The notes under the pieces were generated by a model. That model worked only from the letters and a program-made list of their open reading frames with translations, was not told the origin of the DNA and made no database searches. Below are positions 1-64,000 of a DNA stretch of 64,000 nt, in pieces; within the stretch, counting starts at the first letter, position 1; each line of letters opens with the position of its first letter. Made by a program: the position numbers and the translations under genes. This DNA comes from Trebouxia sp. TZW2008 (lineage: Eukaryota > Chlorophyta > Trebouxiophyceae > Trebouxiales > Trebouxiaceae): contig BDIU01000176.1 of assembly GCA_002118135.1 (NCBI GenBank), positions 186,001-250,000 on the forward strand, in the 5' to 3' direction.

Positions 1-590
1 GGCTGTGCCTGCTGATAGACCATAAGCAAGCAATGAGCATCATCCTGAGCAGGAGGGCAGGGCAGAGAGCAGGACGATGAGCAGGACGAAAAGCAGGGCA
101 GAGGGCAGGGCCAGTCCGTCTGCCTTTGTCGGCACAGCCAGCAGTGCAGCTCCCAATGGGTCTGACCACGCATCAACCAATGTGAAAGGAAGCACAATAC
201 AGTGTGTGCATGCAGGCTGTACCTGCCAACAGCTTGCCAGCAAGCAGTGAGAGGCAAGATGCTGAGCAAGAGGGCAGGGCAGAAGGCAGGTCAAATTTGA
301 CAATTTGCAGCTACTAGGTGGTCAGGGCCATCAGACATTTGCAATGCTGATCAGCTGTCCCTGTGCAGGGTGTGCCTGCTGATGCCCCAGCTGCAAGCAG
401 TCAGCAGCATGCTGAGCAAGAGGGCAGTGCAGAGGGCCGTGCAGAGGGCAGGGCCAGTCTATCTGCCTCTGCTAGCACAGCCAGCAGTGCAACGTCTGAT
501 GGGCCTGACCACCTGGAAGGCACCTGCTGGAGCTTTCAACCACCCAATCTCGTTTTCCACCTTGCTGCAGGAAAGGTGCGTCTTGCCTGA
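1..590 (+). repeat. Tandem duplication over a low-complexity RMC1 exon
   Basis: Two copies of an acidic/Ala-rich segment lie about 363 bp apart (near 5-200 and 365-530), with a shorter third copy near 245-300. Each contains the motif CTGAGCAAGAGGGCAG or a close variant. The copy at 365-530 follows a CAG acceptor and is open on the plus strand. The first copy has an in-frame TAG soon after the same start, so it looks like a decayed exon copy. Confidence 0.6.
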
Positions 591-3500
591 CAACAGCATA
601 GTGGAAAAAACCAAAATGATTACCTTATCCAACAGATGTGCTAGGTGTGTGTGGCCCAAGTCCTATCCTGCCAGGCCAGCTTGTTCTGAGCATCACGATA
701 AGGACGGTTGATGTTCATCTTAGAAAGTCAGACAAGCAAATGCCGTTCTGTATCTTCTCAAGTCAACCCCGAGGTGTTGGGCCCTTACCAAACAGCACGA
801 GTATGACAACATGGCAGATCACAAAGTCAACGGTCTTCCAACTTGCATTTGCCAAGGTTTGTCCTGCTTGGAAGCAATGCCAAAACATGTGCAGAAAAGC
901 TATGAACTGCCAACACTCGTCTTCCCTCTTGCAGCTGGAAATGCTAGTCTTACCTCAGATGTGTCTCAAGCGAGCGTGACTATGCAAGATCCACATTGCT
1001 CAAACTTCGGCGTCTAAACTTGCTCTGCTGTCCAGGTTTGGACATGTGAAGTGGGTATTGCAGCAGTGGCTGCAACTTGCAGTGACTGGCCAGTAATCTT
1101 AGCTTTTCTGCAACGGCGGCAAGCCAGCTTGCACCCCGGCTGTGACATCAAAGCAATGCTGCTCAGCATTGTGAAGGTGAGCCACACTGAACTTTGCTAC
1201 CTCTCACCTTATGTCTGCCAATGCAGACTTTCTGTATCGACAATGACAGTCAGCATTACATACAGGTCATGAAGTAAGATGTCTTGCTGATGTGCCGTGG
1301 TATATGTGTCATCAAACCGAGAAAGGTTGTTGGGGTTTGTATCCTAACACATCCAATCAGACTTGTTGCCTGGCCAGAAGATGTAAACTTTGCTCTTTAT
1401 GTCCTCAGTAATTGCACCTGACAGCTTGGCTTCAAGAGAAGGTCACTGTCAACACTAATGGGTTTGAGCGACTTAAGTTGATCTTTTGGACTTGCACATA
1501 TGTCAAGCTGAACATGCAATGACTAGTGCATCAGCACGCTTGTTCTGTTGCAGAATGCGCTATTGGAGCAACTGAACATGCGTTCCATTCGGCAGATATT
1601 TGACACCGTTGCATCAGGCTATGCAGAAGCCTGCGCGGCCAAAACAGGCAACAGTGGCACGCCTGCTTCGCCAGACAGCAGGGGCAGGGCAGTTAGGCTG
1701 GCTATGCCTGCCCTCAGCCCTCAGGTAGCATCTGCAGCATGTTTGCCAATCTGTCACATCCCAAGCACGGGTCACGTAGGGTCATGCAGTTGCAACAAGA
1801 GGATCATAGCAATCCCATAGTCAATAATAAGCAGTGACTGTAGTCACTGCAACAATGCCATCACACATGAAGGCAGTGACAATGGCGATAAAGATTATGG
1901 CTTTTACAACTGCAAAGCCAGCAGCCATGACCACAGTAGCCAGGTTTGATGATAATGATTGTCATCGTGACATGACCATCAATAAGTACAGGCATATGCA
2001 GCAATGGCTTCAGGAAGGCTTGAGAACCTTTCTGCAACCTTTTGAAGGACGGTCCATGTTCTGCTACACAGAATTGTGAGTTGCTAATGCTGTGCTAGTG
2101 CGTTGCTGCAGGATGTGGAAATGAAAGTGCTGAGGTGGCTTCATTCAGAAGAAGCCACTGGCGTTCAGTACCTTGAGGTGATCACAACACTGCATGCTGT
2201 GACACATGTTTGTTTATCTTGACATGTTGTTACCTATTTACTCTTCTACCTACAGGTTTGCATGCCATGAACATGATCACAAAGTGCTGTGTATCGTCAA
2301 GCAATGTGACATGCTGAGATGCTGTCACAATTGATTTGAAGCTGTGATCAACCAATCAACCAATCAGTGCAAAGCGATTATTTAAGCGATTATATAAATA
2401 AGATAAATCACCAGACAGTGTGCTCATCTCAGATTGTCGATAATGGCGTGCAGGCTGTGATGGAGCTCACTTTCATGGGTCTTTGCTGAAATAGTGCTTG
2501 ACTTGCTGGTAGCTGTGACTGAACTCATTGTTTTTGACTCAACTTGTCCAACTTGACTTTTGTGGATTTTTGATGGCTTTGCACCTGACCTGCAGGCGGC
2601 CGTTGCTGAGTACCTGGGCAGCTGTGGCCGCCATGGGGTAGCAGTGCCTGCTGGCCTGCATTTACTGGCAGTGGACGTGGCGCTGCTGACTGGCCACCCG
2701 CACCAGGTGCATAACACAACGCCAGATTCATCAACTGCCCTTGCATTGCTCATACTAGCAGTCACATATAGCCTTTTTCATGCTCCAGAGTCATACACAA
2801 CACTTCTGATATGTAACTCTGCTGTTCTTTCTTCACTTGCATGTACTGCTTCCATGTGTCGCTTCCATGTGCTTGACTTGCATCTCTTTGGCAATCGCTT
2901 ACTGTGTTTTGTCATTCTGTGCTCAAGGTCTCATACCCTCAAGTTTCCACCTTGACACCTGCTGCACTGCTAATCTCACAATGCCAATTCAGCCACAGAA
3001 GGATCGCAATCAGGCCGGATGCAATAACAGAGACCTGCCTGGGCTCCTCATCATCATGACCTGGATTGCAGGTGGTAGCAATGCTGCAACAGCAGGCAAG
3101 GCGGTGGGACAGTGCTGACCTGGCTTCACATTTGGAGCGTCTAGCTCGCAAGGGAGACCTTCCTCAAGGCTGGCAATTGGCCCTGGATATGTACACCAAG
3201 CTGGGTTTGCATGACAGACAGTGTCAGATGCTACTAAACAAGGTATGTCACTGAAGCAAAGACATCATGTAACAAAGCCTACAACTTTGGGCGCTATAAT
3301 GCAAGCTTTGCAAGTGAATTCAGCTTGGAGGCTGGCAATTTGCCCTTCATGTATACACAACGCTGGGTCTGCATGACAGACGGTGTCAAATGCTGCTGAA
3401 CAAGGTAATGATGCTGTACATATGCTGTACTAGCCCATGACAAGCAATGCGGGCACTGGTTCAATGCATGAGCGCATGATAGCATTGCAGTCACTGTTTA

Positions 3501-4534
3501 TCCGCAAGTTGCGACCTTCAGCACAAAGACTCTACCCCTTTTGCACTGGTGGAAGTGCCTTTGCAGAGTGCCATGCCTGGGTGATCAGCATCGTCCAATG
3601 CAGCTGCGCCTATGCCTCTTATATGAAAGCATCTGACAGCAACAAGTCATCTTCAGTATCAATGGTTTGGATAAGTACACTGAACTGGATGGAGAAGGCA
3701 ATTGCCCTGACACCTACCTACAGAGTCTGTCTAACTTGTGTGCTTAATGAGTGAAGGATGCATGCGTCCAGCTGGCACCACCCAGCGTTTTATGTCTGTA
3801 TGCAGCCGCTCCAAACATGCTTAGTTGTCTTTGTGAAGTCAAGGCATGCCCTTATGCTGCGCATGTGCGTTTCATCATCTGATCATTTGTTATTACTATT
3901 TACATGTATCATCCTTTCAGAGACCTAACATGGGGGCCACATGACACCGTTGATAACTACAGTGAACAGTCTTTGGTGTTAGCTAGTATAGAAGCACAAC
4001 CAATTTGTTTGATGCTCAGTGGCAACAGCAGACAGTCTTTCTGATTTTCTCAGCCTCAGCAGCTGACACGTTGTGCAGGGCAAGGTGTTGCAGGCTCTAC
4101 AGTGCGCACAAAGGCACCAACTGAAGTCTGTGGCGCCCGACACGTTCCTGAGCAAAGCTGCAGAAACAGGTATGCATCCCCATGAGCAACTATAAGACTG
4201 TTTGACTGCTTGAGGCTCTGAGAGAATCAAGCGTACAGCTTCTGTGCACTCCAATGCTACAGATATCAGAGGCTTGTTGCTACCTATGAGTGCTTATCGG
4301 ACTGCCTTTTATTCATCAATGTGACACTACTGGTGCGCATACGCATGCCCAGTGATCATCACGGTTTGCATGGTTGCAGGTGATTTGCTGGTGTTCACAG
4401 CTGTGTACAGAGTTTGCTATCAAACCACACAGCCGCGCATCGAGCAATACAGTGCGCTCCTGAAGCGCTTTGATACCTCGTTACATCCCTGTGTGGCTGA
4501 TCAAACCCAGCAGACACGGTTGGTGTCCTGCTAG
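1..4534 (+). CDS. RMC1: RMC1/Mic1-like regulator of MON1-CCZ1 (5' partial)
   Basis: Multi-exon gene whose 5' end lies before the window. Supported exons (approximate): 1036-1173 (contains DWPVILAFLQRR), 1553-1723, 2112-2178, 2596-2707, 3070-3242, 4079-4170 and 4380-4534, each between AG and GT. The strongest match is to the Mic1 C-terminal domain: a helical stretch ending QLALDMYTKLGLHDRQ, then VLQALQCAQRHQ, then LLVFTAVYRVCYQ, in the same order as in animal and plant Mic1 proteins, where the last block is the LFYTIFRF-like helix. Family knowledge: RMC1 is a subunit of the MON1-CCZ1 complex that activates Rab7 on late endosomes, lysosomes or vacuoles. Residues before 1036 are low-complexity Glu/Ala/Ser and lie in a tandem duplication, so exon choice there is uncertain. 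The exon linking 2178 to 2596 was not resolved. The stop is TAG at 4532-4534. Confidence 0.72.
631..790 (+). repeat. Dispersed repeat, copy 1 (partner at 27657-27815)
   Basis: About 155 bp aligns, by eye at roughly three quarters identity, with 27657-27815 in the same orientation. Shared blocks include GTGCTAGGTGTGTGTGGCC and CTTGTTCTGAGCATCA. One copy is in the RMC1 gene and the other in a PIEZO intron, so this is an interspersed element rather than a local duplication. No terminal inverted repeats or coding capacity are evident. Confidence 0.6.
3169..3410 (+). repeat. Tandem copy of an RMC1 exon
   Basis: The end of the exon at 3070-3242 (from CTGGCAATTGG to the GT donor) recurs at 3333-3406, about 163 bp downstream. 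The second copy is diverged but still open in the same frame (it reads LGLHDRRCQMLLNK) and keeps a GT donor. An upstream AG is available at TTCAG near 3321. It could be an alternative exon or a neutral leftover. Confidence 0.65.
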
Positions 4535-4988
4535 TACTTTGCATCTTTCAAAGCCCAAACCAATGGCGTTATATTGCTTGACAAACCCAGGATCTAATGC
4601 TTGCTATGCAGTCATTTGTGTTGTCATGCAAATCCAGCCTTTACTTGAGCTTCATCGGTGTTCCAGCCACCAAAAAGCAGGATGCAATGACTTACACTCA
4701 ATACTTTTCGACACAGTTCAAGCTTGACTGCTTGCTGAAATGTCTTGATTTGGTTGGGACTTCAAGCGTCTTGAGTGTGAGAAAGTACCAATGCCTGTAT
4801 GTGAATGTGCAGTAACTGTAACTGTAAATGTAAGCAACATCTACATTTAGCCCTGCAATCTTCAAGCAGGCAATCCAGACAGACTTTTCCAGCTGAAGAC
4901 AACAGCGCCAACAATCCCTACACAACTCTCAACTGCTCTAAACGCCTACACTAATCCCACTGCATGTACAGAATGTACTGTCAGCTGC
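4535..4988. other. Convergent 3' intergenic region
   Basis: This 454-bp spacer lies between the plus-strand RMC1 stop (4534) and the minus-strand Hog-protein stop (4989). No gene is seen. It must hold both 3' UTRs and poly(A) sites, which may overlap. Confidence 0.5.
4817..4833 (+). terminator. Triple TGTAA poly(A) signal
   Basis: Three TGTAA pentamers are spaced six bases apart (4817, 4823, 4829), about 285 bases after the RMC1 stop. TGTAA is the usual green-algal polyadenylation signal, so this is the likely 3' end of the RMC1 transcript. Confidence 0.45.
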
Positions 4989-7488
4989 TCACATGCTGCC
5001 TTTCACCGACACTGCATGGTCCATGATGAAAGCTGGCAGCCCATCACGCATGAAGGGCACAATACTGTCCAGAAAGTGGCTGACTTCAGCAACCCCAAGC
5101 AGCCTTCCTGCCCAGAATATTGGCTGAAACAGGACTTGATAAATGGCTGGCACATGCTTGATGAGCTTCTGTGGCAGCACATAGTCCAGAAGCCAGAAGC
5201 TGTGAGTGCTAGCAAGAACTCCATCAACCACGATGAATCCGCCCTGCATGCACACCCATGCTACTGAGTCATCAGCAAACAAGATGCCTTGCTAGGGAGT
5301 CAACACCCCTTGAATCCTTTCACAATAAACGACATGGACATGTGCTTTGTGACACAGCGTTCAGTTGTGCTCAACACATACGTCAGTGACTAAGTGAGCA
5401 GCATACAGCTGAGAAATTTTGCAACAGAACAGCAGCCAAACATGCGTTACAGGCTTTGTCTCATGTCGATCAAGCAGTGATGGAGTCTGGGTGACATATT
5501 GCAAGCTTGGAGTTGCGCAAAGCTGACAACAGTGTCTGCTTACAGATCACCAAATGTAGTCAGGTCAGCAGTGCTCAGGCATAGCTATGCACAAGCTTGC
5601 TTAAGCAGCATAATTGTGTTCCTTAGGTTCTTGTGTGGTTGGGCAGGCTGCCAGAGCTTACCGCGGTGTATGGATTGAACAAGCCCTGTGCATATACAGT
5701 GGCCTTGCTTGTGACCATTGCTGCCAAAGGTTGTGTCTCATCACCGTTGGCCCTGACCCACAGTGTCTCGCCAACCACCACATCCTTTGCATACTTGTAC
5801 TCCAGAGCTGAGAAGTCCTTTCCAACAGGGAGAAAATGGGTTTTGGTCAGCTTCAAACTCCTGGTTGCATTGCTGGCGCCAACACCCATTGTGATGACCA
5901 AGACAGCGCCCCATGAATCTGTGTCCTTGTGACCAAAGAAGTGCACTTCATCATACAAGGCTTTGCCTTGTGCATTGACGCTAAGGACCCTGTCTCCTGC
6001 CTTGAGAGTGTCCATCGTAGTGATGCCTCTCCCCTCAACAGTCACGTGGGCCTTGCCAGGAAAGCAGTTCTGCAGACACATCAAAGCTCATGCAGACACT
6101 GCGGGTTGCACCAACAGCTGAACTTCTGAGGCTCAAGGCAGGCTGGCTATGCTCACTTGGGATCCATAAGTAAACAGAGACAACAAATGGAAAATCATGC
6201 TGAAAAGGCTCAGTATGCAAGAGCTTTGCTTGCAAAGGCAGTCACTGAGGGGACACGTGCAAACGTGCTTGCAATTCACAGACCATAGAATGTGCTTTAC
6301 GTAACAGCAGCGATGCATTGTTGCAATTGATTGCGCAAGAATGTCCCTAGCTGGGTGTGCTGAGCCTGTCTAGCACACATTTCTTGCATTGTCGTTGCCA
6401 CAAGACTGGCAAGCTCTTAGCTTACCCCATTGCCGTTGCCACTGTTGACAGAGTTGCCACAGGCACAGTTCTCAAGGCAAGCGTTGCAGCCATTCCCCTT
6501 GTTTTGCAATAGATGCCTTCTGGAGCTGCTTCCTCTGAGGCTATTGTACTCTGCTGTGATTCCAAGACCAGTCAGATAGATGTTGCAAGTGTCCACTGGG
6601 GTGTTTGCGACAAGTCCACCATTGACGTAATTGCCACACAAAACCTGTTGCACAGTCAAAATTCAGACCATTCCCAAAAAGCTTCAAGCTTGCTTGGCAC
6701 TTTTGCACGAGCCATGCTGCACTGTGTGTCTGACCCAAGCACACATAAACAGAATCTGCATCTGACGCACATGAATACAAGTACAGCTAGCCAGGCATTT
6801 TGTCCTCTGCAACGCTGCTGCAGCTACAGATGCATCAAATTTTGCCATCGTGATGGCTTGGCAACCCAAATGACACCATGCTCTAGCTCGAAGGACTCAC
6901 CCCAAGGGTCTGTCCTGATGTCGTGTCAGTGAGAGCTGCCTGTACACCGGCTGGAGAAGCTGGAGAGGCGTCACAGCCCCCTATGGCCGTGACCTACAAG
7001 CAACATCAGCACAGCTTGCTTCAGCTACTCGGACCCGGTATCAGACGCCCCGCTCTGACAGCAGCCAAGGCTTGGCGGTGAAGCACCCTGCGCGCTAGCT
7101 TGCACGTTGGCTCAGGCCTCCGGATCATCCTTACCTGAAGATTGCGCATTGCCGTAGTGCCGTAAGCAGTGACAGATGCCGGCAATGTGTGCAATCCGGT
7201 GGAGACCAATTGCTTGCAGGCCTGTTCCACGGACGACGACGGGACCGTGCCCCAGAACTGCACAGCATGCCGACGCGGTTACACGATGCCAGGTACGAGC
7301 GACTCAAGGCGCGTGTAAGCTGTTACCTCGCCAGGAACACCACCGAGAACAGCGGTGGCCAATTGGCTGAAGGAGGTGATGTCGGGCGCGCTGGTGACGG
7401 TGAAATCAATAGTCTGCCCCAGCGCTGATCCAATGCAAGATAACGCTGTCACGGCGCAAAGCCAACGCATGCTTTGCTGACAAGCCAT
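4989..7488 (-). CDS. Secreted protein with Hedgehog-type Hint (Hog) autoprocessing domain
   Basis: Six exons: 7488-7327, 7257-7135, about 6993-6901, 6644-6426, 6069-5662 and 5243-4989. The start is ATG at 7488, giving a hydrophobic signal peptide (MRWLCAVTALSCIGSALG). A roughly 200-residue N-terminal region of unknown fold follows, with the motif RRHLLQ and a Cys/Gly/Asn-rich linker (CNACLENCACGN). The Hint domain opens with NCFPG, whose Cys is the expected self-splicing residue. It then has LKAGDRVLSV, the TKTH motif (TxxH block) and, across the last intron, IVVDGVLAST, very close to the Hedgehog signature VVVDGVLAS. The final 65 residues are hydrophobic with aromatic patches, where animal Hog proteins carry the sterol-recognition region. 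Inference: the Hint part cleaves at Cys and may attach an adduct to the secreted N-terminal part. The N-terminal part is not recognisably a Hedgehog signalling domain. Confidence 0.8.
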
Positions 7489-8350
7489 TGATGCCTGACA
7501 GTGTACTATAATAGTCGACATAGTCAAGCTGCTGCAGCGACAATGAATCAGCGATTGCCAAACCAACAGCACTCAACGCATGCGCTGCGCAGCGTCTCGG
7601 TGGCCGAAACCACATGCATATTCATGGCTCATCGGGGCTGATTCACAGCGACTGAAGCCAACGGTGATTGCAGTAGAATTCCCTCACTTTGTCAGCTTCT
7701 TATTGGAGGAGTCGAAGGCCAATTGCCTGCCAGCATCTGTCCAGTAGCGAAGCGCTCTGAGATGCTGTAATGTCGCTTCAGCTGGCAGCTAGCGCTGCTG
7801 ACCAGCAGAAGCTGCCGTCAAGCCTCAGCCATTGGCCAGCGCTGGTGAAATCATGAGTCGTGAGTGCATCGGGCGCCAGCCGGACGACAATGACAAGCTC
7901 AACGTCAACAAGCTCAACGTCAACAAAGCTCACATACAAATCCTACATTGATGACCTTTCCTGTAAAAAGTCATGTTGGGGATTATCGAGCTGCCAGGCT
8001 GCATTGCTGTCACAGTGCTGAATTTGCTGGTTTGTCGGGTATCAGAACATAACAGTCTTATTTTGTCTTGCTTAGCATATGTCACATGCGGGGTAGCTAT
8101 GTGGTGAATGTTCGCTGAGCAGACCAGAGTTTTGCTGGGGAGATGCCGCAGCACATCTTGCTGACCCTTTGGGAAGTCACCCTGTTCTCAGGATAAGGGG
8201 GTTTGACAGTGGGCGTATCAGGCAATGAAGTCCCGTAGTGTCTAGTGAGCAGACCAGAGCTTTGCTGGAGAGATTCCGTGACACATCTTTGCTGACTTAG
8301 AGAGACGGCTATATTCTCACAATCATGGCTTGCGATAGCGCTAGCATGCA
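7489..8350. other. Intergenic spacer between ENY2 and the Hog-domain gene
   Basis: This should hold the promoter and 5' UTR of the Hog-domain gene and the 3' UTR of ENY2. No convincing gene is seen. The part from 8105 to 8350 is occupied by a duplicated copy of the ENY2 3' end. Confidence 0.5.
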
Positions 8351-8380
8351 TCAGGCAATGAAGTCCCGCAGCTCTGCAAG
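8105..8380 (-). repeat. Tandem duplication of the ENY2 3' end
   Basis: The segment TCAGGCAATGAAGTCCCG, which on the minus strand holds the last ENY2 codons and the TGA, occurs at 8351 and again near 8219. GAGCAGACCAGAG...TTTGCTGG...GAGAT.CCG occurs near 8118 and 8250. The period is about 130 bp. The downstream copy would be read only as 3' UTR. Confidence 0.65.
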
Positions 8381-8970
8381 CAGCTCTGCCTTGACTGCGT
8401 CAGGTACAGTTGATCTGCCAAAGCTGCGCACTTCCTTGACCAAGTCATCGGGCTGAGGCTCTTGACCCTGTCTTTTCTTGGCTGTATAGGCTTCTGCAAC
8501 ATGCACATGGCGAAACCTCATTTTGCTGGACAAGAATAACAAGGCAGCATAAGACTGCACCAGAGGATTTTGTCTGACAACGTGCTCTCAGCACACCTCT
8601 CATGCGCTCTCTGACATTGTCTGTCCAGCCTGCTTCCAACAGTCGCTGCACAAGGAGATCTTTGAGCCTGCAAGCCATGTGAGCTTCAAGACAGGCATGA
8701 AATGCCGATGCATGTTTGCACCAAGACACAGTCAATGTTCAGCTTGTCAAAGCGGGTGCACGTGCTGACCTTTGCTCTGTGCCGCTTTGCACCAACTGCA
8801 GAGCAGCACCATCTGCTCAGACGTTGACTGTCCAAAGCTAGAGTGCAATAGTGCGATACAAGATGCAGGCATACTCGTAGACGAATATCTTCTTCCAAGC
8901 TCAGTTCTCTTGTCTGGTCCTCGGGCTCAGGAGTAGGCGGTCGGTTGACTGACTTGCCGCCGCGAGGCAT
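8351..8970 (-). CDS. ENY2: ENY2/SUS1-like transcription and mRNA export factor
   Basis: Small three-exon gene: exon 1 from ATG at 8970 to about 8875, exon 2 near 8690-8600, and exon 3 from about 8496 to the TGA at 8351. The N terminus has SVNRPPTPEPED, as in plant ENY2. Exon 2 has LKDLLVQRLLEAGW, matching the family LKELLRxRLxECGW helix. Exon 3 has DDLVKEV and VPDAVKAELLAELRDF, matching the family VPDSVKxELLxRIRxFL end. Length is about 95 residues, typical of the family. ENY2 is a helical subunit shared by the SAGA deubiquitinase module and the TREX-2 mRNA export complex. The exon 2-3 junction is in phase if exon 3 starts after GTTGCAG. The exon 1-2 junction could not be put in phase with ordinary GT-AG sites and may use another donor. 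Confidence 0.85.
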
Positions 8971-9342
8971 GCCTTACATGTGATCAGTCGTCAATCTTAG
9001 ACGTGTATAGCTGCAACCCAATGCTGTTACGTCACGCGTACGCTGTAAGCTAAAGCTGATAGTGGAGTATGGGCCCGAAAATTGCGGAACGCGATGCTGA
9101 TGCTTGTCTAAGACTCTCTCCATACAGGCGTTACAGGAAGGCGTTAAGGCTCTCGACAGGCATTGTAGCAGGCGTGTGCGTCAAATCGCACAGAACACTT
9201 TGAGGGTACAATGCATTGTGTATGCTTTGACGCACTGTGAACATGACATGGTGCCAGGTCTCCCTATTAGCATCACGACCGGCATATGCAGATCACTAGC
9301 CATCGATCCTTGTGCGCAACGTGAACCGCGTTCGACGGGTGC
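8971..9342. promoter_or_regulatory. Divergent promoter region between ENY2 and the desaturase
   Basis: The 372 bp between the two start codons must contain both 5' UTRs and promoters. No clear TATA box or other known element was recognised. The call rests only on the head-to-head layout. Confidence 0.4.
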
Positions 9343-10185
9343 ATGATCAGGCCAGCAGGGGCTGATCGCGACGAGCAGAATAGCGTGCTTGCTGCTGCGA
9401 ATGCAGATCTCACGGCAGTGAGACATGAGTTTTACTTTCAGCTTCCTATCTGCCTGCAAGCACGCTTGCTACCTTTACTCCAAGATGAACGTGATCTACC
9501 AATACTCTACCTGTTCTTCAACGTGTCAGCCACCGTCTTACCAGCTGCTCTGGCCACATTTGCTCTGCCAGCTTGGTCCAAGGTCTTTGGACCATTATAC
9601 TTTGCTGTAACATACACGCTCTATCTGGAGCGATTCCTGCTTGCTCTACATTACTCTCAACACAGGAAGCTTTTCAAAACAGGTAGCATGACCTGCCCTG
9701 TCTAGTCAGCAATCTGTTATCTGCAATTCTTGCAGCAATAAGCTCATGCGGCGACTGACTTAGGATGTTTGTCAGCAGGCTGCAATTACTTGAACTGGAT
9801 TGCTCCTATGCTGCTGTCACCCTTATTTGGTGTGCCATCAGGCCTATATAGATTTCACCACTGTGTCATGCACCATTCGGTAAGACGCCGCGCTGTGCTG
9901 AACCCTCTCATGTTTTTGTGCGATTGTCAAACACAGATTGTCAGTGCTAATCTGTCTCTGACCCTGATGCAACAATGCTATGTTTCCCATATTCAGGAAA
10001 ACAATTGGTATCCCAAGGACCTAAGCTCCACAGAACCCTACCAGCGTGACCATCTTCCACACTTCCTTATGTGAGTTTCTAGTTTCTATCCCTTTTTGAT
10101 GAAGTAGGCGCTTTGACTGCTGAATCTTGATGCTGTATTGCATATTGTTAGTGTAACGCATCCCTGTGCACATACATAGCGCTTG

Positions 10186-10227
<42 letters not shown>

Positions 10228-11698
10228 GGCTGTGGCTGTTGCTGGCACAACGCAAGCTGGATTTCATGAAGGCATATGACGTGTTGCTGCTGCAGAAACA
10301 CCCTCGTCGCATGATGGTGCGTTTGTGCAATGCAGCTACTGGCTGAGATATTTGATTGGCATTTGGGTGGAGTTGCCAATGTACGCTGTCAAGGCAAAGC
10401 GGTGGCCAATGGTGCTGCAATGCCTTTCATTTGAAGTCGCCTATGTTGGTTTGGTGGCGTTGCTGTGTCAGATGAACCCAGCAGCAACTGTTTGGACTTT
10501 GGTGGTGCCACTGGTGGTCACCTCTTTGGCACTGATGCTTGGCAACTGGTACAGCCTTTGTTTGCATTGTCATTATGTGCGTGATTGCTGTTCTGGCTGG
10601 CGCTGTTTCATGAACCTGTCAGGTGCATGCAGCTGCAATAAGCTGCTTCCAAACAATTCTTCCTCAAATCAAAAGCTCTGCTGAGCTTCTGAAAACATGC
10701 GCATGCACGCATAGTTTCTCCAGATGCTGCCGCCTTACTTCACTCTCCTTTGCCTTGCTGCCAGTTGTTGGTGCTGAGTTGACAGCATATGTCAGCCTCC
10801 CTGCTTGCAGTCATTTTGCTGCTGCAATTACAGCGACGCCGCACTAGTCTCAGGCATGCTGCACTGCGCTCTGACCTGTGCTGCTTGGACTGGACGTCAG
10901 TTGTGCTGCACAACCATACGCCTTCCCTCTGCAACATGGATTGCACTGTGACGTACTGTCTGTGCAGGTCTCAGCACATTTTCGTTGATCCCGACACGCC
11001 AAGTAGCCCTGACGGCATGGCATACAACTGTGTCCAGTTCAGCGGCAATCAGCGCTCCTTCAATGACGGCTACCACGTCATCCATCATCAGAACTCAAGA
11101 TTACACTGGACCCAACTACCGCAGAAGTTTATGGACAACGTGCTGAAAGGGACTGTTTCAGGTTCATGCATAGTTTGTGCATGCAAGTAGTCAAGCTTGC
11201 ATTCTTTCTGCATGCGACTACACAAATCAGCTGCCATACATGCAGATCTTTCATGACAGAGCCAAGCAGCATAATGTCATTCAGCTCCTGCCAGCAGGCG
11301 CTGCATAGGGATGTCTGTGAGGCTGCATATTTGTGCTGTCAGCCTTCCTTGCTTCTTCTTGCTCACCAGCAGCAAACCCGCAAGATACGGGACAGTACAA
11401 ATCACTCGCTCTGCATACATGGCATTACTGTGTGCATCAGTATACATTAACAAGTGCAAGATTGATATGAAAAGAAGGCAGCGTTGCCAGCTTGCCATGC
11501 CAAGACTGCGCATACGCTGTGCCTGCAGGTCTAGTATTCAAGGGCATAGGCTTTTTTGATGTTGGCGTGGCTGTCTTCCTTGGCAGATACTCATATCTCT
11601 CCAAGCATCTGCTCAGATGTGGATCAGTAGCAGCTACAATGTCAGATGGAGACATTGCAAGCATGCTGCAAGACCGACTGAAGCCCATTCATCACTGA
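9343..11698 (+). CDS. Fatty-acid-desaturase-superfamily integral membrane protein
   Basis: About seven exons: 9343-9682, about 9776-9889, 9995-10071, 10334-10548, about 10970-11150, about 11246-11290 and 11529-11698. The ATG is at 9343. The protein has several hydrophobic segments and three histidine clusters in order: HHCVMHHSENNW (joined across an intron), GNWSQHIFVDP (joined across an intron) and GYHVIHHQNSRLHW. These are the di-iron histidine boxes of membrane desaturases and hydroxylases. DLSSTEPYQRDH after the first box resembles a conserved block of algal desaturase-like proteins of unknown substrate. The C-terminal exon has KGIGFFDVGVAVFLGRYSYL, also typical of this subgroup. The last two junctions do not fit simple GT donors in frame; a GC donor near 11297 would give a continuous frame. 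Substrate and regiochemistry cannot be told from sequence. Confidence 0.75.
10188..10227 (+). repeat. (CTG)n microsatellite in a desaturase intron
   Basis: Roughly a dozen CTG units lie in the intron between the exons ending 10071 and starting 10334. Confidence 0.9.
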
Positions 11699-12383
11699 TC
11701 TTCGCCATTCTGTGGTGAAGGCACAATGGAGCTCTTTCACTGCTCAATTCTCGGATGCTTTGGGGAAAGCAGCTACACATCAGGTAATCAAGAAGATTAT
11801 GTGGGCGATGTAGATGACCGGGAAAGCAAATGGCGAGCTAATGATTTGTGCATGCAGGAACCAGTTTGCTGTGTCACTGTTGACTTGGTGTGTCAGCACC
11901 ATCAGGTTGCTGCCATTTCTAAAAAATGATCTCAGTTGATATGTTTTGCATTGCGCCTGATCTCATGTGTATATATATGTTACATGCCGTCAGCAAATTG
12001 CTCACAGACAGCGTTATGCATGCTGCACCATGTATCAAATGTAACAAATCTTTTAGATTGCTAGCTTGTAAGCACACACTTAATGCTAATGCTCCATGCT
12101 TGCTCAATGTACTAATGGTAATGTTGTAATGATGATTGCTGCAAGGCCCAACTCTCAGTCGTGCAGCAATCCCCTTACGCGTGTAACAACTGAGCATGCA
12201 GCCAGATACATCTGTTTATGATCATGATGGCTCATGCGACAATCAGTGCAGGACCTGAAAACGAATCAAACTAAGCCTACTTGATATGCCTGAAAATGGC
12301 GAAAGCAATGCAACTGACATGAAACCAACAGCATGGACCCAAATGCCTAGCAGCTACCTACTAATGAGTTGCAAAACAAGCAG
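11699..12383. other. Convergent 3' region of the desaturase and PIEZO genes
   Basis: This 685-bp gene-free spacer holds the two facing 3' UTRs. A plus-strand TGTAA at 12125-12129 is a plausible desaturase poly(A) signal. A minus-strand TGTAA (TTACA near 11980) could serve PIEZO, in which case the transcripts would overlap. Confidence 0.4.
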
Positions 12384-15300
12384 CTAAACCTCTTTCTTTT
12401 TAGTCAGCTCAAACATGACAGCTGGCGACCTGTAGATATTGATCAGTGCCCAATAGAGCTCTTCTTCTAGGGCCAGCTCCCCTTGAGCACGAGCAATGTA
12501 GATATCCTGACAAAGAGCAATGAGCCTCTTAGTCGTTGGCAAATCCTCATACATGATACGCATGCGGATGTTGGTTGCAGCCAACCTCAATACTCGTCCA
12601 ATGCCAAAAACGAAAGTGATGTACAGCCCTGTGATACCAAATGACGACAAAGTCTGCCCAAGAAAACCGGTTTGAACTCTCTCAAGAACAGCAACAAGCC
12701 TAGGGCCGTTGTAACCGCCCTGAGTGCATGTGGCCCAGCCCTTCTGGCTGTTGTCAACCGGCTCATCTTTGTCATCCAGGACCTGACACTGAAGCTGCCA
12801 CCACACATCATTCCTGCTGGAATCTGCCAGGGAAATGTTGCAGCCCACATGTTGTGAGTCCCACTGCTCTTGGCTGCTGCCTCTGTTCCATCCTGGGCTT
12901 TGATACCTGCAGGACAGGGCAAAGAGAGCTCAGTTTGGCTGCATTATGTCACACCTTTAAACTATCTTAACTTTGGCCTGTTTCTGATTCGTTTCCAGAT
13001 TGGCATTGGTGTGCAAGTCAAAATCAGATCTGAACTTCAGTTTTGGTGGCAAAGGTGATGCTGTTGCTTGCAAAGGCAAAGGCAAAGGCAAAGGCAAAGG
13101 CAAAGGCAAAGGCAAAGGCAAAGGCAAAGGCAAATGCAAAGGCAAAGTCAAATGCTTGCTTTAGCTGGCAGCTTAAGATGCAGCACAGCTCCTGACGCAT
13201 GCCTAACAAACCTGGCTCAAAGGCTTGGAAAACACTTGCTGTATGAGCCGTTTCTCAGGCGTTGAGGAAGGCAAAGACGAAAGCGCGTCAAGGTGAACCC
13301 TGGCATGCTCAACAAGACAAAGCAGTTGCATACAGCATGCAATATCAACAGATTGATGAGCAACACAGCACAAGCATGCAAGTGCAGCATTGACATAAAG
13401 CTAGCAAGCAGGCGTTTCTACTTGAAGTTTGTCTTTGACGCTGCAAAGCTCGCCACGCAGCTGCCACAACAGGCTGTGAAGGCTCCCACCAACCACAACT
13501 TACAGGCACGCAACTGCAATGAAGGCATCATGCCAGCCAGCAAGAAGTTTTTTTGCCTACTTGAAGTCTGTCTTGACACTGCAAAGGTCGCCCCGCAGCT
13601 GCCAGAACAAGTTATACAAGCCTATGGGTCCGCCTTGCCCTGGATCCTCGCCCTTAGGGTCTGTCATGTTTGCCACTCTCAGGACTGAAGAAGTACGCCT
13701 GCCCTGTAGGTCAGCATCACAGCAAAATCAAGATCAATAAACAGGCCTTTGGGTCCGCCTTGCCCTGGATCCTCACCCTTAGGGTCTTTCATATTTGCCA
13801 CTTTTGAGACTGAAGCATAACACTTACCCTGCAGCAAGGCATCACAAATGAAGCATAAGTAGGAAAACCACACAGTCCTGAACAATGTGGCTTGCTTTTG
13901 ATATTTGGCGCCTGTGGAGTTGTTATATTTGCATGCCATGACTAACAAGGTACATCTGCTTTACATCACACGGACTGTTCCTGAGGTTTGAATTTTTGTT
14001 AAAGATTTACTTCACTTTGCGGAAATCTTCCCAAAACATCAAACAATTCTCACAGGGATGTCATTTGTGCAGAAAATGCAGCAGCGCTTGCTTGAAGATG
14101 TCCGTAAGCTCAGCCCACGTGTACGATGCAAGCTGGAAAGTGGAAGAAAAGTGTGGCTTGGCACACGGCACTGCTGTCACCATTACTGAAATGGTTTGCA
14201 TCATCATTGCTATCGTCAGTGACAGTCAGGGAATGCAGCAGCCCTTGCTTTGAGTATGTCCACGAGCTCAGTGCATGTCAGCAGTGCAAGCTGGCAAGTT
14301 TGTGTGGCTTGGCACACGTCATTGCTGTGACTGTTACTATGATGCTATGCATCGCCATTGTCACTGTCAGTCAGTCAGAGAAATCAGGAGCTCTTACATT
14401 GAGGATGTCCAGCAGCTCAGCGCGTGTCTGCGGTGCAAACTGGAAAAAGGAGGTGGCTTGGCATATATCATTGCTGTTGCCTCATCACTTTTGTGGTCAG
14501 TGACAGCCAGAAAAATCAACAGCTCTAACATTGAGGATGTCCACAAGCTCAGCGCATGTCAGTGGTGCAAGCTGGAGCGTCTGTGTGGCTTGGCATATGT
14601 TGTTGCTGTGATTGTTACTGTGATGGTGATCATCTTCATGTTTGCCACTGTCTTGCTTGTTTGCGTTCCTCATAGCCGGTACTGGTGAATAGGCGGATTT
14701 TGAGCGAGCGAAGCCTCAGCATTCCATCATTGACATAAACAATTGTTGTTGTTGTCATTGCTATTGTCAATGCCAGGCGGAGAAATCAACAGCTCTTACA
14801 TTGAGTATGTCCACAAGCTCAGCCCGTGTCTGTGGTGCAAGCTGGAAGGTTGAGGTGGCTTGGCATATATCATTGCTGTTGCCATTACCGTCACATTTTG
14901 CATCATCATTTTTGTGGTCAGCGACAGCCGGAGAAATCAACAGCTCTTACATTGAGGATGTCCACAAGCTCAGCCCGTGTCTGTGGTGCAAGCTGGAAGG
15001 TTGAGGTGGCTTGGCACATGGGGGACCCATGTGGGCTCAAGGGGGGCGCATTTCTCAGCACAGACCAGCTGAAGCTCATGGCAGCTGATGAGTCATCCAG
15101 TAGGGCTGCCAGGGCCTTTTGGGCGGGAGGGGTCAGCCTCCACAGCCGGTCAGAATCCTGAACTCAGTGTCACACAATCAGACAATGCTGAAGAAGGTTG
15201 ATACAGGTGGCCCCGTGAGGGGTCAGAAGGGGTCCAGGGAGGGTAGATGGGATGCATTGCTTAGCACAGACCAGCTGAAGCTCATGGAAGCTGACGAATC

Positions 15301-18300
15301 TTCCAGTCGGGCTGCCAGGGCTTTCTGGGCTGGGGGTGTCAGCCTCTACAACCGGTCAGAATCCTGATTCAGTTTCACACACACAGAGTCAGACAATGCT
15401 GAAACTGATACCCAAGAAACACATGGGGGCTCAAGGGAGGCGCATTTCTCAACACAGACCAGCTGAAGCTCATGGCAGCTGATGAGTCATCCAGCAGGGC
15501 TGCCAGGGCCTTTTGGGCTGAAGGGTCAGCCTCCACAACTGGTCAGAGTCCTGGACTCAGTCATGCTCACAGTCAGACAATGCTGAAAGTCATCCTTGAG
15601 AGACCCATTTGGAGTCAAGGGGGATGCATTCCTGAGCACAGACCAGCTGAAGCTCATTCAGTAAGGCTGCCAGGGCCTTTTGGACGGGAGGTTTCAGCCT
15701 CCACAACCGGTCAGAATTCTGGACTCAGTCCCACACACAGTCAGACAATGCTGAAACTGATACTCAAAAGACGCATGGGGTTTCAAGTGGGGATGTATTG
15801 CTCAGTACGGACCAGCTAAAGGTCATTGCAGCAAATGAGTCGCCCAGTAGGCCTGGACTACCTTCTGGGAGCAGCGCCCAAAGTTGGTCTGAATTTGAGA
15901 CTCAGTCACACTCACAGTCAGATACTGCTGAAGAAGGTTGGTACACGGGGGCCTGTGAGGGGGCAGAGCGTGGGCAGGGGGGATGGATTGCTTAGCACAG
16001 ACCAGCAAAGCTCCTTGCAGCCGAGAAGTCACCCAGTAGGGCTGCAGGGATCAGCCTCCAATCCTGGTCTGGATACCGTTGCTCAGGGCATCATGAAAGC
16101 AGGAGCAAACTGTGAGTTTTGCACTGACAGGATGTGGATTTGAGCAGGATGCCAGGGGAAACACAGGAAATTTAAAGAAGCGCAAAAGAAGAGCAAGATT
16201 TGCGCAACAGTCACCAGAGATTTGGTACAATAACAATTTCAAAAGGAAGCAAAAAAAGGGCAGGAATCAACTCCACAAAATCTGACGATGAAAAGACAGC
16301 AGAGAGACTAGAAAGTGAGCGCAAGAGGGCAGAGTCAGACAAAAGAGACCTGTCAATTGGGGAAAACAAAGGAAGCAGTAGGAAATTCACCCCACCTCAG
16401 AAATGCAGAGCAGCTCCAGTTGGTCATCGGTATACTGGTCCGACATGCCAGCCGGTAACGTGCCGTTAGCCACCCATTTACGCTGTAACTGCCGTTCCCC
16501 GCCAGTGAACAGGGGGAACGTCATACGAGCTTCAAAGTCATCTGACCCGCCTGTTGCTTTACTGCCTATACTAGCATTCAAATAGAAGCCTGCCACTCCG
16601 GGCACCTGCAATGCAGTAAGGCTCAGGTGCAATCATCTTGTTCTTGTTCTTCTTTCTTCTTTCTTCTTCCTTCCTCCTTCTCCTACTTCTTCTTCCTCCT
16701 ACTTCTTCTTTTTCCTTCCTTGAAAAGAGTGTCTGTCTTATGACCATGCATGAGACAGGATCCTATTCTGCCACTTCTTCATCTTCCTCCCTCCTCCTAC
16801 TTCTTCTTCTTCCTTTCCCTTAAAAAGAGTGTTCAGCACATGACCATGAATAAGACAGCATCCAATTCTGCCACTGTAGCAAGATTTAGTCAGATTTTAA
16901 AACACACAGCTACCCTTGTTCTGGCACATTAGAACACACAGCTACTGCTCTTCTGGCACATACAGTTGATTCAACCTCTACTCCTTCCACCTGTAACTTG
17001 CTGCAAGTCAGCCAGATGTGCTGAAACGCAGCTAATAGCTTTGTTCCTCCCTGGCATCATGGTTCATGGGGTTTCTGGCGCTAAGTTGAAAATTTCCTAA
17101 GGAAGAATTGGATTTATTTGTTAGGGCAATTGGTTGGGCTGTAGCGTTTTACTGTTCTTTTGTGCTTTCTATGATGGGAATCAAAATCAGAAGAGTTTCA
17201 TTGCAGGATAACGTTCCTCTGCACATGTAAGCTTGCAGTCATGGACAGGGACAATTATGAGCCCAGGACACGTGGGGATATCCAAAGCTTTGTCAGTACC
17301 AGAGACCTGGCTGCTTTTGCAGCATGCATATGCTGTAAAGCACGCTGCACATTTCATTGCTTCTGTATGCACTTAGTTGGGTCATACAATCCTCACTAGA
17401 ATGCATGGAAGTGCTGACAATGTCAATAATGTACATGAAGTTGCCAATGACTCACCCTGTAAGTCGGGTTGCCTGAGGAGAAGACGATGAGCGGAACCCA
17501 CAGCAGTATGAGTAAACCCAAGAAGAGCAATGTCCCCTACATTGCATACATGAGCACGTGCCGAAGAATCTTGAAGCGCCAGTTGTGGCGACATGAGATC
17601 AATACATGATAAACACAAACAAACATTAGTCAACACATGATCAGCAGGATCAACAGCAGTGTGAAATCACCCAAGAAGAGAAATGCGCGTTGCAGTACAC
17701 ACATGATAATATGTCAAGGCAATCGTGAAAGCTGCAGCTGGCGCCAGCGGACAATATGAAAGCAGCAGTGTCTTCTGTATGACCTTTGAGACCACCAAAT
17801 ATACAATGATTGGCACAAACCAGCACAGATTGAAGCAGATGCAGGACAGATGCACAAGCAGATGCAGTGTAACCTGGGCATCATGCGTTCAGTGTTGTTG
17901 GAGTCAGGCAGGTTAGCACACTTGGCAGAACTTCAAACTGCAGGGTGGGTGCAAAGCTGGAGTTAATGGTTAGTGCTGCAACCTGTATCACCTATGCCAG
18001 GCAAGTTAGCCCACCTGGCAGAACTTCATATACCGCGGTTGGCGGTCGCCCAACTGCCGGCCCTCCCTCCCTTTGCGGTCACACGTCACAAAGTACAGGC
18101 TGGTACTTATGTCCTCTAGCTTGAGCCAGTCAAACAGCTTGAGGGTGGTTGGGGTGCAGGACCAATCCAAAACAGCCCTTAGCTCATAGATGAAGGGCAG
18201 GGCACAAAAGACTTGCAGCCCCATGAAGCCCCAGGTGTTCACATGACGCATGAAGATGAATGCATGGCGGCCTCCAGCACCCCTGCATCGCAGAAGAAGA

Positions 18301-21300
18301 ACGGCAAGTTCAATTGTCTCTTGTGACACATGATCAGCCTTGAACTCATGACTGAAGGGGCAGGGCACAAAAGACTTACAACCCCAAGTGTTTATAGAGC
18401 GCATGAAGCTGAATGCGTGGCGGCCTCCAGTACCCCAGCTGTCAAGAGGAAGAAGAACTGCATGTGTTCAGGCACACACTCAGACACAAGCGCAAAGGCA
18501 CTTGTCCAGTCATGTATCCCTGTAGCTTGGTGAGCAGCAACTGTGTAGCCATTGATGTGTTGTGGCTACAAAAGAACCCAACTCTGACGCCAGAGCATTG
18601 AAAGCACCACAAACGCACAGACAAATGACATGTCAGAAGAAGCCCTTCAACAAACTGTTGGCCAGCTTATGCCACAGATGGGCAGGCAGGCAGGCCGGCC
18701 GGCAGGCAGACAGATGGACGGACGGACGGACGGACGGACAAATAGACAGGCAGGCAGGCAGGCAGGAAGGCAGGAAGGCAGGCAGGCAGACAGAGAGACA
18801 GATAGACAGATGAGTGGACAGACGCACTGACAGACAGAGAGACAGACAAAGAGACACTAGGAGCAGTGGCCACCTGAAGGAAGCTCTTGGCGGGTAGCCG
18901 CTGCGCAGCTGCAGGGCAGATAGAGCGAAGCTGGCGGTCTTGAGCAGCATGAGCAGCCTCAGTTGATTGTGCGCGCTGTTGCTGCTGAAAGGGCTCCAAA
19001 ACAGGGAGAAGGTGTAGTAATAGAACAAGGCCATTTGCGTCCACAGCAGCAAAGCCTGCATTCACACCAAAATTGATTGGTGAAATGGATCTGCAATGCG
19101 TCTCTATAACATTCTTGCAGAGCTAGTGGCCAAGGATGTGTTGTCAGTATCTTTCATGCAAGTACTGACATCTGTGATTCTTTGCAGCAGACATTTGGAA
19201 GGGTGGCATTCCAGTGTGACGCAGAGACCCTTGAAAGGTGACAGTTTGCGCAGCGTTTTTTGTGGTGAGAATACCACATGCAAAGGGCAGACTTGCTATA
19301 TACCTGACCAGTATGCAAACCTGAGAGTCTGAAAGGGGCGGTCTGGCATCATGAAGACCAACAATAAAATCAGTATAATTTGCATTTGAATGATCTCAAC
19401 ACCAAGTGCAGTGAAGAGGAAGAACAGTACCTTGCCAACATGCAACCCTAGAGTGTAGAATAGGCGGTCCAGCACCATGAAGAGGAAGAGCAGGATCAGC
19501 ACCCCAAGGTAGTCTACTGGCACCACTCTCTCATCTGTGATGTCTGATAGCGACTGCGCACTTGACATCACCGACTGCACAGCAAACTTACAAGTCAGTT
19601 CTTGCAACACCCAACAGTGGTTTTGCGCTTGACTGCACCAAGCGCACAACAGCTATTGTCATCTGTGATGTCTGACAGTGACTGCGCTCCGGACATCACT
19701 GACTGCAAGCCAAGAGCACAGGTTGGTGTTGGCAACGCGTGGGCAGTGAACATGATCACAACCAATGCTATAATGAACAAAAGCATACAGTCAGCACACC
19801 CAGGTAGTCCACTGGCAGTGATTATTCATCTGTGATGTCTGACAGTGACTGCACACTTGACATCACTGACTGCAAGCCAAGAGCACATGTTGGTTTTGGC
19901 AATATGTGAGCAGTGAACATGATCACAGCCAATGCTATAATGAACAAAAGCATATGGGCAGCACGCCCAGGTAGTCCACTGACACCACTCTTTCATCTGT
20001 GATGTCTGATAGTGACTGCGCACTTGACATCACGGACTGCAAGCCAACAAAACATGCCAGTTCTGGCAACATTTCAGCTATCAACATGACCACAAATAAC
20101 GCCGACATGAAGTAAAAGAGCAGAAACTGCATTAAGGTACTGGCCCCTCAGCTGTGTTGTCTGACAGGGATTGCACACCTAATAACACCAGGTGCAAGCC
20201 AACAACATGTTGAACGCAGTGGCGATATTCCGTGATCTGTGGTGTTCGACTGTGACTGCCCACTCGACATCACTAAATGCAAGCCGGCAACACATTTGCA
20301 ATCTACTAGCAGTGTTTGTTTTTAATGTCAGAGAAAGATTTTTGCACTTGACATCATTGACTACACATGGCAAATTTTGTGGTACGATCATGCATGTGAT
20401 TGGTGTCCAACTTTTACCTCTTGATGCCGTCGACTGCAACTCAGCAACAAAAGTCTTTTGTCCACATGTGACTGTACAACTTACGTGAACCAACACACAC
20501 TGCCAACACCACTTGTCAAAAGGATGTGAGGATGGTTTTGTAAGCATCGTGTTGCGTTGTCAAGCTGTCACGCACTCAAATGACTGTTCTGGTTCTGAAA
20601 GTGGTACTGTGCAGGCTGGCCATCCGCAGCACATGATCACAGCAACTGGCAAACAGATGCCAAGCAGAGAACAAGCAGACATACTTGACTGACAAACACA
20701 TGCCTATTTGTCATGTGCTTGCCATCTGTTTGTCTGTTGCTATGAGATGTTGTGCTGCTGTTCAACAGACATCCACCTACGCAAGCTTTATGCTAACTCG
20801 CATCTTTTGGTCAGTGCACCATAGACATGACAGACGTGGCAGCCGATGCACAAACACTAGCAGCCTTGCTGATACTTGTGGCAAGTTTTGCTTTCATCGC
20901 TGCCCTTTGCTCATTGGGTGTTGCCCAACTGGGTATGAATGGATGACAACTGGCTGTTCCAGGACGCAGTGACGCAGGACTCTGTTGTTTCAGAGAGCAG
21001 CAACACTGCATTCTCAAACAGCCAAGCGGCTTGACTCAGACTGAATTGGGACGTATGAACAACGTCTGGCAAACAAATCAATGCTTCAGTGACCAAAATG
21101 TCTGCCATTGCTGCCCTTTGCTCATTGGGTGCTGATTGTCCATTGCCCAACTGTGTGTGTGTAGACAGCAAGTGGTCGCCGCAGAATACAGAAATGCAAG
21201 ACTCTGTCACAGAGTGGCAACACTGTATTCTTTGACGGCCAGTTGCCGTTTGTTCATGTTACAGTGGATGCAATGAGCGATCAACACTCAAGGATCAAAG

Positions 21301-24300
21301 GATAGCGACAGCAGCAAAACTCATAATAGACACGGAATGCAGTGTTGCTGCTCTGTGACGGAGTCTTGCATGACTGTATTCGCTGATGGCCAGTTGTGTC
21401 TATTCACATTATGTTTGGGCGATGAATGAGCAACGCCCAATGCGCAAGGCACAGCATTTGCAGCAGTGTATAAAGCTGCCCAGGTGCTGGTACAGTAAAT
21501 TTCCTGGACACTCATGTATGTAAGCGTTATAAGGGCAATGGAATTGGGAGCCCCTCAGTGCAACCTGGCTGCAGTGGTCTATCTGGGTAAGAACAATTTG
21601 ATGCAAGGACATGTTCCTGGGTAACATTGCAGCCGTTATAGTGAGTTGTTATTGTATCAGCCACCCATCACAGCGCGATAGGCATCACATACAGAGTTGG
21701 ATATGTCTCAACACACACCAAATAGGATTTTGTCTTCTTTTCAGACTTGGCTTGGTGCTTTTGGAATACATCAAATCCCTATCCACATTACAAAACACAT
21801 ACACATTACATTGTGACGGGGTTCACATGGCATTCATTGTCATATGACATTACACTCAGCGGCATGCAAGCACAGCAATAATCCCCTATACAGGGCATCA
21901 TCATGTAAGACAAGGGGCAGTACCAGGCAAGAAAGGGCTGTACCTGATAAGAAAGGGCAACAAATGCAAAACTGAGGAAGTCCAGAGCTACAGTAGCTGC
22001 ATAGAAGTCTGCTTCTGTCTGCCAGTGTGACTCAACACTCCCTAGCTGCAATCCTTGGCTTGATGTCTCGGTGTCCACGCTGTCTGCAAACAGACATCAA
22101 CACCAGAGTCATGCATTGCATCTGAAGAAGAGTATTGTGCTGTGAAAACCGCATGGAAGTCAGCCTCTGTCTGCCAGTGGAGCTCGACACTGCCTAGCTG
22201 CAATCCTTGACTTGATGTCTCGATGCCAGAGTTGTCTCCAAACAGACATCAACACCAGAGTCACGCATTGCATCTGAACAAGAATGTTGTGCTGTGAAAG
22301 CCGCATGGAAGTCAGCCTCTGTTTGCCAATGGGACTCAACACTCCCTAGCTGCAATCCTTGAGTTGGAGTCTCACTGCCAGAATTGTCTGCAAAAAGACG
22401 TCCACACCAAAGTCATGCATGACATCCAAACCGAAATGACATGCTGTGATAGCAGCATAGAAGACTGTCTGCCAATGCGACTCAACACTCCCTAGCTGCA
22501 GTTCCTGGGACACTTTTGTTGGCAAAGTGTCTGCAATCAGCCATGCCAAGGTCATGCGTGTGAAACAAACAGAAGCAATGCTCCATGCTGTAGCATGTGG
22601 TGTCACACAAGGCACAGAACAGGATACCAAAGGAACCAAGGTTGAAGCTTACACTACTGTGGTGTTATCAATGCAGCATTGCACATAAGGCTCTTCAACT
22701 GTGGGCGCAGATCAAAAAATGGAATGGCTTCAAAATATGCAAAAAACCCAGCGCGTGTAATCTCTCCACTCTACCTGGGTCATCAGCTTCTTTGTGACCT
22801 TCAGCTGCACCAGAACCCGGGTTTAATTGACCTGATGGAGCAAAGCGTGCAAAGCGTGATTGTCTGGTTGGTGATGGGGATCCCAGCACCCCCGCCAGAC
22901 CTGCCCCTCTTCTTCTTTGCTGCCTTGAGTGCCGCCCCTCTTCTTCACTGCCATTACCGGTGTTACCAGCATCATCAGAGCTGTTACGCCCTACAGGACT
23001 GCCGTCTCCCTGTGCTGATGCTGCTGATTGAAATGATGTTGCGTCAGTCACAGAAGAAGAAGCTTGGGAGCCGGGTGCTGAAGCAGCATCAGCAAATGCG
23101 CCTGAGGAATCTGGATGCAGGCTGTTGGGATCAAACAGCGCTGCTGCTGAAAGCTGTGACGGCTGATCTGCAGTGCTTGCTGCATTGTCACCTGCATTGC
23201 ATCATGCAACTCATTCATTTATACTGTCGTTGGCAGAAACAACGTTCCTACTAGCTGCACCTTCAGCAACGCTTGTGGCAGATGCTGCTGCTTGTTGCAG
23301 TATTTGATTTTGGAGAAGACTTTCCAACTGCAAATGCTACAGACTGTAATTATGCCTTTGCATAGTAACGCCTTTGCATGTTCCTGAATGTGGTACTGTT
23401 AGGACTTGTGTCTTTGTGTTGTCCTGCTCAATGTTTTATTCTTGTTCTCTTGCTGCATACATGTAATGCTCTCAGGGTGTGGTGTCTTAGCGAGACAATC
23501 TGTCACCTGAGCTAGGTTCTGCAGTGGCTGTTGCTGAAGGCTCAGCAGTTGGCTCCTGCCCTTGTGAAGTAGAGTGGTCACGCTTGTACCGCTCCAACAC
23601 AGAAGCAGCATCTTGAGCAGGCCTTAGTGACCTACAGTCACGCACCAGACTTAGACGGTGTGCAATTAACGCATTGGCTGTGGCCTTTTGAGGTGGCGTG
23701 GTCATGCTTGTACCGCTCCAACACAGAAGCAGCATCTTGAGCAGGATGAGACCAGCAGTTACACACTCAACTTCAGACAATCAGGTATGACTTCAATTGC
23801 TGTTGATGCAGGCTCATCTTCTTGCGAGTGATGGTGGTCTTGCTTGTACCGCTCCAGCACAGAGGCAGCATCCTGAGCAGGACGCAACAACCTGCAGTCA
23901 TACACTGAACTTCAAATAAGCAAGCATGACCTCAGTTGCTGTTGATGCAGGCTCATCCTCTTGTGAGTGACGGTGGTCACGTTTGTATCGATCTAGCACA
24001 GAGGCAGCATCTTGCGCAAACGCAGTGACCTACAAGCAATCAGCAAACTTCAGACAACAGGAAGATGCTGTTTATCAGCAGATTCAACATCACTATCAGT
24101 ATCACTCCGATTGTCAACACCATTGTTGTTGTCATAGTTACTGTTGCCACTCAAAGTTATCATGGTACACATTGCTTGTCACCTGATAGGGGTGGGTAGA
24201 CCCTTCTTGGGGGGTTCCTGCAGCCTCTCAGGGAGGACCTGCAGGACTGCAGCCAACTGCCCTGCCCCTGCACCTTCATCCACAACTTCCTCCAGGATGA

Positions 24301-27300
24301 CTCTCAGGGGTCCTATTTTGGCAAGGTCCACATCTGGGGGTGGTGACTCATCAGGGGTGGCCTCTGCGGCGGGGAATTCAATTTGCTCCAGTTGCTCGGC
24401 CACCTGCTGTGCTGCTCCAGATTCAACCCTACATCAACACCAAGATACATCAGGAGCTGTCAGAAGCACAGCAAAAATCCAACAAAATATGCTGAAAGCA
24501 CGGTCCTTCCCAAGCAGTCCGCTGGCAGAGGGAGATTTCCTTTCCTGCTGTCTGTGTCAGATAGAGAAACAAAGTTGCTGGCCTGTGGATTCTTGCATTG
24601 TAGCAAGGCTGAGTACTCTGCTATGTTTGAGGCTTGCATGCATACTTTTGAGCCTTTACAGAACAGCAAACGCATGGCAGATGCCAAGCTACGGCCATTT
24701 GGCTAGCGACATGAATTCCTTTGGGCATATCCAGGGCTTGGCTGCATGCTTCCCGCAGCAAACCTGCGCTCATGGCTAGTCCTGCTGAAAACTCAAGGCC
24801 GCGCAGATGCAAGCAGAGCGCAGATTTGCTGATGCGCTAGGTGCAAACCACAGCATGCCTTGCTAATTCACGCCACATGTGAGCATATGCTAGGCGCTAC
24901 GGGAAAATAAGGAAAGAATTCATGGCTGCTTTCCATTTCCTTAGGTGAAAATGCACCGTGTCAAAGCAACTGGTTCCCACTGAACAGACGCATGCAGAGT
25001 GCAGATTTGCTGATTTGCAAGGAGCAAAGCACAGCATGCCTCGTTGATTCATGTCACAGATGATAGGCATTGGGTGTCAGAATAGAGAGGAGTGACAAAT
25101 GTCAGTTCTATGCTGTCCTGAAGATTTCCTTTCATTTTTTGGTGTTGATGAGACTTTCTGTTGATCAATTTGGAAATGGTGTGTTCGGAGCGACTTTTAC
25201 CATGTACTTACATCATAGCCTGCCGCTGCCTGCACCTATGACCCAAGACACTACCAACAGCACATCACAAATGAACAAACGGCGGCATCTGACTTGTACA
25301 TCAGATCCTCCAGAGCATCACACTAGGTATGCTCTGTATGATTGGATGTGCAGGACAAATGCCAAGAGTTTGTGCATGTGCTGACGAGCAGTTGTCACCA
25401 AGTTGAATCATCAAGCGTGCCAGGCGCTATTTTGATTTCTAGCAGTCAGTAAACAGAAGCCACAAAGTTGAGCCAGTCAGCATGTCAGGCGCCAAACTTG
25501 TGTGTACAGCTACAAAAGCAGCTGTCATGAACACAGGCCAGTCAGCATACCATTTGGGTGAGCACAAGTCAAAAAGCAGAACTCACAAAGTTGAGCCGGT
25601 TGCTGTGTGAGGGACTTGCTTGGCATGTAATTCCCATCAAGCAGCTGTCATGCACTTACCAATCAGTGTGACAATGAGGAATAGCGGGATCTTGTACACG
25701 TTGAATGGTACAAGCATTGACAGAAAGGGCATTGTAATGCAAAATCCAGACAAGTGCCATCTGAAGTCAGCCAAAAAACATGGCTAGGCAGTAAGAGCTA
25801 TGCTCAATCTGTTTAGCCATACTTTGTGTACGACTTCACTTGGCAAGAGCCTGTGCTTAGTATCAAAATGCTTCTTTCAATGATGCAGGGTGTGGACAAA
25901 GCAGCGCCTTGTTATGCCTCAGGAGCACACACAGTTCGTATGGGTGATATGGGTGATATGGGTGATACAGTTTGCATGGGTGATTTGGGTGATACTAGCT
26001 GACTAGAAAGCCCCTCAACGACGATGACAAGTGCCTTGTTGTGCCTAGGAAGCACATATAGTATGCTGCCATGCATCATAGACCCTCACTCAAAAGCTTT
26101 TCAATGACAATGACAACAGTGGTGTTGCCATGGATGCTGCACTCTGCCAGCTTCCAATACAAAAAGCAGTCGTACAAGTTGATGACAGACAGGATTGATG
26201 AAAATGCGCTTCATGCCATAAGTCATCAGACAAATGTATGATGGCCTGAAGTGCATCTGGCTACCACTGAATTTGTGCACTGTATTGAGGCTATGTGATG
26301 CCACCTGCGCTCTTTGACCCTGCTTCTGGTGTGAAAGGGCAAGCAGAAGGCTTTACAGGCTTTAAAGTGTCAACTTGCTGCAACTGCCTGCATTGTCTAC
26401 TCTACATTTCACAGTATGGAACAATGGGGCATGCTAACAAAAAGGACTAGAGAGTTTGGGCAGCGACCAGAAATGCATGTCTAGAGCGTTGTGTGCATGT
26501 CAAAACAAATCTAAGCTATAGTAATCAAGTATCTGCACATTGACTGCTTGCAGGGAACCTTGACTAATACCAAGCCCTAAGCCCAAAACCCTGATGCACC
26601 CATACCTGGCTTGCGCAGCAGCAAGATCTTTTTCTCTGTAGTTGTCCAGAATGGTCTGCACTTCCTTCTCAAGCTGCTGAGCATCTGCCTGACCTCCACT
26701 TGCACCTACAGCGTCAAAGATGTGTCTTAGTTCACCAAACACCTGAAATTTTGCCCTTCTAATTGCCCCTACAGTCATCAAAATGTCTCTTGGTCTATGA
26801 GAAGCAAGCAATGTCTGCCTGAACACCATGAGGCAAAATTTCCTGTAATTCATCAGTCACAGCATGCACACACTCTTTTTGCCGAGGGTGAACTGCACGC
26901 AGGCATAAACTATCCTAGGCTGGCATGACTTTCTAGTTTATTATGGGCGCTAGGGTCTCAAAAACCCTGAAGAAAAGGTATGTCAGGGGAATTGGTTGTA
27001 GGGTTTAGGGTTTTGAGGGTGTTTTTCGCTTTCTATGGTGGGAATCAGGAGCCAACGATGTTGTAATGCAGGGGCATAAACTGAGGCATGAAAGCATGCT
27101 GTCTTGGTGATTAGCATGTATGACCACCTTTTTCAATTTGCTCTGTGTGTACAGGTCATGATTTGCCGTATCGCTGTTCTGCAAACCATATGTCTTCTGA
27201 ACGTGCTTTCACTGCAATGTATCTGCGGGCAGTTGCAGCTTGATGCAATAGAGGGCTGGTTTCCTGCTGGAGCATACTGCCAGCAAAATTGTTTTGACAA

Positions 27301-30300
27301 CATTTGTGTGCAAAGCATCACACTGATGAATTTCGCAAATTTCATTTTTGGAGCGCAGTAATCAGACTGGATCTACCTGAGGGCAGTTGCAGCTTGATGA
27401 AGTGCAGGGGGCGTTCTCTGCTGGAGCACACTGCCAGCAAAAAGCCCTTGAAGCTCTGCCACCCCAAGAAGAACCCCCTCTTCACCCCCTGCCACCCGGC
27501 CTGTACAGCAGAAGAGAACCGCTTACTGTACATGCTTGAGCCAGCCTAGAAGACTGGTTGCACAGACCACACAGTATGAATGACTATGTGTCTGTCAGGC
27601 AAATTGTAACAACAACGCTTGTAACAATACCTCTAATGGTAGCTTGCACTTTCCAGAACATGTGCTAGGTGTGTGTGGCCTAAGGCCTATCTCGCCAGGC
27701 TGGCTTGTTCTGAGCATCATAGTAAGGATAGTTGCTGTTCAAATGTTGATAACGAGACAAAACAATGTCGTTCCAGTTCTTCCTGGGCCGGCCCCAAGGA
27801 TTTGGGCCCTTGACCTGACCAATCAAGGCAATCTATGATATACCACAAATTGGCATGACCAACAGCTGTAAGGCTCAGCTGGAAATTGCACTGTAAATCT
27901 GTGGACATGTCCCTTTGCTGTTGTTGTGGACATGTGCATTTGCTCTTGTGGACATGTCCCTTTGCTGTTGCTCAGCTTTGAATTTGTACTTGCCGTGGTG
28001 ACACAAGATCCCAGCACAAAGTGTATCATTACATCAGGTAATGCAGTTCAAGATATGGCATTGATTGGGAATTGTGTGGCGTACCTTGGACAGGGCCCTT
28101 GCATCTGTGCTGGATTGGCTCTGCCGGCTGTGGCCACTGCTGTTGCCCAGTTCCACGTCACCATCCTGATGGCCGTTGCCACTTGAGCCAGCTGTGGCCA
28201 CCGCTGATGAGGCCTGACTGCCTGTTGGCTCCTGAAAAAGGCACTTGCACAGCAAAAATGAATTGCTGAAATCACGGCAGGTCGCTTCCTTGCAAAAAAA
28301 GCCTGTGTTGTTTGGCCAAAGAAAGAGAATATTTGAAAGTTTGCATACCTGAAATTTACCTGATCATTTACATGAGAGTCATGGCAAGAGCCTTTCTGCG
28401 CGTCAAAGAGCTCAAGCATAAAGCCAGTTGAGTTGTGAACAAGCCTTTGAGGTACAGACAGTAAGCAAGTCATGCAGTCAACATGTTGCAACAAGACAAG
28501 CTTCCAGAGAGAATGGACTTACAGTGTATCGTTATTGCTTTACACTCAGAAGAAGGGATGGCAGTGTGAGTTGCGGCAGTGCTTGTAGCAGCCATACAAT
28601 AAACAGAGGGTGTGATTGTAAAGATACTGCAGAATGCTGTTGGAATAAATCAAATTCACTCTTGCTTTGCTTGTGGGCAGCCGAGCTAATTGATTCATTT
28701 GGACACAAAAAGTGAGAAATCCAAGCTTAAACCCACCCATCAGAGTTGTGCATTGACAAAATTAAGTGTAGTGTACCTGTTGGCGTGCTAGCGAGTAGAC
28801 GTGCATCAGAGTAGCTAAGTAAACCAGGAAGAGCGGAACAGCTCTCAACACCTGGCTGTGCAACCCAAGTATGTGGGCATACGCCTGCAAGCAGAAGAAG
28901 AACAGGTGACTTGGTCAGCATAGGTCTGTATGCAGAAGAAGACAAATGGAAAGCTTATTTAGATCCTGACTGTGTAAACCAAGTACGTGGGCATGTGCCT
29001 GCAAGCAGAAGAAGAACAGGTGACCTTGGCAGCTTAGGCCTGCAAGCAGAAGATGAAAATCAAACACAGCGATGAATGGACACATTGGACTGCAGACGTG
29101 CGAAATGGAAAGCAAGTGGACATTTACCAGTACTGAGGTACAAGCATGCAAACTCTAGCATCCAAACGCAGTGCAGGCAAGGAACGCATTCTGGGATGCA
29201 GAGCAGGGCTTAAACACCACATCTCTGCAACATGTGCATTTTGGGGAACCTGTAACAGTCATGAACCAGCACTCACAGGGTTCAGGCACTTAAACAAAAT
29301 ATTTGCGATCTTTTGTCATCTGAAAAATCACAGGGCCACAAATTTGAAGCTTGCCTGCGTGGCGTCTGAAACTGCTCTGCAGCGCAGATGGGTGGGAATC
29401 TGGAAAACATACTGAGCTATGAGGATGAGCTCTAGGTACACCAGACACGCCTGCATGACAACCTCGCCATGAGTATCAGCATCATCATCAGCATCAGCAT
29501 CCGCTGACATGTCAGCAGTTGGCATGAGAGAATCATCGCAATGACCCATAGCAGCATCAGCAATGTCATCATTAGCAGCGTCATTATGGGCTGTCAGCAA
29601 CATCATCAACAGCAGCTGGCATGACAGCATGACCAGCGTCTGGCATGAGAGCGTCACCATGAGCAACAGCATCGTCAGCAACAACAGCAGCAACAGCACT
29701 AGCATCATCAGCAACAGCATCACCGTCAGCTAGCATGATAGCATCTGGCATGACATCATCATCAGCAGTTGCTATGTCTGCATGACATGACACCATCAGC
29801 GGCAGCAGTTGGCGTGACAGCGTGCAACATCGACAACAACAGGCGGCTTGCAGCAGGCAGGATCATGCCAAGGAAAGCGCTGAGTGCAATCAGAAACAAT
29901 GACATTGCTGACCTGCCAGTAGTGCCTTCTTGATGAGTAAGGGATACACTGCCAGACTGACTTGGAACAGCATAATCATCTATGACAATTACAGCAGTCC
30001 TGCAGACTTGAATTACCCATGTTACTAACCTGCCAGTATAGTCTGCTAGGTTTCTGGGTGGCTAGGGCATATGCCGCCAGGCTGATTGGGAACAGCATGG
30101 TCAGCAGGCTGAAGTCTAAAATGAAGATGAAGACAAACAGGACGTAGCAGGTGTGAGATTCCTGGTCGGCGCGCTGCACCCAGCTGGACAGCCAGGGCAG
30201 CCAGGCAGGGCGCTTCCGGGACTGGCCCTTGCTCACAGCCCTGCTGTTGTCCTCCGCCTGCAAAGTTATATACATGCGTTATAGCCTGCTGTTATATGCA

Positions 30301-33300
30301 GGTATGCACGCACACACTTACAATCAGTCTTCAACAACGGCCCGGAAAACACACAATGCAGGTTGTGTCTCACGCCAAGTTGCACATGTCTGTTGCAAGA
30401 TGAGTTCCACACTTGAGACTGATTTCTTCCTGTCTATGATTCAGCGGGAATGCGAAAAGGACTGAAACATCTCCATAGCAACAAGATGGCCAGGTGTGGA
30501 TGTCATACCAATCAATGTTGCAAACACTTGACTCTGCATTCAACAACCTCTGCTATGCTGGGCTAACACTCCAAGATGAGGTTTTGTGATTAGATTCACA
30601 AAGCCAAATTTTTCAGGCTTGTGCAGAACTGAAGCTGCAACGAGTTTGAGCACCTTGATTTCTCCATCACCAACGGCAGCAGTGCCCACTGCTGTGTCCT
30701 GTTGCCGCAGCGCAGTGCCACCGCCCGCTTCTTCTTCAGCATCAAGGCGGGGCAAATCCGAAATGGAGCTGGAAGTACTGCTGCCTCCTAGCAGCTTCTG
30801 CTCAGACTCCCTGCATTCCAGAACTGTGCCTATCTACCCTATGCTATCTCTATTGACAACAGTGTGATGATGTCATTGGCAAAGCGCAGCTTAGCAGGCA
30901 GTACACACTCGCTGTGACACAGAAGTAACTCCTTTCGAAATTTGATTCTGATACTTGAGCGGTCTCGGGACAAGTGTCACAAGTAAAGCAAACTTTTGTG
31001 CAGCACAGATCATCATCTTTCGTGTTTGAGGTGTATTTTGGTTAAAATCTTCTGGATGTGACAGACAGCCAACAGCACTTGGTAATAACAGGCACAGCAG
31101 GGGTACTGTCTGAAGTCAAAACTCTTGACAAAAGAAGCAGGCAAACTGGGCATTCTGCAGTTTGGGGAAAAGGGGGAAAACAGGGAAAGTCTACGCCTTT
31201 AGTCGTTATAAAGAGGCAGCCTGGGATTCAAGCGTACCTGTCATCAGCTTCCTTGTCAAGCTCCAGCAAGGCGCTATTTACCCCAAAACTGCCCCCGCTA
31301 CGAGACACGCCAGCCTGAAAGAGCAGAAGAAGGGTGAGAAAAGAAGAAGCACGGCAAAACTTTTGTGTGCAGCTGTCATGGTTGAGCAAGCACATGCAAA
31401 GATCAAACAACGATCTACCGGTTGCAAAAAGCTCCAGATCTACTCAACTTCACTCGACACATTTGCTGACATGTAGATCTTTCTCTTCTCTTTCTCAATT
31501 TATAACATAAACATTGACAAACGATGATCTGTCACGCTGACAATATACTACTGTCAAGATCCATCACTGGTGCACTCAAACAGTATCCTCAGACAGACAG
31601 CAGGATTTGTGAGTCCCCATGCCTCTGGTATTTGCATAGGCTATGGGTTGTGACCTTGAGCTTTGCAACCCTAGTGGCCCTTTCAGCTCTTAGTCTTGAG
31701 GCCTCGAAGACCTTGCTGATTTGGCGTTGCTTGCGCGTTTCCCGCTTTGCAGCAGCTGCTGCGGCAGCTGCCGCCTGCTCATCTGCCACAACTTGCATTG
31801 CCCTGCCAAAAAACACAATCAGTCATCATATGACAAACAATTTCTGCTCTTCAGCAGCTGCTGCGGCAGCTGCCAGCTGCTCCTCTGCCCTTACTTGCAT
31901 TGTCTTGCCCAAGAACACAATCAGGCCAAAACTTAGACTCAGGCGTAGCATGACTTTTGTTTCTGCCAAATGCATAACTTGATGCATGCTTGTTGTCACC
32001 AGAACACCATTGGATTCTGCGCCTGACAATCGGGGTTGAAATGAGTGAAGATATGAAAAGCAGCATGTGCTTGGTCACATGCATGATTACATGCATGAGA
32101 TACCTTTGAAAGGTGGCTGATGCATACATCCTCATCTGAAGCCTAGCTATTGCCCAAAGCACCACATCAGCAATAGACCCAGTTGCACTGAGGGTGAACG
32201 CCAATCCAGACGTGCCAGTCATCTTGTACAGGCCAAAAATATGGGCCAAATTGCAACCCTACGCCAGGACATCAAACCCTCAACATGCTACAGCAGATGC
32301 ATTGAAAGCTGCATAGACCCTGTTGCACTGAAATCGAACACCAACCCAGACTTGCCAGTCATCTTGTGCAGGCGAAAGATATGGGCCAGGTTGCAACCCT
32401 AAGCAAGCATATCAAACCCTCAAGACGCCAGCGCAGATGGATTGAATCATGCACAGACCCAGTTGCACTGAAGGTGATTGCCAACTCAGACTTGCTAATC
32501 GTCTTGTACAGGCCAAAGATACGGGCCAGGATGCAACCCTACAAAGTAAACCCTTGACAGTGCTAGTGCAAACGCATTTGATGCTGCATGTGAATAGTGT
32601 GTTGGCAAACAGCAAGCAATGACAGATACAAGTGAACAGCAGCAACACATTGATCCAAGCAATCTCAAAGGGTTAATGCAAGCATCATTGATGGCATGTT
32701 AATGAAAACAGTTTGCAATGCCCAGCAGAAACTGCCAAGCTTGCGAAGCACCAGTTTGATCTTACCAGGCTGGCTTGTGGCATACCGTAGCCCCTAGGCT
32801 GTGGGAGCAGGGACTGTATTGTGCTCTAGCAAGCATGCCTTTCTAGGGACTGTATCACACCTTAGGGTGAGGCTGGCCATGCCACAGGTTCTGAAGGGGC
32901 GCTTGATAGGCCAAGCTGATCAGCATCACCACAAAGTTGTACAGGGGCAGCCAGCGGAACAGGGCAGGGCTTCTCAGAGATTCCCTATGCCTGAAGAAGT
33001 AGAGGGCTAGGGCCAGGTAGCCAGCATGGATGACGTCATTCTCCAGGGTGCATAAGGCGATGACAGCCACCAGGACTGCATCTGAATAGTGCCTGCATGT
33101 ACATTTCATTGACATGCTGTTAGTGAGTCAACAGGGTTAACGTTGCACGAGTACAATAGTGGTGCTGACATTGCACGAATGGTATGGAGAAGAAGTACAG
33201 GGCAAGGGCCAGGCAGCCAGCGTGAATGAGATCATCCTCCAGGGTGCAGAAGGTGATGACGGCCACCAGGACTGCATCACAGTAGTGCCTGCATGTGCAT

Positions 33301-35115
33301 TGCATGAAAGGCTTGACAGTGTATCAATGTGTGCAAATTGCACTGATGCGACAGCATTGCATGAATGGTCTGGCATTGCAGTAACAACTTGACATTGCGT
33401 TGATAGAGTGAAGAAGAGGTCCAAGAAGGTAACCTGTAGAAGTAGAAGCGCGCCCAGTCCAGCCACCTCCACTGGTGCCGGCAGCCATATTCCATGGGCA
33501 TCCAAATCTGCTGAGATGCGGCCACACCGGCATTACCCTCTTCTTCATCCTATGCATGCACTCACAGACATTGCTCCTGTATGCACCTAGCAGGGGCACC
33601 TGCTTATTGATGCACTGCAGCACGCATATATTGCCAACAGCATACCAAAAGTATCCTACAAAATTTTGAATGTTCATGTGAATGGCATGCATTCATACCT
33701 GACCATTGAAACGTTCAAGCAATCGTACGTTGCCGTCAGCATAAGCGTCACACATTGTCCCTGTCATGCACAATTGTGTAAAAGCACATGCATGTATTGC
33801 CATGAAAATTGTGAAAGCACACCTGGCTGTTAAGACGTTCTAGCAGTCGTGCATTGCCATCAGCATAGGCGTCTTGCAGCGCCTGGGGAAGCAGCCGGGA
33901 AGCCAGCGAGCTGGTGGACCAATTTGAGTTCCTGCTCTGCACATCCGCTGGATGCCGCCAGATGTCATAATGCACCTACATATGCAAAAAGCTTTAGCCT
34001 TGCATGCAGCACAGACAGAAAGCATAGTACACTGCAATACAGTCCTGTCCTGCTGACCTGTTGGGTGTTGCTAGATGTCATAGTGTGCCTGTACATGCAA
34101 ATGTGACTGTTCAGCATACGTCATGCACATTGTCAATGCATGTTTTGTGCTTGAAAACATGCTGGAAGCAGGGTCCTTGGAGTGCTGACACCGTTCATAC
34201 GTACTGCATGAGCTTGCCAACAAATGCACAGCAAATGTTCATTTGATGGCTCTTCTTTTGCATGGTGACAAACAAATACGCATGAAGGCAAAACATGAAG
34301 CCTTTGGAAACATTCAAAACTCATGTCAGACAATGGCGCATATTACCATGCCAGCAAGAATGGCAAAACTGAAACTTTACCTGGATAATGCTAGCTCCAA
34401 AAGCCAAGAAAAGGGCCCACAGCGCAGGAATATCCACATAGCTCAAACCCAGCCAAGCCTGCAGCAGGCAGAAACAACGAGTGTCATGTTCCATACCTTT
34501 ATGCATATATTCACCGTGCTGCTCAAACATGTGTTGGGCTATTTGACAGACCCCGAGTGGCCTTCCTTTCACAGGCAACTGGCAAGGTGGATGTCATGAT
34601 GCACTCTGTGGTTACTGGACTGCACACAATTCCATGACAGGCAGTGATCCATCACACAATCTTCAGGCATTGCTGATGCACAGCGGGTACTGTGCTGCCA
34701 GTCACAGAATTGCAGGGAGATTGTAAAGACAGATGCCCATATGTGCCCAGAGCTCTTGTGTACGTCAGATCTGAATATCTATTACTTTGGGGATGTTGAA
34801 CCCAATTTTCCTATGCTCATTAATGCTCAAAATGACTACGCAAGGGGTATGAACTATGCAACAGCAACACTGGTAAGGTCCTGAGCAGTATATGGGCAGA
34901 GGGCGCTTACGTGCAATGTTTGATGAGGGTCATGGTCTCTGTGGTGATGGTGACCCTTGTCGTCATGATGGTGGTGGGAGGTGAATGGATGACGCTTGAA
35001 AGGCGGTGGCAGCCTGCATCCAATCATACAGATTTTACATCAGCAGCAACCAGCAATCTCCAAAACAGCATGTTGCAGCATGCGCTCGCACCATTGGCAG
35101 CAGCAACTTCAAGAA

Positions 35116-35173
<58 letters not shown>

Positions 35174-38100
35174 CGGCTCTTGGCAGCGTGGCAGACGTTC
35201 CGGCATATCCAGCCGCATGCAAATGAATGTTGATGCCCGCCCTCCAAGATTCGTGTTTCAACGAGTGAAAGCCCTTCAGGCAAGATCAACATGATATGCT
35301 GCAGTGTCATGCAAGATCACAACTGTGATGAATCGTCACAGTTGGTCAAGGCAGAAACTTACCCAATGAGAGCAGTGTATTGGAACAGCAACAACATGCC
35401 GAGTATGGGGACAAAGCAGAAGCGCCAAGCCCTACGCCTAGGGCCTGGCTGCAGACCCATACCCACAGCCATCATGGCCATGTACACTATGGACAGTATG
35501 TTTGTAGCCAGAAATGCCGCCACCAGCAGAGTAAACATTGTAATTTCCAGACCCCAGTTCTGCAACAAGACAGCATGAACGCTTGTCATATGTGAATACA
35601 GTCAGAAACGCGAAGCCCTACGTCTAGGGCCTGGCTGCAGACCCATACGCACAGCTATCATGGCCATATACACAATGGAAAGTATGTTTGTGGCCAGAAA
35701 CGTGGCCACCAGCAGGGTGAACATTGCGATTTCCAAGCCCCAGTTCTGCAACATTACACAGCCACTGCTTACTATTTGCAATTGAAATCAGCCCTTGTTT
35801 GCGTTGCCTTGGTCACTAAACGTTTTGTTTGCAAAGACAAGCAGTACTAAACCTCCCAGCATGCCGTACAGGATAGGCTGACAAAGTTAAGGTGACCACG
35901 TATGGCTCAGTAGCAAACGCATCAGGTTTCACGCTCAGCATGTGATCACTGTACGCCAAGCAAAACATATACCTGCCACAGGCTCTCAGCTTGGTGGTCA
36001 ATGGCTGCAAAATTGCCTTTCCATCAAGTATTGATATACAAAGTATCAAGGCATTCAAAACTTTGCAAGTGGTTCCCAGTTGCATTGTCCTAACAAGAGA
36101 TTGTGCTCATGTTGAATGTCCTTACGGCAAGAAACTGCTGCAGTCTTGGTATTCACATGCTTGACACTAATATTGTCACAAGGAGTATTGACAACATCAT
36201 CTTTACCTGCCACAGGCGCTCAGTCTGGTCAATAGCTGCCAGCTGGAACAGTCGCAGCTGTGCTCCCCATTTCTCAGCTGCCACTTGCTTCTTCTTCTGC
36301 TGCTGCTCCTGGCCCTGTGCCTGATCAGGCTCTGTACCTGAAAGATGAAATAACGCACCGTTGACACAGCAGCATTGTCATGAACTTCATCATGCAGCAG
36401 CTTCGGCGTTCTGAATTTCACAGCCCATGGCTCATGGTCAATGTCTGATGATTGAGAGTGAGCGGTGACCACTGAACATTGCATGGCAAAAGGTGAACAG
36501 TGAACAATGTATAGTGAGCAGTGAGCGCTGGGCAGTCAGCTGTGAGCTGTGAATGGGCATGTAGATGTCTTGAGCAGGATCTGCTGGTGTTGCAGCATCA
36601 CAGCTTCCTGGATTATGATGGTGAATGGCAATGACAAATTGCAAATGGCAAATGGCGTCTGGCAAACTGTGTATGGTGAATGGTGAACAGTGAATGGTGC
36701 ATGGTGCACAATGAAAGCTCATTCTGCTACCTTGAGCAGGGTCCGATGGTGATGCAGCATCTGACTCTTCAGAATAATGGTGGGGATGGTGATGAGCGTG
36801 TGCTTTGCTGGCCTTCCTGTTGTCTGGCCAGTCAACAGCCTTCAGCACTCGGCTCAGATTGTTGGCAAGCTTGCTGCGGCTTTCCTGCAGAACAACAGAA
36901 GCAAGTGATACACACGAATTTGATAGCAATCACAAGCGATTCCCTGCCTATTGTCGGGCCAATCAGTGGTGTCCAGTACACAGCTCAAGTTGCTGCAATC
37001 TTGCTGCGGCTTTCCTGCAGCAGTGAAGAAGATGGGAAAGTCAGCTTTGCACAGAAACACAATCAAGATTGAAGCAGCGCAACTTGCAAATGATGTGATG
37101 ACAGTGATGTTGGTGAGTATGTGGCCAACAAACAAAGGTTAAAAGAAACATCTTTACAGCAAGATTGACTCAGTTTGCCAGCCGAGGCTTGGAGGCTTGT
37201 GGAACATGACAAAAGCAAAAATGCAAGGCACACCTTTGCAGCAAGGTCCACATATTGAAGCAACTAGATATTTGTCTCGAAAGGTCTCAACAGCACACCT
37301 TTGCAGCAAGGTCTACGTATTGAACCAGGGGCAGTCTCCTGATGCGCTGTAGCAGGCTACCAGAGCTTCCCGGCGGCTGCCGCCTAGCTGCATCAGCGGG
37401 CGGCCAAAATAGGCAACACGCACACCCAGGCCCAGCTGCCTCTCTGACTTCCTGCGGAAGCTCCCTCAGCCACCTGCAGCAGGTTGCTTAGTCACTGTAA
37501 CAACTAATCAGGAATGACTTGTCAAGAATGACTCATCAGCCAGGCTGTCAAAACAGGCAACATGCACAGCCTAAGCCGGCTGCCTCCCTGACTTCCTGCG
37601 GAAGCTCTCTCAACCACCTGCAGCAGGCTGTTTAGTCAAAGGAATGACTCATGGATAGCGATCAGTCTTTGATATGTTGTGTTTTGTATGAGGCTCTGCG
37701 CAAGCTGATCTGAGTGCCTTCACCATGCTGAGTCTTGAGCAACACACTTAACTGTTGCAACTATGTCATGTGAACTTAAACACATACCATCTCAAGCTCC
37801 GCACTGTCAGCAAGTCAGCCTGTGATACGTCAAAATGCCATTCTTTTTAGAGTGCCATCGCAGGGTAGCAGAAGTCGAAGAGCCCACCTGACAGCACGCC
37901 GCTTCAGGGTGACTGCCAGCAGCAGGATGCATTTGGCCCTCAGAACTGCCTCCAACGGTCCTGCCCTGCTGGGCACACCTTCAACTCCTGCCCATGCGAC
38001 CAGCTTGTTTGCTGTGCTGTCAGAATCTCCTAAGAACTGCTTCAGCCAACCAACCTGTGCACCGAACACGCAAGCTCTGCATAACATATATCATTAGATC

Positions 38101-41100
38101 TGTCATTGGTCTGGCTCAGCGTTGGAAATGTGCAAAGGCAAAGGACCAGCGTCACACAAGCAGGAAGCTGCTTGTGTCTGTCCATTTGAGCAGGATAGGT
38201 AGAAGCACTTAAATCAGTGCAAAAGATCCTACCTCAAATGCGTACTGAAGCAGCATCCATATGCCCGTGATGGCGTCCAAGATTACCATAGCCAACAGCA
38301 TGAGCCTCTGCTGGTGGTGAGGGGCTGTTGCAGAACGCCCCAACAGGGGCCCTAGCACCACAACACCCACTGCAAGGAACACAATAACATCAACAGAAAC
38401 AACAGTGACAGTTGCGACATCAATATTTATACCAATTTGCAAGAATAGATGACATGCCATAGCAGATGTGCTAGGGTTATCTGGCACAAACCCTGCCTTT
38501 CAAGAGAAGGAAGGCTCGCAGCATGAGAACCTGCTGGTGGTGAGGGGCTATTGCAGAACGCCCTAGGGGCTCCAGCATCACAACACCCACTGCAAGCCAC
38601 ATCAAAGCGCAATCTACGGAGGGAACTTGTGGGTACATCTGTTGATACTGCATCAAAATTGAGAGCATCAAAATCCTCTCCTGCATATATGACATGCTTC
38701 AATCAAAACGCTCCATACGAGTCAGCACGACCATACCCTCCTGCCTTGACAGCAGAGCCGCATGTCAAAATGCTGTCTGATGACAGGACAGCTAGTATAC
38801 CTGCATGCCAACCATGCAAAGCTTTCATGCAAGGTGAGTGCCAGCATGCTGCAGGGAGCAGTTGCAGCAAAGCGCGTCGGCAGAGCAGCAGCATTGACTC
38901 AGCAGTTTTCAATGTCACGTAAGCTTCTGGTGAGCAGTGCGGCAAGGGATTTAGTAATGCAATAACGCTCGAAACACCCTGAAAATGCATGTTTTCAGCC
39001 TACACCCTATCATTCTCCGTACCAGGGCAGTATGACACGCATGTCGTGCTTTGACGGACACCGGGACTCGCATGTCGGACTTGGCCTCGCCGCACCCGAG
39101 TCAATGCTACTATGGTCGGCAGAGCAGCAGCAGCTGCGGGTGGACAAAGTCACACTGGCAACATGCATCTCCCTCATGTCTCAAAATATTACTGTGGGGC
39201 ACCAGCCAATGTTGCGAGGCTGTTGCATGGCTAACAAGGCCTGGAAGCTTACGCGCGTTCATCTTCTTGGCGCTGTTGCAGTGCATACATGCAAATCCCA
39301 CAGCTGACAATCTGTCACGGCTTTGAATTCAGGCAGCAGGCGACTATGTCTGAGCCCTTGCATGACAGTGCAGGACAAACTAACCATGCTTTGGGCTTAC
39401 ATGTGAGAAACCAGCCAATAGCACCAGGCTGTTGCATGGCTGCCCAAAAGACAGCCACAGCCATCAGTTTGCTGCTGTGCAAGATCAACAGCCGCTTCAA
39501 GAGGGGCACCAACCCCTCCTGAGCCCCCACCTCCTCAGGCTGGGGGTCAGATTCAGCATGCGCCTACAAGTTGCATGATATGTCAGAGTCACTACATGGG
39601 ATTGATCTTAGCGTTACCAAAACGCCAAAAGTGTCATGTGTGCAGTTGCTGCTGCTGCTATGAGGGGCATCACTTGTTTATGCGTCCACAACTGCAGTAG
39701 CAGAAAGCGCATGGCACACCAAAACCAAAGTCAAATAGGAAGTTTAGCAACAGCATCACACAACACAGCTTTCTCATGCTGTTGAGCAAAGCTGAATCAT
39801 AGACAGAATGGATCAAGCCCAAGATGCTACTGCTTAGGGGCATCAGTGGAAATTGGGCACAGGACAAGATGGTGAAGTTTGGGACAAAGCACATGAAAGA
39901 GCGTGATTCTCTTCTGCTACACTGTGCAGTCTTCAGAGCGTAAGAATCACCTGTGCTGTTCCAACAGCAAAACCAAAGCGGAAGAGGTAAAGGGCTCCGA
40001 GAGTTAGCAAAGACCTCAGCAAGGCAACCCCCAGTTGACCCCTCCTCAGATCCGGGCTGACCCCCACCACATCCTGACCCCAAAACAGGCTTGTCAGACA
40101 CAGACAGTGATTGAAATCAAGGAACATGACACGGCTTTAGGCTTTGCACACACAGACAGTGATCACAACAGTGGAATTTGAAAAGGCTTTGTGACAAATC
40201 TCAGCAAGCCCATCCCCAACATGGACCCTCTTCGCATCTGAATTGACCCGCGCCATACGCCAAACCCTAGATCAGGCTCATCATATAAAGACAGCATGAC
40301 AACAAATGATGACAAGTGCTCACAGCAGCAAACCTTGACAAATACAGGTATGGTATGGTCTCAGTGTGGTTGGGGTATTCTGACAGACGAATGCATCTAC
40401 ACACATTGCTGTGCAATTATGAACTCGGTAGCTGCGCAGGATACAATGAAATATTCCTGCTTGCCAAAGACGATGCATTGGAGTGTATCACCTTGACAAA
40501 ATCAATGGCTTTGACGGGTATGTGCCTGACTGTAGCTGCATCTGTGGCTGCTAAACTGTACTGCAGTACGCAATCCAGGGAGGCATATACGGCCAGAAGG
40601 GCCAAGGGCAGCCAGCGCAGAGGGCTACTGCCCTTCATGCTTGCTGCCGTAATGTCACCTGCCAGTCAGCACACTCAGACTGTTCCCGCAAACATGTGCG
40701 CATCATACAATTTTTCATTTGACTCAACGTGCAGCAGAATGTCAGTGTTAAAGTCGCCAGACGGATGCATTCACAGTGATGTACTCTTTCAATGTTTAGC
40801 ATTAGGTGGTGTGGTTGATGCATGCCATACCACAGCCTGTCATATGCACAGCTAAACAGTGTAAACAGTCTTGAGCACAGATCAACAACGCATGCTGTTC
40901 ACGGCAGTCAATGCGCAATCAAAAAAAGCATAAAGTTTTGAGCGCTTACCAACAGCTTGCATCCTATTGAACAACAGTCAACACAACATTCTGAACAGAT
41001 CTCATTGTGTGCCATTATCAGTTTCAAAGAAAGTGAATGAAGGTGAATGTGACCAACCTGAAGAAGCTGAAGGGTGACTGCCAGACCTGAAGGAGAGGAA

Positions 41101-44100
41101 GGGTGTCAACATACCTGAAGAAGATGAAGGGTGGCTGCCATTCACCGCCACCCCTCCCTCATCCAATTGCCTCCAGCGACCCCTGATGGGTGGGTAGGTG
41201 AACACCAGGATGAGTAAAGCTAGGTATCCCAACCCTAGCAGGCCTACCTTGCAATCCCATAGCAGCAGAATGTAGACCTGCAGGCCAGCATCAGGATTAG
41301 TACATGTTTGACAGGGAAGCTTGTTCGCATCTGCAAAGAGTGTGCAGAGCTTTGAGCAGCAGAGCAGCAAAAAGCTGCTGAAGTCACACAAACAGCAACA
41401 AAACAAAGGAGGAGCCACCTTTGAACTCCCTTTGCCAGCCAACAAACTTGCCGTGAATGTGCCAAAAACAGCCATTGTCTGTGCATTCTGTTAACTGCAT
41501 AGTGGCTCACCCTTAGGACTACACCCAGAGCTCCAAAGGACATGTAGCCCTTACCAGACANNNNNNNNNNNNNNNNNNNNNNNNNNNNNNNNNNNNNNNN
41601 NNNNNNNNNNNNNNNNNNNNAGCCCTTACCAGACATTGATGCTCATTGTGCCTAGACTGAAGTCTGGTTTGTGCAGACTCACTCACCAATAGAGCTATAG
41701 CCAGAGCTCCAAATGACGCACAGGCCTTGCCAAACAGCAACACTGGATGTGGGTGCGCTGTTGGAGTTGCCAAAATAGATTGCAAACGATCATTTTTCAA
41801 AGAAGGCAGCCCACCACGAGGACATCAGCCAGAGCTGCAATGGACACACAGGCTTAAGACAACAGGCAGAGCACCAAAGCAGTCACTCACCACAAGGACA
41901 ACAGCCAGAGCTCCAAATGACACGCAGGCCTTGCCAAACAGCAAAACTGGATGTGGGTGCGCCGTTGCAGTTGCCAAAATAGGCACTTGCAAGCGTGACT
42001 GCTGCCGTCCTAGCCAGCTACCTATGTTGGCATGCACAGTTGCCTGCATACAAAGATTCACTCTTTGATTCAAGTGTTGATGCTTGCATGTGCAAAGCAG
42101 ACTAGAGGGCTGCATATCAGTTTGATGTGGTATGTGAATGGTTTCCGTTTGCGATCGTTGCTATTGCTGTTACAGTGCTGTTGCTGACTATTGACTTCTA
42201 CATGACCAGTTACACTCACACTCACAACACAAGATGCACAGCAAATTTGAAATGATGCAGAATACAGCACAGAAAGGAAGCCGACATGATCAGACGACAG
42301 CACAATAGCGAATAGTTTGAAAAATCTGAGGTGCTTACCAACACTAGCGTCAGCAAGACTGGTAGCACGTCCGGCACAAAGCCAACTTGCTGCAGGCCCA
42401 ATGTCTTCAGCACACTAGTATGTAGTCCGAGCAGAGGCAGATACATGGTCACCAGATGCACTGACGCAAACCCCCTCAATGCCCAATGCTGCAGAACATA
42501 GACAAGATATGTTAGGTAATTTGACTTGGTAAAATGCTTGGTAACTTGGAGACTGGCAGTACATCTGACAAGCACTGCAGCTGCTGCAGGCCTAACAGCC
42601 CAGCAGTGTGCACTCCCAGTCAGAGCAAGTACACGGTCACAAGATGCACTGACGCAAACTCCCTCAACGCCCAATGCTGCAGGCCACAGTGTAGACTTAG
42701 AAAATGTTTTTGTAAGTTGAGAATTCCCTCAAGGTCTTGTTGCATGAGCCATGTCCCGAAATGATCAAAGATGCACTTAGGCATACCCCCTCAATGCCGA
42801 GTGCTGTAGGTCACATGCAGGGTGAGTCAGCAGTGCTAAGTTGACATGATGCATCACAACACTGCTGTTGATGCTGCACCTGCTGTTGCACCAAAGCAGA
42901 ACAAACAAAAAAGCAAAATGATTTATGGGAGTGTGACTTGAGTTGAACCATGTCAGCCATAGGTTTGCAGGTCACATGCAAACTTCATCAAAGATGATGA
43001 CTCGACAGTTTGTCTGGCATGATGTTCTAAACTTCTGCAGCTGGGCCAAGGTTTCAAGTGGCATGATTGCAGACTAGAGTCACGCAAAACAGCTTACAAA
43101 TTGTTCATGCTATTGGATAATCCAGTACTGATCAAGTTGTGCATGCAAGCTGTGATGCGTTTGAGAATCCACTGCTGCATGTGACTTTGTACTCTTTCAT
43201 GCAAACGCAGACAGCTGTTGATAGTCCTATTGCATTGGACTGTGTACACAATCATATATTGAGAATGGACACGTTAGAGCAAAGCAGACAGCGGCTCAGA
43301 CAAGGTGAGTACATGTTCAAAAGGAATCCACAATTGTCACTGCTGATTATCCAATGATTTCATTTGGACATGAGGCTGCTTGTACATGAGGCTGTTTGGA
43401 CATGAGACTCCAATGCAAAGCTGTGAGCAAAGATTCAGATGACTAAGCACGGTTTGAAACAGTATGCAACAGGGCATCAGACAATGGCTGAAACACACTC
43501 AAAAGGCCTTCAAAAAGAATTGATAGACTTGATCACCTGTTGACTGCCAAGCAGCCCCATTTGGACATGAGGTTCTAAAGCGAGTCTTTGCGCCAAAAAA
43601 GCAGACGAGTCAGCATGAATGGGAATCGTATGCAACAGGGCATCAGACAATGGCTGACACACGCTCAAAAGGCCTTGGAAAGAAATGATAGACTTGATCA
43701 CCTGTTGACTACCAAGCACCCCCATTTGGACATGAGGCTCCAAAGCGAGGCTATGTGCCAAGAACCAGATGACTAATCCCGCCAGATAGGCTGTAGCCAG
43801 TACATTGTGAGGGCTGAGTCCTGCCCACAGCAGTACTGCTGGTAGGGTCAGGAACCCTAGGTAGTACAGCGCCCTGAGAAGGGCCAGTTGAAGGGCTGGC
43901 CAGGCACTGCCTTGCCCCTCCTGCATCAAACAGAGTATGGTTTGCTGGTTTTAGTTGCTGACTTTCTGTTCACTTGGTGATCTTGATTGTTGCTGCTTGA
44001 AGGGACTTGCCACTTGGTTTTATCTGTCAACACAGCTGCAATGGCATGTGACAGAATGGTCCTAGGAGTGTGGAATCAGTTTCAACAGCTGCATGCTGAA

Positions 44101-47100
44101 GCTAGCTAAAAATGTGATGGACCATCTTTCTGCTCCAGGCAAATGCATGCTGCTGATCTGCTTGCCCGTCGCAATCACCAATGCTCCAAAGCCAGTGCAG
44201 CAATGGCGAATATTGGCTTTACAGGAAAGTTGAAAGGACTGGCAATGATGGCATAGCACAAGTGAATACACAGCAGTCATGGCACGATTGGCATAGCAGT
44301 AGGTTTGCTTACCAAGCTAGCCTGCCTGCTGCTACTTGGGTCATCTGGGCCCAACCTTGCTGAGGAATGCTCACCCCCGCTTGAGCTCGGCAACTCAGCT
44401 GCTGAGTCAGCACCATGTGACACAGGTGTTGATTTATTGCCCTGCCCATGTGACTGGCTGTGTCTGCGGCCGTGGTGCCAGTAGTTGGCGATGGAGTCAT
44501 GCAATGTGGGCAGCGGCTGCAGCGCCCCCACAGCTGTGGCAGCGGTGGCGTCTTGGCCCGTGCCTTGTTCAAAAGCATCTGAGTGCTTATTTGAACGTGA
44601 TGATGCAGCCAGTGTCATTGCAACAGCTAGCTGAATCAGCAGATGTGCAACAGCTGCGCTGCCCATTTCAAAATGCAGCAGTCCTAGAAGCTCTGCCAGG
44701 TGAGGAATGGAGGTGCCGGCGGTGGCCGCAGCTGTGGCGATGTAGCAGGATATCAGCCAGAGGAGAACTGCCAAGCAAAGCCATTGACTGCTGGTCATCA
44801 AGGGGTGGGTTTTGCCTCTGCTTGGGATGATCAAAGCGCCAAGTCCAAGCACTAGTCCAACTGCATGTCAAACAACCTGACAGTGAGCCTCATGTGCCAC
44901 GTCATCTTCACACAGCATTAGTGACTATTATTTGGATCAAGGACAAACGTCATGACAAGCAATGCGTCACAACACAGTAAGATAGGTCAAGAATTGTTTT
45001 GCAGATACATTGACAACTCTTTGTAACAACTGCTGTGGTTCAAAGTGTCCTTGCCCAGAGGGATCACTGCGCTCAGAATGCAGTGATTGGTTCCCATTTG
45101 CACCGTCTGTACACTGAGGATGTCCGTGAATGATGTGAGGATGAAATAGAAGCTACTGTACAGGCATCATTTTGAAAGTTGGTCCATGCTTTCTGCAATA
45201 GCATGAAGCATGTCGCAGCATGCAGCTGCCATTTGACTGAGCAATGGTGCAAGCAGCTGCCAGAAGCGTCATCATTAATGCTTCTGCAGCATTGTGTCGT
45301 GTTGAAGGCATGAGAAGCCCATGTGCATCCATTACATAATATTTTTGGCAAGCACAGTGACGTAATGACAGTGACCGTTGTTTGAGGTAGCGGTAGCATT
45401 TGCAGATCTGTAACTTTGGACTTAATGCAAGCTGTGTACAAAGCATATACTGGTGAGCATTGAGCATAGAGTTGCAACTCACCAAAGCTGAGCACTGATG
45501 GTTGCAACAGCGCCAAGCCAACAAGGGCTAAGGCAGGTACGCCAGGCTGGCTGCAAAGGCCCTCCAGGGCGTTCAGCAGCGCCCCTGCTGTGAAGGGCAA
45601 GACCAGAGCAAACAGTCTAGTAACGCTGGTGTCCCTTGTTTGTCCTGCAACCGCAGCAGACAGACACATTGTTGCATTTGGTCATTTCAGATCTTCAGTA
45701 TTCGCGCAAAAAGCTGAAGCCAGCAAAAGTGCATTTTGGCAAAGACAGTCGTGTTTTGTAAGCAAGGCAAGAATGCTGCAAATTGTCACTCTGCTTTCCA
45801 GTGGGATGGCACAAAGCAATGCCATGGCACCTTTACTTAAAAACACCCTTTCAGCTGAAAATATCATCTTTGAGAAGAATCAGTCTTGGATATTGTTGCC
45901 TGAATGTTTTAACAGTGATTCGCATTTTTTACTGCGATCAGCAGCTCAGCACGCACATGTAATGGGTAACAATACATGCTGACCTGTAGACACTCAAAAG
46001 TAATGCAATATGTGACGAATATGCACACCTGCTGTAGGAGCTGCAGCGTTCTGAGCTATGGCAGAACCGGTCAGCAGCTCTTCTTCTGCATTCTGCCCAT
46101 AAGGGTCCCCGTGACCCAATAGGGGGTCAAGTTCAGGGCTGTTCCTTGCTGCATGCCTCTGCAAGGCACCGCTCAGTCAATCAATCAATCAGTCGGCACA
46201 CCTTCAAATGATAAAGTATGCCTGCTGTATGGCCTGCAGGAACAGGGTGAGGCATACCTCATACCTACCTCACCTTCGCGCAGGCACAGGTGTCATATCA
46301 AATCAAACAATCAATGTTTCACTGTCATTGACACCCGGCAGGAGGTTTTACAGACAATGTCAGAGTAAGGCAATACATGAAAATCTGTCAGCCACATCAA
46401 CATGAGTCAGCATAAACAAATGTGCGCTAACGCACAAACAGAACACAGCATGCGTCAGCATGAGTCAAATCAGACTGACGCACAGATTGGAAAAAAGTGT
46501 ACCTCGTTGTAATGCCATAGCGCATGGAAAGCCTCCAAGGGCCCCAAAGGCTGTCGGGGTGACCCTAGGAGGGCCAGCCTGGGGGTAGGAGCTTCTGTTG
46601 CAGCTGCCAAGAATGCCAATGACGCAAACGAGACATGAAGCGCCACTAAGTGCACAACCTGCATAGCATTGTTTTGGGTACACACTAAACACGTCATATG
46701 CATCTCATGCTTATACCTCAGACTGCAGAGGATGCTTTTGCCGAAAGAACAACGAAGTGCACTATTCGCAATGCATCACGCTGGCTTAGATTGCAAAATG
46801 TAAAGCAATGGGAAACTGTGTGTCACCTTGGGGCATGCGTTCTCAAGAACATTCCTGATGCTTTTCTGCAAGGACCAGCTCTGTGCTGATGCTCTTTAAG
46901 TACAGCTCAAAGCTCACAATTTCATTCATTCATTCTAAACACATACATGCCCAAAATGGCCAAATTATTGGCAAAATCAGCTCAAAAGTAGTGTCTCACC
47001 TGAGCGGAAAGGATGCCGGTTGGGTTTGTGTGCTGAAGGTGGTACACTCCCACAGACTGTAAATGCCTCTTTTCAACAAATCTTGCACTCCCAAAATGGC

Positions 47101-50100
47101 CATTCCATTGGCAAAAGCAGCTCAGATTGAGTGTCTCACCTGAGCTGCGAGGATACCAGTTGGGTTTGCGTGCTGCAGGTGATACACTCCCAGCCACTGT
47201 GAAGAGCCCAGCCAAAGTGACCTTCTTATTAGGTCTATCTGCCACAAGTACAGCACCAGAATATGCACACCTGTATTACACACACATATGGCAATTGTTG
47301 CTACGCTTTGCAAATTCTTTTTGCGAGTCTCCTTGAGCAATATCTCATTCCTAACAATCTGAGATGAAATGTGAAGCGCTCAGCCAAAGTGACCTTGTTA
47401 TCAGGTCTATCTGCCACAAGTACAGCACCAAAATGCGCACACCTGCATTGTACATACACATTGCAAATCTTGTTTACTTTGCAAATTTTGTTCCAAGTCT
47501 TCTTTGGCAACATCTGATCCCAACAAAATTGAGATCAAGTGTGAAGCGCCCAGCCACAGGGATTGCCTTATCAAGCCTATCTGCCACAAGTACAGCACCA
47601 AAATGTGCACAACTGCATTGATCACATACACTCCAACTTTCATTCCGCTTTTGACCTGTTTGAGAGGTTTGATACTGTAGCGGGCTAACACAAAAGTGGC
47701 CCAGGCCCAAGCAAAGCTGCCTTTGCATGTTTAGCCTGGTGCAGGAATTGTTTTCTCACAGAGCATCAATCATGATGACTTGCGTTGCAGGGAACAATGT
47801 GACGCTTGAAAGAAGTCTTGATGCAGACACATTGATATAGACAACATGAAGCTGCAGCGCGTTGCACAGGGCCTAACGCTTCTGCACAAATTGCATACTT
47901 CCCAGGCTGCCTCTTTAGACACAGGCTCCTGTCATGACGCCCAACCGCATTGACTTTGTTTTTTCCTTTTTTTTGTTTTCTTGCATCCTGGGAGGAGCAA
48001 AGCACTTGCAGGTTTATTGGGATACATGAAGCAGCAGCCCAAGTCTTAGAAATAACAAAGAAGTTGCAGAAAGGGCTGTTCTTGTACCTGTGTAGACCTG
48101 GATTACCCGCATACTTCTGCTTCCTGCAGGGCTGAGGGCAGACGCTGACCAGGCCATCACCGAACAGCCCAGAAGAAGAAGGTAGGGCAGAGACAGCAGC
48201 GAGGGCCATGCAACAGCTGCCAATGTTAATGCCAGCATGGCCAGAGTGCCAGCATTGGTGTAGCCTGCAACACACAAGTTACTTGCTAGCATGGCCAAAG
48301 TCACAGCATTGCTATAGTGTGCAATGATCATCCATTGTTGCAGGCTGACATCATGATTGCAAAAGCAAGAGCCATGTGATAGCTGCTCCAGGTGATTGCC
48401 AGCGTGACCAGGGTCCCAGCATTGCTGTAGCCTACAGAGCACACACATGGTTGCAAACTGACATCATGACTGCAAAAGCAAGAGCTGTGCGACATGATAT
48501 GATGGGTTTAGGTGGGATATGATAGCACGGCCAAAGTGCCAGCATTGCTGTAGCCTACATTGCACGTGCAAAGCTGCGGATTGACAATGCTTCTGCCAAA
48601 GCCTGACACTGTACATGATTGATTGAACGTTGCGCGCTATACTTTTGCAGACATGCGTGTCAACACAACAACCCAAAGTGCATGGTACAGTAAGCTCACA
48701 CTCTGCTTGCGCAAAGTAAGTATCACTAGCGAGGTGGGTGTTTGCGTTGCATTCGCTTTGTCCATCATTGCATGCACAGGCGCTCAAGTCCACTGCTTGG
48801 TGTCCTCATTCAGGTTGCCAGGGTACATTCAGGTTGCTCAAATCAGCATGCAGTTGCCAACTAAATTCTGGCAGGCACAGTGACAAGTGCGATGCAACTG
48901 TATCGAAAATCGAAATCAGGACCGAACTGCTTGGGAGACAGTTGATTGCTCCGTTACATACCTAGCTGGGCCTGCTGAGCCTGTCTGACACTTGTTCAGA
49001 ATGAAAGTGAGACATCAAAATGCTCAGCTAGTCAGCATGAAAAGCTCACTTGCAGCCCTCAGCAGTGTTGGACTAACTGAAAACCTGCTGGTGCTGCGCT
49101 CCAGGGTCTGAGGCCCCATCAGGGCTTCTTGCAGAACTGGCAGCTGGTTTTGGCCATTTTGAGGGCTCCTCAATTCTAAGGAAGCCGCCAGTAGGGCAAG
49201 TGCTGGAGCAGCAATGACCTGTGCAGGCAGAAGAAGAAGCATCAGGAAGAAAGAAGAGGAAGAAGGGCAATCTTGGCAAGAGTTAGGGCTGATGTAGCCA
49301 GTTTCAAAACTCCACAAGTCTAGGGAAGCTGCAAGCGAGGCAAGGGCTTGGGCAGCTATAATCTGAATTCAGTGAAGAAGACAACCAAGAGGAAAAGGAA
49401 GAAGAGGACGACGAGGACAATCAGTGTAGGGGAGGGAAATGAATCACAGAAGGAAGCAGGATTGATGTGCTTTGGCAAGCCAGCCACAGAGCGTTGACTC
49501 TGTTGCACATAAGCTTCTTTCAAACATGGTGACAGCTGTGGTGGTTGCCCTCAACTGCCAAGTGACTATAGGTTGCAACCGTACACTGACAGCTGACCTC
49601 TTCTGTAAAGAAATATGCAACAGGTGTATGAGCGTTTGCTGCTTTGGTGCACTCCACACCACAAATACCACTAGATCAAAAATCAGTTATTGACACAAAC
49701 ACAGCTTGCAGCAAATGTACATTTAAATAGGCATGGCACTGCTGGACCAAATCTGTGATTGAAAGGGGGGTTTGTCTAGAGGGTTTTGCTGCTCAGCTGA
49801 AAGTATTTGCCCTTTTCATTGCGTGATGTAAACCATTATTGCACCACACATCACAAGTGTTAGAAGATTAAGCACTTCTGGGCAAGAGTCCTGACCAGTA
49901 TGGTGTTCTTGATTCTGTGTGCTTTGCTGAGGCCCAGCAGCTGCAGAACTCGTTTGGTCTGAGGATCTGTGGCCCAGTCAGCATTGCCAGCAGCATAGAT
50001 GATCTGAAGGATGATTTGACCGACGAGCAGAGCTGCAGCACTAGTGACCAGAGCACCCCAGATGGATTGCTCAACTTTGCCAGATGCAGACCTTGCATGG

Positions 50101-50398
50101 CTTCGAATGTAGATCAGGGCCCAAGCGAAGAAGAATAGCAAGAAAACAAGGCCTGTATACACAGCGCGACCTTGTTTCAAGTGTGAAAGCAGCAGTATCA
50201 GTAGCATATGCAGCGTTTCCGAAAGCAGCTTAGCTCACAACGATGGGGCTGCTTTAGGTTCGTGTGGAGGTCTGGTGACTTACCCACGAGGCTGTAGTTT
50301 GTGTACGCGACGAATACAGTGCTTGCACCAACCAAAATTGCATAGCGGCGCGGTAGCCCGTTATCGATTTCGCTGTTGTCGGAATCCAACACTGGCAT
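12384..50398 (-). CDS. PIEZO: PIEZO-type mechanosensitive ion channel
   Basis: One 38-kb gene of at least 40 short exons. It starts with ATG at 50398 and stops at TAG 12384-12386. Decisive features are the anchor motif PF-x2-E-x6-W (PFIYELRAVLDW, about 18198-18162), followed by LKLFDWLKLEDI; the WVPLIVFSSGNPTY outer/cap junction helix; the inner pore helix GITGLYITFVFGIGR; and the C-terminal MYEDLPTTKRLI...LEEELYWALINIYRSP block. Upstream exons give repeated hydrophobic helix groups with amphipathic linkers, as in the PIEZO blades, and a Gln/Ala/Arg coiled segment. The protein is a trimeric plasma- or vacuolar-membrane cation channel gated by membrane tension in characterised relatives. Most exons have tandemly duplicated relatives nearby (separate entries), so exact exon usage cannot be fixed by eye. 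An assembly gap falls at 41561-41620. Family size is about 2,000-3,000 residues and the exon sum is compatible with that. Confidence 0.9.
13063..13150 (+). repeat. Hexanucleotide microsatellite (CAAAGG)n in a PIEZO intron
   Basis: About thirteen units of GGCAAA lie in the intron upstream of the last PIEZO exon. Two near the right end carry a G-to-T or G-to-A change. On the minus strand it reads as Ala-Phe or Leu-Pro repeats, which I do not take as coding. Confidence 0.95.
13420..13830 (-). repeat. PIEZO: Overlapping tandem copies of a PIEZO C-terminal segment
   Basis: GACCCTAAGGG(T/C)GAGGATCC plus AAGGCGGACCCA occurs near 13640 and 13765 (minus strand reads DPKGEDPGQGGP). The GCAGCTGC..GGCGA..TTTGCAG segment (QLRGDLCSV) occurs near 13590 and 13450. 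At least one set is probably cap exon; which is used is unclear. Confidence 0.6.
14050..15010 (-). repeat. PIEZO: Array of six tandem 42-nt PIEZO mini-exons
   Basis: The plus-strand landmark GCTCAG(C/T) recurs at 14108, 14265, 14415, 14547, 14817 and 14968 (spacings 157, 150, 132, 270, 151). On the minus strand each copy has a pyrimidine tract and AG, then 14 codons reading LAPQTRAELVDILN or a variant (FAPQTRAELLDILN, LAPLTCAELVDILN, LALLTCTELVDILK, LASYTWAELTDIFK). The three copies with the cleanest donor are followed by GTAAGA. All six frames are open and the exon length is a multiple of three. Confidence 0.75.
15010..16060 (-). repeat. PIEZO: Array of six tandem PIEZO cap-exon copies
   Basis: CAGACCAGCT or a near variant recurs at 15061, 15267, 15455, 15639, 15808 and 15998 (spacings 206, 188, 184, 169, 190). 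Minus-strand reading of the first three copies is open and conserved: QKALAALLDDSSAAMSFSW, then SVLRNA or SVLSNA. The fourth has an internal deletion and the last two are more diverged. FSWSVLR resembles the fxWxxxR element of the PIEZO cap. Confidence 0.7.
16636..16830 (+). repeat. Polypyrimidine (TTC/TCC)n tract
   Basis: Two blocks of TTCTTCTTC/CTCCTCC (16636-16720 and 16780-16820) are separated by a duplicated AAAAGAGTGT...ATGACCATG segment, so the tract was itself tandemly duplicated (about 110 bp). It lies in the intron upstream of the cap exon 16604-16400. Confidence 0.8.
17075..17225 (+). repeat. Dispersed repeat family 2, copy 1
   Basis: This matches 26944-27085 in the same orientation: GGCGCTA, then GGxAATTGGTTG.., then TGCTTTCTATGATGGGAATC (the other copy has CGCTTTCTATGGTGGGAATC), then TGCAGG near the end. 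Both copies are in PIEZO introns but 10 kb apart, so this is not a local tandem copy. Confidence 0.55.
17460..17880 (-). repeat. PIEZO: Tandem copies of the PIEZO outer-helix exon
   Basis: The exon at about 17535-17461 has a decayed relative at 17705-17640 (TCTCTTCTTGGGT, then CACTGCTGTTG, with an in-frame stop). A further hydrophobic stretch at 17873-17778 is possibly related. Only the first retains the GNPTY end. Confidence 0.55.
18027..18460 (-). repeat. PIEZO: Second, decayed copy of the PIEZO anchor exon
   Basis: The start of the anchor exon (GGAGGCCGCCATGCATTC) recurs near 18440-18400. Nearby, CTTTTGTGCCCTGCCC and CATGAGTTCAAGG mirror the segment encoding the PF motif. The copy (18455-18320) has lost about ten codons around a TAA and is not continuous. 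Confidence 0.65.
18677..18860 (+). repeat. Tetranucleotide (CAGG/GACG/GACA)n microsatellite
   Basis: This is a compound run of GGCA, GACG and GACA units in the intron between the PIEZO anchor exon and the QLRSGYP exon. It is low complexity on both strands; the open frames across it are artefacts. Confidence 0.95.
19330..20300 (-). repeat. PIEZO: Up to six tandem copies of the PIEZO SLSDITD exon start
   Basis: TGTCTGA(T/C)AG.GA.TGCGC occurs at 19541, 19669, 19836, 20003, 20159 and, diverged, about 20242 (main spacing about 165). Minus-strand copies read SVMSSAQSLSDITDE after TTGGCTTGCAG. The copy at 20043-19960 continues open as ERVVSVDYLGVLP. The one at 19875 stops after DE. The second half of the exon is also duplicated at 19400-19330. 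Confidence 0.7.
20870..21440 (-). repeat. Intronic tandem copies with a CACCCAATGAGCAAAGGGCAGC core
   Basis: GCTGCCCTTTGCTCATTGGGTG occurs at about 20900 and 21110, with surrounding TTGCCCAACTG and GCAGGACTCTGT / GCAAGACTCTGT blocks, and a third weaker copy near 21320-21440. Minus-strand reading gives PNEQRAAM in both main copies. Whether one is a used exon is not clear. Confidence 0.55.
21950..22530 (-). repeat. PIEZO: Four tandem copies of a PIEZO exon, about 150 bp period
   Basis: CTAGCTGCAATCCTT or a variant occurs at 22042, 22194, 22346 and 22492 (spacings 152, 152, 146). The copy ending at 21947 is complete (GLQLGSVESHWQTEADFYAA then a helix). The others read LQLGSVESHWQT or LQLGSVELHWQT and lose the helix part. 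Confidence 0.75.
23510..24035 (-). repeat. PIEZO: Four tandem copies of the QDAASVLERYKRDH exon
   Basis: GCTCCA.CACAGA.GCAGCAT occurs near 23591, 23715, 23851 and 23990 (spacings about 124, 136, 139). Minus-strand readings all keep DAASVL(E/D)RYK(R/Q/H)DH and most are flanked by AG and GT. The first and fourth have the best splice sites, and the third and fourth share SQEDEPASTA. Confidence 0.7.
24800..25085 (+). repeat. Intronic tandem duplication
   Basis: GAGCGCAGATTTGCTGAT, then CACAGCATGCCT..TTGATTCA recurs about 180 bp apart (24815-24880 and 24995-25060). No exon is inside, so the duplication process is not limited to exons. Confidence 0.65.
25930..26000 (+). repeat. Minisatellite (TGGGTGATA)n
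   Basis: Five or more 9-mers of TATGGGTGA type, two slightly changed, in a PIEZO intron. Confidence 0.85.
26944..27085 (+). repeat. Dispersed repeat family 2, copy 2, with telomere-like motif
   Basis: Partner of 17075-17225. Within it, about 26997-27020, is GTAGGGTTTAGGGTTTTGAG, which contains TTTAGGG and TTTTGAGGG-like units resembling plant/algal telomere repeats. It is too short to be a telomere. Confidence 0.55.
27200..27500 (-). repeat. PIEZO: Duplicated end of a PIEZO exon
   Basis: GGGCAGTTGCAGCTTGATG occurs at 27228 and 27382, followed in both by GCTGGAGCA.ACTGCCAGCAAAA. The copy at 27382-27440 belongs to the supported exon (ending FIKLQLPS). The other is a partial copy about 154 bp away. 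Confidence 0.7.
27657..27815 (+). repeat. Dispersed repeat, copy 2 (partner at 631-790)
   Basis: See the partner entry. The element sits in a PIEZO intron and has no evident coding capacity. Confidence 0.6.
28850..29030 (-). repeat. PIEZO: Duplicated start of a PIEZO exon
   Basis: CCAAGTA(T/C)GTGGGCAT, then GCCTGCAAGCAGAAGAAGAACAGGTGAC occurs at 28865 and 28979. The minus strand reads AYAHILGLHSQV and AHAHVLGLHSQD. The second copy then diverges. Confidence 0.75.
29460..29800 (+). repeat. Degenerate ATC/AGC trinucleotide-rich tract
   Basis: Long stretch of CATCATCAGCAACAGCATC-like sequence just upstream (in gene direction) of the exon at 29453. It gives false Asp/Ala or Met/Leu open frames. 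Confidence 0.8.
31655..31905 (-). repeat. PIEZO: Duplicated start of the Ala-rich coiled PIEZO exon
   Basis: GCAGCTGCTGCGGCAGCTGCC occurs at 31750 and 31856, each with GCATTG(C/T)C at the far side. Minus strand: MQVVADEQAAAAA and MQVRAEEQLAAAA. The copy at 31801-31655 is complete; the other stops matching after the Ala run. Confidence 0.7.
32105..32545 (-). repeat. PIEZO: Three tandem, open copies of a PIEZO exon
   Basis: GTTGCACTGA, then CCAGTCATCTTGT.CAGGC..AA(A/G)ATATGGGCCA occurs at 32182, 32323 and 32460 (period about 140). Minus strand: GCNLAHIFGLYKMTGTSGLA, GCNLAHIFRLHKMTGKSGLV and GCILARIFGLYKTISKSELA, all after AG and all open. Only the copy ending at 32105 continues into the full exon. 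Confidence 0.75.
32990..33310 (-). repeat. PIEZO: Partial second copy of the DDLIHAGxLALALYFF exon
   Basis: GAAGAAGTA.AGGGC.AGG.CCAGG.AGCCAGC occurs at 32994 and 33188 (about 194 bp apart). The copy at 33092-32863 is the full exon. The upstream copy reads CTLEDDLIHAGCLALALYFF and then loses homology. Confidence 0.8.
33700..34095 (-). repeat. PIEZO: Partial copies of the ADGNARLLERLNSQ exon
   Basis: The exon 33976-33826 has its end copied at 33760-33705 (ADGNVRLLERFNGQ) and its start copied at 34095-34050 (HYDI then a stop). Confidence 0.7.
35112..35175 (+). repeat. (CAG)n microsatellite
   Basis: About twenty CAG units with one AAC interruption, in a PIEZO intron or poorly supported exon. 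Poly-Gln/Ser/Ala/Cys frames on both strands come from this. Confidence 0.95.
35365..35755 (-). repeat. PIEZO: Near-identical tandem copy of a PIEZO helix exon
   Basis: 35395-35575 and 35610-35755 align at high identity, including CCTAGGGCCTGGCTGCAGAC-type sequence and the CAG acceptor. The supported exon (35562-35365) is complete. The copy keeps 48 open codons, mostly with silent or conservative changes (LLVATF, MAMIAVRMGL), then runs into a TGA where homology ends. Confidence 0.85.
35970..36265 (-). repeat. PIEZO: Short copy of the IDQTERLWQ exon end
   Basis: CTGCCACAGGC(T/G)CTCAG.TTGGT..TCAATGGCTGC occurs at 35974, and a matching block at 36209 belongs to the supported exon 36341-36209. 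Spacing is about 235 bp. Confidence 0.6.
36540..37030 (-). repeat. PIEZO: Partial copies either side of the VDWPDNRK exon
   Basis: CTTGCTGCGGCTTTCCTGCAG occurs at 36867 and 36998, so the exon start (ESRSK) is copied upstream and soon hits a stop. The exon end (SDAASPSDPAQ) is echoed near 36600 as CDAATPADPAQ. Confidence 0.7.
37230..37650 (-). repeat. PIEZO: Copies of the WLRELPQEVREAA exon
   Basis: CTGACTTCCTGCGGAAGCTC occurs at 37445 and 37589 (period about 145), and CACACCTTTGCAGCAAGGTC occurs at 37231 and 37297. The upstream copy has a stop. The donor end is present twice. Confidence 0.7.
38232..38600 (-). repeat. PIEZO: Second copy of the VGVVVLGPLLGRSATAPHHQ exon
   Basis: GCATGAG.CTGCTGGTGGTGAGGGGCT occurs at 38299 and 38520 (about 221 bp apart), each followed by GCAGAACGCCC and CCCACTGCA. 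The upstream copy reads VGVVMLEPLGRSAIAPHHQ and then diverges. Confidence 0.8.
39190..39440 (-). repeat. PIEZO: Partial copy of the AVFWAAMQQP exon
   Basis: ACCAGCCAATGTTGCGAGGCTGTTGCATGGCTAAC (39200-39234) parallels ACCAGCCAATAGCACCAGGCTGTTGCATGGCTGCC (39411-39445), about 211 bp apart. Confidence 0.7.
39949..40265 (-). repeat. PIEZO: Decayed copy of the GALYLFRFGF exon region
   Basis: The exon 40071-39949 and flank (CACACAGACAGTGAT, CTCAGCAAGGCAACCCCCA) have relatives at 40150-40265 (CACACAGACAGTGAT, CTCAGCAAGCCCATCCCCA). Confidence 0.6.
41040..41160 (-). repeat. PIEZO: Duplicated GSHPSSSSG donor end
   Basis: CCTGAAGAAG.TGAAGGGTG.CTGCCA occurs at 41058 and 41115. The minus strand reads GSHPSASS and GSHPSSSS, each followed by GGT. 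Confidence 0.7.
41500..42053 (-). repeat. PIEZO: About four tandem copies of the KACVSFGALAVVLV exon
   Basis: GAGCTCCAAA(T/G)GAC occurs at 41529, 41706 and 41911, and GAGCTGCAATGGAC at 41831. GCAA.ACTGGATGTGGGTGCGC is present at 41740 and 41941. Minus-strand readings: FGKACVSFGALAVVLV, FGKACASFGALAIALL and YMSFGALGVVLR. The array contains the assembly gap. Confidence 0.75.
41561..41620. other. Assembly gap (60 N)
   Basis: Sixty unknown bases. The 15 bases before (41546-41560) and the 15 after (41621-41635) are identical (AGCCCTTACCAGACA), so the gap lies inside a tandem repeat and its true length is unknown. Confidence 1.
42340..42810 (-). repeat. PIEZO: Three copies of the HWALRGFASVHLVTMYLPL exon
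   Basis: CCCTCAA(T/C)GCC.A(A/G)TGCTG occurs at 42473, 42661 and 42788 (spacings 188 and 127). The supported exon is 42490-42340. The next copy reads HWALREFASVHLVTVYLL and then has TGA. The third is short. Confidence 0.75.
43400..43760 (-). repeat. PIEZO: Duplicated LALEPHVQMGxLGSQQVIKSI region
   Basis: GCATCAGACAATGGCTGA.ACAC.CTCAAAAGGCCTT occurs at 43472 and 43640, and GACTTGATCACCTGTTGACT at 43527 and 43690 (period about 165). Identity is high, suggesting a recent event. Confidence 0.8.
43742..47270 (-). other. PIEZO: PIEZO exon block 2: N-terminal blade
   Basis: Exons (approximate): 47270-47140 (LVLYLWQIDLIRRSLWLG, then YHLQHANPTGILAAQ), 46660-46503 (VVHLVALHVSFASLAFLAAA), 46165-46034 (polar acidic loop), 45643-45486 (RLFALVLPFTAGALLNALEG), 44862-44311 (three helices, then a long His/Ser/Gln-rich loop with WHHGRRHSQSHGQG) and about 43926-43742 (ALYYLGFLTLPAVLLWAGLS). 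The alternation of hydrophobic helices and long polar loops is the PIEZO transmembrane-unit pattern. Confidence 0.65.
46985..47665 (-). repeat. PIEZO: Two overlapping arrays on the LWQIDLIRRSLWLG exon
   Basis: TCTATCTGCCACAAGTACAGCACCA occurs at 47234, 47405 and 47577 (spacing about 171), and GTGTCTCACCTGAGC at 46990 and 47131 (about 141). The second and third copies read VRILVLYLWQ-like residues in shifted contexts. Only 47270-47140 contains both halves. Confidence 0.8.
48240..48565 (-). repeat. PIEZO: Four copies of the GYTNAGTLAMLAL exon start
   Basis: CC..AGTGCCAGCATTG.TGTAGCCT or variants occur near 48240, 48295, 48412 and 48533. Minus strand: GYTNAGTLAMLAL, HYSNAVTLAMLA, GYSNAGTLVTLA and GYSNAGTLAVLS. 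Only the first continues into a full exon. Confidence 0.7.
48959..48990 (+). repeat. Short dispersed motif TAGCTGGGCCTGCTGAGCCT
   Basis: A 25-bp core recurs at 6347-6375 (direct) and 52985-53013 (inverted, two or three changes), always in introns of three different genes. Confidence 0.45.
49070..49450 (-). repeat. PIEZO: Second copy of the IAAPALALLAASLEL exon
   Basis: The exon start at 49218 is echoed near 49360-49310 (IIAAQALASLAASLDLW after TTCAG), with a matching purine-rich intron (GAAGAAG..AGGAAGAAG) at 49228 and 49375. Confidence 0.7.
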
Positions 50399-51565
50399 CT
50401 CGACACGCTTCAGCACACACTGACGCGCCTTTCAAGCGCCTCGGACGCGAAACTCAATGCATCATACCCCGCTCTTGACTTGGCGATTGTCTGAGTAGCG
50501 TGCGAGCATGAGTGTAGCACGTCGACGGATCGCATGCGCAATCAGGCTCTCTGCAAAGGCCTACGGTCGTCAATACTCTACGTGCTTGACAAAGCACACC
50601 ATCAAGCTTTGTGCGATGCGCCAAGTTGCTCCTAACACGAGCTGGTACTTAAGCAATATGCACGTTCGGTGCATTCAACCGGACTCAGCCATGTCGGAAC
50701 AGATGTAATCGCCAGCTACGGTTGCAGGTCGGGCCGTCACAAGGCAAGTAAGCGTTACGGGGTGTGTCTAGGTACAGGTTGCATGAAACAAATTATGCGC
50801 ATTTGCATGGTAGGGCAGCATGAGCACAGCAAAGCAGGATTTGTGAGTGTCACTCTGATTTGTGCACTCTGGTTTATTGATTGCAATGCATCCCCGACAA
50901 CATCTCTGACGAGTTTGCTTTTTCAAAGGGTGTATGGCTGCATCAACGAATTCAAACCTACATTGCTTTTAACACTTTCGCTCACATGCCGCTGACAGCA
51001 TGGCACTGGCTGTCTCCAACTTGCTTTGTCACGTTATTGAGTTCTGGACCACTCTCTGTTATTGATTACAGTACAGGATTAGAATTCTGCCTGTTATAGC
51101 CACAGTGACTCCTTCAATCCATGAGAATCAGTGCAGTGTCTGAGAAAATTTAGCAGTGGTCCCTGCAGACTATGCACTTAACAGCTGTCAAACCTGTGTG
51201 ATTCAGCTGAGGCTGGACGACTGGCCAACCTGGCACTCTTTGACAGCAACAATAAATAGAATTGGTCTCCCAAAGATCTATCTCCTGCTGGTTGCTGCCT
51301 TGAGAGCAGCAACTGTGGGCTGCTGCTCCTCATCGTAAATCCTGCTGTGACATCTAATAGTTCTTATTTCAAGCCATGATCAACAACCTCTTCAGCTACT
51401 ACGCTGTGAGCGGCAGAGGTCACATCTTACCAGTTTCGCTTGTCAGCAGGATCACAGAAATAGCTGTGCAATGTTCAAATTCCAAAGGCCAGGCAAGACC
51501 TGATTAACCATCATCTAACCAGTGTAACCGCTGCCTGAGCCGGCTAACCACTAGCTAACCAGAGT
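50399..51565. other. Intergenic region upstream of PIEZO
   Basis: About 1.2 kb between the PIEZO start and the phosphodiesterase stop. It should hold the PIEZO promoter/5' UTR and the phosphodiesterase 3' UTR. Short open frames here show no family resemblance. Confidence 0.5.
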
Positions 51566-52165
51566 TCAGCCTGAAGAAGCAGTGGCCACTGGAGCTGTAG
51601 CTGTCAATCCTGGGAGAGCTTGGGCATAGCCAGTAGTCAGATTGCTGCAAGGCAAGCCTAGCATGCTCAGACTGGTGCAAGCAACTTGGCTGACGCTGAC
51701 CTGCAACACAGTGCAGCTGTTAGACTGCTGCAAGTCAAGCATAGAATGATGATACATGCAACTTGGCTGACCCTCATCTGCAACAAAGTCTAACTGTTGG
51801 ATTGCTGTAAGGCAAACCTAGCACGCTCAAAATGGCAGCACAGTGCAGCTGTTAGATTGCTGCAAGACACTTTAAGCATGCTCCAAGTGGTGTACGCAAT
51901 TTGGCTGTCGCTAACCTGCAACACAATGCAGCTGTAACATTGCTGCAAGGCACGTTAAGTATGTTCACAATGACGCATGCAACTTGGCTATCGCTCACTT
52001 GCAGCAAAATGCAGCTGTCAGATTGCTGCATGACAAGCGTAGAATGACAATGCATGCAACTTGGCTAACGCTGACCTGCATCAAGGTTCACCTGTTAGGT
52101 TGCTGCAGGACACAACTTGGATGCTCAAAATGGTACATGCAACCTGGCTGATGCGCGTTTGCAGC
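51566..52165 (-). repeat. Five to six copies of the SQVACxxLSxxxxxCSNLT exon
   Basis: GCAACTTGGCT(G/A)ACGCTGACCTGCA or a variant occurs near 51680, 51755, 51895, 51980, 52058 and 52138. Minus strand: VSVSQVACTSLSMLGLPCSN (last exon), VSDSQVACVIVNILNVPCSN, TRISQVACTILSIQVVSCSN and shorter relatives, each with an AG acceptor. Confidence 0.7.
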
Positions 52166-55100
52166 AGCGAGTGAGTGAGCGAGCGAGCGAGCGAGCACGT
52201 GAATGAAAGCACGCACAAATAAATCAGCAGGCGTGTGCTTACCGTTGCATTGTATGTAGACCCAGCAGTGGCCAGATTTGGTGCATACACCAACAGGGCC
52301 ACATTCACATCAGCTTGCATGAGCCCACCGTGTTCTGATAGCTTCTTACCAGGCGAGGCAAACACTACTCCAGGCAAGGGAACAATTACCAAGTCTGGTG
52401 TACGGCCTGCTACATTGCTGACCAGGCCGTAGTAGCTGGGTGCATTCACATCTGCATCAAAGTTTCGAAACAATTAGTGTTCACTTAATGCTCTGTCAGA
52501 GGGACCCAATAGAAAGGCACGTACATCAGGAGGCAAATGTGAGAGGTCACAATCAATCCATCAATCACTGAATCAAGCCACGGATCAATCAATCAATCAA
52601 CCAAGCAATGATACAACCGCTCAATGAGTCCATCAGGAAACTTATCAACAAATGGAGGGAGTAAGCAAGCAAGCAAGCACCGCTCAATCACTGTTTTCCC
52701 GTCACAGGAACCCAGGTTGCAAGCAAGTTAGACGTACCAAGAATCCCGTAGCTGCTGTTTTGTGCCAAGGTACGCAAGTAGGTCAAGGCTGCCATGGTCT
52801 GATTGCTGGCTGACAGCCACAAGAGTCCAATGTCATCTGTGGTGAATTGGGCCACACTGCAAGCATTGGGGCACAAGTCAGCATTTGCGGGATGTTGGGG
52901 GGGAGGGTGTGGGGGGAAAGGGGGGGAGAGGGGTTTGCAAGTGAGATGAAAGTGCATCATTCATGCCCATTGCATTGAACTTGCATGCTAGACAGGCTGA
53001 GCAGGCCTAGCTATGTATATACTGCTGCAATTGTACCTGATGTTTTGTTTTGCCAATGCTGTGGATATTGGTGTAGGTGAGATCAGCGTGGCGTTCCCAG
53101 TGATTGGTTGTTGCCCATGCTTTGCAGAAATGATCAATGCTGTGGATGCTGCATTTCCTGAGGTCTGCAAAGCTGTTTGGATTCTGCCAAGAGACTGGTC
53201 CACGAAGTCCAAATTGGCCCTCAAACCAGAGCTGAAGCTTGTTCCATTGTTCAAATATCCAGCATACTACAGACAACACAGTGTCAGCCTTGTACAGGGA
53301 ACTAGATGAATCATTGTCGAGAATCACTTCTGACAGACTTGCATGAAAACGAAGGGTTATGTCTATATGTACTTAGCTGCTGGGTTGCAACAGCTTCCTA
53401 GCGAGCAAATTTGATGAATGCATAATGGACGTCAGCTATGTACACAGGTAATATATGCACAGTTGCAATAGTAAATGCCTGTTGGAGGGGAAGAGAGGGG
53501 GGGGGTGGTGGGCTGAACATCATGCTGACAGAATCGATCTGACACTATCTTTTGGGCCCTTAAAACAGTCTATGTTTATTCATTCATTCATCCACTGACT
53601 GCTTGAGGCAAAAAAGAGCAAGCTTCCCACCTTTTGACCAACAGACAGTGCTTGAAAGTTAAGCCCAAACAGATTTGGCATCTGCATGGCGCATTTCCAG
53701 AGCTGTGCTTCCTGTTAATTTGGATGATGACTGACAGAGACTTATGGGCATGATTGGCAGAAAGGCATAGCAGATTGGATTGATTGGCTGACTACTTGAT
53801 TGACGAGTTGATGGAAAGGTTTGTTGAGGAGGCACAGCAGAGCTTCTCACCTTCTGGCCAACAGATACTGCTTGGAAGTTAAGCCCAAAGAGGTTGGGCA
53901 TCTGCATGGCATAGTTTCCAGAGCTGTGCTTCCCATTGATTTGGTTGATGACTGCTTGGACATGCAACTCATCGTATGCTCTTGCAGCAGTGACATTCTT
54001 GGCCAGATCAATGCCTGTGCCATTGGTGATTGTTGTGGAGGGAATGCCAGTCTGATTATCGCCGCACTGGCATGCAATCTCGGGCGTGTATAAATCCATC
54101 ACGCCATTCCCTTGCTGTCCCTGTAGCACATGGCATATCAGTGAAGAAAGAAGGGAAAAGGAAAGGGTAATTATTATTGCTATTGTGAATCATGGAAAGG
54201 TTTGCCATGACACAGAAGTGTATCTTGACACAGCAATGAGCATACGCACTTGAAACGCGTGAACTCATTCTGCAAGCAGAACAATGACTGTCGTAGAATT
54301 TGTGCTGACCTGTACAATCTCATAGTAGGGACCCTTATCAATCCAAGCAGTCCTTTTACCAGCAGCTGCTGCAACCTGCAATGTTGCCCAACAAAAACAT
54401 TGGCAAGTTCCATGTAACATGAGAGATAGATATGTGTTTGGAATGCTTGAGCCTGACAACACTACTACAATCAACTGCGACATGAAAGGTCACACAGGGT
54501 CATGAAGTTGGCGTCAACATGATCAGCAACTGCAGGGGAGTTCCAACAGCATGAGAACAGCATGCAAACAAGCTGACACGCAAACAAGTTATCACAGACA
54601 TCCCGATACTGGCCAGTACCCTTATAGCCAAGGGCCTGCTTGCAGCGTTCGCTGCAGAACAGAGTGGGACTTGTAGGCAACACACATGGCAAAGAAGCGG
54701 TGTGCAGCAGCTGTGCCATGTCACAACCCAAAAGCGGTACAGTAATCTCTCAATATAAGGACACTCGACATAAGGATGTTCTCAATGTACTGTCAATTGG
54801 ACAGCTGGCACCCAAGCACTGCATTCTAAAATACAGTGATACTTTTGAGTAAGAACAAGCTGATGTAAGCATATGTTTCTTGGTACCCAATGCAGTCGTT
54901 ATATCGAGATATTACTGTATGCTCAGAAGTCCAGAAGGTCAGGACTTACTTGGAACACTGTGTTTGCATGGTTAAAGCGCCAAGCATGCACTGGGTTGCA
55001 GGTGGCATCTAAGGGCAGAGCGCTCTCCTTCACAGCATAAGACCAGTTGGCTGTACCAAATATCATCACTACATGGACATGATCATCAGCTGGCATGAAG

Positions 55101-58100
55101 TTTTGTTGTGGAACAGTGAATACATGAGCGTAGTAAGCCGGGACAAGCAACATTGATGATGTTTCCGAGCATGACTGAGGTTAGAAGTGCAACGGAGGTG
55201 AGGCTGCATGGATTTTAGCACAATCAGCATCCATGAGACTGACCAGAGCATTCATCAGACTCAGAACAGTGGTCATCGTTGTTGAGAGAACCCATGTAAC
55301 AGCGTTCTGTCCCAGAAGTGGCAACAATGTGAGTGTATCACAACCCCGCAACACACGTAGACATTTGATTAGACCAAGCAGTCAAGCTCAGCATGCAGTG
55401 TGGACATTTTAAAATAAGTGCATAAGCTAAGCATACAGCGCAGACATTCATTGCTCTTGACTCAGTGCAGAAGCTGCGCATGCAGCTGCGTGAACTGTCC
55501 TCAATCAAGTTTCGAAGATAAGCATACAGTGCAAACACTCTCTGAAGTTTAGTAGGGGAGCTATGCATGCAGCACAGAAATTTCTTTGAAACAAGTAGAG
55601 CAGCCAAGCAGTGCGTACATTGACAGCAGTCCCGTTGAGGCCTTGTATAGGGAAGTCGGTCTGCAGGGCTGTCACGTTTGTGGCTAAGCCATTGAATGCC
55701 CCAACACCTGGAGCTCCTCCAATGCTGCAATAATAAGCATGGATGGCTCAGATCCCCAGCCAAAAAAAAGCAAAAACAGTTGAAAAAAATCAGGGATTTC
55801 CACACAGTGTTCATTGCAATTGACAGCAGTCCCATTGAGGCCTTGTACAGGAAAATCAGTCTGCAGGGCTGTCACGTTTGTGGCTAAGCCATTGAATGCC
55901 CCAACACCTGAAGCTCCTCCAATGCTGCAACAACAAGCATAAACAGCTTAGATTGCCAACCAGAAATAAGATTTTTTGCGCAAACCAGACCTCTTTGCAA
56001 AGCAATCCTGTTTCTGTCACAAAAAGAACATTGCGCGGATCTTGCAATCTTGTGACAGGGCTGGGGTTTTCACCATTGAGCTGAAGTGATGCCGTAACAA
56101 CAAGCATGGATTGCAAGCGGCAATACAGGATTGTGATGAAATGGTGCTGCGATATAACACACACACACAGCTTCATATATCCCCTTTTTATGAAAAAGTA
56201 AGGGTAGTCAACACCAGGAGCTCCTTCAACGCTGCAACAACAAGCATGGATTGCTCAGTATTCCATGTTGTCACAGAGCTAGGGTACAGAACTTGGACAA
56301 AATGCTGCTGCAAAAACAAACATACACAGCTCAGATCCCCTGTTTATGACAGAGTGAGGGTAGTCAACACCAGGAGCTCCTCCAATGCTGCAACAACAAG
56401 CATATAGAGGCCAGAGCCCTGAACTTTTCTGCAGGAATTCTGCCTGTGTCATGATCTGCAACATTGCTGTTTGATGCAAACTGATGTGCAGGTTGGTCTT
56501 TTTGCCAGTATTGAGTCACAATAGCAGTCTAATAATGTGTCAAAATTCGTTGCAAATCGATGAAGCAAACCCCATGCTAGCAGCCCACCTGAAAGTCTCG
56601 TAATCTTGAGTTTCTGAATACAGACACTCTGTGCCGTTTGGGCCTACAGGGCTGCCAGAGCCTATGTTGGCACAAGATCCAGCTTCGTACAAATTGCGGT
56701 CATAGCTGTCATCTGCAAGCAGCAACCATTGTTTGCTGAGTGTCTGAACTAAGGAAAATGTAGGGGAAAAGAAGAGTCTATGCGTTGGGGCATCATACAG
56801 GGAGTATTTGTCAGCAGAAGCAGCCTGAAGATGTTGCTCTCAAGGCAACAACCAGCTGAAAAGCCTATAGTGTCTTGAGCTTAGGTTGTTTGACCGTTGT
56901 GTTTGCAGCCCAAACTGTCTGCCTTGCACACACTCCCTGCAGAGTCAGTTGCCAGGCTATATGCATCTGCCGGATGCATTTCTATGCAAATGAAACTCAC
57001 GTCAACAGACAGCAACTGCAGCTACGAAATGAGTCCATGTGAGGTGAAAACATGATGAATTAATTGCTTCGGCAGTTGATTGATTTATTGTGTTCTTGAC
57101 TGCTCAGTCACTTCTGGTCATTGTGACAAGACTGCAGCCATGATTACAATGACATGTTCCGCTTAGCAATGGCGTCAAGCAGATCAAAAGACAGTAACGG
57201 TGCTGCAAGAAGACGAGGAAATTCACTACATCCTATAGCGTACCAACAGGCAAAAGATGATGACAACTTGCAACAACACGCAATAGAACACCATTGTCAA
57301 TCACTTTGGAGCATAGCACGTACCGTAATACACGCCCGTCACAGTCACATTGTTGCCGGTTGTGAGCGCCAAAATGCCCGGGAAAGAGTCCGAGGGCCCT
57401 GGCAAATAGGCATTGGGGTAGATGACCCCCTGCTTAGCAAGGCTAGCAAAAGTGCCATTGGGGTTTAGAGCAATGTAGGCACTCAGGTCTGATGAGTGCA
57501 AGCCATCCACACTGCAAGCAGCAGAAATGAAAGTCAGGTGAAATATGGCGTTTGAATCAGTTTCAGAGCGATACAGGCATTCAGGTCTGACAAGTGCAAA
57601 CCGTCTACACTGTAAGCAGCAGCAATAAAGGTCAAAGTTTGGGTATATAATGGTCTTCTGACTTGCTTAGCAAGGCTGGCAAAAGCGCCACTTGGGATTC
57701 AGAGCAATGTCAGCACTCAAGCCTGACGAGTGCAAGCCATCCAAACTGTAAGCAGCAGCAATGAAAGTCTGGTACAGCGTGGTCATTGACTTGTTTAGCA
57801 AGGCTAGCAAAAGTGCCAGTTGGGTTCAGAGCAATATAGGCATGCAAGTCTGATAAGTGCAAGTCATCCATACTATTAGCAGCAGCACCAAATAACATAG
57901 CATAGTCTTTGTATAGCACAGAGTACAGCAGGATTTTTGACTTGAGACAGATCCAACCATCGCGCGTTGCTTTCTGGTTTGCTGTGCTTATTTGCTGAGG
58001 GCTTCACTGGTGAGTTCAGCAGCAAACAAGGCCCTGACTATACAGTTGCCTTGTGAGACTTCCAGCAATTGAATATCAGACCTCCTTGCTGTAGCGCTCA

Positions 58101-59598
58101 AGACAAGCTGCCTAGCACCTAGAGTGTGTTGGTATAACCTTGGTGTTCTTACCTTATGATGATAGTGTTGTTGACTTTGGGGGTTGCTACGGCAGCCCCG
58201 TAAGCTGAGGACGACGAAGCTGCCAAAGACACCCTAGGTGCTCCAGCCAGGTTGGAGGGCCCATTTGAGGTGTTGCTGCTTGTGACGGCTGCTGCTGAAC
58301 CAGTTGGCGCAGAAGCAGGAGCCAAAGCTGCAAGCACAAACTTGCATAGACTCTGCTGGAAGGGAGCGCTTGATGTACGCATGCCCATATTCCTATTATT
58401 GTGGACGATGTCATTAAATGTCATTGGACAAATGCATGGAGAAGTGATTTGTTTCGACGATGTTGTTAGGATGGAACTAGCAGATCATGGCTTGTTGTGA
58501 AGCAAGTCATGAGAGGTCTGAGAGTTGCTGATAAAGGATTCTTGTACAGACCACATCTGCTGCCTGGTCCCTTCAAAGAATTTGTGACCAGTGTAATCAC
58601 TGAACTGCCAAAGCATCTTTGAGCAGCACATTCTTGGGAAACACCAGATTGCCACAGCATGTTTGGGCAGCACACAGCTTGGGAAACAATGAGGACAAAG
58701 CATGAGAGTACTGGGCCATGCAGGGCCAGGGTCTTATGTTGTGGGGTGGCAGCGAATCACACCTCTTGTGGCTGTTGAGCCTTCCTCTGTTGTGTTCTGG
58801 GTCTGAAGCAGTTGGCGGTCAGCTGATGTCAGGCTCAGCATGGCCAGGCAGATCAGCAGACAACACCTGAAGCATTTTCCGAGTTTGCTTTGGCTTTGCT
58901 TACCTCCTGTACTGCGACATGAAGATGTAAAAGGTACTGCAAAGGCAGCATGCAAGCACTGTCAGACAAACGAGCAGCGGCTTCTGGGCTACGTGGCATG
59001 CCACACTTCGTCAGCAGTGACATCTGCGCAGATAATGTGAGGCATGTATGGTCACCTTGCGTGCGACATTGTCAGCGGGGAATGCTCGAGCTCCGTGGTT
59101 GGCAGAATTCGTGGCAGCTCCAAGTTGTGCGTCCTGGCCTTTCGTCTCGAGACACTGTTCCCTGCATGCATTAAACGCTGCCTATGTGTGTGATTAGAAG
59201 ACGTCAAGAGTTTGCTGCTCGCCTCTCGTGAACTTAGAAGCAGTGTGCACGACTACGGCATGCCCCCGAGAAGTTTGAACGGGCTCATGACCGTCTCATG
59301 CACTAAACCTCTGGAGCGCACGGCGAGTAGAGCGAGCAGCAACACCGCATAATATTGGCAGGTGTGCAGCGAGGCTGACAGAGAGCAGTCGACAAACTAG
59401 CTTGCACTCTCGAAGTGCAAACTGCAGTGCTCCTGATCACACGGATAAGCTACGACGCTTTGCGCAACCCGTAAAAGCAGAGCTGTCTTACCTTTGCTGC
59501 TGATTGGAGTCGAGACTTGCGCGGAAAGTTGCCCCCTTCGCACGCCGCTGACGGCGGTCTGCTGTTGCTCTTGATAGGATTGCAGCGTTGGTTGGCAT
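51566..59598 (-). CDS. Secreted alkaline-phosphatase-like type I phosphodiesterase
   Basis: Exons (approximate): 58873-58764 (hydrophobic CCLLICLAMLSLTSA then DRQLLQ), 58332-58155 (Ser/Ala/Thr-rich), 57513-57325, 56714-56591, 55737-55615, about 55060-54945, 54376-54311, 54122-53851, 53270-53036, 52870-52735, 52455-52250, and the last ending TGA at 51566. Family motifs in order: VDGLHSSDL, PSDSFPGILALTTG (the Ser is the expected nucleophile site), TGVYY/DDSYDR, RTAWIDKGPYYEIV, MPNLFGLNFQAVSVGQK, ISAKHGQQPI, EHGGLMQADVNVALLVY and SQVACTSLSMLGLP. The enzyme would hydrolyse phosphate esters outside the cell or in the secretory lumen. The usual motif SDKHPAY lacks its His here (DKGPYY), which may affect metal binding. 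The 5' end is unresolved: a plausible first exon is 59598-59492, but phases to the signal-anchor exon do not close. Four exon regions are tandemly duplicated. Confidence 0.78.
52163..52202 (+). repeat. (GAGC/GAGT)n microsatellite
   Basis: Run of GAGTGAGTGAGCGAGCGAGC units beside the exon copy at 52158-52080. Confidence 0.85.
53640..53905 (-). repeat. Decayed copy of the NLFGLNFQAVSVGQK exon end
   Basis: CACCTT(T/C)TG.CCAACAGA.A.TGCTTG(A/G)AAGTTAAGCCCAAA occurs at 53629 and 53849 (about 220 bp). The downstream copy is interrupted by a frameshift. Confidence 0.75.
55610..56400 (-). repeat. Four copies of the IGGAPGV exon
   Basis: GACAGCAGTCCC(G/A)TTGAGGCCTTGTA occurs at 55620 and 55822 (202 bp apart), with GTCTGCAGGGCTGTCACGTTTGTGG in both. 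The exon start (GGAGCTCCTCCAATGCTGCAA) is also at 55911 and 56372, with a close relative at 56217. The first two copies are both complete and open. Confidence 0.75.
57325..57890 (-). repeat. Four copies of the DGLHSSDLSAYIALNPNGTF exon
   Basis: GTGCAA.CC.TC.A.ACT.T.AGCAGCAG recurs near 57497, 57594, 57730 and 57858. The exon 57513-57325 is complete with a donor. The copies at about 57755-57670 (frameshifted) and 57880-57795 (open: MDDLHLSDLHAYIALNPTGT) end in AAGCAAGTCA-like sequence. Confidence 0.75.
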
Positions 59599-60099
59599 CC
59601 TGCAGCATTCAAACAGAACACGTGACAGGGTGCAGATACTCAGGTAAGCCCATGGCAAGCAGAAGCCTTCACAGTCGTGCTGCTAAGAACGTTGGGCTGT
59701 GCAGCTGCAAGCCCCTAATATTGAGACAATGATATTTTTTGTCAGGCCATGCTACGTACTCAATTGAGCAAGTCAATGACGGAGGCGCAAGAACACTTAT
59801 ACAAGGGATTGTGTGGACACTTTGGTTCTGAGACAGGCTGTCCCTTTCCGTTTGCTTTGATAGTGTACAAAACCTTGCAAGCTTGCAGCCTCACAGCTTC
59901 AGATGTGCAGCTGTGTTGGCAACAGCTGCACCTTTGCTGCTCTGATTGTCTTGCTGAACGTGTAAGCAGTGATGGTGGCTGATGCAGCCGTGGGCATGTG
60001 ATGACAAAAATACTGAAGCCAAAGGCTTGAGCCATGTGCATTTTGATTGGCCTGCCATAAGGGGCCACAGGAAAGAGCTCATGTACTTGTATTGAGCTG
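59599..60099. other. Intergenic region between NAMPT and the phosphodiesterase
   Basis: About 500 bp, head-to-tail. It is presumed to hold the NAMPT 3' UTR and the phosphodiesterase promoter. No gene is recognised. Confidence 0.45.
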
Positions 60100-61081
60100 T
60101 TAGCTGGTCTGCGCTGATCGCAGGCGTGCCGTGACTGCCTTGACCTTGTCTTTCAGTGGCTGGCTGCGCACATCAGCACTCTTTGGCAATGCTCTCCACT
60201 GAGCATCCACTTGCTGTTTCAAGTCTGAGAACTTCTTCCACTTCACCTGCATTGCATCAAAGCTGTAAGGCTCCATGCAATCACAGCTTAGACCAGAGCT
60301 GTAAGGTCTCATGCAACCGCAGCTTTGCACCAACACCTTCGTCACAGCATGCAAGCAAGGCCAGCAAGCAAGCCAGGTTAAAATGACAAAAATACAACCA
60401 TGACTCTCAATAAACGTGCCAATCTGCCATGCATTGCTGAGCAAGTGGCACAGTTTCTGCGGCCAACAGTATGCAAATGAGCTTCAGCATTACACTTCAC
60501 AGTGACAAAGGGCAATGCTGAGAAGAAGATATGCCACAGACATGGCATTGCTGGGGAGTGCCAATTGGGGCACAATGTAGCATGCATGCTGCCGTGACAT
60601 GGAAGCTTGACAATCAAGCAGACCAGCAGAAAGTGTCGGCGTCACTCACTACAGCGGGCAATCAGCAGAGGCAGCAGCAGCAGAAGTCGCAGCGATAGCA
60701 ACAAAAGCAGCAGAATCAGCAGCAGCAGCAGCAGCAGCAGCGGCGGGCACATGATGGTGACGACATGAGCCTTCACGTCTGCAAACAAATATACACGAAA
60801 CAGACAAGGGCAGAGAGTTTAGATGATGGTGACACAGAAAGGCTGAGGCAGTAGCAGCTTGAACTCCCTGGAGTAGGTCTGCTGGCCTGTATCGCTTGCA
60901 ACATAGTACTTCTGGCTTAACACTATTCTCATGAGCAGCAACATCAGCAGCAACAGCAGCAGTAGCAACAGCAGCAGCTGAATTCTCACCAGAATGGGTC
61001 CACTTTCTCATATCAATTGCAGCCTGGTTTCCCCTGCTGTCAAAAAATCTCCACCAGCAGGAAATGTTGTGGAGACACCGT

Positions 61082-61149
<68 letters not shown>

Positions 61150-64000
61150 GCAAAAGAAGCAACAGCGTGAGCTTTCACTCACCGGAACAGTCCCACTGTC
61201 CCACAACACTTGCAGCCCGGTCCCCTCTGCTGTCACACACAATCTCCACCACCAGGAACTGTTGTGGAGAGACCGTCAACAGCAGCAGCAGCAGCAGCAG
61301 TAGCAGCAGCAACAGCATGAGCTTTCACTCACCGAAACAGTCCCAGTGTCCCAATCACTTGCAGCATGTTCTCCTCTGCTGTCGCATGACTACCAGGGAA
61401 TGCTGTGGGAACACCATCAACAGCAGCAGCAACAACAGAAGCAGCAGCAACAGGCAATTCTCACCGGCACAGGTCCACTATCCCATATCACTTGCAGCAT
61501 ATTCTCCTCTGGCGTGACATGGGTCCCGTCAGCAGGGAATGCTGTAGGAACACCATCGACAGACTTGACAGCCATGACCCCGGGCAGAGAGTACTTGAGG
61601 GGGTCACTCTTGGGCAACTTCATGATATCATTCTGGGAGCCATCAGTGTACACGATGTGGGAGAGTTTGGTTGCAAAGGACATGGTGTCCCTGTTGACCC
61701 TTTGCAACAGGCCGCCACCCATGCCAAAAGCAACAGCCTGCATACATTGATTTTGTATGCGAGGCAGCATGGAGAAAAGCTGTGGTTAGAGACGGATTCA
61801 GTGTACAGCTCAGCTGACAGATGACACCTGTGTGAGAGGCGTGTTCGCAATGCCAATCCCTGCAAAAGCTGTGTCAGAGCTTTGCCGGGCATGCAAATTA
61901 GCACTGACAAGGGTGTGTCAGCAGTGAGACCAGCAGGCAGCATGCAGCTGCCTTTTTTGATTGTATCATGCTCTGCAGTCTGGGCTCAGCCTGCAATTGC
62001 AGGCATTAGGCTGGACAGCACATCAATAGTAGCAATCTGACACTAGCATGCCACAATACAGGCAGATACATGGCTGCGCTCTTCCATGCATGACTGTAGT
62101 ATGTAAGCAGTTTGCACAAACCCAAACGCATACGGAGTAACAAAATGACATACAAAGCTTGATCGAGGAGGCATTGGGTACCTGAGCAGAGAAGCCTTTG
62201 GCCATCACAGCTTGCAAGATCTCGTCAAGCTTTCCTATGTTGATACCGTCTCCTTGAATGACCCCGCACCCTCTGGGCACCTTGTATCCCAAAGAGTTTG
62301 TGTCCACACCAAAGACCTTCTCAGCAGCTTCTAGACCCATCAAAACCGCTTCTACAGGGTCACCTGCAAGGCAGCAGCGGCTGCTGAGCTTGGGCAAAAT
62401 GCATGACAGACTGCTGCATTGAGCTAAACAGAAATGCAGTAAGGACAGGGCCAAAGAGGTAGAATGACTAATGGGGCAGTGTCAAGGTTATTGCCTGCTG
62501 AAGTTGTGCAATTGTATGATAGACTGCTGCATTGAGCTGAACAGAAATGCAGTAAGGACAGGGCCAAAAAGTTGGAATGACTAATGGGGCAGTGTCAAGG
62601 TTATCGCCTGCTGAAGTTGTGCAATTGTATGATAGACTGCTGCATTGATGGAAATGATGAGGTGCGTCAAGTAGCACAGGCCTGTAAGGAGTACTGCGCC
62701 CATCGCATTTCCCCTAGCGCTTCAGGACGTGCAGTGCAATCCTAGGATCATGTAGTCCACTTAAGTGATTGAGGCCAGGTGCTTGCTTGATGTAATGCAA
62801 TGTATACATGCCATGCAAGAGGCAGCAAGTAAGGTCGCCATAAAAGTGTTCAGAGCAAGTTGTACATGTTTATCTAGATTTGTTAACACCAAGTCTCACC
62901 TGAATCTGGTCGCAATACAATGAAGCCGCCTTTCCCTACTTGCTTCTGGGCTACTGCTGGCAGGTGCTGTGCCAGAGCCTGCATGCATACAATAGGATGC
63001 TCTAGTACCTTGGAAGTCAATTCAACATTGAATAGAACTGATTTACATGAGCTGCATGTGAGCTAACATTTGGGTTTGCTGGCATGATGATCAATACTGA
63101 CATGGGCATAACACCGGAAGTAAAGAGCTGACTGATCCCGTGAGCGTTTTGGCACGCATTGCACTATACACCAGGCAAGCAATGGCATCTGACATCATGA
63201 AAACATGTAGCTACTGGCATATGTGGATATGCTGCTGTGGCACTGTAAGACTGGAGTGTTGTCAAGCATGCGCCACGACGATGGACTCAGAGGCTCAAAG
63301 TCAAGCTCTGCAAGTGAAAGGTTGAAAACGAAGCAACCACAAAATCAAGGCATTGGCAATAAGGTTTTAATGCAAGACAGCACCTGCACATACCCTTGTC
63401 AGATTTAAGACCCAGCACTGCTCTCACCTCAGCATAGTCATAGCTGTCCATGACGCAAGCAAACAGGCCTGACCCGAAGTTTTCTATCATGTTCTCCATG
63501 GCTTCTCGCTCAGTGTGCCAGGCTGTCATGACACTGTGCTCTGTTGCAGGTATACTCATTCCCACAGGCTCCCCGTCATTCAGGTGAAACTGCATCAGAA
63601 TGGCAGGATCAAGGAGCCTTCCCATCTTACAAGCAAATTGACTCGGTACTCTGCGCCAAGGCTAAACCACAGCCCAATAGCAGCGCAAAGGTATGTGTGT
63701 TGCTCACCTTGCTGACAACATCAGCTAAACTGCACTGTACTAATCAGCCTTGTGTGCATCATGTCATGCAAAGCACGTGGAACTTTCAAGTCCAAGGCAC
63801 ACCACGTACTGGGCATCACGCATGCACCTGTGCATCACAAGCAGCTGACAATGTATCTGTCCTTTCAAAAGTTTAGCAGATGCGCAACTCCCCCCAGCAC
63901 GCTTTGCTCCTGACATCATGATGTACAGAAGCACATGAAAGCGGCAAACTCTGGGTCCATCATAGAGGAGTTGATTCACTCACCTGTGCATAGTAGGCAG
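60100..64000 (-). CDS. NAMPT: Nicotinamide phosphoribosyltransferase (5' partial at window edge)
   Basis: Exons: 64000-63984 (ends AYYAQ), 63593-63431, 62980-62899, 62364-62183, 61739-61463 and 60248-60100 (TAA stop). Family motifs in order: SIPATEHSVMTAW (the His matches the catalytic His of human NAMPT), FACVMDSYDY, GGFIVLRPDS joined to GDP (phosphoribosyl/diphosphate site), VIQGDGINI and AFGMGGGLLQRV. The enzyme makes nicotinamide mononucleotide from nicotinamide and PRPP, the rate-limiting step of the two-step NAD salvage route; it is cytosolic in characterised relatives. The last exon joins in phase 0 to give DSGPVPVKWKKFSDL. The C-terminal 50 residues (WRALPKSADVRSQPLKDKV) are less conserved. 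The N-terminal half lies outside the window. The intron before the last exon contains three decayed copies of the preceding exon's end. Confidence 0.88.
60660..60745 (+). repeat. (AGC)n trinucleotide tract
   Basis: AGCAGCAGCAG with interruptions in the last NAMPT intron. The Ala/Ser/Gln frames are artefacts. Confidence 0.85.
60985..61535 (-). repeat. NAMPT: Four copies of a NAMPT exon end with (CAG)n tracts
   Basis: TCTCACCGGCACAG..CCACT.TCCCA..TCACTTGCAGC, a variable block and GGAA(T/C)TGTGG.A.ACCGTC recur at about 60990, 61180, 61325 and 61465 (spacings about 190, 145, 140). Each is followed by CAG repeats (61082-61150, 61280-61318, 61419-61452). The copy at 61465-61535 is the end of the supported exon (LQVIWDSGPVP). 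Confidence 0.8.
62400..62655 (+). repeat. Near-identical 113-bp intronic tandem duplication
   Basis: GACTGCTGCATTGAGCT(A/G)AAC and the following 90 bases (to TTGTGCAATTGTATGATA) occur at 62409 and 62522 with about four differences, and a third start at 62635. It lies in a NAMPT intron and contains no exon. Confidence 0.9.

Follow-up and report, generated by a model that had tools for sequence, protein, structure and literature searches.

Local direct duplications in the Trebouxia genome

The nuclear genome of Trebouxia sp. TZW2008, a lichen-type green alga, carries short stretches of DNA copied beside themselves in direct orientation, and 114 clusters of such local duplications were found by self-BLASTN in 307.6 kb, corresponding to 3.7 per 10 kb or an average spacing of one cluster per about 2.7 kb. 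The duplications are spread genome-wide, have a size ceiling and are not targeted to exons, and no event in the tested genes has exon on both sides; most of the extra exon copies are dead, and in one gene the copies are skipped. This pattern probably arose by untargeted local duplication throughout the genome, combined with selection against events with both copies coding and with the decay, within introns, of copies made at exon edges.

The window, the whole stretch of 64,000 nt analysed here (assembly GCA_002118135.1, contig BDIU01000176.1, positions 186,001–250,000, forward strand), was examined together with 10-kb stretches taken arbitrarily from the rest of the assembly and with chaperonin and HSP70 loci. 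Of the contigs with matches, 8 of 12 were used for chaperonin and 5 of 10 for HSP70. Clusters were defined as direct pairs with E ≤ 1e-5, an offset of 40–1000 bp and a length ≥ 40, and TRF provided an independent detection of tandem repeats in the window. In the window, self-BLASTN (E ≤ 1e-5) returned 72 direct pairs, 71 of them with an offset below 2 kb, and 34 clusters were counted; thus, the more than 40 duplications of the original prediction hold for pairs but not for clusters. Arrays with periods of 83–188 bp were also found by TRF. Confinement of the repeats to the window, named beforehand as the outcome that would speak against a general process, is ruled out by the 15 of 18 arbitrary 10-kb stretches that contain local direct duplications. 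The density per 10 kb is 5.3 in the window, 3.2 in the arbitrary stretches and 3.6 in the chaperonin and HSP70 loci. As controls, 24 ten-kb pieces were each shuffled once with an order-1 Markov model and yielded no direct pairs, and 50 kb of E. coli K-12, a bacterial control for a eukaryotic host, contained no direct pairs at short distance. Inverted pairs closer than 1 kb number just three in the 307.6 kb, and tRNA and Rfam scans of the window gave no match. The copies diverge from one another by about 5–35%, with an identity of at least 90% in 5 of the 114 clusters and at least 95% in one. A pervasive process with copies of many ages is borne out as predicted, whereas the near-identical end of the predicted range is rare.

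Size, spacing and joints of the copies

In 109 of the 114 clusters, the offset is 225 bp or less. The expected clustering of lengths at 130–190 bp did not appear, as the offsets spread broadly over about 60–225 bp, while the existence of a size limit was upheld; that limit alone cannot discriminate a nucleosome from a replication link. The offsets show no tie to the reading frame, with remainders modulo 3 of 36, 30 and 38 in 104 clusters. Judged by BLAST extents, the copies abut head-to-tail in 46 of 104 clusters and are separated by a spacer of more than 10 bp in the other 58, so that the term tandem applies strictly to under half of them. Several spaced clusters have abrupt limits. The spacer still resembles a flank in 6 of 36 tested cases and has no clear likeness to one in 30, at a simulated detection power of 0.25 to 1.0 that varies with identity, length and indel rate; the idea that all spacers are the decayed remainder of the duplicated unit was rejected, being supported for those six. 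Among nine clean two-copy head-to-tail arrays, a small sample, six have a joint within −5 to +10 bp and therefore no long homology at the joint, and the other three, which overlap by 21–32 bp, may contain three or more copies.

Several clusters of the window illustrate this range. A spaced duplication outside the Piezo gene lies at 3167..3407 (85%, offset 162), and another at 8116..8296 (86%, offset 130) has a spacer that still resembles its flank; both were found by BLAST. The two intron-only stretches named in the original prediction are present, one as a spaced duplication without a recognised exon at 24804..25058 (82%, offset 181; BLAST), the other as a head-to-tail array in a NAMPT intron at 62381..62648 (minus strand; BLAST, TRF), with about 2.4 copies of a 114-bp unit at 92% that matched nothing elsewhere in a genome search. 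A cluster at 41506..41982 (89%, offset 204; BLAST) runs across the 60-N gap at 41561–41620. Furthermore, arrays occur at 43395..43776 (165-bp offset, 82%; BLAST, TRF) and 46950..47631 (140- and 172-bp offsets, 81%; BLAST).

Position of the duplications relative to exons

The relation to exons was evaluated on 15 genes with 30 clusters. Exon ends are accurate to some 10 bp in profile-defined genes, and those of NAMPT and phosphodiesterase were placed by eye at splice sites; exon coordinates of the Aldedh, proteasome, tRNA synthetase and ABC families were left out of all counts. Exons are touched by 22 of the 30 clusters, and random placement expects 19.4 (permutation, P 0.20). Most duplications in the tested genes thus do touch an exon, as predicted, but no special association with exons follows, since the count equals that of random placement. 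Clusters with exon on both sides are absent, while random placement would give 9.8 (none of 2,000 permutations was that low), although the profile partly missed chaperonin exons (L030, L034, L035), among which a both-exon case could hide; for the same reason, intron-only counts are upper bounds. In the first ten genes, a copy wholly within an exon is rarer than chance, at 2 of 20 against 5.9 expected (P 0.034). In the HSP70 set, 9 of 10 clusters touch an exon against 6.2 expected (P 0.045), a set in which two of the five loci (contigs C150 and C165) were chosen after doubled segments had already been seen in both. The lack of an exon excess, together with the lack of both-exon clusters, fits untargeted duplication followed by selection.

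A duplicated edge is carried by 19 of 114 exons, about one in six. The 22 exon-edge clusters of the 15 genes are balanced between sides, with 12 at acceptors and 10 at donors. An acceptor-side bias, hinted at by Piezo (7 of 7 counted clusters), was rejected on that ratio, and with Piezo included P is 0.14.

The Piezo gene, on the minus strand, contains a series of such edges. Single duplicated acceptor edges lie at 35417..35753 (exon about 35362–35559), whose unit is unique to its site in a genome search, at 32993..33305 (exon about 32858–33094), where the aligned exon part of the copy has no frame break, at 28851..29059 (exon about 28789–28890) and at 18173..18465 (exon about 18015–18284). 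Multiplied acceptor edges, all detected by TRF, comprise two extra copies of a 140-bp unit at 32173..32589, three of a 152-bp unit at 21994..22508 and at least three of a 167-bp unit at 19496..20212, the last also unique to its site in a genome search. Two adjoining multi-copy arrays (14070–15021 and 15024–16049; BLAST, TRF) make up 14070..16049 around the exon near 14950–15235, and a duplication at 37391..37638 (BLAST) overlaps a weak Piezo exon match (37395–37472).

The phosphodiesterase and NAMPT genes, also on the minus strand, contain further edge copies. In phosphodiesterase, the 5' edge of exon 57326–57513 recurs three more times with its acceptor at 57431..57887. Extra copies of the acceptor side of exon 55619–55726 lie at 55619..56404 (one spanning the whole exon without the donor), the 3' edge of exon 53851–54118 is repeated together with its donor at 53617..53954, and an array of acceptor-edge copies of exon 51593–51700 lies at 51636..52166. 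In NAMPT, decayed copies of the 3' end of exon 61465–61734, with its donor and a CTG run, lie within the following intron at 60934..61562 (BLAST, P0001), and at 63825..64000 the 3' end of exon 63984–64208 is copied along with its donor, the cluster extending to 64065 in L027.

Fate of the extra exon copies

The frame test used 27 exon-edge clusters, 22 from the 15 genes and five from Piezo, of which L029 and L038 8922–9088 gave no alignment above threshold. A frameshift or stop was found in 36 of 43 extra exon copies, a count that local alignments overrunning the true copy end may inflate; the seven without a frame break include one in 33189–33305 and the whole-exon copy 55819–55970. The copies differ at codon positions 1, 2 and 3 by 14.5, 11.8 and 24.3%, which looks like the pairing of one constrained with one neutral copy, synonymous change falling in the constrained one, and the third-position excess could conceal a few copies that still code. 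By BLAST extents, a whole exon is copied in one of the 22 exon-touching clusters, and that copy has no donor. Meanwhile, the transcript-derived NAMPT protein P0001 (longest contig 2,257 nt) joins 61465 to 60246, spanning the array 60934..61562, and this one protein contains the outer copies only, the extra copies being skipped. In the orthologous phosphodiesterases predicted for Trebouxia C0004, C0006 and C0010, the exon doubled here occurs once.

Spare splice dinucleotides were kept in 33 of 38 cases in the first set of exon-edge clusters, against 165 of 268 for other dinucleotides (P 0.002; P 0.025 with one copy per cluster, copies inside one array not being independent of each other). This retention, which runs against neutral decay, was not repeated in the HSP70 set (8 of 11 against 52 of 72), and conservation of spare splice sites was not upheld. 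Spare splice sites retained in arrays might in places be used.

Alternative explanations

An assembly artefact or a mobile element is barely credible as the source of the copies. The single N gap of the window and the near lack of near-identical pairs, as if these had been collapsed, would suit an artefact, but the copies differ by about 5–35% and are therefore not one locus read twice. A mobile element is opposed by the proximity of the window pairs (71 of 72 less than 2 kb apart), by the few inverted pairs and by the three units searched genome-wide, all of which match their own array alone; an introner or other mobile element was accordingly rejected, no dispersed relatives of these three units having been found. 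It is also very improbable that the copies represent alternative or mutually exclusive exons retained for function, as the original prediction had raised: the seven frame-intact copies and the retention of splice sites in the first set would favour it, against 36 broken copies, a single whole-exon copy that lacks its donor, splice-site retention unrepeated in the HSP70 set and a NAMPT protein that skips the copies. Likewise, the creation of introns by duplication of an exonic AG|GT segment, a known mechanism (PMC3443670, PMC4974935), is disfavoured to the point of being hardly tenable, because one pair member should then reach into each of the two exons flanking an intron, an arrangement seen in 0 of 30 clusters against 9.8 expected by chance.

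The remaining alternatives concern how the duplications are made. Targeting to the edges of exons, for instance by way of intermediates of transcription or splicing, is improbable: the 22 of 30 exon-touching clusters and the 9 of 10 in HSP70 genes are in its direction, but the former number does not exceed random placement, the arbitrary stretches, which are a mix of genes and other DNA, have nearly the density of the gene loci (3.2 vs 3.6 per 10 kb), and the offsets have no frame or side preference. Somewhat unlikely is short-range template switching or the capture of neighbouring DNA during break repair by strand invasion, in which the original sequence would be left as a spacer and the copies would meet the same fate. 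Such capture agrees with the 58 spaced clusters, several with abrupt limits, and with the proximal duplications reported by Pace et al. (PMC2671141), which have a mean copy of 162 bp and include introns, partial exons and splice sites; it agrees less with the 46 head-to-tail clusters and with a donor–acceptor distance of up to 5 kb in that report, against 109 of 114 offsets within 225 bp here.

Under the preferred explanation, untargeted duplication with selection and intronic decay, short stretches would be copied beside themselves at an offset of about 60–225 bp with no aim at exons, and selection would purge events that place both copies in coding sequence. Where an event straddles an exon edge, the outermost copy alone would stay joined to the rest of the exon, and the inner copies, each with part of the exon and as a rule a single splice site, would be taken into the intron, be absent from the mRNA and decay as intron, the net outcome being intron growth. 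Exon-edge duplications would be tolerated because splicing ignores the extra copies, and exon definition may be the reason that half-exons are ignored. The underlying process is probably break repair, in which a staggered-end break may be filled in and rejoined, producing a small tandem duplication, or the template may be switched over a short range. Vaughn and Bennetzen (2014) and Schiml et al. (2016) are reportedly further references for small tandem duplications. Simple fill-in does not predict spacers, which are present in 58 of 104 clusters and unlike the flank in 30 of 36 tested; decay or later deletion can account for part of them, perhaps not all. More tentatively, and with the odds somewhat against it, a constitutively high rate of direct duplication of up to about 225 bp could be a main source of new intron sequence and leave about one-sixth of exons with a duplicated edge, the ceiling reflecting a fixed physical length, such as the maximal distance at which opposite-strand nicks separate, an Okazaki fragment or a nucleosome.

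Significance and comparison with known systems

The clusters constitute a large natural collection of small-duplication scars. At exon edges one member is under coding constraint, which makes it easier than in neutral DNA to date a scar and to map its breakpoints. The clusters point to a simple route of intron growth and let one test, in a natural setting, how the splicing machinery tells a real exon edge from near-copies 60–225 bp away. Simultaneously, they are a warning for annotation, as Trebouxia gene models may include dead exon fragments as if they were exons. Should long-read genomes show the same ceiling, an alga would allow a direct test of what causes small tandem duplications: nicks, lagging-strand fragments or nucleosomes.

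The kind of process is already known; the density, the ceiling of about 225 bp and the 19 of 114 edge-duplicated exons are unusual. Tandem exon duplication can yield mutually exclusive exons, in which exon sequence is likewise copied side by side, but in Trebouxia almost every copy is partial, most are broken, and one of the two splice sites is missing. In the intron gain through AG|GT described in PMC3443670, the duplication also crosses an exon–intron boundary and a new intron results, whereas in Trebouxia the copy is absorbed by an existing intron. Small tandem duplications formed by 3' overhang fill-in and end joining (Schimmel et al. 2021, PMC8355091) resemble those of Trebouxia in being direct, local, short and untied to gene features, with near-blunt joints as in the clean two-copy arrays; they differ in that the insertions are short (<100 bp), while the Trebouxia offsets reach 225 bp and over half of the clusters are spaced. 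In the case of the repair-mediated duplications capturing proximal DNA (Pace et al. 2009, PMC2671141), which average 162 bp and some of which contain exons and splice sites, features shared with Trebouxia are the linked copies of about 150 bp, the spacers, the partial exons and splice sites, and the lack of a sign of constraint on copied exons. However, those 824 duplications lie in transposon-derived human DNA at distances of up to 5 kb, whereas the Trebouxia clusters number 3.7 per 10 kb and their offsets rarely exceed 225 bp.

Local direct duplications in the window and across the genome

Self-BLASTN of the window, which represents 64 kb within one contig of a eukaryote genome of 68.5 Mb in 527 contigs, yields 72 direct pairs (E ≤ 1e-5), of which 71 lie less than 2 kb apart, and TRF reports arrays with periods of 83–188 bp. 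Both controls are empty, with no direct pair in the shuffled sequence (one order-1 Markov shuffle per piece, 24 ten-kb pieces) and no near direct pair in 50 kb of E. coli K-12, used as the control genome. The local direct duplications of the original prediction are therefore real, and they extend beyond the window, since near direct duplications are present in 15 of 18 arbitrary 10-kb stretches (20 requested, two contigs being too short), at 3.2 duplication clusters per 10 kb. The window contains 5.3 clusters per 10 kb, and the chaperonin and HSP70 loci contain 3.6. The complete 307.6-kb sample, comprising the window, the 18 arbitrary stretches, and 13 gene loci, contains 114 clusters (3.7 per 10 kb) and three inverted pairs within 1 kb. 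Were this sample typical, the whole genome would contain approximately 22,000–25,000 clusters. All three units searched across the whole genome match their own array only, and those units are therefore not a dispersed element. The duplications are also directly visible in a genome-wide family search: when HSP70 was searched in six frames, a single profile segment recurred two or three times in adjoining positions in L037 (C150; segments 131–205, 131–168, and 132–167) and L038 (C165).

Size, age, and shape of the duplications

The copy-to-copy offset ranges from about 60 to 225 bp, with 109 of 114 clusters at or below 225 bp, three at 226–300 bp, and two larger. The lower limit is set partly by detection; the upper limit is not, because longer units would be easier to detect. 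Offsets modulo three are spread evenly (36, 30, and 38 of 104 clusters). The median identity between copies is 82%, reaching at least 90% in 5 and at least 95% in 1 of the 114 clusters; this scarcity of young pairs may reflect either a slowed process or the collapse of identical copies by the assembly. A head-to-tail pair exists in 46 of 104 clusters and is absent from 58. The spacers could be a decayed unit, the result of a later deletion, or the original DNA between donor and copy. Among 36 spaced pairs of at least 80% identity, the spacer resembles the flank at P ≤ 0.02 in six, where the simulated power for detecting a decayed remainder is 0.25 to 1.0, and several spaced pairs have abrupt limits.

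Genes and their exons

The NAMPT gene occupies the right end of the window and spans more than 5 kb. Its nearest relatives are a 531-aa protein with a longest contig of 2,257 nt (99%) and a protein of Trebouxia sp. C0004 (81%). As this contig accommodates the whole NAMPT reading frame of a gene longer than 5 kb, it is inferred to derive from spliced RNA. The best matches of the phosphodiesterase gene come from Trebouxia C0004, C0006, and C0010. The long gene of the original prediction encodes a Piezo channel, with a match to the Piezo cap domain (E 2.3e-45) in its final large exon; the Piezo-domain proteins P0241 and P0242 match 17 and 19 stretches, respectively, at 12.4–41.3 kb.

Exons were defined by profile matches in eight chaperonin and five HSP70 genes, by the transcript-derived protein in NAMPT, and by predicted Trebouxia orthologues in the phosphodiesterase gene. 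In the first ten genes (chaperonin, NAMPT, and phosphodiesterase), 12 of 76 exons carry a duplication and 13 of 20 clusters touch an exon, against 13.2 by random rotation, but an exon lies under both members in none of the 20, against 7.0 (0 of 2,000 rotations). For HSP70, where two of the five loci were chosen after doubled segments had been seen, the corresponding values are 9 of 10 against 6.2 (P 0.045) and 0 of 10 against 2.6 (P 0.038). Pooling the 15 genes, 22 of 30 clusters touch an exon, in keeping with the predicted abundance at exons; however, random placement already gives 19.4 (P 0.20), and no preference for exons follows. Both members carry an exon in 0 of 30 clusters, against 9.8 expected (0 of 2,000). 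The duplication process appears to ignore exons, while selection does not. The 22 clusters fall on 19 of 114 exons, with 12 at the acceptor and 10 at the donor side. Three exons, in L031, L038, and L039, are duplicated at both edges.

Fate of the extra exon copies

In the exon-edge arrays, the outermost copy runs on into the rest of the exon, and the other copies sit in the intron with an exon piece and usually one splice site. A frameshifting indel occurs in 35 of the 43 aligned extra exon pieces and an in-frame stop in 9; 36 have at least one of the two. Differences between copies at codon positions 1, 2, and 3 (14.5, 11.8, and 24.3%) are as expected for one neutral copy (12–14% at every position) plus similar synonymous change in the working copy. 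P0001, the transcript-derived NAMPT protein, runs directly from the exon ending at 61465 into the one that starts at 60246 and contains none of the intervening copies. By BLAST extents, a whole-exon copy exists in one of 22 clusters (55819–55970), and it lacks GT at its end. On these grounds, the extra copies are read as mostly dead pieces, which exon definition would pass over.

Conservation of the spare splice sites is not claimed. In the initial set of 20 exon-edge clusters, 13 from the ten genes and 7 from Piezo, 33 of 38 copies keep the splice dinucleotide, compared with 165 of 268 other AG or GT within those alignments (P 0.002; P 0.025 with one copy per cluster), but the independent HSP70 set (8 of 11 against 52 of 72) does not repeat this.

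Additional elements

Within individual copies of the duplicated NAMPT exon end, CTG/CAG runs are expanded up to about 24 units (61082–61152 and 60663–61317). As judged by visual inspection, L027, the locus in which this gene runs on, carries a divergent copy of NAMPT's first exon (3220–3140 versus 1560–1480, minus strand), about 1.66 kb upstream and far outside the usual 225-bp range. A 68-bp element at 1319–1387 (+) has 80–93% matches at at least 31 other genome sites on both strands, and seven inspected copies contain a short GTTGGGG..CCCCAAC-like stem. A Hint (hedgehog/intein-type autoprocessing) module is located at 5623–6084 (−; PF01079, E 1.1e-19). The gene at 9325–11190 (+) has a weak, below-cut-off fatty-acid desaturase match (E 1.9e-4) and histidine-box-like motifs. 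The tRNA and Rfam scans of the window gave no match.

Comparison with known systems

The Trebouxia duplications are real and genome-wide, apparently untargeted, and, in our assessment, mostly dead and tolerated by splicing. Among the matches listed by title and abstract opening, largely outside subscription journals, no publication dealing with duplications of this kind in Trebouxia or its algal relatives was found, and the word "tandem" is absent from the examined parts of the main text of two Trebouxia genome papers. One of these gives 5.64% unclassified repeats, which may include some local duplications.

The kind is already known; the density, the size ceiling, and the number of exons scarred are unusual. 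The mutation type is shared with the small tandem duplications described in mouse and human cells, formed by 3′ overhang fill-in and then end joining (PMC8355091, where plant studies of adjacent nicks and of natural rice insertions are cited). It is likewise shared with the 824 human duplications of closely linked copies, with a mean of 162 bp and a median of 147, that Pace et al. 2009 ascribe to strand-annealing repair and whose donors include introns and partial exons as well as a few full exons; for two copied exons, that account gives constraint as not significant (PMC2671141). Intron gain by duplication is reviewed as the AG|GT model in PMC3443670. In a potato gene, an intron was gained via duplication across an exon–intron boundary (PMC4974935); the geometry is common to Trebouxia, but the outcome is different.
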